From assembly GCF_027579695.1 (NCBI RefSeq), contig NC_083570.1, forward strand, positions 9,410,793 to 9,474,792: a stretch of 64,000 bases of DNA, written 5' to 3'. The stretch's first letter is position 1, and each line of letters opens with the position of its first letter. Below are positions 1 to 64,000 of the stretch, in pieces. A model generated the notes under the pieces. The model made no database searches, was not told where the DNA came from, and saw only the letters and a list, made by a program, of their open reading frames with translations. Origin of the DNA: Neoarius graeffei. Lineage: Eukaryota > Chordata > Actinopteri > Siluriformes > Ariidae. The translations under genes were made by a program, and so were the position numbers.

Positions 1-374
1 TAACATGAGAACAAACGAAGAAGACATTTTAACATTTTGAGTCATATGATTAGCACTGTAGTGCTGCCTGTTTTTAGTCTACAATGCTCGTTGTCAAATC
101 TCACATCAGTCAATATAAATCTTTTTTTTGTTAGAAAATCAGTAAAAATAACATACAGTGGTGCTTGAAAGTTTGTGAACCCTTTAGAATTTTCTATATT
201 TCTGCATAAATATGACTGAAAACATCATCAGATTTTCACACAAGTCCTAAAAGTAGATAAAGAGAACCCAGTCAAACAATGAGTCAAAAATATTATACTT
301 GGTCATTTATGTATTGAGGAAAATGATCCAATATTACATATCTGTGAGTGGCAAAAGTATGTGAACCTTTGCTT

Positions 375-1104
375 TCAGTATCTGGTGTGACCCCCTTGTG
401 CAGCAATAACTGCAACTAAACGTTTCCGGTAACTGTTGATCAGTCCTGCACACCGGCTTGGAGGAATTTTAGCCCGTTCCTCCGTACAGAACAGCTTCAA
501 CTCTGGGATGTTGGTGGGTTTCCTCACATGAACTGCTCGCTTCAGGTCCTTCCACAATATTTCGATTGGATTAAGGTCAGGACTTTGACTTGGCCATTCC
601 AAAACATTAACTTTATTCTTCTTTAACCATTCTTTGGTAGAACGACTTATGTGCTTAGGGTCGTTGTCTTGCTGCATGACCCACCTTCTTTTGAGATTCA
701 GTTCATGGACAGATGTCCTGACATTTTCCTTTAGAATTTGCTGGTATAATTCAGAATTCATTGTTCCATCAATGATGGCAAGCCGTCGTGGCCCAGATGC
801 AGCAAAACAGCCCCAAACCATGATACTACCACCATCATGTTTCACAGATGGGATAAGGTTCTTATGCTGGAATGCAGTGTTTTCCTTTCTCCAAACATAA
901 CGCTTCTCATTTAAACCAAAAAGTTCTATTTTGGTCTCATCTGTCCACAAAACATATTTCCAATAGCCTTCTGGCTTGTCCACGTGATCTTTAGCAAACT
1001 GCAGACGAGCAGCAATGTTCTTTTTGGAGAGCAGTGACTTTCTCCTTGCAACCTTGCCATGCGCACCATTGTTGTTCAGTGTTCTCCTGATGGTGGACTC
1101 ATGA
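375..1104 (-). pseudogene. Tc1 transposase, catalytic half (copy A)
   Basis: The frame is open from the insertion point at about 1108 down to the stop at 375. It contains the DDE signature of Tc1 transposases: D in WTDETK, D in QQDNDPKH and E in NPIEILW, with 34 residues between the second and third acids (DD34E). The usual GGGSIM motif reads DGGSIM here. It is separated from its N-terminal half by the inserted element, so this is a fragment. Confidence 0.9.
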
Positions 1105-1108
1105 ACAT

Positions 1109-2878
1109 GTAGGTGTATTATGTTTATGTGTATGTAGATTGGTGTTAAGTGATCAATCTTTAATAATTAAATTGAATCAATCCCATTGAATCATTTAATT
1201 TGAATCATTTGAATTTAATCATACCATTGAATCAGTCTCATTGAATCAGTCTCATTGAATTGTTTAAATTGAATTGTTTAAATTGAATTATTTAAATTGA
1301 ATCATTTAGTGAATCATACCATTATCGGGTATATTCAGAATTATTATGGTCACTTACCAAGCTGCAGCTAATAGTATTCATATACACCTTAAGAGTTCTT
1401 TTGAGATATGGGCGACTTCAAGAAGTATCGGAACAGCAGACAAACACACACAGTTTCAATAATAATGGAATTTATTATAACAAAGATAAAAATTGAATAG
1501 CAGCAGATGAAATCTTCTGTAAACAGTGTGTGTGTGTGTGTGTGTGTGCGTGTGTGTAGACAAAAGATTAGCTTTGTAGGCTAATTAGACAAAGGAAAGC
1601 TAGCTAGCATGTGTTTGTGTGTAAACAAATGATTAGCTTTGTGTGCTAACTAGACAAAGGAAGGCTAGCTAACATGTGCTTTTGAGGCCCAGTAGCCACG
1701 TGGTGCTTTTGAGGCCTAGTAGCCACGTGGTTGTGTGTGAGCGTGTGTGTATGTGTGATAACAAAATTAAATGTTAACAATTAAAATGCATTCAAATGGT
1801 CATCCGTGATATATGTAGATTTGAATGTGGGCACGGGAGAGTGCGCTATAAAGGTTGAATTGAATCAGGACTTAGAATATTATCTAAAGTTGAGACAAAA
1901 GACCTCGTGATAAAGAACAAGGGGGTTACCACGTGTCTCCTTACAGAACAAAGAGAGTTAGCTCTGGTTTGCTAGCTAAAGCATTTGTGAGGCCTAGTGT
2001 GTGTGACCACGTGGTGCATCCTGGTCCCTGGAGAAAAAAAGGGTTTCCCTAGACAGCTAACCCACTAGCTTTATAGTATTATTCAATTTACTGAAATCTT
2101 AATGAGGTCAAAATATGGGTAAATAATGAAATTAAAATGTTAGGAAGAAAGAGAGGGCATGCAAAACCTATCTATTAAACAATTGAGACCAAAAAGAGAA
2201 CAAATTATAGAAAACCAAAATCAGTGTGCACACTTAAACAATCCCTGAGTGTAAATTCACACTAAGTAAACAAACTAATTCCTAAGACTAGTCTTCTTGC
2301 CCAAACACCAGTCTTACTTCAAAAATCTCGCCTTTTTGTAGAAAGCAGAGAATCCTGGGAGAGGGTAAGTTCACAGGAGCTCGGAAAAACTTCTGTGGGA
2401 AACAGAGGATCCTTGAAGAGGCTTCGTAGCTCGTGGGAAGGAAAACTCTGATCAAACAACGTGCACTAGTTAGAAGGGTCCAGCCGCTTCTTAACTACAA
2501 ATTAAACTGCCTTGGGCTGCAGTTTCGTACGTACTCATAAGGAATAACTGAAAAACGGTTATAACTCACTTGAGTTAAAGATCGCGTGTTTCCGGAGTCT
2601 ACCGTGATCAAGGGTAAACAAAAAGGAAAACGTGCTGAAATGTAGATCTTGCAAGAAAGAAGTCATGGTTTCGGACGGTCCGATAGTGAGTGCCTCCTTT
2701 TAGGTCTGTTCCGTGTGGTTTCAGCCGCCAAAGAGAAAGATATGGCGGACTTCCAGGTCCTTTATGGAATCATGGAGGATGTGATGCAAGCAATCCCGCC
2801 CAGGCGTGACGTAGGTCAACGCGGAAGTTGGCTGGGAGTTGTAGTTCTTAGACAGTAGGTGGCAAACTGTACCTACAG
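1109..2878. mobile_element. Unclassified 1.77 kb insertion inside Tc1 (copy A)
   Basis: The insert splits the Tc1 transposase gene and is flanked by ACAT on both sides (1105-1108, 2879-2882), a plausible 4-bp target duplication. Its ends, GTAGGTG and ACCTACAG, are weakly inverted. Near the left it holds a degenerate tandem array built on TTTAAATTGAATCA (about 1165-1315) and a GT microsatellite (about 1527-1557). I see no convincing protein. It could be a non-autonomous element or a solo terminal repeat of an LTR element. The family is not recognised. Confidence 0.6.
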
Positions 2879-2882
2879 ACAT

Positions 2883-3172
2883 TAACATTAGCCAATGTGA
2901 GAGAGGCCTTCAGTTGCTTAGAAGTTACCCTGGGGTCCTTTGTGACCTCGCCGACTATTACACGCCTTGCTCTTGGAGTGATCTTTGTTGGTCGACCACT
3001 CCTGGGGAGGGTAACAATGGTCTTGAATTTCCTCCATTTTGTTCACAATGTGTCTGACTGTGGATGGGTGGAGTCCAAACTCTTTAGAGATGGTTTTGTA
3101 ACCTTTTCCAGCCTGATGAGCATCAACAACGCTTTTTCTGAGGTCCTCAGAACTCTCCTTTGTTCGTGGCAT
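2883..3172 (-). pseudogene. Tc1 transposase, N-terminal DNA-binding part (copy A)
   Basis: It starts MPRTKESSEDL and carries the paired-like helix-turn-helix segment of Tc1 transposases (GKGYKTISKEFGLHPSTVR). The frame then slips soon after VNKM, where Tc1 proteins normally continue with the second DNA-binding helix set, so this part is already broken independently of the insertion at 2878. Copy B shares the slip, which therefore predates the duplication. Confidence 0.85.
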
Positions 3173-3636
3173 GATACACTTCCACAAACATGTGTTGTAA
3201 AGATCAGATGTTGATAGATCCCTGTTCTTTAAATAAAACAGGGTGCCCACTCACACCTGATTGTCATCCCACTGATTGAAAACACCTGACTCTAATTTCA
3301 CCTTCAAATTAACTGCTAATCCTAGGGGTTCACATACTTTTGCCACTCACAGATATGTAATATTAGATCATTTTCCTCAATAAGTAAATGACCAAGTATA
3401 ATATTTTTGTCTCATTTGTTTAAGTGGGTTCTCTTTATCTACTTTTAGGACTTGTGTGGAAATCTGATGATGTTTTCAGTCATATTTATGCAGAAATATA
3501 GAAAATTGTAAAGGGTTCACAAACTTTCAAGCAGCACTGTAGGCTACCTGTAGTGTCTATAGGTCCAAAAAGCTTCACTGATCTTTTTCCCATTATTCAA
3601 CATCAGTAGTAAACATACATTCTGTATTTACAATGG

Positions 3637-6365
3637 CATAGCTGCCAACTACTACGAATAAATCGTATTTATTACGATTTGTCGTTTTGATTACGAAAAT
3701 ACGAATTTACTACAATAAAATACGATTTTGCCAATTTTCATGGGTCATTTTCAAAGTCTATCACCGGTGGGATTCGTATTTGATAAAACACCGCTTCGTT
3801 CCAAGCGGCAGATACTACGCCAAATTTCATTGGCTATTGCTTGTTCTCTCAGCCAATCAATGATGCTATAGACCCCTTCGCAGTAAACGTCATTCTTACG
3901 TAAGCGGAAATTGCGCGCGCAGCCTGGACTCAAAAAAGCCTAGTTGTTGTGTTGTCGGGTGTCAGAATCGTAGCAGTGATGGGGTTAAAATGTACAGAAT
4001 TCCAGAAGGATCTCACCCATTCCAAAAAAATCGCCGACGTCTATGACTACAAGCCATCAAACGTGTAGACTGGGATGAAAGCACTATCAAAAATGTGTGG
4101 GTTTGCAGCACCCACTTCATCACAGGTAAGATCAGGCTATTTATTAAATCTTTCTTTTTTATTCTTTCTAGTCTTCGTTTATTGATGTAGCAAAATACTT
4201 TGGTAACGTTTGTCTGATTAGCTGGGTCATAGTTACACAATGTAATGAATATTGTTAGCATGTTAACTTAGCTTTGGCCAAACAAAATAATGTGTTTCCG
4301 GTTACCCGACCGACCCTGTAAAAACACTGCGACCCTTCAACTGCTTATGACCATGATAAACAAACTATTTCTCGCGCCCAACCCTACCTGCTTGGCAGCC
4401 ACCTGGCGAGTCAAACGAGAACCGCTAGGGCGTGTCATATAAGCCACTCGGTATTTGCTGAAAGACACGAGGCCCGTCAGGAGTAAATTGGAGAGGCTGG
4501 GACCTCCCCTGCCCGAGTTACGAGCGTCCAAAGTCGGGCAGGAGCCGCCGATAGAAAAACGAAACTAAAGCCGAGCACCGTGGCTCTTCGTCCCGAGGCG
4601 CAGGGCTAGCCCGCCCTGCCCGCGCTGGTTCTTTGTGGGCAGGGCAGAGGTCTCATGCGGGGAAAATAATTTAGTGTGGATATGGCTAGATAGTGATTGA
4701 AATAATGCATACATCACAAAGAACTGTTTGCTCAGGGTATAAATCAGGTATTCAACACGTCCAATGCTATTCTATACTCAACTTAAGATATCTGAATTGA
4801 TGATAAATCTGAAATTGCAGGAGTTTGTGTCAGTGAAATGATACATTCCTTGATTTCCTCCTGATTTAAACCTTAGAGCAAATACCATGGACTAACAGGG
4901 CTGAAAAATGAAAGCATTTGCATTTATTTTGCAACACAATTTACAAACACAGAATAGGAAACTTAAATATAGGAAATTTTAGTTTCTTTATTTGAAAAGA
5001 AAATGGCACGGAGCAGCTGTATTCATTAGAACAACATAAGTGAACATTGCATTCATAGACAGAATAAGAAAAAACATGAAGCAAATATAACGTCATTAAG
5101 GCCGAGATGTTAGGCATGCACCCAATTTTGATAAACACACAAGAGATCAGTTTTAAGCATGAAAGTCCCCACTAGTATATAAAAATATATTTTGGAAATG
5201 TTCAGAACTGAAGGGATAGATCTAGGTACTGGACCACAACCACCACTCTGGCCACCACCAAATAGATCATCCACCAAAACATTCCCATTTTACCTGGAAA
5301 ATGAAAGTATGCCATCATTATTAGAACAATTTATATACAAGTGCATCCTTATATCATCAACGATATCTGATGACTAGGTTTAGTTTTGAACGAGTATTTT
5401 GCAAAAAAAAAAGTTTTCAAAGGAAACTTCTCACTTTTTCCTGCCTACCCTAGAAAATTTGTTGTAAACTTTTGGGATAAACACATTTTTTTTTTTCCCT
5501 ACCTACCTACCCTATTTTGAAAACCCAGGAAACACACATTATTTTGTTTGGCCTTTGCATGCAATTTTGTTTGTAGGAGAGGTCTCACTTGACTCAAGCA
5601 GTCCAGATTTTGTGCCATCATTATTTGTGTATGCCTAAAATCATAATTTTAAAGCAAGGATGGAAAGGTAAAATTGTGTGCCCTCACTCTAAATGCCAAC
5701 TTGCGTTGACTGCTCTAACCTAGCTCCCGCTCAGTTTTGATTTGTAGTCATGTGAAGAAGCAAGTTGAAATTGACACTTTTTTGAGCTGTTTCACTTAGT
5801 ATTTTTAGCTACTGTAATTTGCTTTGGGCTCAGCTTGTTTTTTATCTTTGAAGTGCCATATTCATTGCCAATTTTCACATTTTGTTGTATATTTAATTTT
5901 GATGACAAAGTTCATAATATTTTTTTGTATCAACTTTCATTGATGTAATATTCTTAATTCATTTTTGTTTGTGACTAATGAATGAATGGTGTTAGATATT
6001 GCCAAGTTTGTGGTGCAATAACATCAACTGTTGACTGAGTAAGCTCTGGTCTATTTCTCTAATGTGTACTTTGTCAAAAGTTATATCTGCTAATTGCATT
6101 GTTTGAAGTTTTTGCCTGATTCACTGACTATTTTCATACATTGTTGAAAAGAACTTTGCAAATTAATGTAAGATGATAGTTTAGTTTGTAGAATAAATTT
6201 TGTCAAACTATTTTGTTTGTGTGATTTTTTTTTTTTCAGGGTAGTTTTGCTAGAAAGCTTTGGTGGCGGGGGGCAAAGCCCCCCCCCCCCCCCCCCGACC
6301 CCCCACCAAGACTCAGTACCCAACCTTGTATTACTATTTACAATTTCGGAATGTTGGCAGCTATG
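3637..6365. mobile_element. 2.7 kb THAP-coding DNA transposon fossil (copy A)
   Basis: The ends are inverted repeats: CATAGCTGCCAAC on the left and GTTGGCAGCTATG on the right. Inside, near the left end, is one THAP zinc-finger exon (3942-4125). The rest is AT-rich and without recognisable coding sequence, with a C-rich run near 6280-6298. THAP domains occur in P-element, Kolobok and ISL2EU-type transposases; I cannot choose between these families. No clean target duplication is visible. The right end lies only 79 bp before the first CFAP206 exon of this model. Confidence 0.65.
3942..4125 (+). pseudogene. THAP zinc-finger exon with internal stop (copy A)
   Basis: The translation starts SCCVVGCQNRSSDGVKMYRIP and has the THAP pattern: a paired cysteine motif at the start and CSTHF near the end. 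It is followed by a splice donor (gtaaga at 4126). A TGA at 4044-4046 lies between RRR-L and LQAIKR, where THAP domains normally have their invariant tryptophan. Copy B has the same TGA, so the exon was dead before the duplication. Confidence 0.75.
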
Positions 6366-6444
6366 AAATTGGTTTCTCGGACCACCATTTCACCATAGCA
6401 CAAGACCTTCCTCTTCTTAGGGTACGTCTGTGTGTGTGTTCTAG

Positions 6445-9400
6445 CCGCACTGCAGAGTGTGTTCCCTCCATCAGAGCTGGCCGCCTTCATGTCTCTGCTC
6501 AGGCGTGATAAAGAACAGCAGCTGAATGAGCTCACCATGATCGTCACCGGGATTCGCCTCTTCAACAAGGACAGCGGGAAAGGAGGAGAGAGCATCGAGG
6601 ACCGTGAGTGCATCTCACCTCGCGTTCTAATTAACGCTCGCCATCGTGATTCATTTTATAACAGCAGCTCTGACAGTCATGCAGATTTACATTAACATGC
6701 TCGTTTTGGTACGTTAACATTCTGTTAAATGACGGGATGCTCTACGTAAACCAAATTGAAAATCACTGAACAGTTCTTGAAGGTAAGGAGACGTTTATTC
6801 AACTTTCGCTCATCTTCAGGACAGAAGAGTTTACGATGATGTTTTTTGACGTTCATTAACCGCAAAGGCAGGAATGTGAGTGAGAACGGGAACTCACTTG
6901 TTTCCCACAAGTTCAAAAATGTAAATAGAAATGGATAGAAAGTATGGCGAATTGTTCTGTAAGACATTTATTGATGTAATCGTCAATAAATTGCTGTGGT
7001 GTAAGACAGAAGGGAACAGTCAGGGCCTTCTCGGCGTTCAGAGAAGCCCAAACGTATCAGCATTTCAAATGTTATGTTTAATTTCTTTCATAATTTCATT
7101 ATAATTATTCTCTCTTAATTCTGATTTGGCCTCATTTTCTATCACATTTGCTTCAGAAGTGAAAGGGTTACTGTCCTGAAAACATTAAAATCGAGTTCTC
7201 CAATGAGATTTTGTTTGTTGTGTCTAGGCTGAGAAGAGTTCAGAGCTGCTCACTCATTGGTTAGGACTTCATTGCTGGGACAGAAGGCCATGGCAGTGTA
7301 TGTTTATGTAGGAAGTGACAGATGAATTAATTAACCAATCAGATTTTGATTTATAGTTGGAGGGACTAAAAATGTATCACCCTCAGCCTTCTCGAAGGCC
7401 AATGCAAGCTTAACTGTGAGTCGGCGCAGCAGTGAAGTCACCTTCCAGCCAGTATAGCGTTCATCAGTAGTGTTAGCGAATGCTAATAAAGCAGTCAAGC
7501 CAGTGCTATCTATCGAGAGCTACAGGCTAACAACCGAGAAACTAAGATTTCTGTCTCCAGACTCTTCTTCCATGCTGCACGCTCGCTACAGTATTTTTCA
7601 CTCAGACTTAAGTGTAATTTACTTTGTTACTTTTAAAATCAACATCGACAGCTACACACAACGGAGCGACCTGGCAGCCTGCCACTAATCCCTTACAAAA
7701 TCTTTTGCCCTGTTGCTTTTTTGGTGTGTTTGGTTAAGTTTTGGCTGAGCTCAAGTCCTATGTCTAATAGTAGGGGAGAGTGGGGTAAGATGAGCCAGGG
7801 GGTAAGATGAGCCACCCCCTGTTTCTAAGAAACAGTAAACAAATGTGACCATGTGACCACATTCAAAGGGGGGCGGGACCATTTACTTACACTTGTGGAG
7901 AGGAGCACCACATGTCAAACTAGGTGAGGGAGATATTTATAAAAATGTGTTTTTGTGCTTTCTAAGTCAATTCCATGTTTGTCCACAGTGAAGATGATTT
8001 AGAGAAGACAAAAGTAGAATAATATTTAGACACATTAGGGTTAAGTTAGTGGCTTTCTAAGCTATGATATGAATGCTAATAAAAATAATTTTGATTAGCC
8101 TAATCCCCTTTATTAGCATTTTTCTACAAAATGGTGGCCACGGGGTAAGATGAGCCATTAGATATGGGGCAAGTTGAGCCACTGGCTCAACTTACCCCAT
8201 TGGTGGCTGAGCTTACCCAATATGGATGACACTTAAGTTTTCATATTTACTGGTCATATATGACAACAACAACAACAAATAAATAATATGTTAATATAAA
8301 TAATGTGTTTAAAAGGTTTTTAATAAATAAAATAATGCCCTCTGTTATTACAGGTGTGCATGATGCCACACTCATACAAAAGAAAAACAGACAGGGCCGC
8401 ACAATCCCGTGCAGTTTTGGAGAGAGCCGCAGAGGAAGTCAGGAAAGGCAGGCCTATTCGGGCTGTGGCGAGGGATATGCATTTGGACAGGATGACTCTG
8501 ACTAGGTTCATTGAAAAGATAAAGAATGGAGAGGTAGAGACCAAGTTGGTGAAAGTGCATTACTTCATTGGCCAGATAATCAAATTGGATGTCTTCGAAA
8601 TAGAGGCAAGATTTCTCAAAAGAAGCCGGTCATGCCATGGCTCTGCAAGAAAGCCAACCTTTGTCTTCAAAGAGAAAGATGAGGCTGTCCTGTCAAGACA
8701 GGATATTGTGAAAAATTGCCCCGCCCCTTTACTGTTGGTGGGACAGCACGGAGGGAGAGGCAAATGGTGTTCCCTTGCAATTTGAATGCTTGGAACATTG
8801 AATAATGATGAAATGATTGATGGAATGATTGCTGCATGTTTTAGCAATGTTTTAACCTACTGAAAGAAATAAGATTTTTTTGCACTGCTCTACTGTTTTA
8901 GTAATTTCTATAATATAGTATATCTCTCATTCCCTCTCTAACCATCCCTCTTTCTATCTATCTATGCATATCTCTCTCTCTGTCCATCTATCTATCCCTC
9001 CCTATCCCATCTCGTTCTATCACCTCTCTCTTCATCTCTACTTCTCTATGCAACGGCCCTATCCCCCACTTGCTTGACTTGACTTGATTCATTGATTGCA
9101 CTTCAAATAATAAAAGCTGTTTACTTTGTTAACCTAACATGTTTTGTGTTGGCTCAATTTACCCCACACAGTGGCTCATCTTACCCCGTGCATGGGGTAA
9201 GTTGAGCCACTTGACATTTTTTTTTCAAGAGGTAATATCACTCTAACCATAAGAGCTTATCAATTATTTTTTGCTCAGATAGTAACAGTACACTTTGAAA
9301 TTTGGTATGGTGTGTAGACTGGAAGCAAAAATGGCTTTAAAATGTAGTTATGATGAAAAATGTAAAAAGTGGCTCATCTTACCTCGCTCTCCCCTAATAG

Positions 9401-12400
9401 TTCGCCGCAGGTCTAAGAGGAACTCGGTCAGGTTTATGCATTTTTGTGACACACTGTACATTTATAATTACTGTAGGATTTAATTTAATTATTGTAACAA
9501 ATGTTCAGAAATCCACACATATTGACAGAATACAGGCTTGTAAGAAACTGTACATGTTTATAGAGCAAGGTTTTTTTGAAGTAATCGTGGTAATGTCTTC
9601 TGTGTTACATTGTTGATGTGCAATCCTGGTCGTCGTGGCTCTCTCGTGAAGTGCTGGCCGTCCTGAACGAGGCTCTTCCTGCTGTCAGCACAGATATAGA
9701 GCGTGAACTGGAAGGGATGCAACGTTTGGCTTGGCGCTACACCACTCTGCTGGAGAGACGCTCTGAATCCGACACTGACGCCAAGCTAAACAGGGACCTG
9801 CTCACACAGGCCCTGTACAACGTACGCCAACATGAAGCCTTCCTCAAAATCATACTGGTGCGTTACAGAGATGTCTAAATGTTCAAGCCAATGATTAGAA
9901 TAAAAGTTATTGGAAAACATTTAAATTTCTGTTACTATTTTATTCTTATTATGGCTAACTTTTGCTAATAATCATAAAGAGTAAAAGTCACGTAATGTAA
10001 TAAAACGTAGTTCATTTGTCTCCGCCAGGCGGATGTGATCACATGTGCAAAGCAAGTGGAGGCTCTTCACACTGACCTCATGTCGAGGATGAAGGTGCTG
10101 AAGGCCACAGTTCATGCCAAAACTGCCGTACCAACCTCCCAAGTGTTCGTAAGTGTTCCTTTGCTCTGTCAAAAACTCTTTGCTAGCATCATTTTCAGTC
10201 TGATAATTTTAAATCCCTCCCATTAGCCTCATTTCACAGCGTTGGCCAGGCTGTGGGCGGGGCTTCAGGATGAGATGGTCTTGTTGAACATGCTCCGGAG
10301 CATGGCGTTCAGCCTGAGGCCGTTCCTCTCGGCTCAGTCGCAACTTCTCGAGAACGTTCAGTTGGATCAGATGCTCCGCGGTGAAACCATCAAATCTGAC
10401 GCAGAGAGAGCTGCTGAGAGCTCAGGTACGTTCTGACATCACAAGCTTTTTATTCATTACAGAACAGCATCTTGTGAGTGGGCAGCTTGTTATGTCCAAG
10501 AAGTGTAGCGTAAACTCCTCTGGGCTGAAGACATCGGAAAAAACTTGAGCATTACAGCTTTACGTCTTTGAGTGAGCGCATTTCATTTCTACATTATCAC
10601 TCATCATGTGTAGTGTAGCACTCATTTTCTCTTTTTCAGAGGAGCGGCTTGATCCAGAGGAGATGAAATCGTCCGAGTGGATTCTGCCCGAGACCACGGC
10701 GAACTTTGAGCAGCTCTTCCTGCAGTACAGGGGTGTGTGTGGATACACTCTTGTCGAGAAGAACGGCCTCTTGCTCCCAGGTTCATAGTGAAGCTTTTCT
10801 TTCTCCAGTTTTACACTCTGCTTTTTTTAGAGTCCGAATATTAGAGCGTTCGTACGACTAGACAGTGTTTAGACCAAGACGTATTCATCTCCCCAAAAGA
10901 AACAAATTTGTGATGTAAAGTGACACTACAGCATTAAAACACTGAAAGTGAAACATCTCTGGCTGAAGCTCCTCGTTCTTCAGTCATTAATTCGACTTAC
11001 TTTGTTTTTTCCATATTTGCTTTTGGTGTTCGACGAAATCTTTTTCAGGGAAGGCCTTCCTTATTTCAGCAAGACCGCTTTCTGCACATATTAAAACTGC
11101 ATGGCTCTGTAGGAAAAGAGTCCAGGTGCTAAACTGGCCTGCTGCAGTCCAGATCTGTCTCCCATGTAAAACAGTTGGTGCATTATGAAGCGCAAAATAC
11201 GACAAAGGAGACTCCGAACTCTTGAGCAACTGAAATTGTACGTCAGGCAAGAATGGGACAACGTTTCTCTTTCAAAACTACAGCGGTTGGTCTCCTCAGT
11301 TCCCAAACGTTGAGAGAGTTTCGTTAAAATTAGAGGTGATACACAGTGGTAAACGCCCTTGTCCCAACTTTTTTGAAATGTGTTGCTGACATCAAATTCA
11401 AAATGAGCATAGATTTTTCAAAAAACAATAAAATTTCTCAGTTTCAGCATTTGATATGTTGTCTTTGTACTATTTTCAATGAAATACACGGTTTCCAAAT
11501 TGTCATATTTTGTTTTTATTTATGTTTTACACAGTGTCCCAACTTTTTGGGAATTAGGGTTGTAATTAAACCGACTTTTAAATATAATTAATAATGGACA
11601 CGCTTTAAGGCAGACGTCCATATTTCTGAAGCTCAGTCTGCTGCTGTTCCTTTCCAAAGGCAATCCGAACATCGGCATCCTGAAGCACAGGGAGAAATAT
11701 TACAGCTTCAGCTCCAAGCAGGCCGCGTATCAGTTCGCCTCAAACGCAGACGAGTACATCGAACTGATTGCGGAAAGAGCGAAGAGATCTCCGGAGCTGA
11801 TCCAGCTGCTCGAGCTTCATCAGCAGTTTGCCAGCGTCACTCCGTACTCTCAGGTATCATGGACGTGTGACTTACTTGCATCTTCTCCTTCACATACTTG
11901 ACCTACTCGCTGATCTCCACCACAAACTCCATTCCCCATGAACACTCTTAGCCTACAAATATGGCTGATCCAGCACCTACATACTGATCCAACACAATCA
12001 GTTGCGGCGTATGAAGACTCCACACACACTCTGCACATTAAAACTGCTCAACTGCAATCCCATCCTTGTCCATCTCATCTGTGAGCCTGAGAGTGACAGG
12101 AAAATAATCAACAACAATGCGGTGAGCCAGTGCAAAGCAGCGTTTCTTAGAAATTTTGTCTTCACAGATGCAGTCAGGTCAGAAATTGTTGGTGAAACCC
12201 ATCAGCAAAAGTGAAAGCAGCACACAGACGGACACACACCTGCTGGAGAGCAACATCGTCAGATCTTACGAGTGGAACGAGTGGGAGCTGAGACGGAAAG
12301 CCATCAAACTGGTAAGCAGCTCCACCTGAAATACACTGGCATGATTAGATTACGCTCAAGCTGTCCGAAAAGCCCTGAAATAAGTTTAACACGTTATTTT

Positions 12401-12639
12401 GTTGAATGCACTCCAAGGCGAACCTGCGCCATAAGGTAACCCACTCGACGCAGACTGACCTGAGCCACATGAGGAGACACAACACCACGCAGACGTTCCT
12501 TCCAAAAGAAGCCGCCTGCCAGACGAAGAGAGACGGACAGAGTAACGTACCGAGACCTCAAGTCTACCTGGCTGGGCTGAGAGGAGGACCAACCACTCCC
12601 ATGACCAAACTCGATTTAACTCCAGATGTGCATGAATAG
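6445..12639 (+). CDS. cfap206: CFAP206, last eight exons (copy A, 5' end not in window)
   Basis: CFAP206 is an axonemal protein that docks radial spoke 2 and dynein c and is needed for ciliary and sperm motility (family knowledge). Exons: 6445-6603, 9652-9857, 10029-10148, 10227-10425, 10640-10780, 11660-11853, 12168-12311, 12418-12639. Phases join cleanly to give 461 codons. Recognisable blocks are AALQSVFPPSELAAFMSLL, MIVTGIRLFNKD, GLLLPGNPNIGILK, SYEWNEWELRRKAIKLANLR and VPRPQVYLAGLRGG, all typical of CFAP206 (human protein about 620 residues). About 160 N-terminal residues are missing here and would lie left of the window. The exon ending at 10780 has a weak donor (gttcat), the same in both copies. 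Exon 1 is preceded by a transposon end and the next intron holds a pogo-like element. Confidence 0.88.
6604..7772. other. CFAP206 intron sequence with dispersed repeat
   Basis: There is no coding sequence here. About 6650-7000 matches a dispersed repeat also seen at about 12690-13120, 23900-24000, 28090-28230 and 37900-39540. Shared phrases include AACAGCAGCTCTGACAG and AAATGGATA. The remainder (7000-7772) shows nothing I recognise. Confidence 0.5.
7773..9394 (+). mobile_element. pogo-like DNA transposon, deletion derivative (copy A)
   Basis: The left end reads GGGGAGAGTGGGGTAAG and the right end mirrors it with two mismatches. TA flanks each side (7771-7772, 9395-9396), the target duplication of the Tc1/mariner/pogo superfamily. 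The subterminal regions repeat the motif GGGGTAAGATGAGCC several times in both directions, likely transposase-binding sites (inference). It holds one short coding exon with a psq-type helix-turn-helix and no DDE catalytic domain, so it is an internally deleted, non-autonomous member. It sits in a CFAP206 intron. Confidence 0.8.
8363..8785 (+). pseudogene. pogo-like transposase remnant (copy A)
   Basis: A tract ending in tacag precedes the ATG (acceptor at about 8353). The start, MPHSYKRKTDRAAQSR, and the segment RPIRAVARDMHLDRMTLTRF form a psq-type helix-turn-helix like that of pogo/Jerky transposases. The next part runs to a conserved-looking tail. In copy A an A-run is one base shorter than in copy B (5 against 6), so the last 25 or so residues are in the wrong frame. 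The catalytic core is missing. Confidence 0.65.
10985..11590 (-). mobile_element. DNA-transposon remnant in CFAP206 intron (copy A)
   Basis: This matches 39546-40240. It is a common fish repeat with GTCCCAACTTTTT-type ends and broken coding traces (for example a minus-strand SFERETLSHSCLTY stretch in the shadow frame). Copy A keeps the distal end with the second CCCAACTTTTT; copy B has lost about 127 bp here. The family was not assigned. It lies between the CFAP206 exons ending at 10780 and starting at 11660. Confidence 0.6.
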
Positions 12640-13247
12640 TTAATTTGTTTGTTAGTTAGACCTAGTATTGAATGTTTGTATTGAATTGTTGCATTCTGGT
12701 TTCTGATTGGCCAGAAAATACTGATTAATTTTCTCTGAAAGTTTTGCAGGCGTATATTAATGCACTCGTTCGAATTTATGGTTTTCATCGTACCAGCTCG
12801 TTCCCAGGGATTTCTACGATGGACGCTAGACATAAACCGATTTTAAAAATCATTTATATGGTGATGTTTTCGTAACTGAAGGGAGATGTTCATTTAGCAT
12901 TTCTGGAAGGAGTCTCCAGTGTAACAGTCAGAGGTAAAGTTTTGTGACACCTTCAGGACAGAGGAGTTTATGCTTCGCAGTTTCTTGGTTACAACATGAT
13001 TTTTTTTGTTGTCTTATTAACTTTAAGAGACGGATAATAGGCAGGCTGGTGAGGGAACGACTGTTAATGTAACTATAAATGGATAAAAAAAACTATGATG
13101 TGAAATTTGTAATTGTTGGCAAATTGCTGTGGTAAAAGAGGAATTGTGGGAGATGCTACTTTGGTACCGAATGTCAGTCAAAGCAGCGCGCACACAATTA
13201 TGAAAATGATCTTATTGGCTCTAATAATATTAAATATTATTATACAT
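12640..13247. repeat. CFAP206 3' flank with dispersed repeat
   Basis: This is sequence between the CFAP206 stop and the hAT insertion. About 12690-13120 is a copy of a dispersed, probably MITE-like repeat (key phrases GGAAGGAGTCTCCAGTGTAA, GGCTGGTGAGGGAACGAC) also present at 37900-39540 and, in part, at 6650-7000 and 28090-28230. No gene is seen. Confidence 0.55.
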
Positions 13248-13692
13248 TAGGGCTGCCACAAACGATTATTTTAATAGTCGACTAATCACCGATTATTTTT
13301 TCGATTAGTCGACTAATCGGATCATACGTAAATTGACTATAAAACATACATCTTATCGCACCAGCATGCAGCTGTTCAGATCATTAGCTTTCTGCTTGAA
13401 GTGTTTAAGGTATGTGCTAAGTGAAAATAAAAACAGTTAAGATGATAGCTCATTAACCCTTTAATGAGATGTGAAGCTTGTATCAACAAACAGAGCAGCA
13501 TGAAGTGCAAACAGCTGAGTAAAATAAAGACAAGGCACAATAAAGACTGGCCTAAACAACACAAAAATAAATACTTCCGGTTACCTAGGAATTATTCACA
13601 AAAATAAAATTTGGTCTCACTCAAAAAAAAAAAAAGTGCATTTTGTGCTCAGTGCTCAGTCACAAATGTATTTTGCTACACTCTGACACTAT

Positions 13693-16600
13693 TTAACCCA
13701 ATCCCACAAGACTCTTGTTCATGGCCAGGAAGGTTAGCATTTCTACATGGCTTGGAGAAAGGCTTGCTCTCTTTTGAGAGCAGATGTTCCCTGCTGCAGA
13801 GAAAATCCGCTCCGATGGGGTAGAGGTTGCAGGGATGCAAAGAAAATTTTTAGCAATCTTTGACAGTGTGGGGAAACGCCCCTCATTTTCACTCCACCAT
13901 TTGAGAGGATCATCCATTTTAGAGAGTGTGGTGGTCTCTCCAAAGTACAGCCGAACTTCATTTATTGCAACCTGGATCTTTTGGTCCTCCTCAGATTCTC
14001 CATCCTCATTCTCACTTGGACTGTCTGTGTCAGACTGAAGCAGGGTTTCCATAGCACTCCTTTCAGTTCTACCTGAAACACTGGCCCTCGTCACATTTGC
14101 ATCCTGTGTCCCAGCCTTTTTGGCTTCTTTGACAGCAAGCACTTCAACTGTCCCCTGCACTCTAATGCCATCTTCAGGAGTCAAAAACTTCAGCTTTTTA
14201 TATCTGGGGTCCAGGGCAGCTGCAAACATAACTGGATTTTCTTTCTCTCCTGAGACACTGTAAATACTCCCCCATCTCTGTGTTATCCCTTCTTCTGCAC
14301 TGGCATGGAAAGATTTTCCTGAGCTTGTCTCAAATTGGCTTTGGTGTACAGCCCGTGTCAGCCCTTTGACGACCTGTGGAAGACCAGAAATGGTTGTGTA
14401 CTGCTCTCCACTTAGGTAAACAGTAGCACTCTCAAAAGGTGCCAACCCTTTCTTCAGTTCCTCAAGAAGCTCCCACTGCTCTGGCCTCAAGTCGAAGTAT
14501 TGTTTCCCCCTTGGAGTTACCTCAGGATCTGAGAGAGTGGCAGTGAGAGGCCAGCGCTGTTCGAGGAGTCTCTCTATCATGTGGAATGTACTATTCCATC
14601 TTGTACTGACATCCTGGATCAGCGCATTTTTCTTGACATTCATTTGCTCCTGTTTTGTCTTTAGCTTTGTACTAGCCAGCTCGCTTCTCTTAAAGTGCTC
14701 CACTAGCTGCCTAGCAGCACCTAGTGTTCTGCTAATGGTTGTTTCTTTGAGAGCAGTGTTAACTATGAGCTGGAGTGTGTGTCCAGCACAGCGGATAGAG
14801 GCCCATCCATGTTTTTCTTCAAGCAGTCGCATTGCTGCCACCATATTGGAACCACTGTCATGAACTACTGCTTTTATTTTGGTGGGCAAGATGTCAAACT
14901 TCATCAGAACCTCTTCCATCCATGTCATTATATTTGCACCAGTATGCCTCTCCTCAAGAGGCATGGTGGCAAGGTTGAAGGTCTTCATCTTCCAATCCTC
15001 ACTCAGGAAATGGCAAGACACACCAAGGTAAGACTCTGTCGCACGACTCGTCCACACATCAGCAGTAAGAGTTAAGGAACTTTTTACACCTCTGAGGGTC
15101 TCCTTTACCTTAAAGACATGAGAAATTTGAAAGAATAGTAAGCAATAAGAAGAAAATTATATACACAACACAAAGCACATATCTATCTCTATATATAGAG
15201 ATGTGTGTGTGCTTGTGTTTTTCCATTATTAACATTATTGGTCAGTTTATGCATAAAGTTTTAAATTAATTTACCAGTTTAATAGTTCAGTTATGCATGT
15301 CAAATAGGTTAAATAATAAACATTCAACATAAATAATAATAAAAAAACTTTACATTGCATGCTTTAACCAAGATTAATTTAATGGTTGCTCAGTCAGCAA
15401 GCTCTTTTATTATTTCATCATGAAATGTGTAAAATTATTACCGGACTATACGTTGCTCCGGAGTTTAAGTCGCAGCAGCCAAAAAATGCATTATGAAGAC
15501 AAAAAAAACATATATACGTCGCACCGGACTATAAGTCGCACTTTTTTGAAGGGTTATTCTATCCATAGAATCTGTGATTGTATCTGATAAGCGGTGTGTG
15601 GTTACTGCGCGACTGCATTGTTTATTTAATAAACGAACAGCTGAGCAGTGATAACGCGCCCTTTGCCCTGTAAGTAGCCTAGTCTGATTATTTTAAATAT
15701 CTACTACTATCTTTAATACTATCACTATCGTTATTACTAATAGCCTATATTATTATTATTATAACTAATATTAGTAGCCTGTTACTGATGCATTAATCAG
15801 TTTGCTTTTAGAATATTTTTACCGGTAGGGCTTATTATCGCCCCATGGCTCTTTCATCTTTGTTATTAAAGCTGTAGTCATCATCAAGGAGAGTCATTCT
15901 TCATTTTTGTCGAATTTTATTTCATTAAATCAGAGGTCAAGTAGGCTATAGGTATATCATCTCCAAAGACAACCGTCTAGTGAAAAAACAACAACAACAA
16001 CCGCTTTTAAATCCCCTACTTAAATCCTTAAAAAGAGTAATTTAACTCATGTCTTGTGTGATCTGATCTCCAATGGTGAAATAAACCGGTTGTGATATGA
16101 GTAGTCTGTTATTTTAGAAGATAAATTTAATATATAATTTAATATATAGCCTAATAAAAATAATATTTTATAACACATCACGACATATTACTGTCTGTAA
16201 CTGTTTGTCACTAAAGCGTTTTCTAAGATCATAATGTCTGATATTATTATTATTTTACACACACAATAAGCGCATGTGCGTAAAGTTATAGTAAACCACC
16301 CCCCACTTTTTTTTTTTTTGAGTCGCCGGACCCACCCACCTCCTGAGTTCCGGGACCTCCCACTTCACAAATTAAGCACTGCCTAAAATCATTACATAAC
16401 TTATTTAAATAACTATAGGCCTATCATTAATAATAAAGCACAGGTCAATCAAGTTTATCAAGCTGATGATTTCACTCCAAATCAGCAAATCCATTGAATT
16501 CCTCATCCTCGGTGTCGCTTCTGAACAACTCTGCCTCCAGCGGCAGATGAAGCGCCGTTTCCTCTTCTTCTGCGTGGCTGTCGTCAGACTCAGCATCAGC

Positions 16601-17406
16601 TCCAGTTATTCCGCGATGAAAAAAAAAAAAAAAACATATATACGTCACACCGGAGTATAAGTCGCATGGCTAGCCGAACCATGAAAAAAGTGCGACTTAT
16701 AGTCCGAAAAATACGGTAATTTTGTGTGTGTGACTGAGTGAGTGATCTTTTAATTCTTATTTGTCTTTGAATGTTGCTTGTTTATTAAATCATTTATTCA
16801 TTTTACGATGTGTTATTGTTGCTTTGGCAATATCGTTTTAATACATCAATGCCAATAAAACCAATTGAGAGAAAGAGAGACTTACCTTCTCAAAGGTTGC
16901 ATCGTATTTCTTTTCCATCAATGTGGTGAAATGGGATCTGCCTGGTAGGTAGTTGTCGTGATATTCCGGGTTGAACTGCTTTATCATCTCTCTAAATCCT
17001 TCATCGTCCACCATGGACATTGGTCTCATGTCCGTGACCAGCATGTTTAGTATTAACTCGGTCAGGACATTGGCTTGGTGTGGTGTGCACCTTGTCGGCT
17101 TGGTCACAAAGCCGTCCAGAGAAGAAGACCGGGCTTTTTTAGCACTGAAACGTAACGATAAGTAAGTAGCAAGAAAGCTCACCGTTTACCCTAATATTGG
17201 CAGCTAACTAGCTGGTTTGCTTACCTAGACGACGGACCCTCATCAGAACCATCCACAATGACATGCTTTCTCTTCAGATGCTCATGCATAGCCGTTGTGC
17301 TACCATGAAAGGCAAGTTCAGCTTTGCAAACGTTGCACTGCACACTTTTCTCACCACTTTTCTTAAACTGCTCCCACACTTTGGAACTTCGTTGCCGGGA
17401 AGCCAT
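13693..17406 (-). CDS. hAT transposase with BED zinc finger
   Basis: This transposase excises and reinserts its own element. Exons on the minus strand: 17406-17225, 17144-16886, 15108-13693. Donors are gtaagc and gtaagt, and phases join to 618 codons with no internal stop. Exon 1 is a BED finger (CNVCKAEL ... HEHLKRKH). Later parts show hAT landmarks: ADVWTS and VHDSGSNM with the first acidic catalytic residues, CAGHTLQL (the conserved C-x2-H), RWNSTFHM, and at the C-terminus the dimerisation block [13 protein letters not shown] ... [15 protein letters not shown]. The length fits ZBED/hAT transposases. The neighbouring intron carries a MITE-like insertion that does not touch coding sequence. 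Nothing obviously broken is visible. Confidence 0.9.
15441..16716 (-). mobile_element. Nested pogo-like element inside the hAT intron
   Basis: The right end, read in reverse, is CCGTATTTTTCGGACTATAAG. The left end is a diverged partner, CCGGACTATACGTTGC, followed by a repeated CGGACTATAAGTCGCA motif. TA flanks both sides (15439-15440, 16717-16718). On the minus strand an acidic C-terminal tail ending [12 protein letters not shown] and a stop (about 16600-16480) resembles the tail of pogo/Jerky-type transposases; no catalytic domain remains. It is an internally deleted derivative lying wholly in intron 2 of the hAT transposase. The family call is tentative. Confidence 0.6.
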
Positions 17407-17659
17407 GCTATTGTTATGGTATCATTTCAAGTCAGGACTGATGCCGATTACCACTACTGCACATGTGTGTGTGTGTGTGTGCGCGCACATTGACTGTATG
17501 TGTGTGTGTATGTGACAGAAAGGCAGACGCGCCAGTTTCGAAAGAAAAGCAAAGTAAAGAAAAAAAAACGACGCATGGACTACTAAATTAGTTGTCGACG
17601 ATTTTGTTCGTCGACATAATCGTGACTAATCGACTAATCGTGGCAGCCCTATTATACAT

Positions 17660-18375
17660 ACAGGAGACTTTTTCAATGGAATAAAAATATGTGTTCTATT
17701 CCCTTCTAGTGGGTTTCATTCATTCGGTTTGGTAGCATGCAATATTGTTAGCGTATCGCTTATCCTACGTGTATTACGTCACTCTACCCACTGGAGAATG
17801 AGCGTTGAATATGATTTACGATATTGCATGGTTGTCAAGGCAACATGACGTCACACGTCGGAGACGTAAAACTTCCACATGAGCGAGCGAGCAACTGTAA
17901 CAATTTGTGAACAAACATAGCTTCTACGATTGCTTCGTTAAATACGGAAGATTTTGAGAGAATTTTGAAAGAGAAAGACGCGTTGAACACCCGGAAGGAA
18001 TGTATAATAATAATAATATTGACTGGCTTTTTTTGTGGTCTATCAGATATATTCCATTCAGCTACTCGTCTTTGACTCATTCATTATCATGCTAGCTGAA
18101 TGGAATATATCTGATATACCAATCAACGCCAGACAATATTATTTAATTATCCTGAGGAATAACACAGCAGACTGTGAGGTTACACAAAAATAATCCACAC
18201 CAGCATGGATTTACCACTTTACCATCTTTGATTTATTAAAAAGTAGCAGGTGTATAAAATGAGATAAAAGCTCCACCCACTCTGGCTCTGTGATATCGTA
18301 TCTCACAGTGCAGCAGGACGCTCATTTCAAAGCACACAATTCCGATCTCTACTGTATGTGTCGCTCTCTGGAAAA
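17660..18375. promoter_or_regulatory. TRIM copy A upstream region with a long hairpin
   Basis: About 28 bp at 18037-18065 (GGTCTATCAGATATATTCC ...) are inverted at 18093-18120 (... GGAATATATCTGATATACC), able to form a stem of more than 20 bp around a short loop. This is typical of Angel-like palindromic MITEs of fish. A TATAAA-like stretch (TGTATAAAATGAG) lies at about 18250. Copy B keeps about 80 bp more between this and the ATG. No other gene is seen in the region. Confidence 0.55.
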
Positions 18376-19222
18376 ATGGCTGAGGCCAGTATTTCAGTAG
18401 CTCAGGACCAGTTCATGTGTCCAGTGTGTCTGGATCTCCTGAAGGATCCGGTGACTATCTCCTGTGGTCACAGTTTCTGTAAGGCGTGTATTAATGGCTG
18501 CTGGGATCAGGAGGATCAGAAGGGTGTCTACAGCTGTCCTCAGTGCAGAGACACTTTCACTACAAGGCCTGTTCTACGCAGAAACAACATGCTGGATGAA
18601 GTGGTGGAGAAACTGAAGAAGAAGATTGAAGTCTCATCCTGTTTTTGTGAACACAACACCGAGTCAGGTGCATCAGACAAAGAACAGGTGAGAAGGAGAA
18701 ATGGTTTCAGACTGAATCCTTCGACATTTTGTTTCTAATCCTGCTTTACTCAGGTCATATGGTGTAAAAATTTCATGACTTCTATTGATTATAAATACTA
18801 AATATGTTCCATGTATCCTGTAGATGTGAACAGTTTTACAAGCACATACTGAGTACCTTTGACCTCACTCAGAGAGAGCCAGGATATGGATGATCTTTAA
18901 CTTGAATTGCAGTTAATAATCTCCCACCTTCGACCTGTCTTTGAGTGAACACTTTACAGTTAGTAAAGTTAGTAATTAACTCAGGATGTAATATCATTTC
19001 ATTCATTCTTGTCAGAGTGAGTTAAAGTTGAAGGAGGAGCAGATGAAATCCCAGCAGAGAATCCAGGAGAAGCAGAAGAAGGTGCAGGAGCTGAAACAGG
19101 CTGTGAACACTATAAAGGTGAGCAGTGAGCAGAGACAGAGCTGCTCCTAGAAACACACACAACATGGACAACGAGTCATTTACAGTCCCAGTAAGAGAGG
19201 GAATGATAAATTAGCTTTAAAT

Positions 19223-19259
<37 letters not shown>

Positions 19260-22200
19260 CCTAACAGCTCAGTGCACAGACAGCAGTGGAGGACAGTGAG
19301 AGGATCTTTACTGAGCTGATCAGCTCCATGGAGAAAAAGCGCTGGGAGGTGACGGAGCTGATCAGAGATCAGGAGAAGGCTGAACTGAGTCGAGCTGAAC
19401 GACTCCTGGAGCAACTGGAGCAGGAGATTGCTGATCTTCAGAGGAGAGTCACTGAGCTGGAGCAGCTTTCACACACACACGATCACATCCATTTCCTCCA
19501 GGTAACACTCATTGTCTGATATCACTTGCACTGTGGTCTGAGAATATTCGTCCATCTCGTACACCACTCCGTTTCCAGTCTCTCAGTGTCTCTTCTGGAC
19601 GTGGCGACTCATCCATCATTACTGTCCATCAACATGTTTCATTTGATGGAGTGAGGAATTATCTCTCAGAGATGAAAAAGCAATTCCACAAAATCCCTTC
19701 ATATGGTGAGAGGAAGTAAAATGTTATAAATCCACGCATATACATAAAAAAAGATTCATTGTACTTATCTGAACTTAACATTGTCGCAGCTACCATCTGA
19801 AAGATATTGCACTTATACAATTCATCCGTCATATTAAGATCATTTATTTTGCCAATATTCATAAATTCAAACATCATGTCTCCTAAAATCACACTCTGAT
19901 CATTGTATATTACTCCAGCTCCATTTTCTCTCCATCACAGCAGTTTGGATGAATTTACCTTCAGAGCTGAAGACTCGAGAAGATTTTCTACAATGTATGT
20001 ATGCATCTCTCTCTCTCTCTCTCTCTCACAAACACACACACACACACTGCTGCCAGATCATTAAGAACATATGTTGTTTTTGGAGACGTTTCCTTCCACA
20101 ATAAAGAGAAGTGAAGAATGGAGGTGTCATGTTGAGTGTCGCTGACAGCACAGTGCTGGTGAAGTTCGATTTGTTTGATCCATGAATGTATATGAAGGTT
20201 AATAACATTCTAGTCATTTTCTTTCCTGAAGTTTATACAAGAATCAAGTCAAGTTTATTTGTATCGAACTTTTAACAACAGACATTGCCACAAAGCAGCT
20301 TTACAGAAAATTAAAGACTTTGACCATGAGCTAATCCATCCATCCATTATCTGTAGCCGCTTATCCTGTGCAGGGTTGTGGGCAAGCTGGGGCCTGGCTG
20401 GGTGAATGGTTGGGTACACCCTGGACAATTCGCCAGATCATTGCAGGGCTAACACATAGAGACAAACAACCATTCACACTCACACCTATGGTCAATTTAG
20501 AGCCACCAATTAGCCTAACCTGCATGGAGCACCAAGAGAACATGCAAGCTCCACACATAAAGGCCCCCATCGGCCACTGGGCTTGAACCCAGAACCTTCT
20601 TACTGTGAGGCGACAGTGCTGTACCACTGTGCCACCACATGAGCTAATTTTATCCCTAATTTATCCCCAATGAGCAAGCCTATGGCGACGTTTGCAAGGA
20701 AAAACTCCCTCAGGCGACACGAGGAAGAAACCTTTTGAGGAACCAGACTCAAAAGGGAACCCATCCTTATTTGGGTGATAACTGATAGCATGATTATAAA
20801 TAACTCTCTTCCATAACTGTGTCCTACAGAGCCACAAATTATAACTGTGTAACCAGGAACTTCATTATAGTTTTAACACGGTCTGTTTTGTTGAAGTGAT
20901 AAACTGTTCATTGATGGAAACTTGAGTGCAAAACTGTTCAAGACAACTGCAGTCCTAAAGTTAGCAAGTCAACTGTAGTTCTCAGACATAAATATATTAC
21001 TGTAAGTGTCCAGAGCGTCTTCTAAGTATGACTTTCGACTGTCCATATGGGACCATCCTCCACAGGAGTGATGTGATGAGACTCCAGCCAGAAGTAGGGC
21101 ATCAGGATGGATCAGGCAGGTCCGAGGAGCAGAAGAGGTCAGCATCACTGGTTTCTCAGGATTGACATGTAACTCAACAGAGACAGACAGAAGGAAGATA
21201 TGAGAGAGAGAGAGAACAAAGGTTGTGAGGTATGCCCAGTGTCACCTTATGAATAAGAACAGTATATATTTTGCGCTGAGTGCAAGCAGGGACTCTGGCA
21301 ACACTAACTATGACAGCATATTTAAAAGGGAGAGCCAGAAGGTAACACAGGCATGAGGGAGCCCCGGGACATAAATCAGCAGCCACTCCACCATCAACAA
21401 ACCTGAGTGAGTGAGTGAGAGTGGGGGACTGACAACATCCATATATCCCAGTTTACCAAAACACTCTATGCCTGAGGACTCACCAGAGTTACTCCTTTAC
21501 CGAATAAAAAACTATCTTGACTGAAAAGATATATTTTCAGCCTAGACTTAAATACTGAGACTGTGTCTGAGTCCTGAACACTACTTGGAAGGTTGTTCTA
21601 TAACTGTGGGGCTTTGTAAGAAAAGGCTCTGCCCCCTGATGTTGCCTTCACTATATGAGGTACCAACAAATAACCTGCATCTTTTGATCTAAGTAGGCAT
21701 GGCGGGTCATAAAGGACCAGAAGTTCGTTCAGGTACTGTGGCGCAAGACCATTCAGTGCTTTAAAGGTCAATAGTAGGATTGTATAATCAATATGAAATT
21801 TGATTGGGAGCCAGCGCAGTGTGGATAAGACAGGGGTGATGTGGTCATATCTTCTAGTTCTAGTAAGGACCGTTGTTGCTGCATTTTGAACTAACTGGAG
21901 CTTGTTTATGCACTTATTGGAACATCCAGACAGTAAGGCATTACAGTCATCCAACCTGGAGGTAAGAAAAGCATGAACTAGTTTTTCTGCATCTTAGTGA
22001 CATTAAATTTCTTATCTTGGCAATATTTCTGAGATGAAAGAAACCTATCTGGGTAATGTTATCATTATGAGTTTCAAATGAAAGACTGGAGTCGATGATC
22101 ACACTGAGGTCTTTTACTGCTGCACATGAAGAAAAAAGCAGTGGACCTAAGACAGAACCTTGTGGAACACCAAACTTTACCTCAGCATGCATAGAAAAAT

Positions 22201-23848
22201 CACCATATACATCAAGAAACTGATAGTGATCAGTTAAATAAGAGCTGAGTCAGGAGAGGGCTGTTCTCTTAACTCCCACAACATTTTCTAGTCTATCCAG
22301 GAAAATGGAATGATCAATCGTGTCAGAGTCTGCACTAAGGTCAAGCAACACAAGCAGCGAGACACAGTCCAGATCAGATGCCAACAACAGGTCATTTACT
22401 ACTTTAACCAGTGCTGTCTCTGTGCTATGATGAGGTCTAAATCCTGACTGATACATTTCATGGTTGTTATTTCAGTGTAAATATGAGCATAACTGCTGTG
22501 CCACAGCTTTTCTAGGATCTTGGAGATAAAGGGGAGGTTTGATAATGGCCTTTCATTGGGCTGACAGGGGTCGAGGTCAGGTTTTTTAATCAGGGGTTTG
22601 ATAACTGCAAGTTTAAAGGATTTGCGTATGTAGCCAATTCTAAGGGAAGAATTTATTATTTCTAGAAGAGCTTAAATTGCTTCTGGTATTATCTGTTTGA
22701 AGAGACATGTAGATAAGGGATTAGTACACAAGAAGAAGATTTTGATGTGGAAATTGATGAAATTAATTTGATTTCTCGAAGAGGAGTAAAACATTCTAAT
22801 TGCTGAGCTTATACAGTTATATTGTTAACGACTGGGTTATTTAAGTTGTCTGGGCTTAAATGAGTAGTTTGAATTTTTTTTGTTGGATATTTTCAATTTT
22901 GTGATTGAAAAAAATTATGACGTTGTTGCTGCTGCATATTGCAGGTGCATGTGTGTCTGTAGTGGTCTTTTTCTTAGTTAATTTTGCTACAGGATTAAAA
23001 AGGAATCTAGGATTATTTTGTTATCTTTGATTAGGGTGGAGAGATACATTGATCTTGCAGCACGAGGAGCTTTTCTATACTTCAGGAAGCTCTCCTTCCA
23101 TGCTAATTTGAATACGACCAATTCTACAAGCAATATCATCTAATTGTGTAATCTCCTGTGCTCTCTCTCTCTCTCTGATATAATGTGTAAGAAACTGAGG
23201 GTGTGAGAGAGTGTCAATATGAGGCACTAATGAATTACTGGTTTAATTATGACTCATTGTACCCCAGTGTTTAATACACGATAAACTTTATTGCGCAACA
23301 TCTCTTTTCTTTCAGATTTCTGTTATCTGACTCTGGATCCCAACACGGCACATGGTTCCCTCCGTCTGTGTGAGAAGGACAGAGCGGTGAGACGCAGTTA
23401 TAAAGTGAAGCTGTTCCCTTGTCACCCTGAGAGGTTTACCTCCATCGCTCAGGTGTTGTGTAGGGAGAGTGTGTGTGGACGCAGTTACTGGGAGGTGGAA
23501 AGGAGCAGTGAGGGATGTGTGTACATCTCAGTCTCATATAAAGGGACCAATAAAAAAGAGCAGCCCAGACGGACCATATTTGGGTACAACGATCAGTCGT
23601 GGAGTCTGGTATGTTCTCGAACTCCTCTTCATTTCTATCACAACAACATTAAGACCGAGTTCGGAGTTCCGTCACCTTCCAGAATAGGAGTGTATGTGGA
23701 TCACAGTGCAGGAACTCTGTCCTTCTACAGCGTCTCTGACAGGATGAAGCTCCTCCACAGAGTCCACACCACATTCACTCAGCCTCTATACGCTGGATTT
23801 ACTCTGTGGGCTCCTGAATCAGTTGTCAGGTTTTCTGATCCACAATAA
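18376..23848 (+). CDS. finTRIM-type gene without B-box (copy A)
   Basis: Likely cytosolic RING E3 ubiquitin ligase of the fish TRIM expansion, a family tied to antiviral defence (family knowledge). Exons: 18376-18687, 19016-19117, 19268-19501, 19579-19705, 19941-19994, 23316-23848. All junctions keep phase and give 453 residues. Residues about 12-60 are a C3HC4 RING ([28 protein letters not shown]). Residues 105-216 are coiled coil ([34 protein letters not shown]). The last 180 or so are PRY/SPRY ([34 protein letters not shown]). The B-boxes present in the central paralogue are missing; exon 1 is exactly 282 nt shorter, in frame. The last intron is an L2 fossil. ATG is the first good start before the RING. 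Confidence 0.88.
19229..19258 (+). repeat. (GT)n microsatellite before TRIM exon 3 acceptor (copy A)
   Basis: About 14 GT units run up to within 9 bases of the exon-3 acceptor (ccctaacag at 19259-19267). The same site in copy B has only a handful of units, while the central TRIM gene has about 20 CA units on the plus strand. Length near an acceptor may affect splicing (inference). Confidence 0.8.
20243..23150 (-). mobile_element. L2-type LINE fossil in the last TRIM intron (copy A)
   Basis: On the minus strand, reverse-transcriptase pieces read [19 protein letters not shown] (22456 downward) and [12 protein letters not shown] (about 22170). They are followed by the C-terminal block starting [20 protein letters not shown] (21954 downward), the order expected for L2/CR1-clade LINEs. 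The 3' end at 20243 carries the AAATAAACTTGACTTG-like tail found again at 25782. Several frame breaks are present. A SINE is nested near the 3' end. Relative to copy B about 260 bp are missing near 22130, between short GAAGAAA/AAAGAAA repeats. The 5' limit is approximate. Confidence 0.8.
20336..20638 (-). mobile_element. tRNA-type SINE nested in the L2 fossil (copy A)
   Basis: It is flanked by ATGAGCTAAT at 20326-20335 and 20639-20648. On the minus strand it starts with the tRNA-like head (GTGGCACAGTGGTACAG, GGGTTCAAGCCC as box B) and ends in the TAGCCGC...GGATGGATGG tail on this strand's left. The same insertion is in copy B, so it predates the duplication. Confidence 0.8.
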
Positions 23849-24713
23849 TGGATCATTAATGTATAGTATCCTGTACTGAGTGCTGCGGAGTTCTGGTCTG
23901 AAGGTGTTGATTAATTCCCTATAACAGCAGCTCTGACAGTAGTGCAGCTGCAAATCATTAGTGTTTCTATAGTAACAGCTCGTGTGTGTTTCTCACAAGC
24001 ATTCCACCTAAAATACTCTCTTACTGCCACTCGACATGAACATGGTGGTCTCTGAAAGACTATTCAGGCATCTGCCCAGGAGGTTGTGCCAGTTTTAGGG
24101 CTTGAGCAGTTTTTCGTCTCTTGTGTCTCTCATCCTCTGATTTCCGTCTATTGGATTCAAAGGTTTCAACTCCATTGCAGACCATACGCCTCCAGAGCAG
24201 TCTATCAGTTGATGCTGTAGCCCAATCAATAATCCCACACTCTTTAAAAGTTCTCTTTAGGGCATCCTTGTATCTCTTCTTAGGAGCACCAATGCTTCTC
24301 ATTCCTGTGGGTCGCTGACTGAAAAAAAGCTGTTTTGGAAGTTGTTTTGCATCCATTTTAACAACATGTCCATACCACCTCAGCCTATTTTGCTGAAGCA
24401 TAGCCTCGATGCTTGTTAAGGAGGCTCTATCAAGAATTGCAGCATTGGTAACACGATCATACCATTGGGCGTTTATGATGGATCGTACCGTAGGCATCTT
24501 CAGTGAAATTTCTCAAGTTGTTTTACTTGATATTGGTACGTAGTCCATGTTTTTGACCCATACAGGAGCGTTGGTATTATAGTGGCATTATAGACTCTTA
24601 TTTTAGTTTTCAACTCAAGTTCGTGATGATCAAAATCATGCTTGCGTAGCTTGCCAAAAGCAGTTGCTCCAGCACTGATGTTGTTATTAATTTCATGGTC
24701 AAGGGAAATATCA

Positions 24714-25089
24714 GGCGGCACGGTGGTGTAGTGGTTAGCGCTGTCGCCTCACAGCAAGAAGGTCCTGGGTTCGAGCCCCGGGGCCGGCAAGGGCCTTTCT
24801 GTGTGGAGTTTGCATGTTCTCCCCGTGTCCGCGTGGGTTTCCTCCGGGTGCTCCGGTTTCCCCCACAGTCCAAAGACATGCAGGTTAGGTTAACTGGTGA
24901 CTCTAAATTGACCGTAGGTGTGAATGTGAGTGTGAATGGTTGTCTGTGTCTATGTGTCAGCCCTGTGATGACCTGGCGACTTGTCCAGGGTGTACCCCGC
25001 CTTTCGCCCGTAGTCAGCTGGGATAGGCTCCGGCTTGCCTGCGACCCTGTAGAAGGATAAAGCGGCTAGAGATAATGAGATGAGATGAG
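24714..25089 (+). mobile_element. tRNA-derived SINE
   Basis: It starts GGCGGCACGGTGGTGTAGTG with box A, then box B GGGTTCGAGCCCC, and ends in a GATGAGATGAG tail. A 13-bp target duplication, AAGGGAAATATCA, lies at 24701-24713 and 25090-25102. Three copies of the same family occur, reversed, in duplication copy B (50253, 55074, 59461). Confidence 0.93.
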
Positions 25090-25447
25090 AAGGGAAATAT
25101 CACCTGACACATAGCTGATGAGATATTTAAAGTGTGGGACTACCTTAAGAACAGTTCCATCCACAGAAATTTCAGGTTGGGTGGTGATTGGGATGGAGCT
25201 GTCAGAGGCAGGTCGACACACAACCTCTGTTTTAGTGCAGTTCAGTGATAGCCTGAGTCTTTTGTAGGCTTCTGCAAAGGCATCTGTGATTCTCTGCAAG
25301 CCAGCTTCTGGGTATGAACAGAGCGCAGCATCATCAGCATACTGAAGTTCCACAACTGAGGCTGTAGACACCTTACTTTTAGCTTGCAAATGATGTAGGT
25401 TGTACCATTGTATTGATAAACTATCTGTATTCCATGATAAGAAGAAG

Positions 25448-26236
25448 AACAACAACAACTTTATTCATCACATGTACACTTATGAAATTCCTCTCTGCAT
25501 TTAACCCATCTGAAGTAGTGAACGCACACCTGAGCAATGAGCACAAACACGTACTCAGAGCAGTGGGCAGCCGTGCTACAGCAGCCAGGGAGCAGTTAGG
25601 GGTTAGGTGCCTCGCTCAAGAGCACCTCAGCCTAAGGGCACCCCATGTTAACCTAACGACATGCCTTTGGGCTCTGGTGGAAACCAGAGCACCTGGAGGA
25701 AACCCACGCAGACTCCACACACAAAGGCCCCCGTCAGCCGCTGGGCTCAAACCCAGAACCTTCTTGCTGTGAGGCGACAGTCAAGTCAAGTCAAGTTTAT
25801 TTGTATAGCGCTTTTAACAAACATTGTCGCAAAGCAGCTTTACAGAATTTGAACGACTTAAAACATGAGCTAATTGTATCCCTAATCTATCCCCAATGAG
25901 CAAGCCTGTGGCGACGGTGGCAAGGAAAAACTCCCTCAGACTACATGAGGAAGAAACCTCGAGAGGAACCAGACTCAAAAGGGAACCCATCCTCATTTGG
26001 GCAACAACAGACAGCATGACTATAATATTAACAGTTTTAACATGAGAACAGTTTCGTTGATGTTATAATTCTTCATTGATGGAAACTTGAGTGCAAAACT
26101 GTTCATGATAACTGCAGTCCTAAAGTTAGCAAGTCAACTTTAGTCCTCAGCCATAAAAGCATTACTGTAAGAATCCAGAGCGTCTTCCAGGTATAAGTCC
26201 AGTAACAGTGCTAACCACTACACCACCGTGCTGCCC
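25448..26236 (-). mobile_element. Second SINE-like repeat with an L2 tail nested in it
   Basis: The tRNA-like head is at the right end (reversed: GGCAGCACGGTGGTGTAGTG, 26236 downward). The body resumes at about 25780 and runs to about 25448. A 5'-truncated L2 3' tail (25782-26205; CAAGTCAAGTTTATTTGTATAG) is inserted near the head, with ACAG on each side. The host is the non-LTR element at 24060-26480, so three insertion layers are stacked here. Confidence 0.7.
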
Positions 26237-26480
26237 AGATAATGCAGATTCAGCTTGGCTACATGCAGGACAGCACCTGTGAAGAGAGCAAACAATGCAG
26301 TGGCTACATAGCTTTGTATTACACTAACTTTCACAGGAAAAGGTTCCAGTTCTTCATCTTCACAGAGAACAGAAACAGTCATCCCATCATGGAGAAGACG
26401 AATCATTGTGATCAGTTTATCTGGGCACCAGGAATTCTCCAAAGAACCTCTCTATTCACTGAGAGCAAGAGATACTAAGA

Positions 26481-28910
26481 AATACTGAAGAACGTAGAAC
26501 TCCAGCATCATGAAGCTGAGAAATTTATTGGACTTATTGTCTTTTTTTTTAACGAGACTAAAAAGCTGCTGTTCCATTAAACCCAGTTACAGTAGTCATA
26601 CTGTGCGTCAGCACAGCAGGGACCGAATAAACCATTCATCTCATCATGAATCAATATTGTTGATTATATTTATGATAAGACAAGTTTTCAGTCTGTTCTG
26701 ATGTGAGTTCAGCAAAAATATTGAAAATGGTTCATTTCTTGCAGCGTCACGTGTCTATGAGCATCCTCTAGTGGTCAGAAATGATAAGACAAGTTTAAAT
26801 TGCAGTCATTTAAATTTAATGAATAAATCACTCAATTTTTCATTTTCTGAAAATTTATAAAGAAATAAATGGCTAAAGTGAGATAAAGGAATTCTTTAAA
26901 GTGAATTTGATTTTATTGTCGCCTACACATGAATGTTAAATGGTAAATGTGGCCAGAGATCGATTTCTGTACTTCAATAGAAAGTATCATGTGTCATTTA
27001 TGTTCTTTTCCCATTTTGTCCTTTCTTTCTGTCCATGAAGTGTATGCGGTGAAATCACATTTTAAAATCAGAACTCCAGATAGAATTCTATAATATGCGA
27101 ATACAATCGAGTTGTTATTTGGAGGCTCAGTTTTACAGAGTAGCACCACATCACTGAAAAACAACAACAACAAAAAAAAAACCCAGCAGCCTTTCAACGT
27201 CAATTCTGTATCTTCACTAAAAGACACACAAGAGGATTTACAGCAGGACCGTGTCTTACTACAAGCACTAAAAACTACCACATTGTGTTCATTAAGGATG
27301 GAAATAAAGCAGAAATATTTCACTGTCATCTGCACTTCAGTGTCATTTGTTCTGCTGAAATATTTTCCTCATTCTGTCAGTTTGGAATTTAGTGAGGAGT
27401 GAAAATGAATCGAAATAAATGACTTTATTACCACAAGGGGAGTCAAAACCTGATTTGATTTATTTTGCATTGTTTATTGCTAATAGAAGTCCCACATTCT
27501 CATGTACAGATTGTTGAGATGGAAATGAAGTTGGTCGATGAATATGTTTGAGATCAGAGATCCTGAGTCGCCTCAATCAGTCATTAGATGTGTCTTTGAG
27601 AAGTAGGAGAACACTGGAGAACCAGGAGGAAACCCACACTGACACGGGTCATTTTACCTTTGGGTCATTTTAACATTGTTAACAGACTGAAATGAATCTC
27701 CTGAAAGGCAGAAGAAAGAAATCTGCTAGTAGTGTTAACACAAGACTTTATCTAATCCCAGTCAGTGCAGGGTTCAAACCCCATCCACCAGAAATACCAT
27801 TAAAATCAAAGGGAAAGACAGAGACGAGGCAAGATCATCAACAGGAGATCTATCCAGAATAAACACGGCTCACAACTGAGGAGATTTAATAACACACTGG
27901 AAGGGTTCACAGTTACTGTAGGATCATTGTGCATTTTATAACAACAGACAGGAAATGAGTGGAGGAAGTGAAGTTATTCAAAATGTGTAAAGGCGCCCTC
28001 TAGTGGTCTGGAGGAGAAATGTCCAGGTTAAATATTACAGTGTTCATCCACGTTTCTTTTATTTTTATTTGTGAACAAACAGGTCTAAAATAATTTCACT
28101 TCAATGAGCTGTTACTATAGAAACAAGGACGTATTAGTGCAAGCCCATTAATATAATCCTGCACTACTGTCAGAGCTGCTGTTATAGAAAAATAATCAAC
28201 AACTTCTGACCAGTCAGAATAGTCAACTGGAACAGAATTATTTTTTTTGTTTGTTTTATTTGATTGAAAATTAAAAGGATTTTTAAAAAATGTTTTTCCA
28301 ACAATCATGTTCAGAATCTAAATCAGGAGTCGGACCACAGACAGATCCAGTTCACAGAGACAGATTTATCATCATTACTCACACACACAATATATGACAA
28401 CATTAAAAGAGATGTTTTTTGGAGGAAAAAGTCAGTTGTAGGTTTACAGTGATTTTCACAAACACATATTTAAGACACTGTGGTTATTTCCCACAGATTA
28501 AATAATCTAAAAATATCCATCCAAAGTGGAGAAAAACCCCGTTGCGTATCAATACAGCGGCTTGCTGACATCCTGACCTCAGTATTAAAAGCTTCTGTCT
28601 GAAAATGAGTTCAGCACAGAAACTCCATCACTGGGGGAAACTTTATTCTCCTGTGCTCTTATCTTTTATTCTGCAAAGCTGTGATTGTAATATTTGAATA
28701 AAAATCCCAAACTCACAGATAAACCTGGATTTATAAGGTTCTATCTGCAGGCCAATCATCATCCAGGCTGAATATGGGATGAACACGACATCGGCATATT
28801 TTATAATTTAAATATTAAAATGAGTGTTTTTGTGCAGCTGGATTGTGTTCTAGTGAAACAGACGACTGAGCAACAACGTGCAGGAATTTTACAGAAAACA
28901 CTACACACTT
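26481..28910. other. 3' flank of central TRIM gene, repeats only
   Basis: From 26481 to 27454 I see no gene or repeat I recognise. From 27455 to 28741 the sequence has a second, broken copy at 34165-37567. The stretch 28090-28230 is an inverted copy of the dispersed repeat seen at 23900-24000 (CTGACAGTAGTGCAG, TTCTATAGTAACAGCTC). No open frame here looks real. Confidence 0.5.
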
Positions 28911-30931
28911 TTATTCTGGATCACACAATCTCACAGAACCAGGAGACCAGAAGAGCCCGAACCTGAACCCAAACCCAGCGTATAGAGTCTGAGTGAATGT
29001 GGTGTGGACTCTGTGGAGGAGCTTCATCGTGTCAGAGACGCTGTAGAAGGACAGAGTTCCTGCACTGTGATCCACATACACTCCTATTCTGGAGGCTGAT
29101 GGAACTCTGAGATCAGTCTCAATGCTGTTGTGACATAAAGAGAGAGAAGAAGAAGAAGAACACTGCAGACTCCAGGACTGATTGTTGAATCCAAACCCAC
29201 ACTCTTTACCCGGTCCTTTCCTGCTGATGTCTTTATATGAGACTGATATGAACACATCATCACCGCTCCACTCCACCTCCCAGTAACAGCGTCCACACAC
29301 ACTCTCCTTACACAACACCTGCCCCCACCAGGAATCAAATCTCTCTGGATGATCAGAGTAACGCTGCTCTCTCCCACTGACTGTCACCGCTCTGTTCTTC
29401 TCAGACAGAATGAGGCGACGATGTGCCGTGTTGGGATCCAGAGTCAGATAACAGAAATCTAAAATAAAAGAGAAAAACAAACTGAACAATGTGAACATGA
29501 ATATCCGCGCTGGGGGCGTGGTCACGAAAACAGCAGTTCGGTTGCAGCGAAAACATTTCTCTGTAGAACCCTGTCACTCCCCCCTCCCCCCACTCTGGGC
29601 TCAAGAACACAACAAAAGGGCAATAATATAACAACAGCCAATCAGAATCCAGATACAACAACCAATCAGAATCCAGATACAACACCCAATCAGAATCCAG
29701 ATACAACAACCAATCCGAATTCAGATACAACACCCAATCAGAATCCAGATACATTCAGTTGCCAAGTAAAATTGTAACCTGTCAAAGTTCTCGAGCCCTC
29801 GTGCTGTTTTACCGTTAGATCAATCACATATCAGCTTAAACTAGCATTCTAAACCTAGTTAAAGATCCCACAGAAGAGAGCGACTCCCCCTGCCAGCCTC
29901 ATGGAACTGAATAAGTTGACTTAATTAAAAAGTTGACTGTTCTATGAAAGGGTGTATTTGCATGATCATTATTATTTTACTAGTGGCATAAAATTGTCTT
30001 GAAAAGACGTCAACAATAATATCGTTTATCACAATAATTTCTGAGACAATATATCGTCCAACAAAATTTGTTATCGTGACAGGCCCAGAAGCGTGTGTGT
30101 GTGTGTGTGTGTGTGTGCTTTAGATGTACATTTCAGAAACTCTTCTCTGTTCTGTGGTTCTGGTCCTGAAATGATCTGAACTGCTGCAGCTGTGGAGAGA
30201 AAAATGGAAACATGAGTTTGTGTAAAAGATGGAAAGAGTTTAAAGTGATCCAGTCAGTTTATTCATTTTAAATCAGTGTTTTAGTTCAAAGTGTCGGGTG
30301 AATAAAGTGTCTGCAGAAAAGAAAGCAGGAGCATCGCTAAGAAATAACACATCACTGTGTTTCTCCAGCAGGAACAGCTCCTCTTACCATGTGGAGGGAT
30401 TTTGTTGAATTCCTCCTCACAGAATTCCTCGAGTCTCTTTTTCAGATCTGAGAGAGAATTCCTCACTCCATCAAATGAGAGATGTTGATGGACAGGGACG
30501 CTGGATGTGTGAAAATCTGGTCTGTGAATTGGAGGAGAGCGACGTCCAGAAGCTAAAACCTACAGAAAGCACATGAAATGTAAAACCCACTTGTGATGTC
30601 AGACAGGGACATTTATTGTTCCCTTAATGAGAGGTGTTTTAGAGAGTGTGTGAGGAACAGCTGGCTCTGTAGATCAGACAGTGAGTGTTACCTGGAGGAA
30701 ATGGATGTGATCGTGTGTGTGTGAAAGCTGCTCCAGCTCAGTGACTCTCCTCTGAAGATCAGCAATCTCCTGCTCCAGTTGCTCCAGGAGTCGTTCAGCT
30801 CGACTCAGTTCAGCCTTCTCCTGATCTCTGATCAGCTCCGTCACCTCCCAGCGCTTTTTCTCCATGGAGCTGATCAGCTCAGTAAAGATCCTCTCACTGT
30901 CCTCCACTGCTGTCTGTGCACTGAGCTGTTA

Positions 30932-30975
<44 letters not shown>

Positions 30976-31277
30976 GATTTAAAGCTCATCGATCATTCCC
31001 TCTCTTACTGGGACTGTAAATGACTCGTTGTCCATGTTGTGTGTGTTTCTAGGAGCAGCTCTGTCTCTGCTCACTGCTCACCTTTATAGTGTTCACAGCC
31101 TGTTTCAGCTCCTGCACCTTCTTCTGCTTCTCCTGGATTCTCTGCTGGGATTTCATCTGCTCCTCCTTTAACTCACTCTGAGGACAAATAAAATACATTC
31201 AGCTTTTTATACAGTACGAGTGAACTGGTTCCATATTAATGTCAGTTCAAAGTACATTCATGTTTCACTCTGAAGGT

Positions 31278-31331
<54 letters not shown>

Positions 31332-33390
31332 AATGTTCACTAACTGATCTGGGCTGGGTTTCCCGAAAGCCTCTTAAGGCCAAGAGAGTTTTAAATGACC
31401 TCTTAAGATCCATCATCAAGCTAACGTGGTTTTCCTGAACAACATCGTAGCACAAGTCGTCCTTTAGTTTGCTCGGAATTTACGAGAGACCCGGAGCACT
31501 CGTTCAAAACAAAGAGCGACTCGCTCGCTGCCGAATCCACAGAATGCGCATGCGGCTCTGAGGGACTCTCACAGTCAGCGGGGGAAACTGGGGTTGAATC
31601 TGCTGGTGGTGTTCAATTAGTTTTCTTCTACATTGCAAGAACATCGAGTTAATTATCAGAGGTGGACAGTAACGAAGTACATTTACTTGAGTTCTGTACT
31701 GAAGTACACTTTTTGAGTATCTGTACTTTACTTGAGTATTTCTTTTGGAAACTTAGACTTTAACTTCACTCCATTTGAAAGACAAATATCGTACTTTTTA
31801 CTCCACTACATTTCTATCAAGGTCCTCGTTACTCGTTACTATGAAGCAGCTTTGAAAGTGGATGTTTTTTTCTTTTCTAAAACGTGATTGGTTTTTCCGC
31901 AGGTGACAGTGAGACAGTCTATCAGTAATCACTAGGGTCACGTCACATCCATAGACTGGATAAAATCAAGATCAATGATTTCTCCGCAGCATTATTTAAC
32001 ACGATCAGTTGATGGCAGAATGGAAGGAGGCGGTTCTTCTGGGGAATGCACACACCCACGGTTCTATAGCTAGAACCCATGATTCAGTTTTCTGAAAGGA
32101 ATAAAGAGTCATTTTGCTTTAAATGTTTGCTTTGTTTGCCTAAAACGGAGCACATCACAGCCTACAAAAACTCCCCATCCCACCTGCGGAAGCATATTGA
32201 GGGATATAAACGTTTTATTAGCTTGCAGTGAAGTTGTCTGTGCTTTAAGAGTTAGTGATAATGTTGAAATAACTATGTAGTCTGATTAGTCAAATGATTT
32301 TCTGTGGATTTGCCCGCCAAGTTGCCATAGTCTTGTCCATGGCTAATGTTTACACACAGCTAGTTAACTTGGACACTGTTAGTTATGTCCAATACGATTG
32401 CCTTTAGCAGCTACTAATGCCTATATAGGGGACCCGAACTGCAAAGACGCTCTTTGTCCTGTTGCTCTTTAGACTCCTTCTTATGAGTGAATTCCGGAAA
32501 ACCACACACAGAGACAACGTTCATTCTTTAAGAGAGTCTCTCAACTCTCTCTTTTGGTCTGAAGGGCAACGTTATCAGGAAACCCACCCCGAACCAGATT
32601 ACGACCATCACTGAAGATAAATTTAACACTCTGTTCACCAGAACACAGACAATTTTAATCAGCTTTTACAGAATCCTTCTGATTGAGACACACATTGAAA
32701 TTAAAGTTCAAATCATATCACTGACTAAAGCACCTGTTTCTAGATGGGAAACTATAATTAAGATGATTTAATTCTGGAAAGATTTCTAGTTCTCACCTGT
32801 TTTTCAGCTCTTTCTGTTGCAACTGAAACAGCGTCATGGTCTTTATGTTTCTCCAACGTGCACAAATAACAGATGCAGGTTTGATCAGTACGACAGTAGA
32901 TCTTCAGCACTTCACCATGTTCAGAGCAGATCTTCTCTTGGAGTTTTGCTGAGGCTTCAATTAATGTGTGTTTTTTCAAAGCAGGAACTTCAAGATGAGG
33001 TTTCAGATGAATTTCACAAAATGAAGTCAAACAAATCAGACAGGACTTGACGGCTTTGTGTTTTCTCCCAGTGCAGAAATCACACTCCACATCTCCAGGT
33101 CCAGCGTAACAGTGAGCAGGAGAAGCAGCTTGGACTTCAGTCTTCTTCTTCAGTTTCTCCACCACTTCATCCAGCATGTTGTTTCTGCGTAGAACAGGCC
33201 TTGTCGTGAAAGTGTCTCTGCACTGAGGACAGCTGTAGACGCCCTTCTGATCCTCCTGATCCCAGCAGCCATTAATACACACCTTACAGAAACTGTGACC
33301 ACAGGGGATAGCCACCGGATCCTTCAGGAGATCCAGACACACTGGACACATGAACTGGTCCTGAGCTACTGAAATACTGGCCTCGGCCAT
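28911..33390 (-). CDS. finTRIM-type gene, full RBCC-PRY/SPRY architecture
   Basis: Probable cytosolic E3 ubiquitin ligase of the fish TRIM (finTRIM) family. Minus-strand exons: 33390-32797, 31177-31082, 30925-30692, 30559-30388, 30189-30130, 29458-28911; phases join to 567 residues. The RING ([27 protein letters not shown]) is followed in the same exon by B-box 1 (CDFCTGRKHKAVKSC) and B-box 2 (CSEHGEVLKIYC ... CTLEKHKDHD). Coiled coil follows over exons 2-4, then PRY/SPRY ([29 protein letters not shown]). Exon 3 and much of the RING are nearly identical to the flanking TRIM copies, while exon 4 and the PRY half of the last exon are clearly diverged. It lies in inverted orientation between the two duplicated TRIM genes. 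The short exon 5 was found by hand. Confidence 0.9.
30936..30973 (+). repeat. (CA)n microsatellite beside TRIM exon 3
   Basis: A pure CA run lies just upstream (in gene sense) of the exon-3 acceptor of the central TRIM gene, in the same place as the GT tract of the flanking copies. Another GT run lies at 31287-31321 in the next intron. Confidence 0.85.
31366..32600. mobile_element. Composite repeat in TRIM intron 1 (MITE with hAT-like insert)
   Basis: The outer ends look like a common fish MITE: GGGCTGGGTTTCCCGAAAGC on the left, and a partly mirrored TCAGGAAACCCACCCC on the right. Inside, about 31650-32210, is sequence starting AGAGGTGGACAGTAACGAAG, a widespread fish hAT-type end, followed by a decayed BED-finger-like trace (about 32100-32210). 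Boundaries and family are approximate. Confidence 0.5.
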
Positions 33391-33803
33391 TTTCCTGAAA
33401 TCGCAACGAGAGAGAGAGAGAGAGAACAGTTTTGTTTTCTCTGAAATGACAAGTTACTTCCTGGTTCTGTGTGTGAAAGAGAGAGAGAGAGAGAGAGGAG
33501 GAGCACAAACACAGAGAGATCATGAACACTCCTCTATTAACCATTTCATCTCCCTTCAGTGCAGAAATTTAACCCATGTAGCCGCACTGATTAGGATTAA
33601 TTTCATGAAATACTCACAGAATGGATCTTAATTTTCTGGACTTTTCCACCTACTGACACCTCAAGCACAACTTTCAGCCTTGTTGATAAATTACAATTGT
33701 TTCACTTGAACAGCTTTTTCCTCGTGACATCTTTAAACTGATCTTCATCCCTAAAGAATGTTGCAGCCATTTTAAAAGTGAGGAGGACGCAGCTGTCAGG
33801 AAG
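33391..33803. promoter_or_regulatory. 5' flank of central TRIM gene
   Basis: This non-coding stretch contains two GA-rich runs (33409-33424, 33478-33498) within about 110 bp upstream of the ATG. No TATA box in a convincing place. No gene seen. Confidence 0.35.
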
Positions 33804-34138
33804 TCCTTCCCACGCCTTACAGAACCTGGTATTCCTCGGCAGTCTCCCACTCAAGTTCTAACCAGGCCCAACCTGTATGTCGCGCATCGGGCGGCGCCGA
33901 TCTCCGTTTCCATAGCCCTCGGCCTCTCGCCTATTACATAGCTAGGGTTACAGTGGGGGGCTAGTCCTCTGGTAACCACGAGAGTTTAACTCCCCATGCA
34001 CATCTGTATTGCAGCGTGCCTTGCCAGATGGCGGTAGGTACCATTTTTATGATGGTCTTTTGTATAACCCGACCGTGAATAGAACTCCCGATCTCCCGAT
34101 CGAGAGGCGGACACGCTACCACTAGGCCACTAGTCGGT
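33804..34138 (-). mobile_element. SINE with tRNA-like head and 5S-rRNA-like tail
   Basis: A 14-bp target duplication, CAGCTGTCAGGAAG, lies at 33790-33803 and 34139-34152. On the minus strand the right end is a tRNA-like head (GTGGCCTAGTGGTAGCGTG as box A and an altered box B). The left end (about 33825-33875) reads GGGCCTGGTTAGAACTTGAG and GGGAGACTGCC, very close to the 3' half of 5S rRNA, followed by GGAAGGACTTCC. It belongs to the vertebrate/fish SINE types that combine RNA-gene parts. The order tRNA-first and 5S-like-last is the notable point. Confidence 0.82.
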
Positions 34139-35177
34139 CAGCTGTCAGGAAGGAAAACCATATTTTATTGATTTCGCATTGTTTATTACGAAAAGAAATC
34201 ACAAAAGTGGACCTTTTTTTCAACATAATCTCCATTTCACTCAGTATGAGCACTCCAGGCTTAACAAGAGCCTGAACTCTTCATGACCTGCTGTTTGTGG
34301 AAACTAATCCACTTTGTGTTGGGTCACATCCCACCACCTCATCGCAGATTAGTTTCCTGGAGCAGCATGCCTCATCCTGTTTTATTCCTTACATCATGAT
34401 TTATCAAGAACATTATTCCTCGTCGATGAAGAATTCTTTCTCATGAACAGATTGTTGAGATGGAAATGAAGTTGTTAGGTGAATATGTTTGAGATCAGAG
34501 ATCCTGAGTCACTTCAATCAGTCATTAGATGTGTCTTTGAGAAGTAGGAGAACACTGGAGAACCAGGAGGAAACCCACACTGACATGGGTCATTTGACCT
34601 TTGGGTCATTTTAACATTGTTAACAGACTGAAATGAATCTCCTGAAAGGCAGAAGAAAGAAATCTGCGAGTAGTGTTAACACAAGACTTTATCTAATCCC
34701 AGTCAGTGCAGGGTTCAAACCCCATCCACCAGAAATATCATTAAAATCAAAGGGAAAGGCAGAGACGAGGCGAGATCATCAACAGGAGATCTATCCAGAA
34801 TAAACACGGCTCACAACTGAGGAGATTTACTAACACACTGGAAGGGTTCACAGTAACTTCTCCTTCTTTCTTGTGTTGAAAGGCAGTCAGCGTCCTTATT
34901 GTTGCATTGCTGCCACCTTCTGGATCAATTCCTTGCACCATTATACCGTGTCTTGCAAAAGTATTCATCCCCCTTGATGTTTGTCCTGTTTTATCGCATT
35001 ACAAGCTGGAATTAAAATGGATGTTTTGGAGGGTTAGCACCATTTGATTTACAAACCATGCCGACCACTTAAAAGGTGAAAATTGTTGTTTTATTGTGAC
35101 ACAAACAATATTTAAGATAAAAAAGACAGAAATCTGGAGTGTGCATAAGAATTCACCCCCAAAGTCAATACTTTGTA

Positions 35178-36137
35178 CACTGTAAAAAAAAAAATGGTTG
35201 ACAGAACTGAAATTATCTAGGCAACGTGATGCATTTGTTTTTTTGAGTTCTCTTTACCTAAATAAGCCAGAGGTTGACACAACACAAATTTGCGAATTCT
35301 GCCAACCTCTTCACTTAAATAAGTCAAAGGTTGACACAACACAGATTTGTGAATTCTGCCAACCTTTTGTTTTTAATAATACAAACTCATTATACTAAGT
35401 TTGATCAACAAAGACTTTCAGTTTCATATGTAAAATCTAACTTCTACCAATTTTGTTTTTTGAGTTCTAACAATTTTCACCACACCCCATCATTCAACAC
35501 AACACAAAGTGTAGTTTAAAAAAAAACCTTTTATTCACCATTTTGAAAATTTCACATTACAATTGTGAATTCACAGACTCGTGCCCTATGAACAGGGCTT
35601 CTTGAGAACTAGTCTTATACTGTGTATGAATGTGTGAGTATTGGGTCTGAGAATGAATGCAAGATGTGCATTTCTAATTGTGTGCAAGAATACACACATT
35701 ACACTTTGAATACACACATTGAAATTAACTTATGAACTTATGAACTGATCTTCTTAAGAACCGGTCTTTACTCACATTAGAATTGGGCCCAATGAACTGA
35801 GCTGCTCAAGAACTTAGTGTGTATGAGAGTATGGTCTGAGAATGAAGCTCGTTGGGCTTGTGGAGAAAGGAAGGAAACCCCGTAGTAGGCGTGTCAATGA
35901 ACATAAAGTAAGAAAACTTAAAACTTCTTGTTAGAGAGTAGGACAGTCTTTAGAAATTTGAGGGAAACTAAGAAAAACTTGTTTTGCTTAATCAAGTATC
36001 TTTGTTAGTTATTTTCTAAGAAAAATGAGTTGTACAAACATGAGTTTGTTTGTTAGATGTCAAAATTGTTTTTCTGAGTCAGTTTACAATAAAATTGTGA
36101 GCTTGAACAACAACTGTCATTTATATTTTTTACAGTG
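35178..36137. mobile_element. CACTGTAAAAAA-type MITE nested in Tc1
   Basis: It starts CACTGTAAAAAA and ends TTTTTTACAGTG, with TA on each side (35176-35177, 36138-36139). It contains a tandem pair of about 58-bp units around 35270-35390 (AGGTTGACACAACACA ... GAATTCTGCCAACC). No coding sequence is seen. Confidence 0.78.
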
Positions 36138-36138
36138 T

Positions 36139-36852
36139 AGAGACATCTTTTGCTGCAATTACAGCTGCAAGTCTCTTGGGGTATGTCTCTATTAGCTTAG
36201 CACATCTAGCTCCTGGGATTTTTGCCCATTCCTCAAGGCAAAACTGCTCCAACTCCTTCAAGTTAGATGGGTTGCATTGGTGTACAGCAATCTTCAAGTT
36301 ATGCCACAGATTCTCAATTGGATTGAGGTCTAGGCTTTGATGAGGCCATTCCAAGATATTTAAATGTTTCTCTTTAAACCACTCCAGTGTAGCTTTAGCA
36401 GTATGTTAAGGGTCGTTGTCCTGCTGGAATGTGAACTTTTGTCTCAGTCTCAAACCTCTGGCTGACTCAAACAGGCTTTCCTCCAGAATTGCCCTGTATT
36501 TAGTGCCATCCATCTTTCCTTCAGTCCTGACCAGCTTTCCTGTCCCTGCAGACGAAAAAGATCCCCACAGCATGATGCTGCCACCACCATGCTTCACTGT
36601 AAGAATGGTGTTCTCAGGGTGATGGGTTTGCGCCACACAGGGTGATGGGTTTGTGTTTCCCATGATGGCCAAAAAGATCAATTTTGGTCTCATCTGACCA
36701 GAGAATCTTCTTCCATGTGTTTGGGGAGTCTGCCACATGCTGTTGGGCAAACTCCAAACATCTCTGATTAATGCCCTCCTTCCCCGGTCTGTGAGTTTTG
36801 TTGGGCGGGGCCTTCTCTTGTCAGGTTTGTAGTGGTGCCATATTCTTTCCAT
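36139..36852 (-). pseudogene. Decayed transposase of the second Tc1
   Basis: Minus-strand pieces contain GGGSIMLWG, FQQDNDP and [15 protein letters not shown], i.e. recognisable Tc1 DDE blocks in more than one frame, ending AAKDVSTL. A stop follows QQDNDP and a frame change lies before the GNTN region, so it cannot encode active enzyme. Confidence 0.85.
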
Positions 36853-38168
36853 TTTGCTATAATGAATTTAATGGCACGCCATGGGATATTCAATATTTGG
36901 GATATTTTTTATAACCCAACCCTGATCTATACTTCTCCATAACTTTGTCTCTGACCTGTTTGGAGGCTCCTTGGTTTTCATGTTGTTTGTTTTGTCATGT
37001 TACCGAGTCAGGGTCCTTCCAGAATAGGTTGATTTATATAGACACCATGTGACAGATCATGTGACACTGTGATTGCACACAGGTGGCTCTTAATCAACTA
37101 ATTATGTGACTTATGAAGTGAATTGGTTGGACCAGCTCTTATTTAGGGGTTTCATATGAAAGGGGTGAATACATATGCACACTCCAGATTTCTGGTTTTT
37201 TTTTATCTTAATTATTGTATGTGTTACAATAATACAACAATTTTCACCTTTAAAGTGGTCGGCATGTTGTGTAAATCAAATGGTGCTAACCCTCCAAACA
37301 TCCATTTTAATTCCAGCTTGTAATGCGACAAAACAGGACAAACACCAAGGGGGATGAATACTTTTGCAAGACACTGTCCAGCAGCTTGCGGACATCCTGA
37401 CCTCAGTATTAAAAGCTTCTGTCTGAAAATGAGTTCAGCACAGAAACTTCATCACTGGGGGAAACTTTATTCTCCTGTGCTCTTATCTTTCATTCTGCAA
37501 AGCTTTGACTGTGATATTTGAATAAAAATCCCAAACTCACAGATAAACCTGGATTTATAAGGTTCTAAAAAAAGTAAATTTTATTCAATGAAACAATACA
37601 ATTCAATACAACCTCTCTCTCTGTCTCTTTCTCTCTCTCTTTTCTCTCCAAGTCTTCATAATAGATCAGCACCAGAACATTAGTGCATCGATGTTAACTG
37701 GACTTCCTGCATGTTTGCACCACCTTGATAACTGAAGCTTGATTGTGCATTTTCTGAATCATTTAATGAAACAATGTCAGCTGTATGTAATTCGGCTAAA
37801 AAGGAGCAAAAAACAAACAGTGACGAGCCATTTGGGAGCTGAACAAGTCGATTCTGACTGTAAATAGATGTTCAGTCCACATTATGTAGAACATTTTGGA
37901 ATCATTGTTCAATTCACTGCTTATTCATGCAGTGTGACATCCTCACGATACACAACAAGATCTGTTTTTTGTCTTGTTAACTTCAAGAGAGAGAAAAAAG
38001 GAGGCTGGTGAGGGAACAACTCACTTATAGCTGCTATAGAGAGCGGGCACGTGACGTCACGAGGTCACGTGATATTTGTTTATCCGCCATTTTGGACGAC
38101 AAGGTTGCGCATAGAACTTAGACGAACCCGTTCTAATTATCAAGTGTGTGGGAGTAGATCTTTCGAGA

Positions 38169-38346
38169 ATGGTTATATCTTGTTCAGCATTTGGTTGTAC
38201 CAATAGACAGGGCCAAAAGGAGGGCCTGTCATTTTATAGATTCCCCGCAGACGAGGAGAGACGCGCAAAATGGGTGTCCGCTGTGCGAAGAGAAAACTGG
38301 AACCCCAGTTCTACCAGCCGAATTTGTAGTGAACACTTCATATCAG
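38169..38346 (+). pseudogene. THAP exon of ISL2EU-like transposase
   Basis: It starts MVISCSAFGCTNRQGQKEG and shows the C2CH pattern (CSAFGC at the start, CSEHF near the end) and the conserved Trp in AKWVSAVRR. The exon is open and ends in a good donor (gtaggt at 38347), but the remaining transposase exons are absent. Nothing links it to a host gene. Confidence 0.75.
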
Positions 38347-38987
38347 GTAGGTGTAATCTTCTAATTCAATACTCCTAGTACATCTGTTAAGTTGATTTTC
38401 ATATTGAATGATAACTGCATACTTAGAAACTAGACAGTCTCTAACGTTTAAAATGGCTATGCCTAGCCCGACTACCCTGGCCTAGTCTATGACAATGTTT
38501 TATCTTTTTGGCTCATATATACCTTTGAAAGGCCAATCCATAGTAGGGATGTCGAAAACTAAAAAAAATTTTGACCGACCACCGAGCCTCATTAGTCGGT
38601 TAAAGTAGGTTAACCTTTGAGTTTAAACAGGGATGCAAACGGCGGATGCGCCTTTTGCACGGCTGAATCACGCAGATCCGATTTGGGGGGGGCGTTGGAG
38701 TGTCTGAATAATTTCATCAAAGTAAATTATATATTAAAATTACTAAATGAGCAAATGCTGTTACAGTCCATGAAACATAGGAAGTATTAGTATGAGAAGA
38801 AGGCAGTTGGTTAGAAAGCTGCGCACATTTGCGCAGCTTCCGCGCAGGCGTACGCAGCTGTTTTTCAGACAAAAACATACATATTTACAACCCTGTCATT
38901 ATCTGGAACTGAGTTTAGATTACGAACATTCTTAAGATAAAACGTCCTGCATAGTCTCTTTATGATAAACGTCTTAATGCCACTTAC

Positions 38988-39364
38988 CTGTGAGGTTATC
39001 AAGTAGACTTCTTTCTTCGGAACCTTCCAGAGGTATAGTTGGGATACCCATCCCGCAACAAAATATTTATAAGCTTCCAGGCTCTTGTAAGCTTTGAGGG
39101 CTTTGCCAGTGTAACACGATTAACAAGAAAATTGTAAATGTCGTGGTAGGCCAGATCGGGCAAATCGCCGGCACCGCAGCTCCGAATTTCCCTGAACAAG
39201 GATTGCGGCAAGTTGTACGGATCTGCAATCCCCAACCTGGAACACTTTTCCACGTAACGCTGCCTCACGTCACCTTCAAGATGCTGAACAAACTTAGACA
39301 AGTAATCGCGCGATGTAGATGGGGTATTTTCCAAATTTTCTTGGGGATTACTCCCTGGATCCAT
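38988..39364 (-). pseudogene. First exon of a YqaJ/SWIM-family transposon protein
   Basis: It starts MDPGSNPQENLENTPSTSRD and runs through FREIRSCGAGDLPDL. After NFLVNR (about 39113) the frame must shift by one base to reach CYTGKALKAYKSLEAYKYF, a block I recognise from fish YqaJ/SWIM proteins of transposon origin. It ends in a good donor (gtaagt, 38987 downward). The later catalytic YqaJ part is missing. Confidence 0.6.
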
Positions 39365-39450
39365 TACGCTCGCGCAAGGTAAACTATCCTGATGCCGTCC
39401 AATGTGGCGGAGTACACACGTGCGGGTCACGTGACTGCACATCCTCTATA

Positions 39451-40308
39451 ACGATAGTGACGACAGGCTCTAACTCGTTTCCTGGACGTTCCACAACATT
39501 AAATGTAGTTATAAATGGATAAAGAGTATGATGTGTCATTTTGTACACTGAAAAATACAACGGCAATTCCATAAAAGTTGGGACGCTGTGTAAACTGGAA
39601 ATAAAAAGAGAATGCGATAATTTGCAAATCATGGAAACCCGATATTTCATTGAAAATAGTACAAAGACAACATTTCAAATGTTGAAACTGAGAAATTTTA
39701 TTGTTTTTTGAAAAATATACACTCATTTTGAATTTGATGTCAGCAAAATGGTTCAAGAAAGTTCAAGAAAGAACGGGGTGTGTTTACTACTGTGTTGCAT
39801 CACCTCTACTTTTAACAATTCTCTGTTAACATTTGGGAACTGAGGAGACCAATTGCTGTAGTTTTGAAAGAGAAATGTTGTCCCATTCTTGCCTGATATA
39901 CACTTTCAGCTGCTCAAAAGTTTGCACTCTCCTTTGTCATATTTTGTGCTTCATAATGCACCAAATGTTTCCAATGGGAGACAGGTCTGGACTGCAGCAG
40001 GTCAGTTTAGCACCCAGACACTTTTACTACAGAGCCATGCAGTTTTAATATGCACAGAAAGCGGTTTGGCGTTGTCTCGCTGAAAGAAGGAAGGCCTTCC
40101 CTGAAAAAGATTTTGTCTGGATGGCAGCATATTGCTCTGAAACGTGTTTATAGAGGAGCTTTCGCATGGGCCGAAAATCTGGAAACCCATCGAGTACACA
40201 CAGGGATCCCAGCCGTGTTTGTCCAAAATAAGTAAACAAATTTTATATATGTGCAAATACAATGAAGGAACAGTAATGGTATGAGTGTCAAATTAATGAA
40301 AATTATTT
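39451..40308. mobile_element. DNA-transposon remnant (39546-40240) at left edge of copy B
   Basis: From 39546 the sequence matches, in reverse, the repeat in the CFAP206 intron (10985-11590). The end GGCAATTCCATAAAAGTTGG is typical of a common fish DNA transposon. A shadow-frame phrase, SFSGKAFLLSARQRQTAFC, marks decayed coding. It abuts the point where visible duplication homology begins (about 40309); whether it continues the repeated unit cannot be told, because copy A starts at the window edge. Confidence 0.55.
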
Positions 40309-40681
40309 AACATGAGAACAAACGAAGAAGACATTTTAACATTTTGAGTCATATGATTAGCACTGTAGTGCTGCCTGTTTTTAGTCTACAATGCTTGTTG
40401 TCAAATCTCACATCAGTCAATATAAATCTTTTTTTTGTTAGAAAATCAGTAAAAATAACATACAGTGGTGCTTGAAAGTTTGTGAACCCTTTAGAATTTT
40501 CTATATTTCTGCATAAATATGACTGAAAACATCATCAGATTTTCACACAAGTCCTAAAAGTAGATAAAGAGAACCCAGTCAAACAATGAGGCAAAAATAT
40601 TATACTTGGTCATTTATGTATTGAGGAAAATGATCCAATATTACATATCTGTGAGTGGCAAAAGTATGTGAACCTTTGCTT

Positions 40682-41411
40682 TCAGTATCTGGTGTGACCC
40701 CCTTGTGCAGCAATAACTGCAACTAAACGTTTGCGGTAACTGTTGATCAGTCCTGCACACTGGCTTGGAGGAATTTTAGCCCGTTCCTCCGTACAGAACA
40801 GCTTCAACTCTGGGATGTTGGTGGGTTTCCTCACATGAACTGCTCGCTTCAGGTCCTTCCACAATATTTTGATTGGATTAAGGTCAGGACTTTGACTTGG
40901 CCATTCCAAAACATTAACTTTATTCTTCTTTAACCATTCTTTGGTAGAACGACTTATGTGCTTAGGGTCGTTGTCTTGCTGCATGACCCACCTTCTTTTG
41001 AGATTCAGTTCATGGACAGATGTCCTGACATTTTCCTTCAGAATTTGCTGGTATAATTCAGAATTCATTGTTCCATCAATGATGGCAAGCCGTCGTGGCC
41101 CAGATGCAGCAAAACAGCCCCAAACCATGATACTACCACCACCATGTTTCACAGATGGGATAAGGTTCTTATGCTGGAATGCAGTGTTTTCCTTTCTCCA
41201 AACATAACGCTTCTCATTTAAACCAAAAAGTTCTATTTTGGTCTCATCTGTCCACAAAACATATTTCCAATAGCCTTCTGGCTTGTCCACGTGATCTTTA
41301 GCAAACTGCAGACGAGCAGCAATGTTCTTTTTGGAGAGCAGTGACTTTCTCCTTGCAACCTTGCTATGCGCACCATTGTTGTTCAGTGTTCTCCTGATGG
41401 TGGACTCATGA
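40682..41411 (-). pseudogene. Tc1 transposase, catalytic half (copy B), catalytic Glu lost
   Basis: It is nearly identical to copy A, but the third catalytic acid is changed: NPIKILW instead of NPIEILW (G-to-A on the minus strand at the codon near 40870). It keeps the normal GGGSIM motif that copy A has altered. Both copies are split from their N-terminal halves. Confidence 0.9.
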
Positions 41412-41415
41412 ACAT

Positions 41416-41815
41416 GTAGGTGTATTATGTTGATGGTATGTAGATTCGTGTTAAGTGATCAATCTTTAATAATTATATTGAATCAATCCCATTGAATCAT
41501 TTAATTTGAATCATTTGAATTTAATCATACAATTGAATCAGTCTCATTGAATTGTTTAAATTGAATCATTTAAATTGAATCATTTAAATTGAATCATTTA
41601 GTGAATCATACCATTATCGGGTATATTCAGAATTATTATGGTCACTTACCAAGCTGCAGCTAATAGTATTCATATACACCTTAAGAGTTCTTTTGAGATA
41701 TGGGCGACTTCAAGAAGTATCGGAACAGCAGACAAACACACACAGTTTCAATAATAATGGAATTTATTATAACAAAGATAAAAATTGAATAGCAGCAGAT
41801 GAAATCTTCTGTAAA

Positions 41816-41860
<45 letters not shown>

Positions 41861-43202
41861 CAAAAGATTAGCTTTGTAGGCTAATTAGACAAAGGAAAGC
41901 TAGCTAGCATGTGTTTGTGTGTAAACAAATGATTAGCTTTGTGTGCTAACTAGACAAAGGAAGGCTAGCTAACGTGCTTTTGAGGCCCAGTAGCCACATG
42001 GTGTTTTGAGGCCTAGTAGCCACGTGGTGCTTTTGAGGCCTAGTAGCCACGTGGTTGTGTGTGAGCGTGTGTGTATGTGTGATAACAAAATTAAATGTTA
42101 ACAATTAAAATGCATTCAAATGGTCATCCGTGATATATGTAGATTTGAATGTGGGCACGGGAGAGTGCGCTATAAAGGTTGAATTGAATCAGGACTTAGA
42201 ATATTATCTAAAGTTGAGACAAAAGACCTCGTGATAAAGAACAAGGGGGTTACCACGTGTCTCCTTACAGAACAAAGAGAGTTAGCTCTGGTTTGCTAGC
42301 TAAAGCATTTGTGAGGCCTAGTGTGTGTGACCACGTGGTGAATCCTGGTCCCTGGAGAAAAAAAGGGTTTCCCTAGACAGCTAACCCACTAGCTTTATAG
42401 TATTATTCAATTTACTGAAATCTTAATGAGGTCAAAATATGGGTAAATAATGAAATTAAAATGTTAGGAAGAAAGAGAGGGCATGCAAAACCTATCTATT
42501 AAACAATTGAGACCAAAAATAGAACAAATTATAGAAAACCAAAATCAGTGTGCACACTTAAACAATCCCTGAGTGTAAATTCACACTAAGTAAACAAACT
42601 AATTCCTAAGACTAGTCTTCTTGCCCAAACACCAGTCTTACTTCAAAAATCTCGCCTTTTTGTAGAAAGCAGAGAATCCTGGGAGAGGGTAAGTTCACAG
42701 GAGCTCGGAAAAACTTCTGTGGGAAACAGAGGATCCTTGAAGAGGCTTCGTAGCTCGTGGGAAGGAAAACTCTGATCAAACAACGTGCACTAGTTAGAAG
42801 GGTCCAGCCGCTTCTTAACTACAAATTAAACTGCCTTGGGCTGCAGTTTCGTACGTACTCATAAGGAATAACTGAAAAACGGTTATAACTCACTTGAGTT
42901 AAAGATCGCGTGTTTCCGGAGTCTACCGTGATCAAGGGTAAACAAAAAGGAAAACGTGCTGAAATGTAGATCTTGCAAGAAAGAAGTCATGGTTTCGGAC
43001 GGTCCGATAGTGAGTGCCTCCTTTTAGGTCTGTTCCGTGTGGTTTCAGCCGCCAAAGAGAAAGATATGGCGGACTTCCAGGTCCTTTATGGAATCATGGA
43101 GGATGTGATGCAAGCAATCCCGCCCAGGCGTGACGTAGGTCAACGCGGAAGTTGGCTGGGAGTTGTAGTTCTTAGACAGTAGGTGGCAAACTGTACCTAC
43201 AG
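41416..43202. mobile_element. Unclassified insertion inside Tc1 (copy B)
   Basis: Counterpart of 1109-2878 with the same ACAT flanks (41412-41415, 43203-43206). Differences are mainly a longer GT run (about 41817-41857) and one extra unit of the AGGCCTAGTAGCCACGTGGT repeat near 42000-42055. No coding sequence. Confidence 0.6.
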
Positions 43203-43960
43203 ACATTAACATTAGCCAATGTGAGAGAGGCCTTCAGTTGCTTAGAAGTTACCCTGGGGTCCTTTGTGACCTCGCCGACTATTACACGCCTTGCTCTTGG
43301 AGTGATCTTTGTTGGTCGACCACTCCTGGGGAGGGTAACAATGGTCTTGAATTTCCTCCATTTTGTTCACAATGTGTCTGACTGTGGATGGGTGGAGTCC
43401 AAACTCTTTAGAGATGGTTTTGTAACCTTTTCCAGCCTGATGAGCATCAACAACGCTTTTTCTGAGGTCCTCAGAACTCTCCTTTGTTCGTGGCATGATA
43501 CACTTCCACAAACATGTGTTGTAAAGATCAGATGTTGATAGATCCCTGTTCTTTAAATAAAACAGGGTGCCCACTCACACCTGATTGTCATCCCACTGAT
43601 TGAAAACACCTGACTCTAATTTCACCTTCAAATTAACTGCTAATCCTAGGGGTTCACATACTTTTGCCACTCACAGATATGTAATATTAGATCATTTTCC
43701 TCAATAAGTAAATGACCAAGTATAATATTTTTGTCTCATTTGTTTAAGTGGGTTCTCTTTATCTACTTTTAGGACTTGTGTGGAAATCTGATGATGTTTT
43801 CAGTCATATTTATGCAGAAATATAGAAAATTGTAAAGGGTTCACAAACTTTCAAGCAGCACTGTAGGCTACCTGTAGTGTCTATAGGTCCAAAAAGCTTC
43901 ACTGATCTTTTTCCCATTATTCAACATCAGTAGTAAACATACATTCTGTATTTACAATGG

Positions 43961-46689
43961 CATAGCTGCCAACTACTACGAATAAATCGTATTTATTACG
44001 ATTTGTCGTTTTGATTACGAAAATACGAATTTACTACAATAAAATACGATTTTGCCAATTTTCATGGGTCATTTTCAAAGTCTATCACCGGTGGGATTCG
44101 TATTTGATAAAACACCGCTTCGTTCCAAGCGGCAGATACTACGCCAAATTTCATTGGCTATTGCTTGTTCTCTCAGCCAATCAATGATGCTATAGACCCC
44201 TTCGCAGTAAACGTCATTCTTACGTAAGCGGAAATTGCGCGCACAGCCTGGACTCAAAAAAGCCTAGTTGTTGTGTTGTCGGGTGTCAGAATCGTAGCAG
44301 TGATGGGGTTAAAATGTACAGAATTCCAGCAGGATCTCACCCATTCCAAAAAAATCGCCGACGTCTATGACTACAAGCCATCAAACGTGTAGACTGGGAT
44401 GAAAGCACTATCAAAAATGTGTGGGTTTGCAGCGCCCACTTCATCACAGGTAAGATCAGGCTATTTATTAAATCTTTCTTTTTTATTCTTTCTAGTCTTC
44501 GTTTATTGATGTAGCAAAATACTTTGGTAACGTTTGTCTGATTAGCTGGGTCATAGTTACACAATGTAATGAATATTGTTAGCATGTTAACTTAGCTTTG
44601 GCCAAACAAAATAATGTGTTTCCGGTTACCCGACCGACCCTGTAAAAACACTGCGACCCTTCAACTGCTTATGACCACGATAAACAAACTATTTCTCGCG
44701 CCCAACCCTACCTGCTTGGCAGCCACCTGGCGAGTCAAACGAGAACCGCTAGGGCGTGTCATATAAACCACTCGGTATTTGCTGAAAGACACGAGGCCCG
44801 TCAGGAGTAAATTGGAGAGGCTGGGACCTCCCCTGCCCGAGTTACGAGCGTCCAAAGTCGGGCAGGAGCCGCCGATAGAAAAACGAAACTAAAGCCGAGC
44901 ACCGTGGCTCTTCGTCCCGAGGCGCGGGGCTAGCCCGCCCTGCCCGCGCTGGTTCTTTGTGGGCAGGGCAGAGGTCTCATGCGGGGAAAATAATTTAGTG
45001 TGGATATGGCTAGATAGTGATTGAAATAATGCATACATCACAAAGAACTGTTTGCTCAGGGTATAAATCAGGTATTCAACACGTCCAATGCTATTCTATA
45101 CTCAACTTAAGATATCTGAATTGATGATAAATCTGAAATTGCAGGAGTTTGTGTCAGTGAAATGATACATTCCTTGATTTCCTCCTGATTTAAACCTTAG
45201 AGCAAATACCATGGACTAACAGGGCTGAAAAATGAAAGCATTTGCATTTATTTTGCAACACAATTTACAAACACAGAATAGGAAACTTAAATATAGGAAA
45301 TTTTAGTTTCTTTATTTGAAAAGAAAATGGCACGGAGCAGCTGTATTCATTAGAACAACATAAGTGAACATTGCATTCATAGACAGAATAAGAAAAAACA
45401 TGAAGCAAATATAACGTCATTAAGGCCGAGATGTTAGGCATGCACCCAATTTTGATAAACACACAAGACATCAGTTTTAAGCATGAAAGTCCCCACTAGT
45501 ATATAAAAAAATATTTTGGAAATGTTCAGAACTGAAGGGATAGATCTAGGTACTGGACCACAACCACCACTCTGGCCACCACCAAATAGATCATCCACCA
45601 AAACATTCCCATTTTACCTGGAAAATGAAAGTATGCCATCATTATTTGAACAATTTATATACAAGTGCATCCTTATATCATCAACGATATCTGATGACTA
45701 GGTTTAGTTTTGAACGAGTATTTTGCAAAAAAAAAAAGTTTTCAAAGGAAACTTCTCACTTTTTCCTGCCTACCCTAGAAAATTTGTTGTAAACTTTTGG
45801 GATAAACACATTTTTTTTTTCCTACCTACCAACCCTATTTTGAAAACCCAGGAAACACACATTATTTTGTTTGGCCTTTGCATGCAATTTTGTTTGTAGG
45901 AGAGGTCTCACTTGACTCAAGCAGTCCAGATTTTGTGCCATCATTATTTGTGTATGCCTAAAATCATAATTTTAAAGCAAGGATGGAAAGGTAAAATTGT
46001 GTGCCCTCACTCTAAATGCCAACTTGCGTTGACTGCTCTAACCTAGCCCCCGCTCAGTTTTGATTTGTAGTCATGTGAAGAAGCAAGTTGAAATTGACAC
46101 TTTTTTGAGCTGTTTCACTTAGTATTTTTAGCTACTGTAATTTGCTTTGGGCTCAGCTTGTTTTTTATCTTTGAAGTGCCATATTCATTGCCAATTTTCA
46201 CATTTTGTTGTATATTTAATTTTGATGACAAAGTTCATAATATTTTTTTGTATCAACTTTCATTGATGTAATATTCTTAATTCATTTTTGTTTGTGACTA
46301 ATGAATGAATGGTGTTAGATATTGCCAAGTTTGTGGTGCAATAACATCAACTGTTGACTGAGTAAGCTCTGGTCTATTTCTCTAATGTGTACTTTGTCAA
46401 AAGTTATATCTGCTAATTGCATTGTTTGAAGTTTTTGCCTGATTCACTGACTATTTTCATGCATTGTTGAAAAGAACTTTGCAAATTAATGTAAGATGAT
46501 AGTTTAGTTTGTAGAATAAATTTTGTCAAACTATTTTGTTTGTGTGATTTTTTTTTTTCAGGGTAGTTTTGCTAGAAAGCTTTGGTGGCGGGGGGGGGGC
46601 AAATCCCCCCCCCCCCCCCCGACCCCCCACCAAGACTCAGTACCCAACCTTGTATTACTATTTACAATTTCGGAATGTTGGCAGCTATG
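43961..46689. mobile_element. 2.7 kb THAP-coding transposon fossil (copy B)
   Basis: Same inverted ends as copy A (CATAGCTGCCAAC, GTTGGCAGCTATG). The THAP exon is at 44266-44449 and shares the internal TGA. Differences from copy A include the G/C run at about 46590-46620. It ends 79 bp before the first CFAP206 exon of copy B. Confidence 0.65.
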
Positions 46690-46768
46690 AAATTGGTTTC
46701 TCGGACCACCATTTCACCGTAGCACAAGACCTTCCTCTTCTTACGGTACGTCTGTGTGTGTGTTCTAG

Positions 46769-49700
46769 CCGCACTGCAGAGTGTGTTCCCTCCATCAGAG
46801 CTGGCCGCCTTCATGTCTCTGCTCAGGCGTGATAAAGAACAGCAGCTGAATGAGCTCACCATGATCGTCACCGGGATTCGCCTCTTCAACAAGGACAGCG
46901 GGAAAGGAGGAGAGAGCATCGAGGACCGTGAGTGCATCTCACCTCGCGTTCTAATTAACGCTCGCCATCGTGATTCATTTTATAACAGCAGCTCTGACAG
47001 TCATGCAGATTTACATTAACATGCTCGTTTTGGTACGTTAACATTCAGTTAAATGACGGGATGCTCTACGTAAACCAAATTGAAAATCACTGAACAGTTC
47101 TTGAAGGTAAGGAGACATTTATTCAACTTTCGCTCATCTTCAGGACAGAAGAGTTTACGATTATGTTTTTTGACGTTCATTAACCGCAAAGGCAGGAATG
47201 TGAGTGAGAACGGAAACTCACTTGTTTCCCACAAGTTCAAAAATGTAAATAGAAATGGATAGAAAGTATGGCGAATTGTTCTGTAAGACATTTATTGATG
47301 TAATCGTCAATAAATTGCTGTGGTGTAAGACAGAAGGGAACAGTCAGGGCCTTCTCGGCGTTCAGAGAAGCCTAAACGTATCAGCATTTCAAATGTTATG
47401 TTTAATTTCTTTCATAATTTCATTATAATTATTCTCTCTTAATTCTGATTTGGCCTCATTTTCTATCACATTTGCTTCAGAAGTGAAAGGGTTACTGTCC
47501 TGAAAACATTAAAATCGAGTTCTCCAATGAGATTTTGTTTGTTGTGTCTAGGCTGAGAACAGTTCAGAGCTGCTCACTCATTGGTTAGGACTTCATTGCT
47601 GGGACAGAAGGCCATGGCAGTGTATGTTTATGTAGGAAGTGACAGATGAATCAATTAACCAATCAGATTTTGATTTATAGTTGGAGGGACTAAAAATGTA
47701 TCACCCTCAGCCTTCTCGAAGGCCAATGCAAGCTTAACTGTGAGTCGGCGCAGCAGTGAAGTCACCTTCCAGCCAGTATAGCGTTCATCAGTAGTGTTAG
47801 CGAATGCTAATAAAGCAGTCAAGCCAGTGCTATCTATCGAGAGCTACAGGCTAACAACCGAGAAACTAAGATTTCTGTCTCCAGACTCTTCTTCCACGCT
47901 GCACGCTTGCTACAGTATTTTTCACTCAGACTTAAGTGTAATTTACTTTGTTACTTTTAAAATCAACATCGACAGCTACACACAACGGAGCGACCTGGCA
48001 GCCTGCCACTAATCCCTTACAAAATCTTTTGCCCTGTTGCTTTTTTGGTGTGTTTGGTTAAGTTTTGGCTGAGCTCAAGTCCTATGTCTAATAGTAGGGG
48101 AGAGTGGGGTAAGATGAGCCAGGGGGTAAGATGAGCCACCCCCTGTTTCTAAGAAACAGTAAACAAATGTGACCATGTGACCACATTCAAAGGGGGGCGG
48201 GACCATTTACTTACACTTGTGGAGAGGAGCACCACATGTCAAACTAGGTGAGGGAGATATTTATAAAAATGTGTTTTTGTGCTTTCTAAGTCAATTCCAT
48301 GTTTGTCCACAGTGAAGATGATTTAGAGAAGACAAAAGTAGAATAATATTTAGACACATTAGGGTTAAGTTAGTGGCTTTCTAAGCTATGATATGAATGC
48401 TAATAAAAATAATTTTGATTAGCCTAATCCCCTTTATTAGCATTTTTCTACAAAATGGTGGCCACGGGGTAAGATGAGCCATTAGATATGGGGCAAGTTG
48501 AGCCACTGGCTCAACTTACCCCATTGGTGGCTGAGCTTACCCAATATGGATGACACTTAAGTTTTCACATTTACTGGTCATATATGACAACAACAACAAC
48601 AAATAAACAAATAAATAATATGTTAATATAAATAATGTGTTTAAAAGGTTTTTAATAAATAAAATAATGCCCTCTGTTATTACAGGTGTGCATGATGCCA
48701 CACTCATACAAAAGAAAAACAGACAGGGCCGCACAATCCCGTGCAGTTTTGGAGAGAGCCGCAGAGGAAGTCAGGAAAGGCAGGCCTATTCGGGCTGTGG
48801 CGAGGGATATGCATTTGGACAGGATGACTCTGACTAGGTTCATTGAAAAGATAAAGAATGGAGAGGTAGAGACCAAGTTGGTGAAAGTGCATTACTTCAT
48901 TGGCCAGATAATCAAATTGGATGTCTTCGAAATAGAGGCAAGATTTCTCAAAAGAAGCCGGTCATGCCATGGCTCTGCAAGAAAGCCAACCTTTGTCTTC
49001 AAAGAGAAAGATGAGGCTGTCCTGTCAAGACAGGATATTGTGAAAAAATTGCCCCGCCCCTTTACTGTTGGGGGGACAGCACGGAGGGAGAGGCAAATGG
49101 TGTTCCCTTGCAATTTGAATGCTTGGAACATTGAATAATGATGAAATGATTGATGGAATGATTGCTGCATGTTTTAGCAATGTTTTAACCTACTGAAAGA
49201 AATAAGATTTTTTGGCACTGCTCTACTGTTTTAGTAATTTCTATAATATAGTATATCTCTCATTCCCTCTCTAACCATCCCTCTTTCTATCTATCTACGC
49301 ATATCTCTCTCTCTGTCCATCTATCTATCCCTCCCTATCCCATCTCGTTCTATCACCTCTCTCTTCATCTCCACTTCTCTATGCAACGGCCCTATCCCCC
49401 ACTTGATTCATTGATTGCACTTCAAATAATAAAAGTTGTTTACTTTGTTAACCTAACATGTTTTGTGTTGGCTCAGTTTACCCCACACAGTGGTTCATCT
49501 TACCCCGTGCATGGGGTAAGTTGAGCCACTTGACATTTTTTTTTCAAGAGGTAATATCACTCTAACCATAAGAGCTTATCAATTATTTTTTGCTCAGATA
49601 GTAACAGTACACTTTGAAATTTGGTATGGTGTGTAGACTGGAAGCAAAAATGGCTTTAAAATGTAGTTATGATGAAAAATGTAAAAAGTGGCTCATCTTA

Positions 49701-52700
49701 CCCCGCTCTCCCCTAATAGTTCGCCGCAGGTCTAAGAGGAACTCGGTCAGGTTTATGCATTTTTGTGACACACTGTACATTTATAATTACTGTAGGATTT
49801 AATTTAATTATTGTAACAAATGTTCAGAAATCCACACATATTGACAGAATACAGGCTTGTAAGAAACTGTACATGTTTATAGAGCAAGTTTTTTTTTTTG
49901 AAGTAATCGTGGTAATGTCTTCTGTGTTACATTGTTGATGTGCAATCCTGGTCGTCGTGGCTCTCTCGTGAAGTGCTGGCCGTCCTGAACGAGGCTCTTC
50001 CTGCTGTCAGCACAGATATAGAGCGTGAACTGGAAGGGACACAACGTTTGGCTTGGCGCTACACCACTCTGCTGGAGAGACGCTCTGAATCCGACACTGA
50101 CGCCGAGCTAAACAGGGACCTGCTCACACAGGCCCTGTACAACGTACGCCAACATGAAGCCTTCCTCAAAATCATACTGGTGCGTTACAGAGACATCTAA
50201 ATGTTCAAGCCAACGATTAGAATAAAAGTTATTGGAAAACATTTAAATTTCTCATCTCATTATCTGTAGCCGCTTTATCTTGTTCTACAGGGTCGCAGGC
50301 AAGCTGGAGCCTATCCCAGCTGACTACGGGCGAAAGGCGGGGTACACCCTGGACAAGTCACCAGCTCATCACAGGGCTGACACTTATGGCCCTTTTCCAC
50401 TACCCTTTTTCAGCTCACTTCAGCTCGCTTCAGCTCACTTCAGCCCGACACGGCTCGCGTTTCGACTACCAAAAACCGGCACGACTCAGCTCGTTTCAGC
50501 CCTGCTTAGCCCCTAAAACTCGCACCGTTTTGGGGTAGGGCTGAAGCGAGCCAAACCGTGCTGACTGAGGTTGGGGGCGTGAGCAGACACTCCCCTGTGC
50601 ACTGATTGGTGAGGAGGAGTGTCCTCACATGCTCACACACGCCCCGCGAGCGCGCTGGGATCTGTAAACACCGCAAACCCGGAAGAAGAATAATTATGAA
50701 TTACGAGAATTTCTGAAGCCTTATGCGCCTCGCCTCATCTATACGCTCTTGCCAGTATCTGTTGGCGTTGTCGGTGACAACAAGCCACAGCACCAAGACC
50801 AGCAACACTAACGACTCCATGTCCTCCATGTTTATTGTTTACTATCCGGGTCGTGAGACTACCGCTTAAAAGATCACTGAATCAGTGACATACAGAGCAT
50901 CGTGGACGAGTTCGCGGAGCGCAAGGCTCGTCGTATGCCCTTCAAATAATGCGCGCAGGAGGCTATTGATGTTTTATTATGAACCATGTACAGTATGTCG
51001 CCGAATGTTTTTTTGTTTGAGTTACATGTTCGTTTGAAGGACTTAATGTACAAAATAACATAGTTGCACCCCGTAGTGTTGAAATTGGTAAACACAGTGC
51101 ATTCAGTGAGGTTTGCACCGCCCTCCTTTTATTTCTGACTCTTCCTGTCACCGCTGCAACCTCTGAGCGCTCATTCGTATGCCCTTCAAATAATGTGCGC
51201 AGTATAGGCTATTGATGTTTTATTATGAGCCATGTACAGTATCCTAATGTTTTTTGTTTCTGAGTTACATGTTCGTTTGAAGGACTTGATGTACTAAATA
51301 ACATAGTTGCACCCGGTAGTGTTGAAATTGGTAAACACCGCAGTTGCGGACATTTTGTAGCCTAAAATGATGTTATGATAAGCTTTAATAAAATGCCCGG
51401 TCATTTGCCCCGCCCCCGGCCCGGCTCTGACTTGTTCCGCCACTGTCACTGATGTCACTGTTTGCGCTGCTTAACGACATCACGTGACGTCCACCCACTT
51501 TCGCTAACTCCACCCAATGTGTCCACCCACTTCCAGCCAGCACGGTTCAGCGCGGTTGTAGTCGAAATGCAACTTCAATAGCCCCGCTCAGCCCGACTCA
51601 GCTCGACTCGGCACGGCACGGCTCAGCCGCGTTTGTAGTGGAAAAGCGGCAATAGACACAGACAACCATTCACACTCACATTCACACCTACGGTCAATTT
51701 AGAGTCACCAGTTAACCTAACCTGCATGTCTTTGGACTGTGGGGGAAACCAGAGCACCCGGAGGAAACCCACGCGGACACGGGGAGAACATGCAAACTCC
51801 GCACAGAAAGGCCCTCGCCAGCCACGGGGCTCGAACCCAGACCTTCTTGCTGTGAGGCGACAGCGCTAACCACTACACCACCGTGCCGCCCCATTTAAAT
51901 TTCTGTTACTATTTTATTCTTATTATGGCTAACTTTTGCTAATAATCATAAAGAGTAAAAGTCACGTAATGTAATAAAACGTAGTTCATTTGTCTCCGCC
52001 AGGCGGATGTGATCACATGTGCAAAGCAAGTGGAGGCTCTTCACACTGACCTCATGTCGAGGATGAAGGTGCTGAAGGCCACAGTTCATGCCAAAACTGC
52101 CGTACCAACCTCCCAAGTGTTCGTAAGTGTTCCTTTGCTCTGTCAAAAGCTCTTTGCTAGCATCATTTTCAGTCTGATCATTTTAAATCCCTCCCATTAG
52201 CCTCATTTCACAGCATTGGCCAGGCTGTGGGCGGGGCTTCAGGATGAGATGGTCTTGTTGAACATGCTCCGGAGTATGGTGCTCAGCCTGAGGCCGTTCC
52301 TCTCGGCTCAGTCGCAACTTCTCGAGAACGTTCAGTTGGATCAGATGCTCCGCGGTGAAACCATCAAATCTGACGCAGAGAGAGCTGCTGAGAGCTCAGG
52401 TACGTTCTGACATCACAAGCTTTTTATTCATTACAGAACAGCATCTTGTGAGTGGGCAGCTTGTTATGTCCAAGAAGTGTAGCGTAAACTCCTCTGGGCT
52501 GAAGACGTCGGAAAAAACTTGAGCATTACAGCTTTACGTCTTTGAGTGAGCGCATTTCATTTCTGCATTATCACTCATCATGTGTAGTTTAGCACTCATT
52601 TTCTCTTTTTCAGAGGAGCGGCTTGATCCAGAGGAGATGAAATCGTCCGAGTGGATTCTGCCCGAGACCACGGCGAACTTTGAGCAGCTCTTCCTGCAGT

Positions 52701-54488
52701 ACAGGGGTGTGTGTGGATACACTCTTGTCGAGAAGAACGGCCTCTTGCTCCCAGGTTCATAGTGAAGCTTTTCTTTCTCCAGTTTTACACTCTGCTTTTT
52801 TTAGAGTCCGAATATTAGAGCGTTCATACGACTAGACAGTGTTTAGACCAAGACGTATTCAGCTCCCCAAAAGAAACAAATTTGTGATGTAAAGTGACAC
52901 TACAGCATTAAAACACTGAAAGTGAAACATCTCTGGCTGAAGCTCCTCGTTCTTCAGTCATTAATTCGACCTACTTTGTTTGTTTCCATATTTGCTTTTG
53001 GTGTTCGACGAAATCTTTTTCAGGGAAGGCCTTCCTTATTTCAGCAAGACCGCTTTCTGCACATATTAAAACTGCATGGCTCTGTAGGAAAAGAGTCCAG
53101 GTGCTAAACTGGCCTGCTGCAGTCCAGATCTGTCTCCCATGTAAAACAGTTGGTGCATTATGAAGCACAAAATACGACAAAGGAGACTCCGAACTCTTGA
53201 GCAACTGAAATTGTACGTCAGGCAAGAATGGGACAACGTTTCTCTTTCAAAACTACAGCGGTTGGTCTCCTCAGTTCCCAAACGTTGATAGAGTTTCGTT
53301 AAAATTAGAGGTGATACACAGTGGTAAACACGCCCTTGTCCCAACTTTTTTGAAATGTGTTGCTGACATCAAATTCAAAATGAGCATAGATTTTTCAAAA
53401 AACAATAAAATTTCTCAGTTTCAGCATTTGATATATTGTCTTTGTACTATTTTCAGTGAATGACGTCCATATTTCTGAAGCTCAGTCTGCTGCTGTTCCT
53501 TTCCAAAGGCAATCCGAACATTGGCATCCTGAAGCACAGGGAGAAATATTACAGCTTCAGCTCCAAGCAGGCTGCGTATCAGTTCGCCTCAAACGCAGAC
53601 GAGTACATCGAACTGATCGCGGAAAGAGCGAAGAGATCTCCGGAGCTGATCCAGCTGCTCGAGCTTCATCAGCAGTTTGCCAGCGTCACTCCGTACTCTC
53701 AGGTATCATGGACGTGTGACTTACTTGCATCTTCTCCTTCACATACTTGACCTACTCGCTGATCTCCACCACAAACTCCATTCCCCATGAACACTCTTAG
53801 CCTACAAATATGGCTGATCAAGCACCTACATACTGATCCAACACAATCAGTTGCGGTGTATGAAGACTCCACACACACTCTGCACATTAAAACTGCTCAA
53901 CTGCAATCCCATCCTTGTCCATCTCATCTGTGAGCCTGAGAGTGACAGGAAAATAATCAACAACAATGCGGTGAGCCAGTGCAAAGCAGCGTTTCTTAGA
54001 AAGTTTGTCTTCACAGATGCAGTCAGGTGAGAAATTGTTGGTGAAACCCATCAGCAAAAGTGAAAGCAGCACACAGACGGACACACACCTGCTGGAGAGC
54101 AACATCGTCAGATCTTACGAGTGGAACGAGTGGGAGCTGAGACGGAAAGCCATCAAACTGGTAAGCAGCTCCACCTGAAATACACTGGCATGATTAGATT
54201 ACGCTCAAGCTGTCCGAAAAGCCCTGAAATAAGTTTAACACGTTATTTTGTTGAATGCACTCCAAGGCGAACCTGCGCCATAAGGTAACCCACTCGACGC
54301 AGACTGACCTGAGCCACATGAGGAGACACAACACCACGCAGACGTTCCTTCCAAAAGAAGCCGCCTGCCAGACGAAGAGAGACGGACAGAGTAACGTACC
54401 GAGACCTCAAGTCTACCTGGCTGGGCTGAGAGGAGGACCAACCACTCCCATGACCAAACTCGATTTAACTCCAGATGTGCATGAATAG
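46769..54488 (+). CDS. cfap206: CFAP206, last eight exons (copy B, 5' truncated)
   Basis: Exons: 46769-46927, 49974-50179, 52003-52122, 52201-52399, 52614-52754, 53509-53702, 54017-54160, 54267-54488. All splice sites and phases match copy A and give 461 open codons with about five substitutions (for example EGT for EGM, DAEL for DAKL, RSMVL for RSMAF, SGEK for SGQK). The first 160 or so residues of CFAP206 should lie upstream, but 33.4-46.7 kb holds only transposons, a SINE and TRIM flank. I see no N-terminal exon there, so this copy is probably 5'-truncated and may be unexpressed. One intron holds a 1.64 kb nested SINE. Confidence 0.85.
48097..49713 (+). mobile_element. pogo-like deletion derivative (copy B)
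   Basis: Counterpart of 7773-9394 with TA at 48095-48096 and 49714-49715. The coding remnant (about 48695-49135) stays in one frame here and ends in the tail GGTARRERQMVFPCNLNAWN. The A-run at about 49043 has six A, so copy A carries the disrupting change. Confidence 0.8.
50253..51892 (-). mobile_element. SINE with a nested 1.27 kb element (copy B only)
   Basis: A 12-bp target duplication, ATTTAAATTTCT, lies at 50241-50252 and 51893-51904; copy A has one ATTTAAATTTCT there (about 9919). The SINE tail half is at 50253-50384 and its tRNA-like head half at about 51653-51892 (reversed GGCGGCACGGTGGTGTAGTG). Same family as the SINE at 24714. Confidence 0.92.
50385..51652. mobile_element. CCCTTTTCCACTAC-ended element nested in the SINE
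   Basis: The left end reads GGCCCTTTTCCACTAC and the reversed right end TGCCGCTTTTCCACTAC, followed on both sides by G/C-rich CAGCTC, GGCTCAGC-type subterminal repeats. The interior holds a duplicated segment (about 50930-51100 and 51178-51345; GCCATGTACAGTAT, GGACTT, GTAGTGTTGAAATTGG). No coding sequence recognised. Harbinger-like or hAT-like MITE; family not settled. Confidence 0.65.
52965..53455 (-). mobile_element. DNA-transposon remnant in CFAP206 intron (copy B)
   Basis: Counterpart of 10985-11590 but lacking about 127 bp at its distal end. The sequence passes from TTTTCAGTGAA directly into GACGTCCATATTTC just before the exon at 53509. The exon acceptor (ttccaaag) is unaffected. Confidence 0.55.
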
Positions 54489-56280
54489 TTAATTTGTTTG
54501 TTTGTTAGTTAGACCTAGTATTGAATGTTTGTATTGAATTGTTGCATTCTGGTTTCTGATTGGCCAGAAAATACTGATTAATTTTCTCTGAAAGTTTTGC
54601 AGGCGTATATTAATGCACTCGTTTGAATTTATGGTTTTCATCGTACCAGCTCGTTCCCAGGGATTTCTACGATGGACGCGAGACATAAACCGATTTTAAA
54701 AATCATTTATACGGTGATGTTTTCGTAACTGAAGGGAGATGTTCATTTAGCATTTCTGGAAGGAGTCTCCAGTGTAACAGTCAGAGGTGAAGTTTTGTGA
54801 CACCTTCAGGACAGAGGAGTTTATGCTTCGCAGTTTCTTGGTTACAACATGATTTTTTTTTGTCTTATTAACTTTAAGAGAAGGATAATAGGCAGGCTGG
54901 TGAGGGAACGACTGTTAATGTAACTATAAATGGATAAAAAAAACTATGATGTGAAATTTGTAATTGTTGGCAAATTGCTGTGGTAAAAGAGGAATTGTGG
55001 GAGATGATACTTTGGTACCGAATGTCAGTCAAAACAGCGCACGCACAATTATGAAAATGATCTTATTGGCTCTCATCTCATCTCATTATCTGTAGCCGCT
55101 TTATCCTTCTACAGGGTCGCAGGCAAGCTGGAGCCTATCCCAGCTGACTACGGGTGAAAGGCGGGGTACACCCTGGACAAGTCGCCAGGTCATTACAGGG
55201 CTGACACATAGACACAGACAACCATTCACACTCACATTCACACCTACGGTCAATTTAGAGTCACCAGTTAACCTAACCTGCATGTCTTTGGACTGTGGGG
55301 GAAACCGGAGCACCCGGAGGAAACCCACGCGGACACGGGGAGAACATGCAAACTCCACACAGAAAGGCCCTCGCCGGTCCTGGGGCTCGAACCCAGGACC
55401 TTCTTGCTGTGAGGCGACAGCGCTAACCACTACACCACTGTGCCGCTTATTGGTTCTAATAATATTAAATATTATTATACATACAGGAGACTTTTTCGAT
55501 GGAATAAAAATGTGTTCTATTCCCTTCTAGTGGGTTTCATTCATTTGGTTTGGTAGCATGGAATATTGTTAGCGTATTGCTTATCCTATGTGTATTATGT
55601 CACTCTACCCAATGGAGAATGAGCGTTGAATATAGTTTATGATATTGGATGGTTGTCAAGGCAACATGACGTCACACATCAATGATGTAAAACTTCTGCG
55701 TGAGCGAGCGAGCAACTGTGACAATTTGTGAACAAACAGCTTCTACGAATGCTTCATTAAATACAGAAGATTTTGAGAGAATTTTGAAAGAGAAAGACGC
55801 GTTGAACACCCGGAAGGAATGTTTTATAATAATAATAATAATAATAATAATATTGACTGGCTTTTTTGTGGTCTATCAGATATACTGTATTCCATTCAGC
55901 TACTTTGACTCATTCATTATCATGCTAGCTGAATGGAATATATCTGATATACCACTCAACACCAGACAATATTATTTAATTATCCTGAGGAATAACACAG
56001 CAGACTGTGAGGTTACACAAAAATAATCCACGCCAGCATGGATTTACCACTTTACCATCTTTGATTTATTAAAAAGTAGCAGGTGTATAAAATGAGATTG
56101 AAGCTTCTGCACACACAGACACACTGTCACACAGCCACACCCCTTTGACAGTCTGCACTCCTACTCTTTTTAAAGCTCCACCCACTCTGCCTCTGTGATA
56201 TCGTATCTCACAGTGCAGCAGGACGCTCATTTCAAAGCACACAATTCCGATCTCTACTGTATGTGTCGCTCTCTGGAAAA
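54489..56280. other. CFAP206-TRIM intergenic region (copy B)
   Basis: It holds the dispersed repeat (about 54540-54970), the SINE at 55074-55446, the empty hAT site (about 55478) and the palindromic hairpin at 55870-55952 (TATCAGATATACTG ... ATATATCTGATATACC). A short run of ATA repeats lies at about 55826-55850. No gene. Confidence 0.6.
55074..55446 (-). mobile_element. tRNA-derived SINE (copy B only)
   Basis: TTATTGGCTCT at 55063-55073 and TTATTGGTTCT from 55447 form the target duplication. Copy A has one TTATTGGCTCT at about 13213. The tRNA-like head is at the right end, read on the minus strand. Confidence 0.92.
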
Positions 56281-57905
56281 ATGGCTGAGGCCAGTATTTC
56301 AGTAGCTCAGGACCAGTTCATGTGTCCAGTGTGTCTGGATCTCCTGAAGGATCCGGTGACTATCTCCTGTGGTCACAGTTTCTGTAAGGCGTGTATTAAT
56401 GGCTGCTGGGATCAGGAGGATCAGAAGGGTGTCTACAGCTGTCCTCAGTGCAGAGACACTTTCACTACAAGGCCTGTTCTACGCAGAAACAACATGCTGG
56501 ATGAAGTGGTGGAGAAACTGAAGAAGAAGACTGAAGTCTCATCCTGTTTTTGTGAACACAACACCGAGTCAGGTGCATCAGACAAAGAACAGGTGAGAAG
56601 GAGAAATGGTTTCAGACTGAATCCTTCGACATTTTGTTTCTAATCCTGCTTTACTCAGGTCATATGGTGTAAAAATTTCATGACTTCTATTGATTATAAA
56701 TAATAAATATGTTCCATGTATCCTGTAGATGTGAACAGTTTTACAAGCACATACTGAGTACCTTTGACCTCACTCAGAGAGAGAGCCAGGATATGGATGA
56801 TCTTTAACTTGAATTGCAGTTAATAATCTCCCACCTTCGACCTGTCTTTGAGTGAACACTTTACAGTTAGTAAAGTTAGTAATTAACTCAGGATGTAACA
56901 TCATTTCATTCATTCTTGTCAGAGTGAGTTAAAGTTGAAGGAGGAGCAGATGAAATCCCAGCAGAGAATCCAGGAGAAGCAGAAGAAGGTGCAGGAGCTG
57001 AAACAGGCTGTGAACACTATAAAGGTGAGCAGTGAGCAGAGACAGAGCTGCTCCTAGAAACACACACAACATGGACAACGAGTCATTTACAGTCCCAGTA
57101 AGAGAGGGAATGATAGATGAGCTTTAAATCATGTGTGTGTGTGTCCTAACAGATCAGTGCACAGACAGCAGTGGAGGACAGTGAGAGGATCTTTACTGAG
57201 CTGATCAGCTCCATGGAGAAAAAGCGCTGGGAGGTGACGGAGCTGATCAGAGATCAGGAGAAGGCTGAACTGAGTCGAGCTGAACGACTCCTGGAGCAAC
57301 TGGAGCAGGAGATTGCTGATCTTCAGAGGAGAGTCACTGAGCTGGAGCAGCTTTCACACACCCACGATCACATCCATTTCCTCCAGGTAACACTCATTGT
57401 CTGATATCACTTGCACTGTGGTCTGAGAATATTCGTCCATCTCGTACACCGCTCCGTTTCCAGTCTCTCAGTGTCTCTTCTGGACGTGGTGACTCATCCA
57501 TCATTACTGTCCATCAACATGTTTCATTTGATGGAGTGAGGAATTATCTCTCAGAGATGAAAAAGCAATTCAACAAAATCCCTTCATATGGTGAGAGGAA
57601 GTAAAATGTTATAAATCCACGCATATACATAAAAAAAGATTTATTGTACTTATCTGAACTTAACATTGTCGCAGCTACCATCTGAAAGATATTGTACTTA
57701 TACAGTTCATCAGTCATATTAAGATCATTTATTTTGCCAATATTCATAAATTCAAACATCGTGTCTCCTAAAATCACACTCTGATCATTGTATATTATTC
57801 CACCTCCATTTTCTCTCCGTCACAGCAATTTGGATGAATTTACCTTCAGAGCTGAAGACTCGAGAAGATTTTCTACAATGTATGTATGCATCTCTCTCTC
57901 TCTTG

Positions 57906-57983
<78 letters not shown>

Positions 57984-60900
57984 GCTGCCAGATCATTAAG
58001 AACATATGTTGTTTTTGGAGACGTTTCCTTCCACAATAAAGAGAAGTGAAGAATGGAGGTGTCATGTTGAGTGTCGCTGACAGCACAGCGCTGGTGAAGT
58101 TCGATATGTTTGATCCATGAATGTATATGAAGGTTAATAGCATTCTAGTAATTTTCTTTCCTGAAGTTTATACAAGAATCAAGTCAAGTTTATTTGTATC
58201 GAACTTTTAACAACAGACATTGCCACAAAGCAGCTTTACAGAAAATTAAAGACTTTGACCATGAGCTAATCCATCCATCCATTATCTGTAGCCGCTTATC
58301 CTGTGCAGGGTCGTGGGCAAGCTGGGGCCTGGCTGGGTGAAAGGTTGGGTACACCCTGGACAATTCGCCAGATCATTGCAGGGCTAACACATAGAGACAA
58401 ACAACTATTCACACTCACACCTATGGTCAATTTAGAGCCACCAATTAGCCTAACCTGCATGGAGCACCAAGAGGACATGCAAGCTCCACACATAAAGGCC
58501 CCCATCAGCCACTGGGCTTGAACCCAGAACCTTCTTACTGTGAGGCGACAGTGCTGTACCACCGTGCCACCACATGAGCTAATTTTATCCCTAATTTATC
58601 CCCAATGAGCAAGCCTGTGGCGACGTTTGCAAGGAAAAACTCCCTCAGGCGACACGAGGAAGAAACCTTTCGAGGAACCAGACTCAAAAGGGAACCCACC
58701 CTCATTTGGGTGATAACTGATAGCATGATTATAAATAACTCTCTTCCATAACTGTGTCCTACAGAGCCACAAATTATAACTGTGTAACCAGGAACTTCAT
58801 TATAGTTTTAACACGAAGTCTGTTTTGTTGAAGTGATAAACTGTTCATTGATGGAAACTTGAGTGCAAAACTGTTCAAGACAACTGCAGTCCTAAAGTTA
58901 GCAAGTCAGCTGTAGTTCTCAGACATAAATATATTACTGTAAGTGTCCAGAGCGTCTTCTAAGTATGACTTTTGACTGTCCATATGGGACCGTCCTCCAC
59001 AGGAGTGATGTGATGAGACTCCAGCCAGAAGTAGGGCATCAGGATGGATCAGGCAGGTCCGAGGAGCAGAAGAGGTCAGCCACACTGGTTTCTCAGGATC
59101 GACATGTAACTCAACAGAGAGAGACAGACAGGAGAGAGAGAGAGAACAAAGGTTGTGAGGTATGCCCAGTGTCACCTAATGAATAAGAACAGTATACATT
59201 TTGCGCTGAGTGCAAGCAGGGACTCTGGCAACACTAACTATGACAGCATAACTAAAAGGGAGAGCCAGAAGGTAACACAGGCATGAGGGAGCCCTGGGAC
59301 ATAAAGCAGCAGCCACTCCACCATCAACAAACCTGAGTGAGTGAGTGAGTGAGTGAGAGTGGGGGACTGACAACATCCATATATCCCAGTTTACCAAAAC
59401 ACTCTATGCTTGAGGACTCACCAGAGTTACTCCTTTACCAAATAAAAAACTATCTTGACTCATCTCTCATTATCTCTAGCCGCTTTATCCTTCTACAGGG
59501 TCGCAGGCAAGCTGGAGCCTATCCCAGCTGACTACGGGCGAAAGGCGGGGTACACCCTGGACAAGTCACCAGGTCATCACAGGGCTGACACATAGACACA
59601 GACAACCATTCACACTCACATTCACACCTACGGTCAATTTGGAGTCACCAGTTAACCTAACCTGCATGTCTTTGGACTGTGGGGGAAACCGGAGCACCCA
59701 GAGGAAACCCACACGGACACGGGGAGAACATGCAAACTCCACACAGAAAGGCCCTCGCCGGCCATGGGGCTCGAACCCAGACCTTCTTGCTGTGAGGTGA
59801 CAGCGCTAACCACTACATCACCGTGCCGCCACTATCTTGACTGAAAAGATATATTTTCAGCCTAGACTTAAACACTGAGACTGTGTCTGAGTCCTGAACA
59901 CTACTTGGAAGGTTGTTCTATAACTGTGGGGCTTTGTAAGAAAAGGCTCTGCCCCCTGATGTTGCCTTCACTATATGAGGTACCAACAAATAACCTGCAC
60001 CGTTTGATCTAAGTAGGCATGGCGGGTCATAAAGGACAGTGGCGGTTCTAGACCAAAATTACTAGGGGGGCCGAGGTGGGGCCAGTGTTTTTTCAGGGGG
60101 GCACATATAAGGACAAAACATGGCAATATTTAAGTGTTCAAAATGTTTTGTTTAGTTTATTTAAAACCAAAACAACATACATTGAGCATAAATACAATGA
60201 GATAAACATTCTCTCTCAATAGCCTGAACATAAAATAAATTGTGCTCAATAAATCTTAAAACCATGTTTCTCTTTTTTGTAAAATAAGATTTCTATTTTT
60301 GCATACAATGAACCTTTTCTTCAGATGTGGCTGTAATGGAGTGTCGTCCAAGCACTTGCTGATATCTGGAGAAAGATGAATACAGTAAATATGAGAGTGC
60401 GACTGAGAACAACATTTATTTATCATTATTCATTTATTAATTTATTATTATATCTATTATTTTTATTTTATATTTATTAATTATTATTCAGACTTCACAC
60501 TTTCAGGCTAGGCTATATGAATTGTAGGCCGACACCGCTCACACACACACATTTGTTCAACATCACAAACCTGATGGTGCTGTACTTGATATGCATGGTG
60601 AATCTGGTTGTCCCAATGACTCGTTGGGTTGTCCCTCATTCTGTCCCTCAATCTGATCCTGAATGTCTTCATCCTCACTCTCAGATTGCCTTTCAGATGC
60701 CTCACTTTCCACCTCTCCAACCACCACCTCTGGCTCTCTCTCCTCTTTCATAATCTTCATCTTCCTTACTCTCTCTATGTTGCTTTTTGCCAACAGGGGC
60801 AAAAAAGGACATAATGTCCTTCTTGCTCCTTTTCATGATGACAGCCTACAGTAGGCCTATACTAAAAAGTAAACAGAGAGGAATGTAGCCTCTACATATC

Positions 60901-63802
60901 ACAAGGCCATTCAAGTTTTACAAGCAGGTTAAACACTGTCTGTTATTTTACCCATTTCCCAAAAATATTAAGTTAGGCTACTTATTGCTGTGCAACGCAC
61001 TTTTAAGAAAGCACAATAAAACGGATTTATTATTGTAGTGAACAACAACAGTCAAACACGGATATGTGCAAACACTGACGTTACAAAATTGAATAATTTT
61101 CCTTACCTTCGCTTCTTTGCAGTAGCCTAGTCCTTGCAGGGCTGCAGCTGTTATCTCTCACATCCGAAGTTTACAATTCGTGCTGCTGCTGGTCTTTCTG
61201 CTGCAGGTAACAGTGTGCGTGTAGCGCTTTAAGGAGTCCGTGTAGAACACTCCGTCATGTCAGTTCCGATCTTTGAGCCAGCGCATGTCGAAATTAATAA
61301 ATCTTATTATCTGTTCAGCACAGGGGCCACAACAGGGGCCAGGAGCAATTTTACAGGGGCACTGGCCCCCCTGGCCCCCGTTTAAAACCGCCTATGATAA
61401 AGGACCAGAAGTTTGTTCAGGTACTGTGGCGCAAGACCATTCAGTGCTTTAAAGGTCAATAGTAGTATTGTATAATCAATACGAAATTTGATTGGGAGCC
61501 AATGCACTGTGGATAAGACAGGGGTGATGTGGTCATATCTTCTAGTTCTAGTAAGGACCGTTGTTGCTGCATTTTGAACTAACTGGAGCTTGTTTATGCA
61601 CTTATTGGAACATCCAGACAGTAAGGCATTACAGTCATCCAACCTGGAGGTAAGAAAAGCATGAACTAGTTTTTCTGCATCTTACTGACATTAAATTTCT
61701 TATCTTAGTGATATTTCTGAGATGAAAGAAAGCTATCTGGGTAATGTTATCATTATGAGTTTCAAATGAAAGACTGGAGTCAATGATCACACTGAGGTCT
61801 TTTACTGCTGCACATGAAGAAACAGAAAGGTCATCCAGAGTTACTGTGTAATCAGAAAACTTACTTCTAGCTGCATGAGATCAGAGTACAAGTACTTGTG
61901 TCTTGTCAGAATTAAGCAGAAGGAAGTTAATAAGCATCCAGTGTCTAATGTCCTTTACACATTCCTCAATTCTATTAAGCTGATGTGTCTCATCTGGCTT
62001 TGCAGAAACTTACAACTGTGTGTCATCAGCATAACAGTGGAAACTAATACCATGCTTATACCATACCCAGAGGTAACATATATACTGTAAAGAAAAAAGC
62101 AGTGGACCTAAGACAGAACCTTGTGGAACACCAAACTTTACCTCAGCATGCATAGAAAAATCAGCATATACATCAAGAAACTGATAGCGATCAGTTAAAT
62201 AAGAGCTGAGCCAGGAGAGGGCCGTTCCCTTAACTCCCACAACATTTTCTAGTCTATCCAGGAATATGAAATGATCAATAGTGTCAAAGTCTGCACTAAG
62301 GTCAAGCAACACAAGCAGCGAGACACAGTCCAGATCAGATGCCAACAACAGGTCATTTACTACTTTAACCAGTGCTGTCTCTGTGCTATGATGAGGTCTA
62401 AATCCTGACTGATACATTTCATGGTTGTTATTCCGATGTAAATATGAGCATAACTGCTGTGCCACAGCTTTTTCTAGGATCTTGGAGATAAAGGGGAGGT
62501 TTGATAATGGCCTTTCATTGGGCTGACAGGGGTCGAGGTCAGGTTTTTTAATCAGGGGTTTGATAACTGCAAGTTTAAAGGATTTGCGTATGTAGCCAAT
62601 TCTAAGGGAAGAATTGATTATTTCTAGAAGAGCTTAAATTGCTTCTGGTATTATCTGTTTGAAGAGACATGTAGGTAAGGGATTAGTACACAAGAAGAAG
62701 ATTTTGATGTGGAAATTAATGAAATTAATTTGATTTCTCGAAGAGGAGTAAAACATTCTAATTGCTGAGCTTATACAGTTATATTGTTAACGACTGGGTT
62801 ATTTAAGTTGTCTGGGCTTAAATGAGTAGTTTGAATTTTTTTGTTGGATAGTTTCAATTTTGTGATTGAAAAAAAATTATGACGTTGTTGCTGCTGCATA
62901 TTGCAGGTGCATGTGTGTCTGTAGTGGTCTTTTTCTTAGTTAATTTTGCTACAGGATTAAAAAGGAATCTAGGATTATTTTGTTATCTTTGATTAGGGTG
63001 GAGAGATACATTGATCTTGCAGCACGAGGAGCTTTTCTATACTTCAGGAAGCTCTCCTTCCATGCTAATTTGAATACGACCAATTCTACAAGGAATATCA
63101 TCTAATTGTGTAATCTCCTGCTCTCTCTCTGATATAATGTGTAAGAAACTGAGGGTGTGAGAGAGTGTCAATATGAGGCACTAATGAATTACTGGTTTAA
63201 TTATGACCCATTGTACCCCAGTGTTTAATACACGATAAACTTTATTGCGCAACATCTCTTTTCTTTCAGATTTCTGTTATCTGACTCTGGATCCCAACAC
63301 GGCACATGGTTCCCTCCGTCTGTGTGAGAAGGACAGAGCGGTGAGACGCAGTTATAAAGAGAAGCTGTTCCCTTGTCACCCTGAGAGGTTTACCTCCATC
63401 GCTCAGGTGTTGTGTAAGGAGAGTGTGTGTGGACGCAGTTACTGGGAGGTGGAAAGGAGCAGTGAGGGATGTGTGTACATCTCAGTCTCATATAAAGGGA
63501 CCAATAAAAAAGAGCAGCCCAGACGGACCATATTTGGGTACAACGATCAGTCGTGGAGTCTGGTGTGTTCTCGGACTCCTCTTCATTTCTATCACAACAA
63601 CATTAAGACCGAGTTCGGAGTTCCGTCACCTTCCAGAATAGGAGTGTATGTGGATCACAGTGCAGGAACTCTGTCCTTCTACAGCGTCTGTGACAGGATG
63701 AAGCTCCTCCACAGAGTCCACACCACATTCACTCAGCCTCTATACGCTGGGTTTACTCTGTGGGCTCCTGAATCAGTTGTCAGGTTTTCTGATCCACAAT
63801 AA
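56281..63802 (+). CDS. finTRIM-type gene without B-box (copy B)
   Basis: Exons: 56281-56592, 56923-57024, 57153-57386, 57464-57590, 57826-57879, 63270-63802; 453 residues, all phases intact. Domain order as in copy A: RING, coiled coil, PRY/SPRY, no B-box. About seven amino-acid differences from copy A: T for I after KKK in exon 1, I for L at the start of exon 3, N for H in [10 protein letters not shown] for V in AIWMN, and in the last exon YKEK for YKVK, VLCKES for VLCRES, SVCDRM for SVSDRM. The last intron has grown to 5.4 kb through a SINE and a hAT-type insertion. The 5' flank keeps about 80 bp lost in copy A, including a TTTTTAAAG stretch. Confidence 0.88.
57893..57980 (+). repeat. CT/CA compound microsatellite
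   Basis: A CT-rich run passes into about 27 CA units, starting 14 bases after the donor of the short TRIM exon 5. Copy A has a much shorter version (about 20009-20046). Confidence 0.9.
58271..58573 (-). mobile_element. tRNA-type SINE nested in the L2 fossil (copy B)
   Basis: Counterpart of 20336-20638 with the same ATGAGCTAAT target duplication (58261-58270 and 58574-58583). Confidence 0.8.
59461..59830 (-). mobile_element. tRNA-derived SINE (copy B only)
   Basis: Target duplication ACTATCTTGACT at 59449-59460 and 59831-59842; copy A has it once (about 21511-21522). Head at the right, minus strand; same family as 24714-25089. Confidence 0.93.
60037..61396. mobile_element. hAT-type non-autonomous element (copy B only)
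   Basis: Exact 8-bp target duplication ATAAAGGA at 60029-60036 and 61397-61404; copy A has it once (about 21708). The ends are CAGTGGCGGTTCTAG and, reversed, CATAGGCGGTTTTAAA, followed on both sides by G-rich GGGGGGCC blocks. The interior has an acidic minus-strand stretch (about 60800-60560; [20 protein letters not shown]), but no BED finger or catalytic domain is recognised. Probably a deletion derivative. Confidence 0.85.
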
Positions 63803-63864
63803 TGGATCATTAATGTATATTATCCTGTACTGAGTGCTGTGGAGTTCTGGTCTGAAGGTGTTGA

Positions 63865-64000
63865 TTAATTCCCTATAACAGCAGCTCTGACAGGAGTGCA
63901 GCTGCAAATCATTAGTGTTTCTATAGTAACAGCTCGTGTGTGTTTCTCACAAGCATTCCACCTAAAATACTCTCTTACTGCCACTCGACATGAACATGGT
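63865..64000. repeat. TRIM copy B 3' flank with dispersed repeat
   Basis: Contains AACAGCAGCTCTGACAG and TTCTATAGTAACAGCTC, the same repeat seen at 23900-24000 and inverted at 28090-28230. It is cut by the window edge. Confidence 0.55.

What the first reader, a model, noticed from the sequence alone, without database searches (positions are those of the whole stretch)
1..64000. 24 kb direct duplication whose private insertions order its history
Copy A (1-24046) and copy B (40309-64000) share the Tc1, its 1.8 kb insert, the THAP fossil, the L2 and one SINE, so these came first. The hAT at 13248, the SINEs at 50253, 55074 and 59461, the element inside the first of these and the hAT-type element at 60037 are each in one copy with a clean empty site in the other, so they came later. 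This gives a rare internal control for transposon activity after one event.
Basis: seen in the sequence. Interest (0 to 1): 0.75.

Follow-up and report, generated by a model that had tools for sequence, protein, structure and literature searches.

The report
Tandem array of recombining TRIM genes
What looked like one 24-kb duplication with datable private transposons is a window onto a much longer tandem array of antiviral-type TRIM genes whose units appear to exchange segments, so two neighbouring copies cannot be read as the two products of one dated event.

Summary
The two blocks and the named private transposons are real. But "24 kb" is set by the window edges: the sequence left of copy A is a copy of that left of copy B, and the "spacer" repeats too. 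Window 1-40307 is one ~40-kb unit; copy B starts the next. By my chaining rule at least 34 partial units lie at C2:8.67-10.71 Mb.

A and B are not simple sisters. In the first 5 kb that grouping is rejected (AU p 4e-6); there A is nearly identical to units 177 and 373 kb away, yet differs from the latter by 1.44% beyond 10 kb. Further along, relationships are unresolved.

Among the units listed, five of the six "later" elements occur once. The SINE at 50253 sits in 5 of 23 units, and with the element ending at 9394 gives all four presence/absence combinations, pointing to exchange between units, though loss or recurrence is not excluded.

The window unit has two TRIM-type genes. One gene's B30.2 exon has dN/dS 2.15 across nine copies; 148 of 150 scored relatives lie on C2. 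Best reading: a finTRIM-like array growing by block duplication and inter-unit exchange.

The parts
1..40307 (+). one whole repeat unit as seen in this window (unit A; period about 40.3 kb, phase arbitrary)
   Evidence: window 1-24046 repeats from 40308; 25090-40195 repeats again right of the window and in other units
40308..64000 (+). first 24 kb of the next unit (unit B), which continues beyond the window
154..3541 (-). Tc1-like element with 95% inverted ends, carrying a further insert, in both A and B
   Evidence: DDE_3, HTH_Tnp_Tc3_2; HTH_SB
7773..9394 (.). element with inverted ends and a TA duplication (marker M1); its right end is present in 8 of 23 units
   Evidence: clean empty site in unit 9012395, the only M1-lacking unit inspected by sequence
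11644..11832 (+). fragment matching FAP206 (cilia protein) inside the repeat
   Evidence: E 6.9e-25
13248..17651 (-). hAT transposon seen in unit A only, 8-bp duplication TTATACAT
   Evidence: (1 of 27)
18376..18735 (+). RING exon of the + strand TRIM-type gene; similarity to the RING/B-box exon stops before the B-box
23285..23845 (+). open frame with the PRY/SPRY (B30.2) exon of the + strand gene
24714..25089 (+). SINE seen in unit A only, in the 'spacer'
   Evidence: (1 of 34)
28914..29573 (-). open frame holding the PRY/SPRY exon of the - strand TRIM gene; exon-only dN/dS 2.15 between nine copies
32761..33453 (-). RING plus B-box exon of the - strand TRIM gene
35178..36135 (.). 958-bp element seen in unit A only
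   Evidence: (absent from 23 of 23 listed C2 copies at 94% identity or more)
50253..51891 (-). SINE present in 5 of 23 units; in B split by an element at 50384-51651 that the other four lack by gap length
55074..55446 (-). SINE seen in unit B only (TTATTGGCTCT)
   Evidence: (1 of 27)
59461..59830 (-). SINE seen in unit B only (ACTATCTTGACT)
60038..61396 (.). hAT-type element seen in unit B only (ATAAAGGAC)
61823..62089 (.). stretch kept in B and lacking in A and 19 other listed copies; most simply a deletion there

Best explanation
The window lies inside a long tandem array of roughly 40-kb units on C2. The window unit has two convergent TRIM-type genes, and both exon types recur in the fetched units, together with a shared load of older transposons. 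Units multiply by duplication of blocks of a unit or more and exchange segments by unequal crossing-over or gene conversion, also between units hundreds of kilobases apart. New transposons mark single units and are then copied or erased with the segment they sit in. Shown: the array, the unit length, unit-private and shared insertions, patchy divergence, near-identical distant blocks. Inferred: that exchange (rather than loss or recurrence) explains the marker conflicts, and that selection on the B30.2 exon is one reason the array keeps expanding.
For: Homology runs on past both window edges and through the spacer. Single probes give 23, 27 and 34 array copies on C2 and 23 at 94% or more; 34 partial units at 8.67-10.71 Mb by my chaining rule. 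A versus unit 9037933: 4 of 5981 sites differ in 0-6 kb against 197 of 13662 beyond 10 kb (Fisher p 6e-26). Units at 9037922 and 9588201, 550 kb apart, have 9 mismatches in 30 kb. A+B as sisters rejected in the first 5 kb (AU p 4e-6). Four-gamete conflict of M1 and the SINE at 50253, about 540 bp apart: both 1, M1 only 7, SINE only 4, neither 11 of 23 units. dN/dS of the - strand B30.2 exon 2.15, codon bootstrap 1.31-3.86, against 0.57 for its RING/B-box exon. 148 of 150 scored B30.2 matches lie on C2.
Against: In 20-24.7 kb neither A+B nor A+u2+9038 as a clade is rejected (AU p 0.28 and 0.14), so a topology conflict is not proven there; the case rests on divergence and markers. B shares no exclusive SNP with SINE-bearing unit 9012395 in the 540 bp left of the SINE and only 3 to the right, and their SINEs differ at 13 of 371 sites, so no recent tract from that unit is seen. 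The right half of B's SINE matches a SINE on C26 at 100%, closer than the other carriers' copies. Independent insertion or precise loss is not excluded. M1 was read from 95 probe bases only. No reads were available; long near-identical blocks could include assembly error.
Confidence: 0.85

Rival explanations
1. One 24-kb duplication made A and B; private insertions came after it.
For: Direct repeat and clean empty sites; five of six elements found in one unit only. In 20-24.7 kb A+B as sisters is not rejected.
Against: Homology beyond both edges; at least 34 partial units; A closer to distant units than to B in the first 5 kb; patchy divergence; shared SINE.
Confidence: 0.03
2. Assembly artefact: alleles or haplotigs placed in series.
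For: Some distant blocks are nearly identical (9 mismatches in 30 kb); reads are not at hand.
Against: At least 34 partial units with different insertions, far more than two alleles. The nearest upstream copies listed for the near-identical pair 9047234/9597511 differ at the SINE 50253 site: filled at 9012395, empty at 9541264. No N in the window or in the 200 kb fetched left of it.
Confidence: 0.07
3. A tandem array without exchange: every unit descends on one tree, and marker conflicts come from precise transposon loss or repeat insertion at the same site.
For: Insertions do cluster: two different SINEs and the hAT lie within about 37 bp in different units. The right half of B's SINE matches a SINE elsewhere at 100%. 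Few SNPs are shared only by B and carrier 9012395.
Against: The SINE at 50253 in B and in unit 9012395 has the same site, the same ends and the same short tail; A versus unit 9037933 differs about 20-fold in divergence between segments.
Confidence: 0.1

Closest known systems
finTRIM (ftr) gene clusters of teleosts (PMC2657112: passages, section 17; PMC3137616: passages)
   Same: RING/B-box exon and B30.2 exon, clustered copies, B30.2 with dN/dS above 1, B30.2 nearest TRIM16 and TRIM25 among solved TRIM structures.
   Different: That paper finds zebrafish ftr genes generally most similar to immediate neighbours and suggests tandem rather than en bloc duplication, with most clusters of one orientation; here the window unit has two convergent genes and A's closest match in its first 5 kb is hundreds of kb away. 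148 of 150 scored related B30.2 matches are on one chromosome.
NLR-B30.2 family of zebrafish (PMC4852459: abstract and passages)
   Same: Gene conversion and positive selection on B30.2 in a large fish immune family.
   Different: NACHT proteins, not RING/B-box; conversion inferred there from divergence of the coding domains, here from transposon markers and flanking DNA.

Membership tests
finTRIM-like TRIM (- strand gene) | RING and B-box domains in one N-terminal exon | tested here: met
   RING and B-box Pfam matches in 32761-33453; no stop in any of the 8 fetched copies aligned
finTRIM-like TRIM (- strand gene) | C-terminal PRY/SPRY (B30.2) exon | tested here: met
finTRIM-like TRIM (- strand gene) | B30.2 closest to TRIM16/TRIM25 among TRIMs | tested here: met
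   best TRIM hits TRIM16 (1.4e-28) and TRIM25 (6.3e-22); the best hit of all is stonustoxin beta, 1.4e-31; PDB sequences only, no fish TRIM to compare with
finTRIM-like TRIM (- strand gene) | positive selection on B30.2 | tested here: met
   9 copies, exon-only dN/dS 2.15 (1.31-3.86); a counting method, not a site model; two of the nine copies are shorter at the 3' end
finTRIM-like TRIM (- strand gene) | coiled coil, exon structure between the two domain exons, transcript | not tested
   no RNA and no exon model beyond the two domain exons
finTRIM-like TRIM | host is a teleost | not testable with these tools
finTRIM-like TRIM (+ strand gene) | RING and B-box domains in one N-terminal exon | tested here: not met
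   alignment to the RING/B-box exon covers only residues 1-88 in the six + strand copies counted and in u2
single two-copy segmental duplication | two copies with both outer ends inside unique flanks | tested here: not met
tandem segmental array | many direct units including the spacer | tested here: met

The most novel reading that the evidence does not exclude
An immune-gene array of well over a hundred closely related TRIM B30.2 exons in the first 11 Mb of one chromosome, in which transposon insertions act as tags that show unit segments being reassorted over hundreds of kilobases, so that diversifying B30.2 exons are shuffled between units while the RING/B-box exon stays constrained.
Probability: 0.45. 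Interest if true: 0.6.

Novelty: new member of a known kind. Interest (0 to 1): 0.45.

Why it matters
Dating a pair of duplicates by their private insertions assumes that the pair are sisters and that nothing was exchanged since. Here that shortcut fails in a measurable way, because many further units serve as outgroups. The same array offers many insertion tags for measuring exchange between immune genes in a repertoire that evolves by copy number and B30.2 change.

Tried and rejected
tRNA and Rfam (gathering) scans of the window gave nothing. The idea that the 362-bp insert shared by three units at the hAT site was a shortened hAT was dropped: it is a SINE with its own duplication TTATTATACAT. 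The idea that B took its SINE recently from unit 9012395 found little support: no exclusive shared SNP left of it, 3 to the right. The copy count by the + strand SPRY protein did not complete. Comparing the hAT with its relatives elsewhere did not complete. Literature: (finTRIM, expansion, genome assembly, tandem) listed nine papers, six, four, three, fifteen of 519 (most not about finTRIM). Nothing in these listings and abstract starts showed transposon tags used to trace exchange in a TRIM array; that is not proof of absence from print.

Limits: the genome search scores only the best 40 (DNA) or 150 (protein) candidates, so counts are lower bounds; B is missing from the listing and unit A from that, and both were taken from the window. 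Nearest relatives are among the fetched stretches only. Positions were typed by hand from earlier outputs. Left out: the reverse-strand matches near 10.92-10.93 Mb, matches outside 8.67-10.71 Mb, and site-3 matches 9911677 and 10423287, whose state at the 267-bp site is open; unit 10622928, with 847 bp there, was scored as not deleted. One search used 62 of the 150 matches. In the dN/dS sets the u2 copies (near-identical to the 9037922 unit) and a short B30.2 fragment at 9083935 were dropped. The 17-kb bin (6.85% of 336 sites) may be alignment noise; the left/right contrast stands without it (142 of 9014, p 3.6e-9).

Full report
The two blocks are real. Window 1-24046 and 40308-64000 align in direct order, at 96.7-98.8% in eight of nine blocks and 91% in one, broken by indels. 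The named private elements carry target-site duplications that can be read off directly. What is wrong is the frame. Both ends of the duplication coincide with the ends of the window. The genome search places the window at C2:9410793-9474792 and shows that the 2.3 kb left of copy A is a 97% copy of the sequence left of copy B. Right of the window, B continues through a copy of the spacer that lacks the SINE at 24714. In 200 kb fetched further left, units follow each other in the order of window 1-40307, spacer included, with gaps and truncated units. The window is therefore one unit of about 40.3 kb plus the start of the next.

The array is long. Empty-site probes found 23 C2 copies of the site of the SINE 50253, 27 of the hAT/SINE site at 13248/55074, 34 of the spacer SINE site, and 23 copies at 94% or more plus 7 at 89-91% of the 35178 site. 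Chained by position (a new unit when the site order resets or a gap exceeds 22 kb) they give 34 partial units between 8.67 and 10.71 Mb. A protein search with the B30.2 frame scored 150 of 776 candidates; 148 of the 150 are on C2, from 0.87 to 11.07 Mb, two on C23, at 79-100% identity. By my reading of that list 134 of the 150 have no stop inside. Some pairs have equal scores, three of them at offsets of 255,672 to 255,678 bases (62 of the 150 matches), which suggests block duplication.

Genotypes. The hAT at 13248 is in 1 of 27 copies and the SINE at 55074 in 1 of 27, the spacer SINE in 1 of 34. The SINE at 59461 and the hAT-type element at 60038 are in none of the 25 other copies listed on C2. 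The 958-bp element at 35178 is in none of 23. The SINE at 50253 is in 5 of 23; the nested element is in 1 of these 5, judged by gap length, about 1640 against 363-371 bases. Three other units share a different SINE at the hAT site, with 0 or 1 difference between copies. Its copies in B and in unit 9012395 have the same ends and differ at 13 of 371 sites, and the right half of the SINE plus flank of B matches the other four carriers at 96-97%, while the flank of A matches that of B at 99%. A further A/B difference, 61823-62089, is lacking in A and 19 other listed copies and present in most dispersed copies of the repeat; one dispersed copy, on C8, also lacks it, so a deletion is the simplest but not the only reading.

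Relationship of A and B. Mismatches are 68 of 9967 (0.68%) below 10 kb and 165 of 9350 (1.76%) above; 1-kb bins are heterogeneous, p 1.6e-25 under independent sites. Without the odd 17-kb bin the right side is 142 of 9014, p 3.6e-9. Against unit 9037933, A differs at 4 of 5981 sites in 0-6 kb and 197 of 13662 beyond 10 kb (Fisher p 6e-26). In the first 5 kb the tree joins A with the units at 9588212 and 9037933 (98/95) and rejects A+B (p 4e-6); in 20-24.7 kb the tree is nearly star-like and rejects neither A+B (0.28) nor A with those two (0.14). Units 9037922 and 9588201 differ by 9 mismatches in 30 kb.

Exchange. Marker M1 (the element ending at 9394, read from 95 probe bases) and the SINE at 50253 occur in all four combinations: both 1, M1 only 7, SINE only 4, neither 11 of 23. 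The M1 empty site in unit 9012395 is clean; the other M1-lacking units were not inspected by sequence for this. Other four-gamete conflicts involve M1 with a 178-bp deletion and with the 267-bp deletion, and the SINE with the 267-bp deletion; five further marker pairs of the nine besides M1 and SINE show no conflict, and one more has three combinations as well (four of ten pairs conflict, six do not). The deletion conflicts are weaker, since deletions can recur and some cells hold one unit. Against exchange, B shares few exclusive SNPs with the SINE carrier in hand, so the tract is short, old, or from another unit.

Genes. The - strand gene has a RING/B-box exon and a B30.2 frame with no stop in the aligned part of any fetched copy counted (8 and 9 copies; two of the nine B30.2 matches end early). 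Between the nine copies the B30.2 exon has dN/dS 2.15 (bootstrap 1.31-3.86); the RING/B-box exon has 0.57 between eight, the + strand SPRY 0.61 between seven and the + strand RING 0.40 between six. The + strand gene's RING exon loses similarity before the B-box in the copies aligned. Among solved structures the best TRIM matches are TRIM16 and TRIM25, in keeping with what is reported for finTRIMs (PMC2657112, passages and section 17). [quoted passage not shown] here, in the first 5 kb of the window unit, the nearest relatives found are hundreds of kilobases away.

Noticed in passing
window 11644-11832 (+): A fragment matching FAP206 (E 6.9e-25) is part of the repeated unit, apparently a captured piece of a cilia gene.
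   Followed up: no
L034-L036; C2:8859709, 9268695, 10691492: Three units up to 1.8 Mb apart share one SINE with 0-1 difference, inserted at the same left junction as the hAT of unit A; B has another SINE about 22 bp away, so this short stretch took three insertions.
   Followed up: partly
C2:3936213-3988998 and 4191885-4244676: Three pairs of B30.2 matches with equal scores at a near-constant offset of 255.67 kb suggest a large block duplication outside the window's part of the array.
   Followed up: no
window 35178-36135: A 958-bp element with CACTGTAAAAA-type inverted ends, seen in unit A only.
   Followed up: partly
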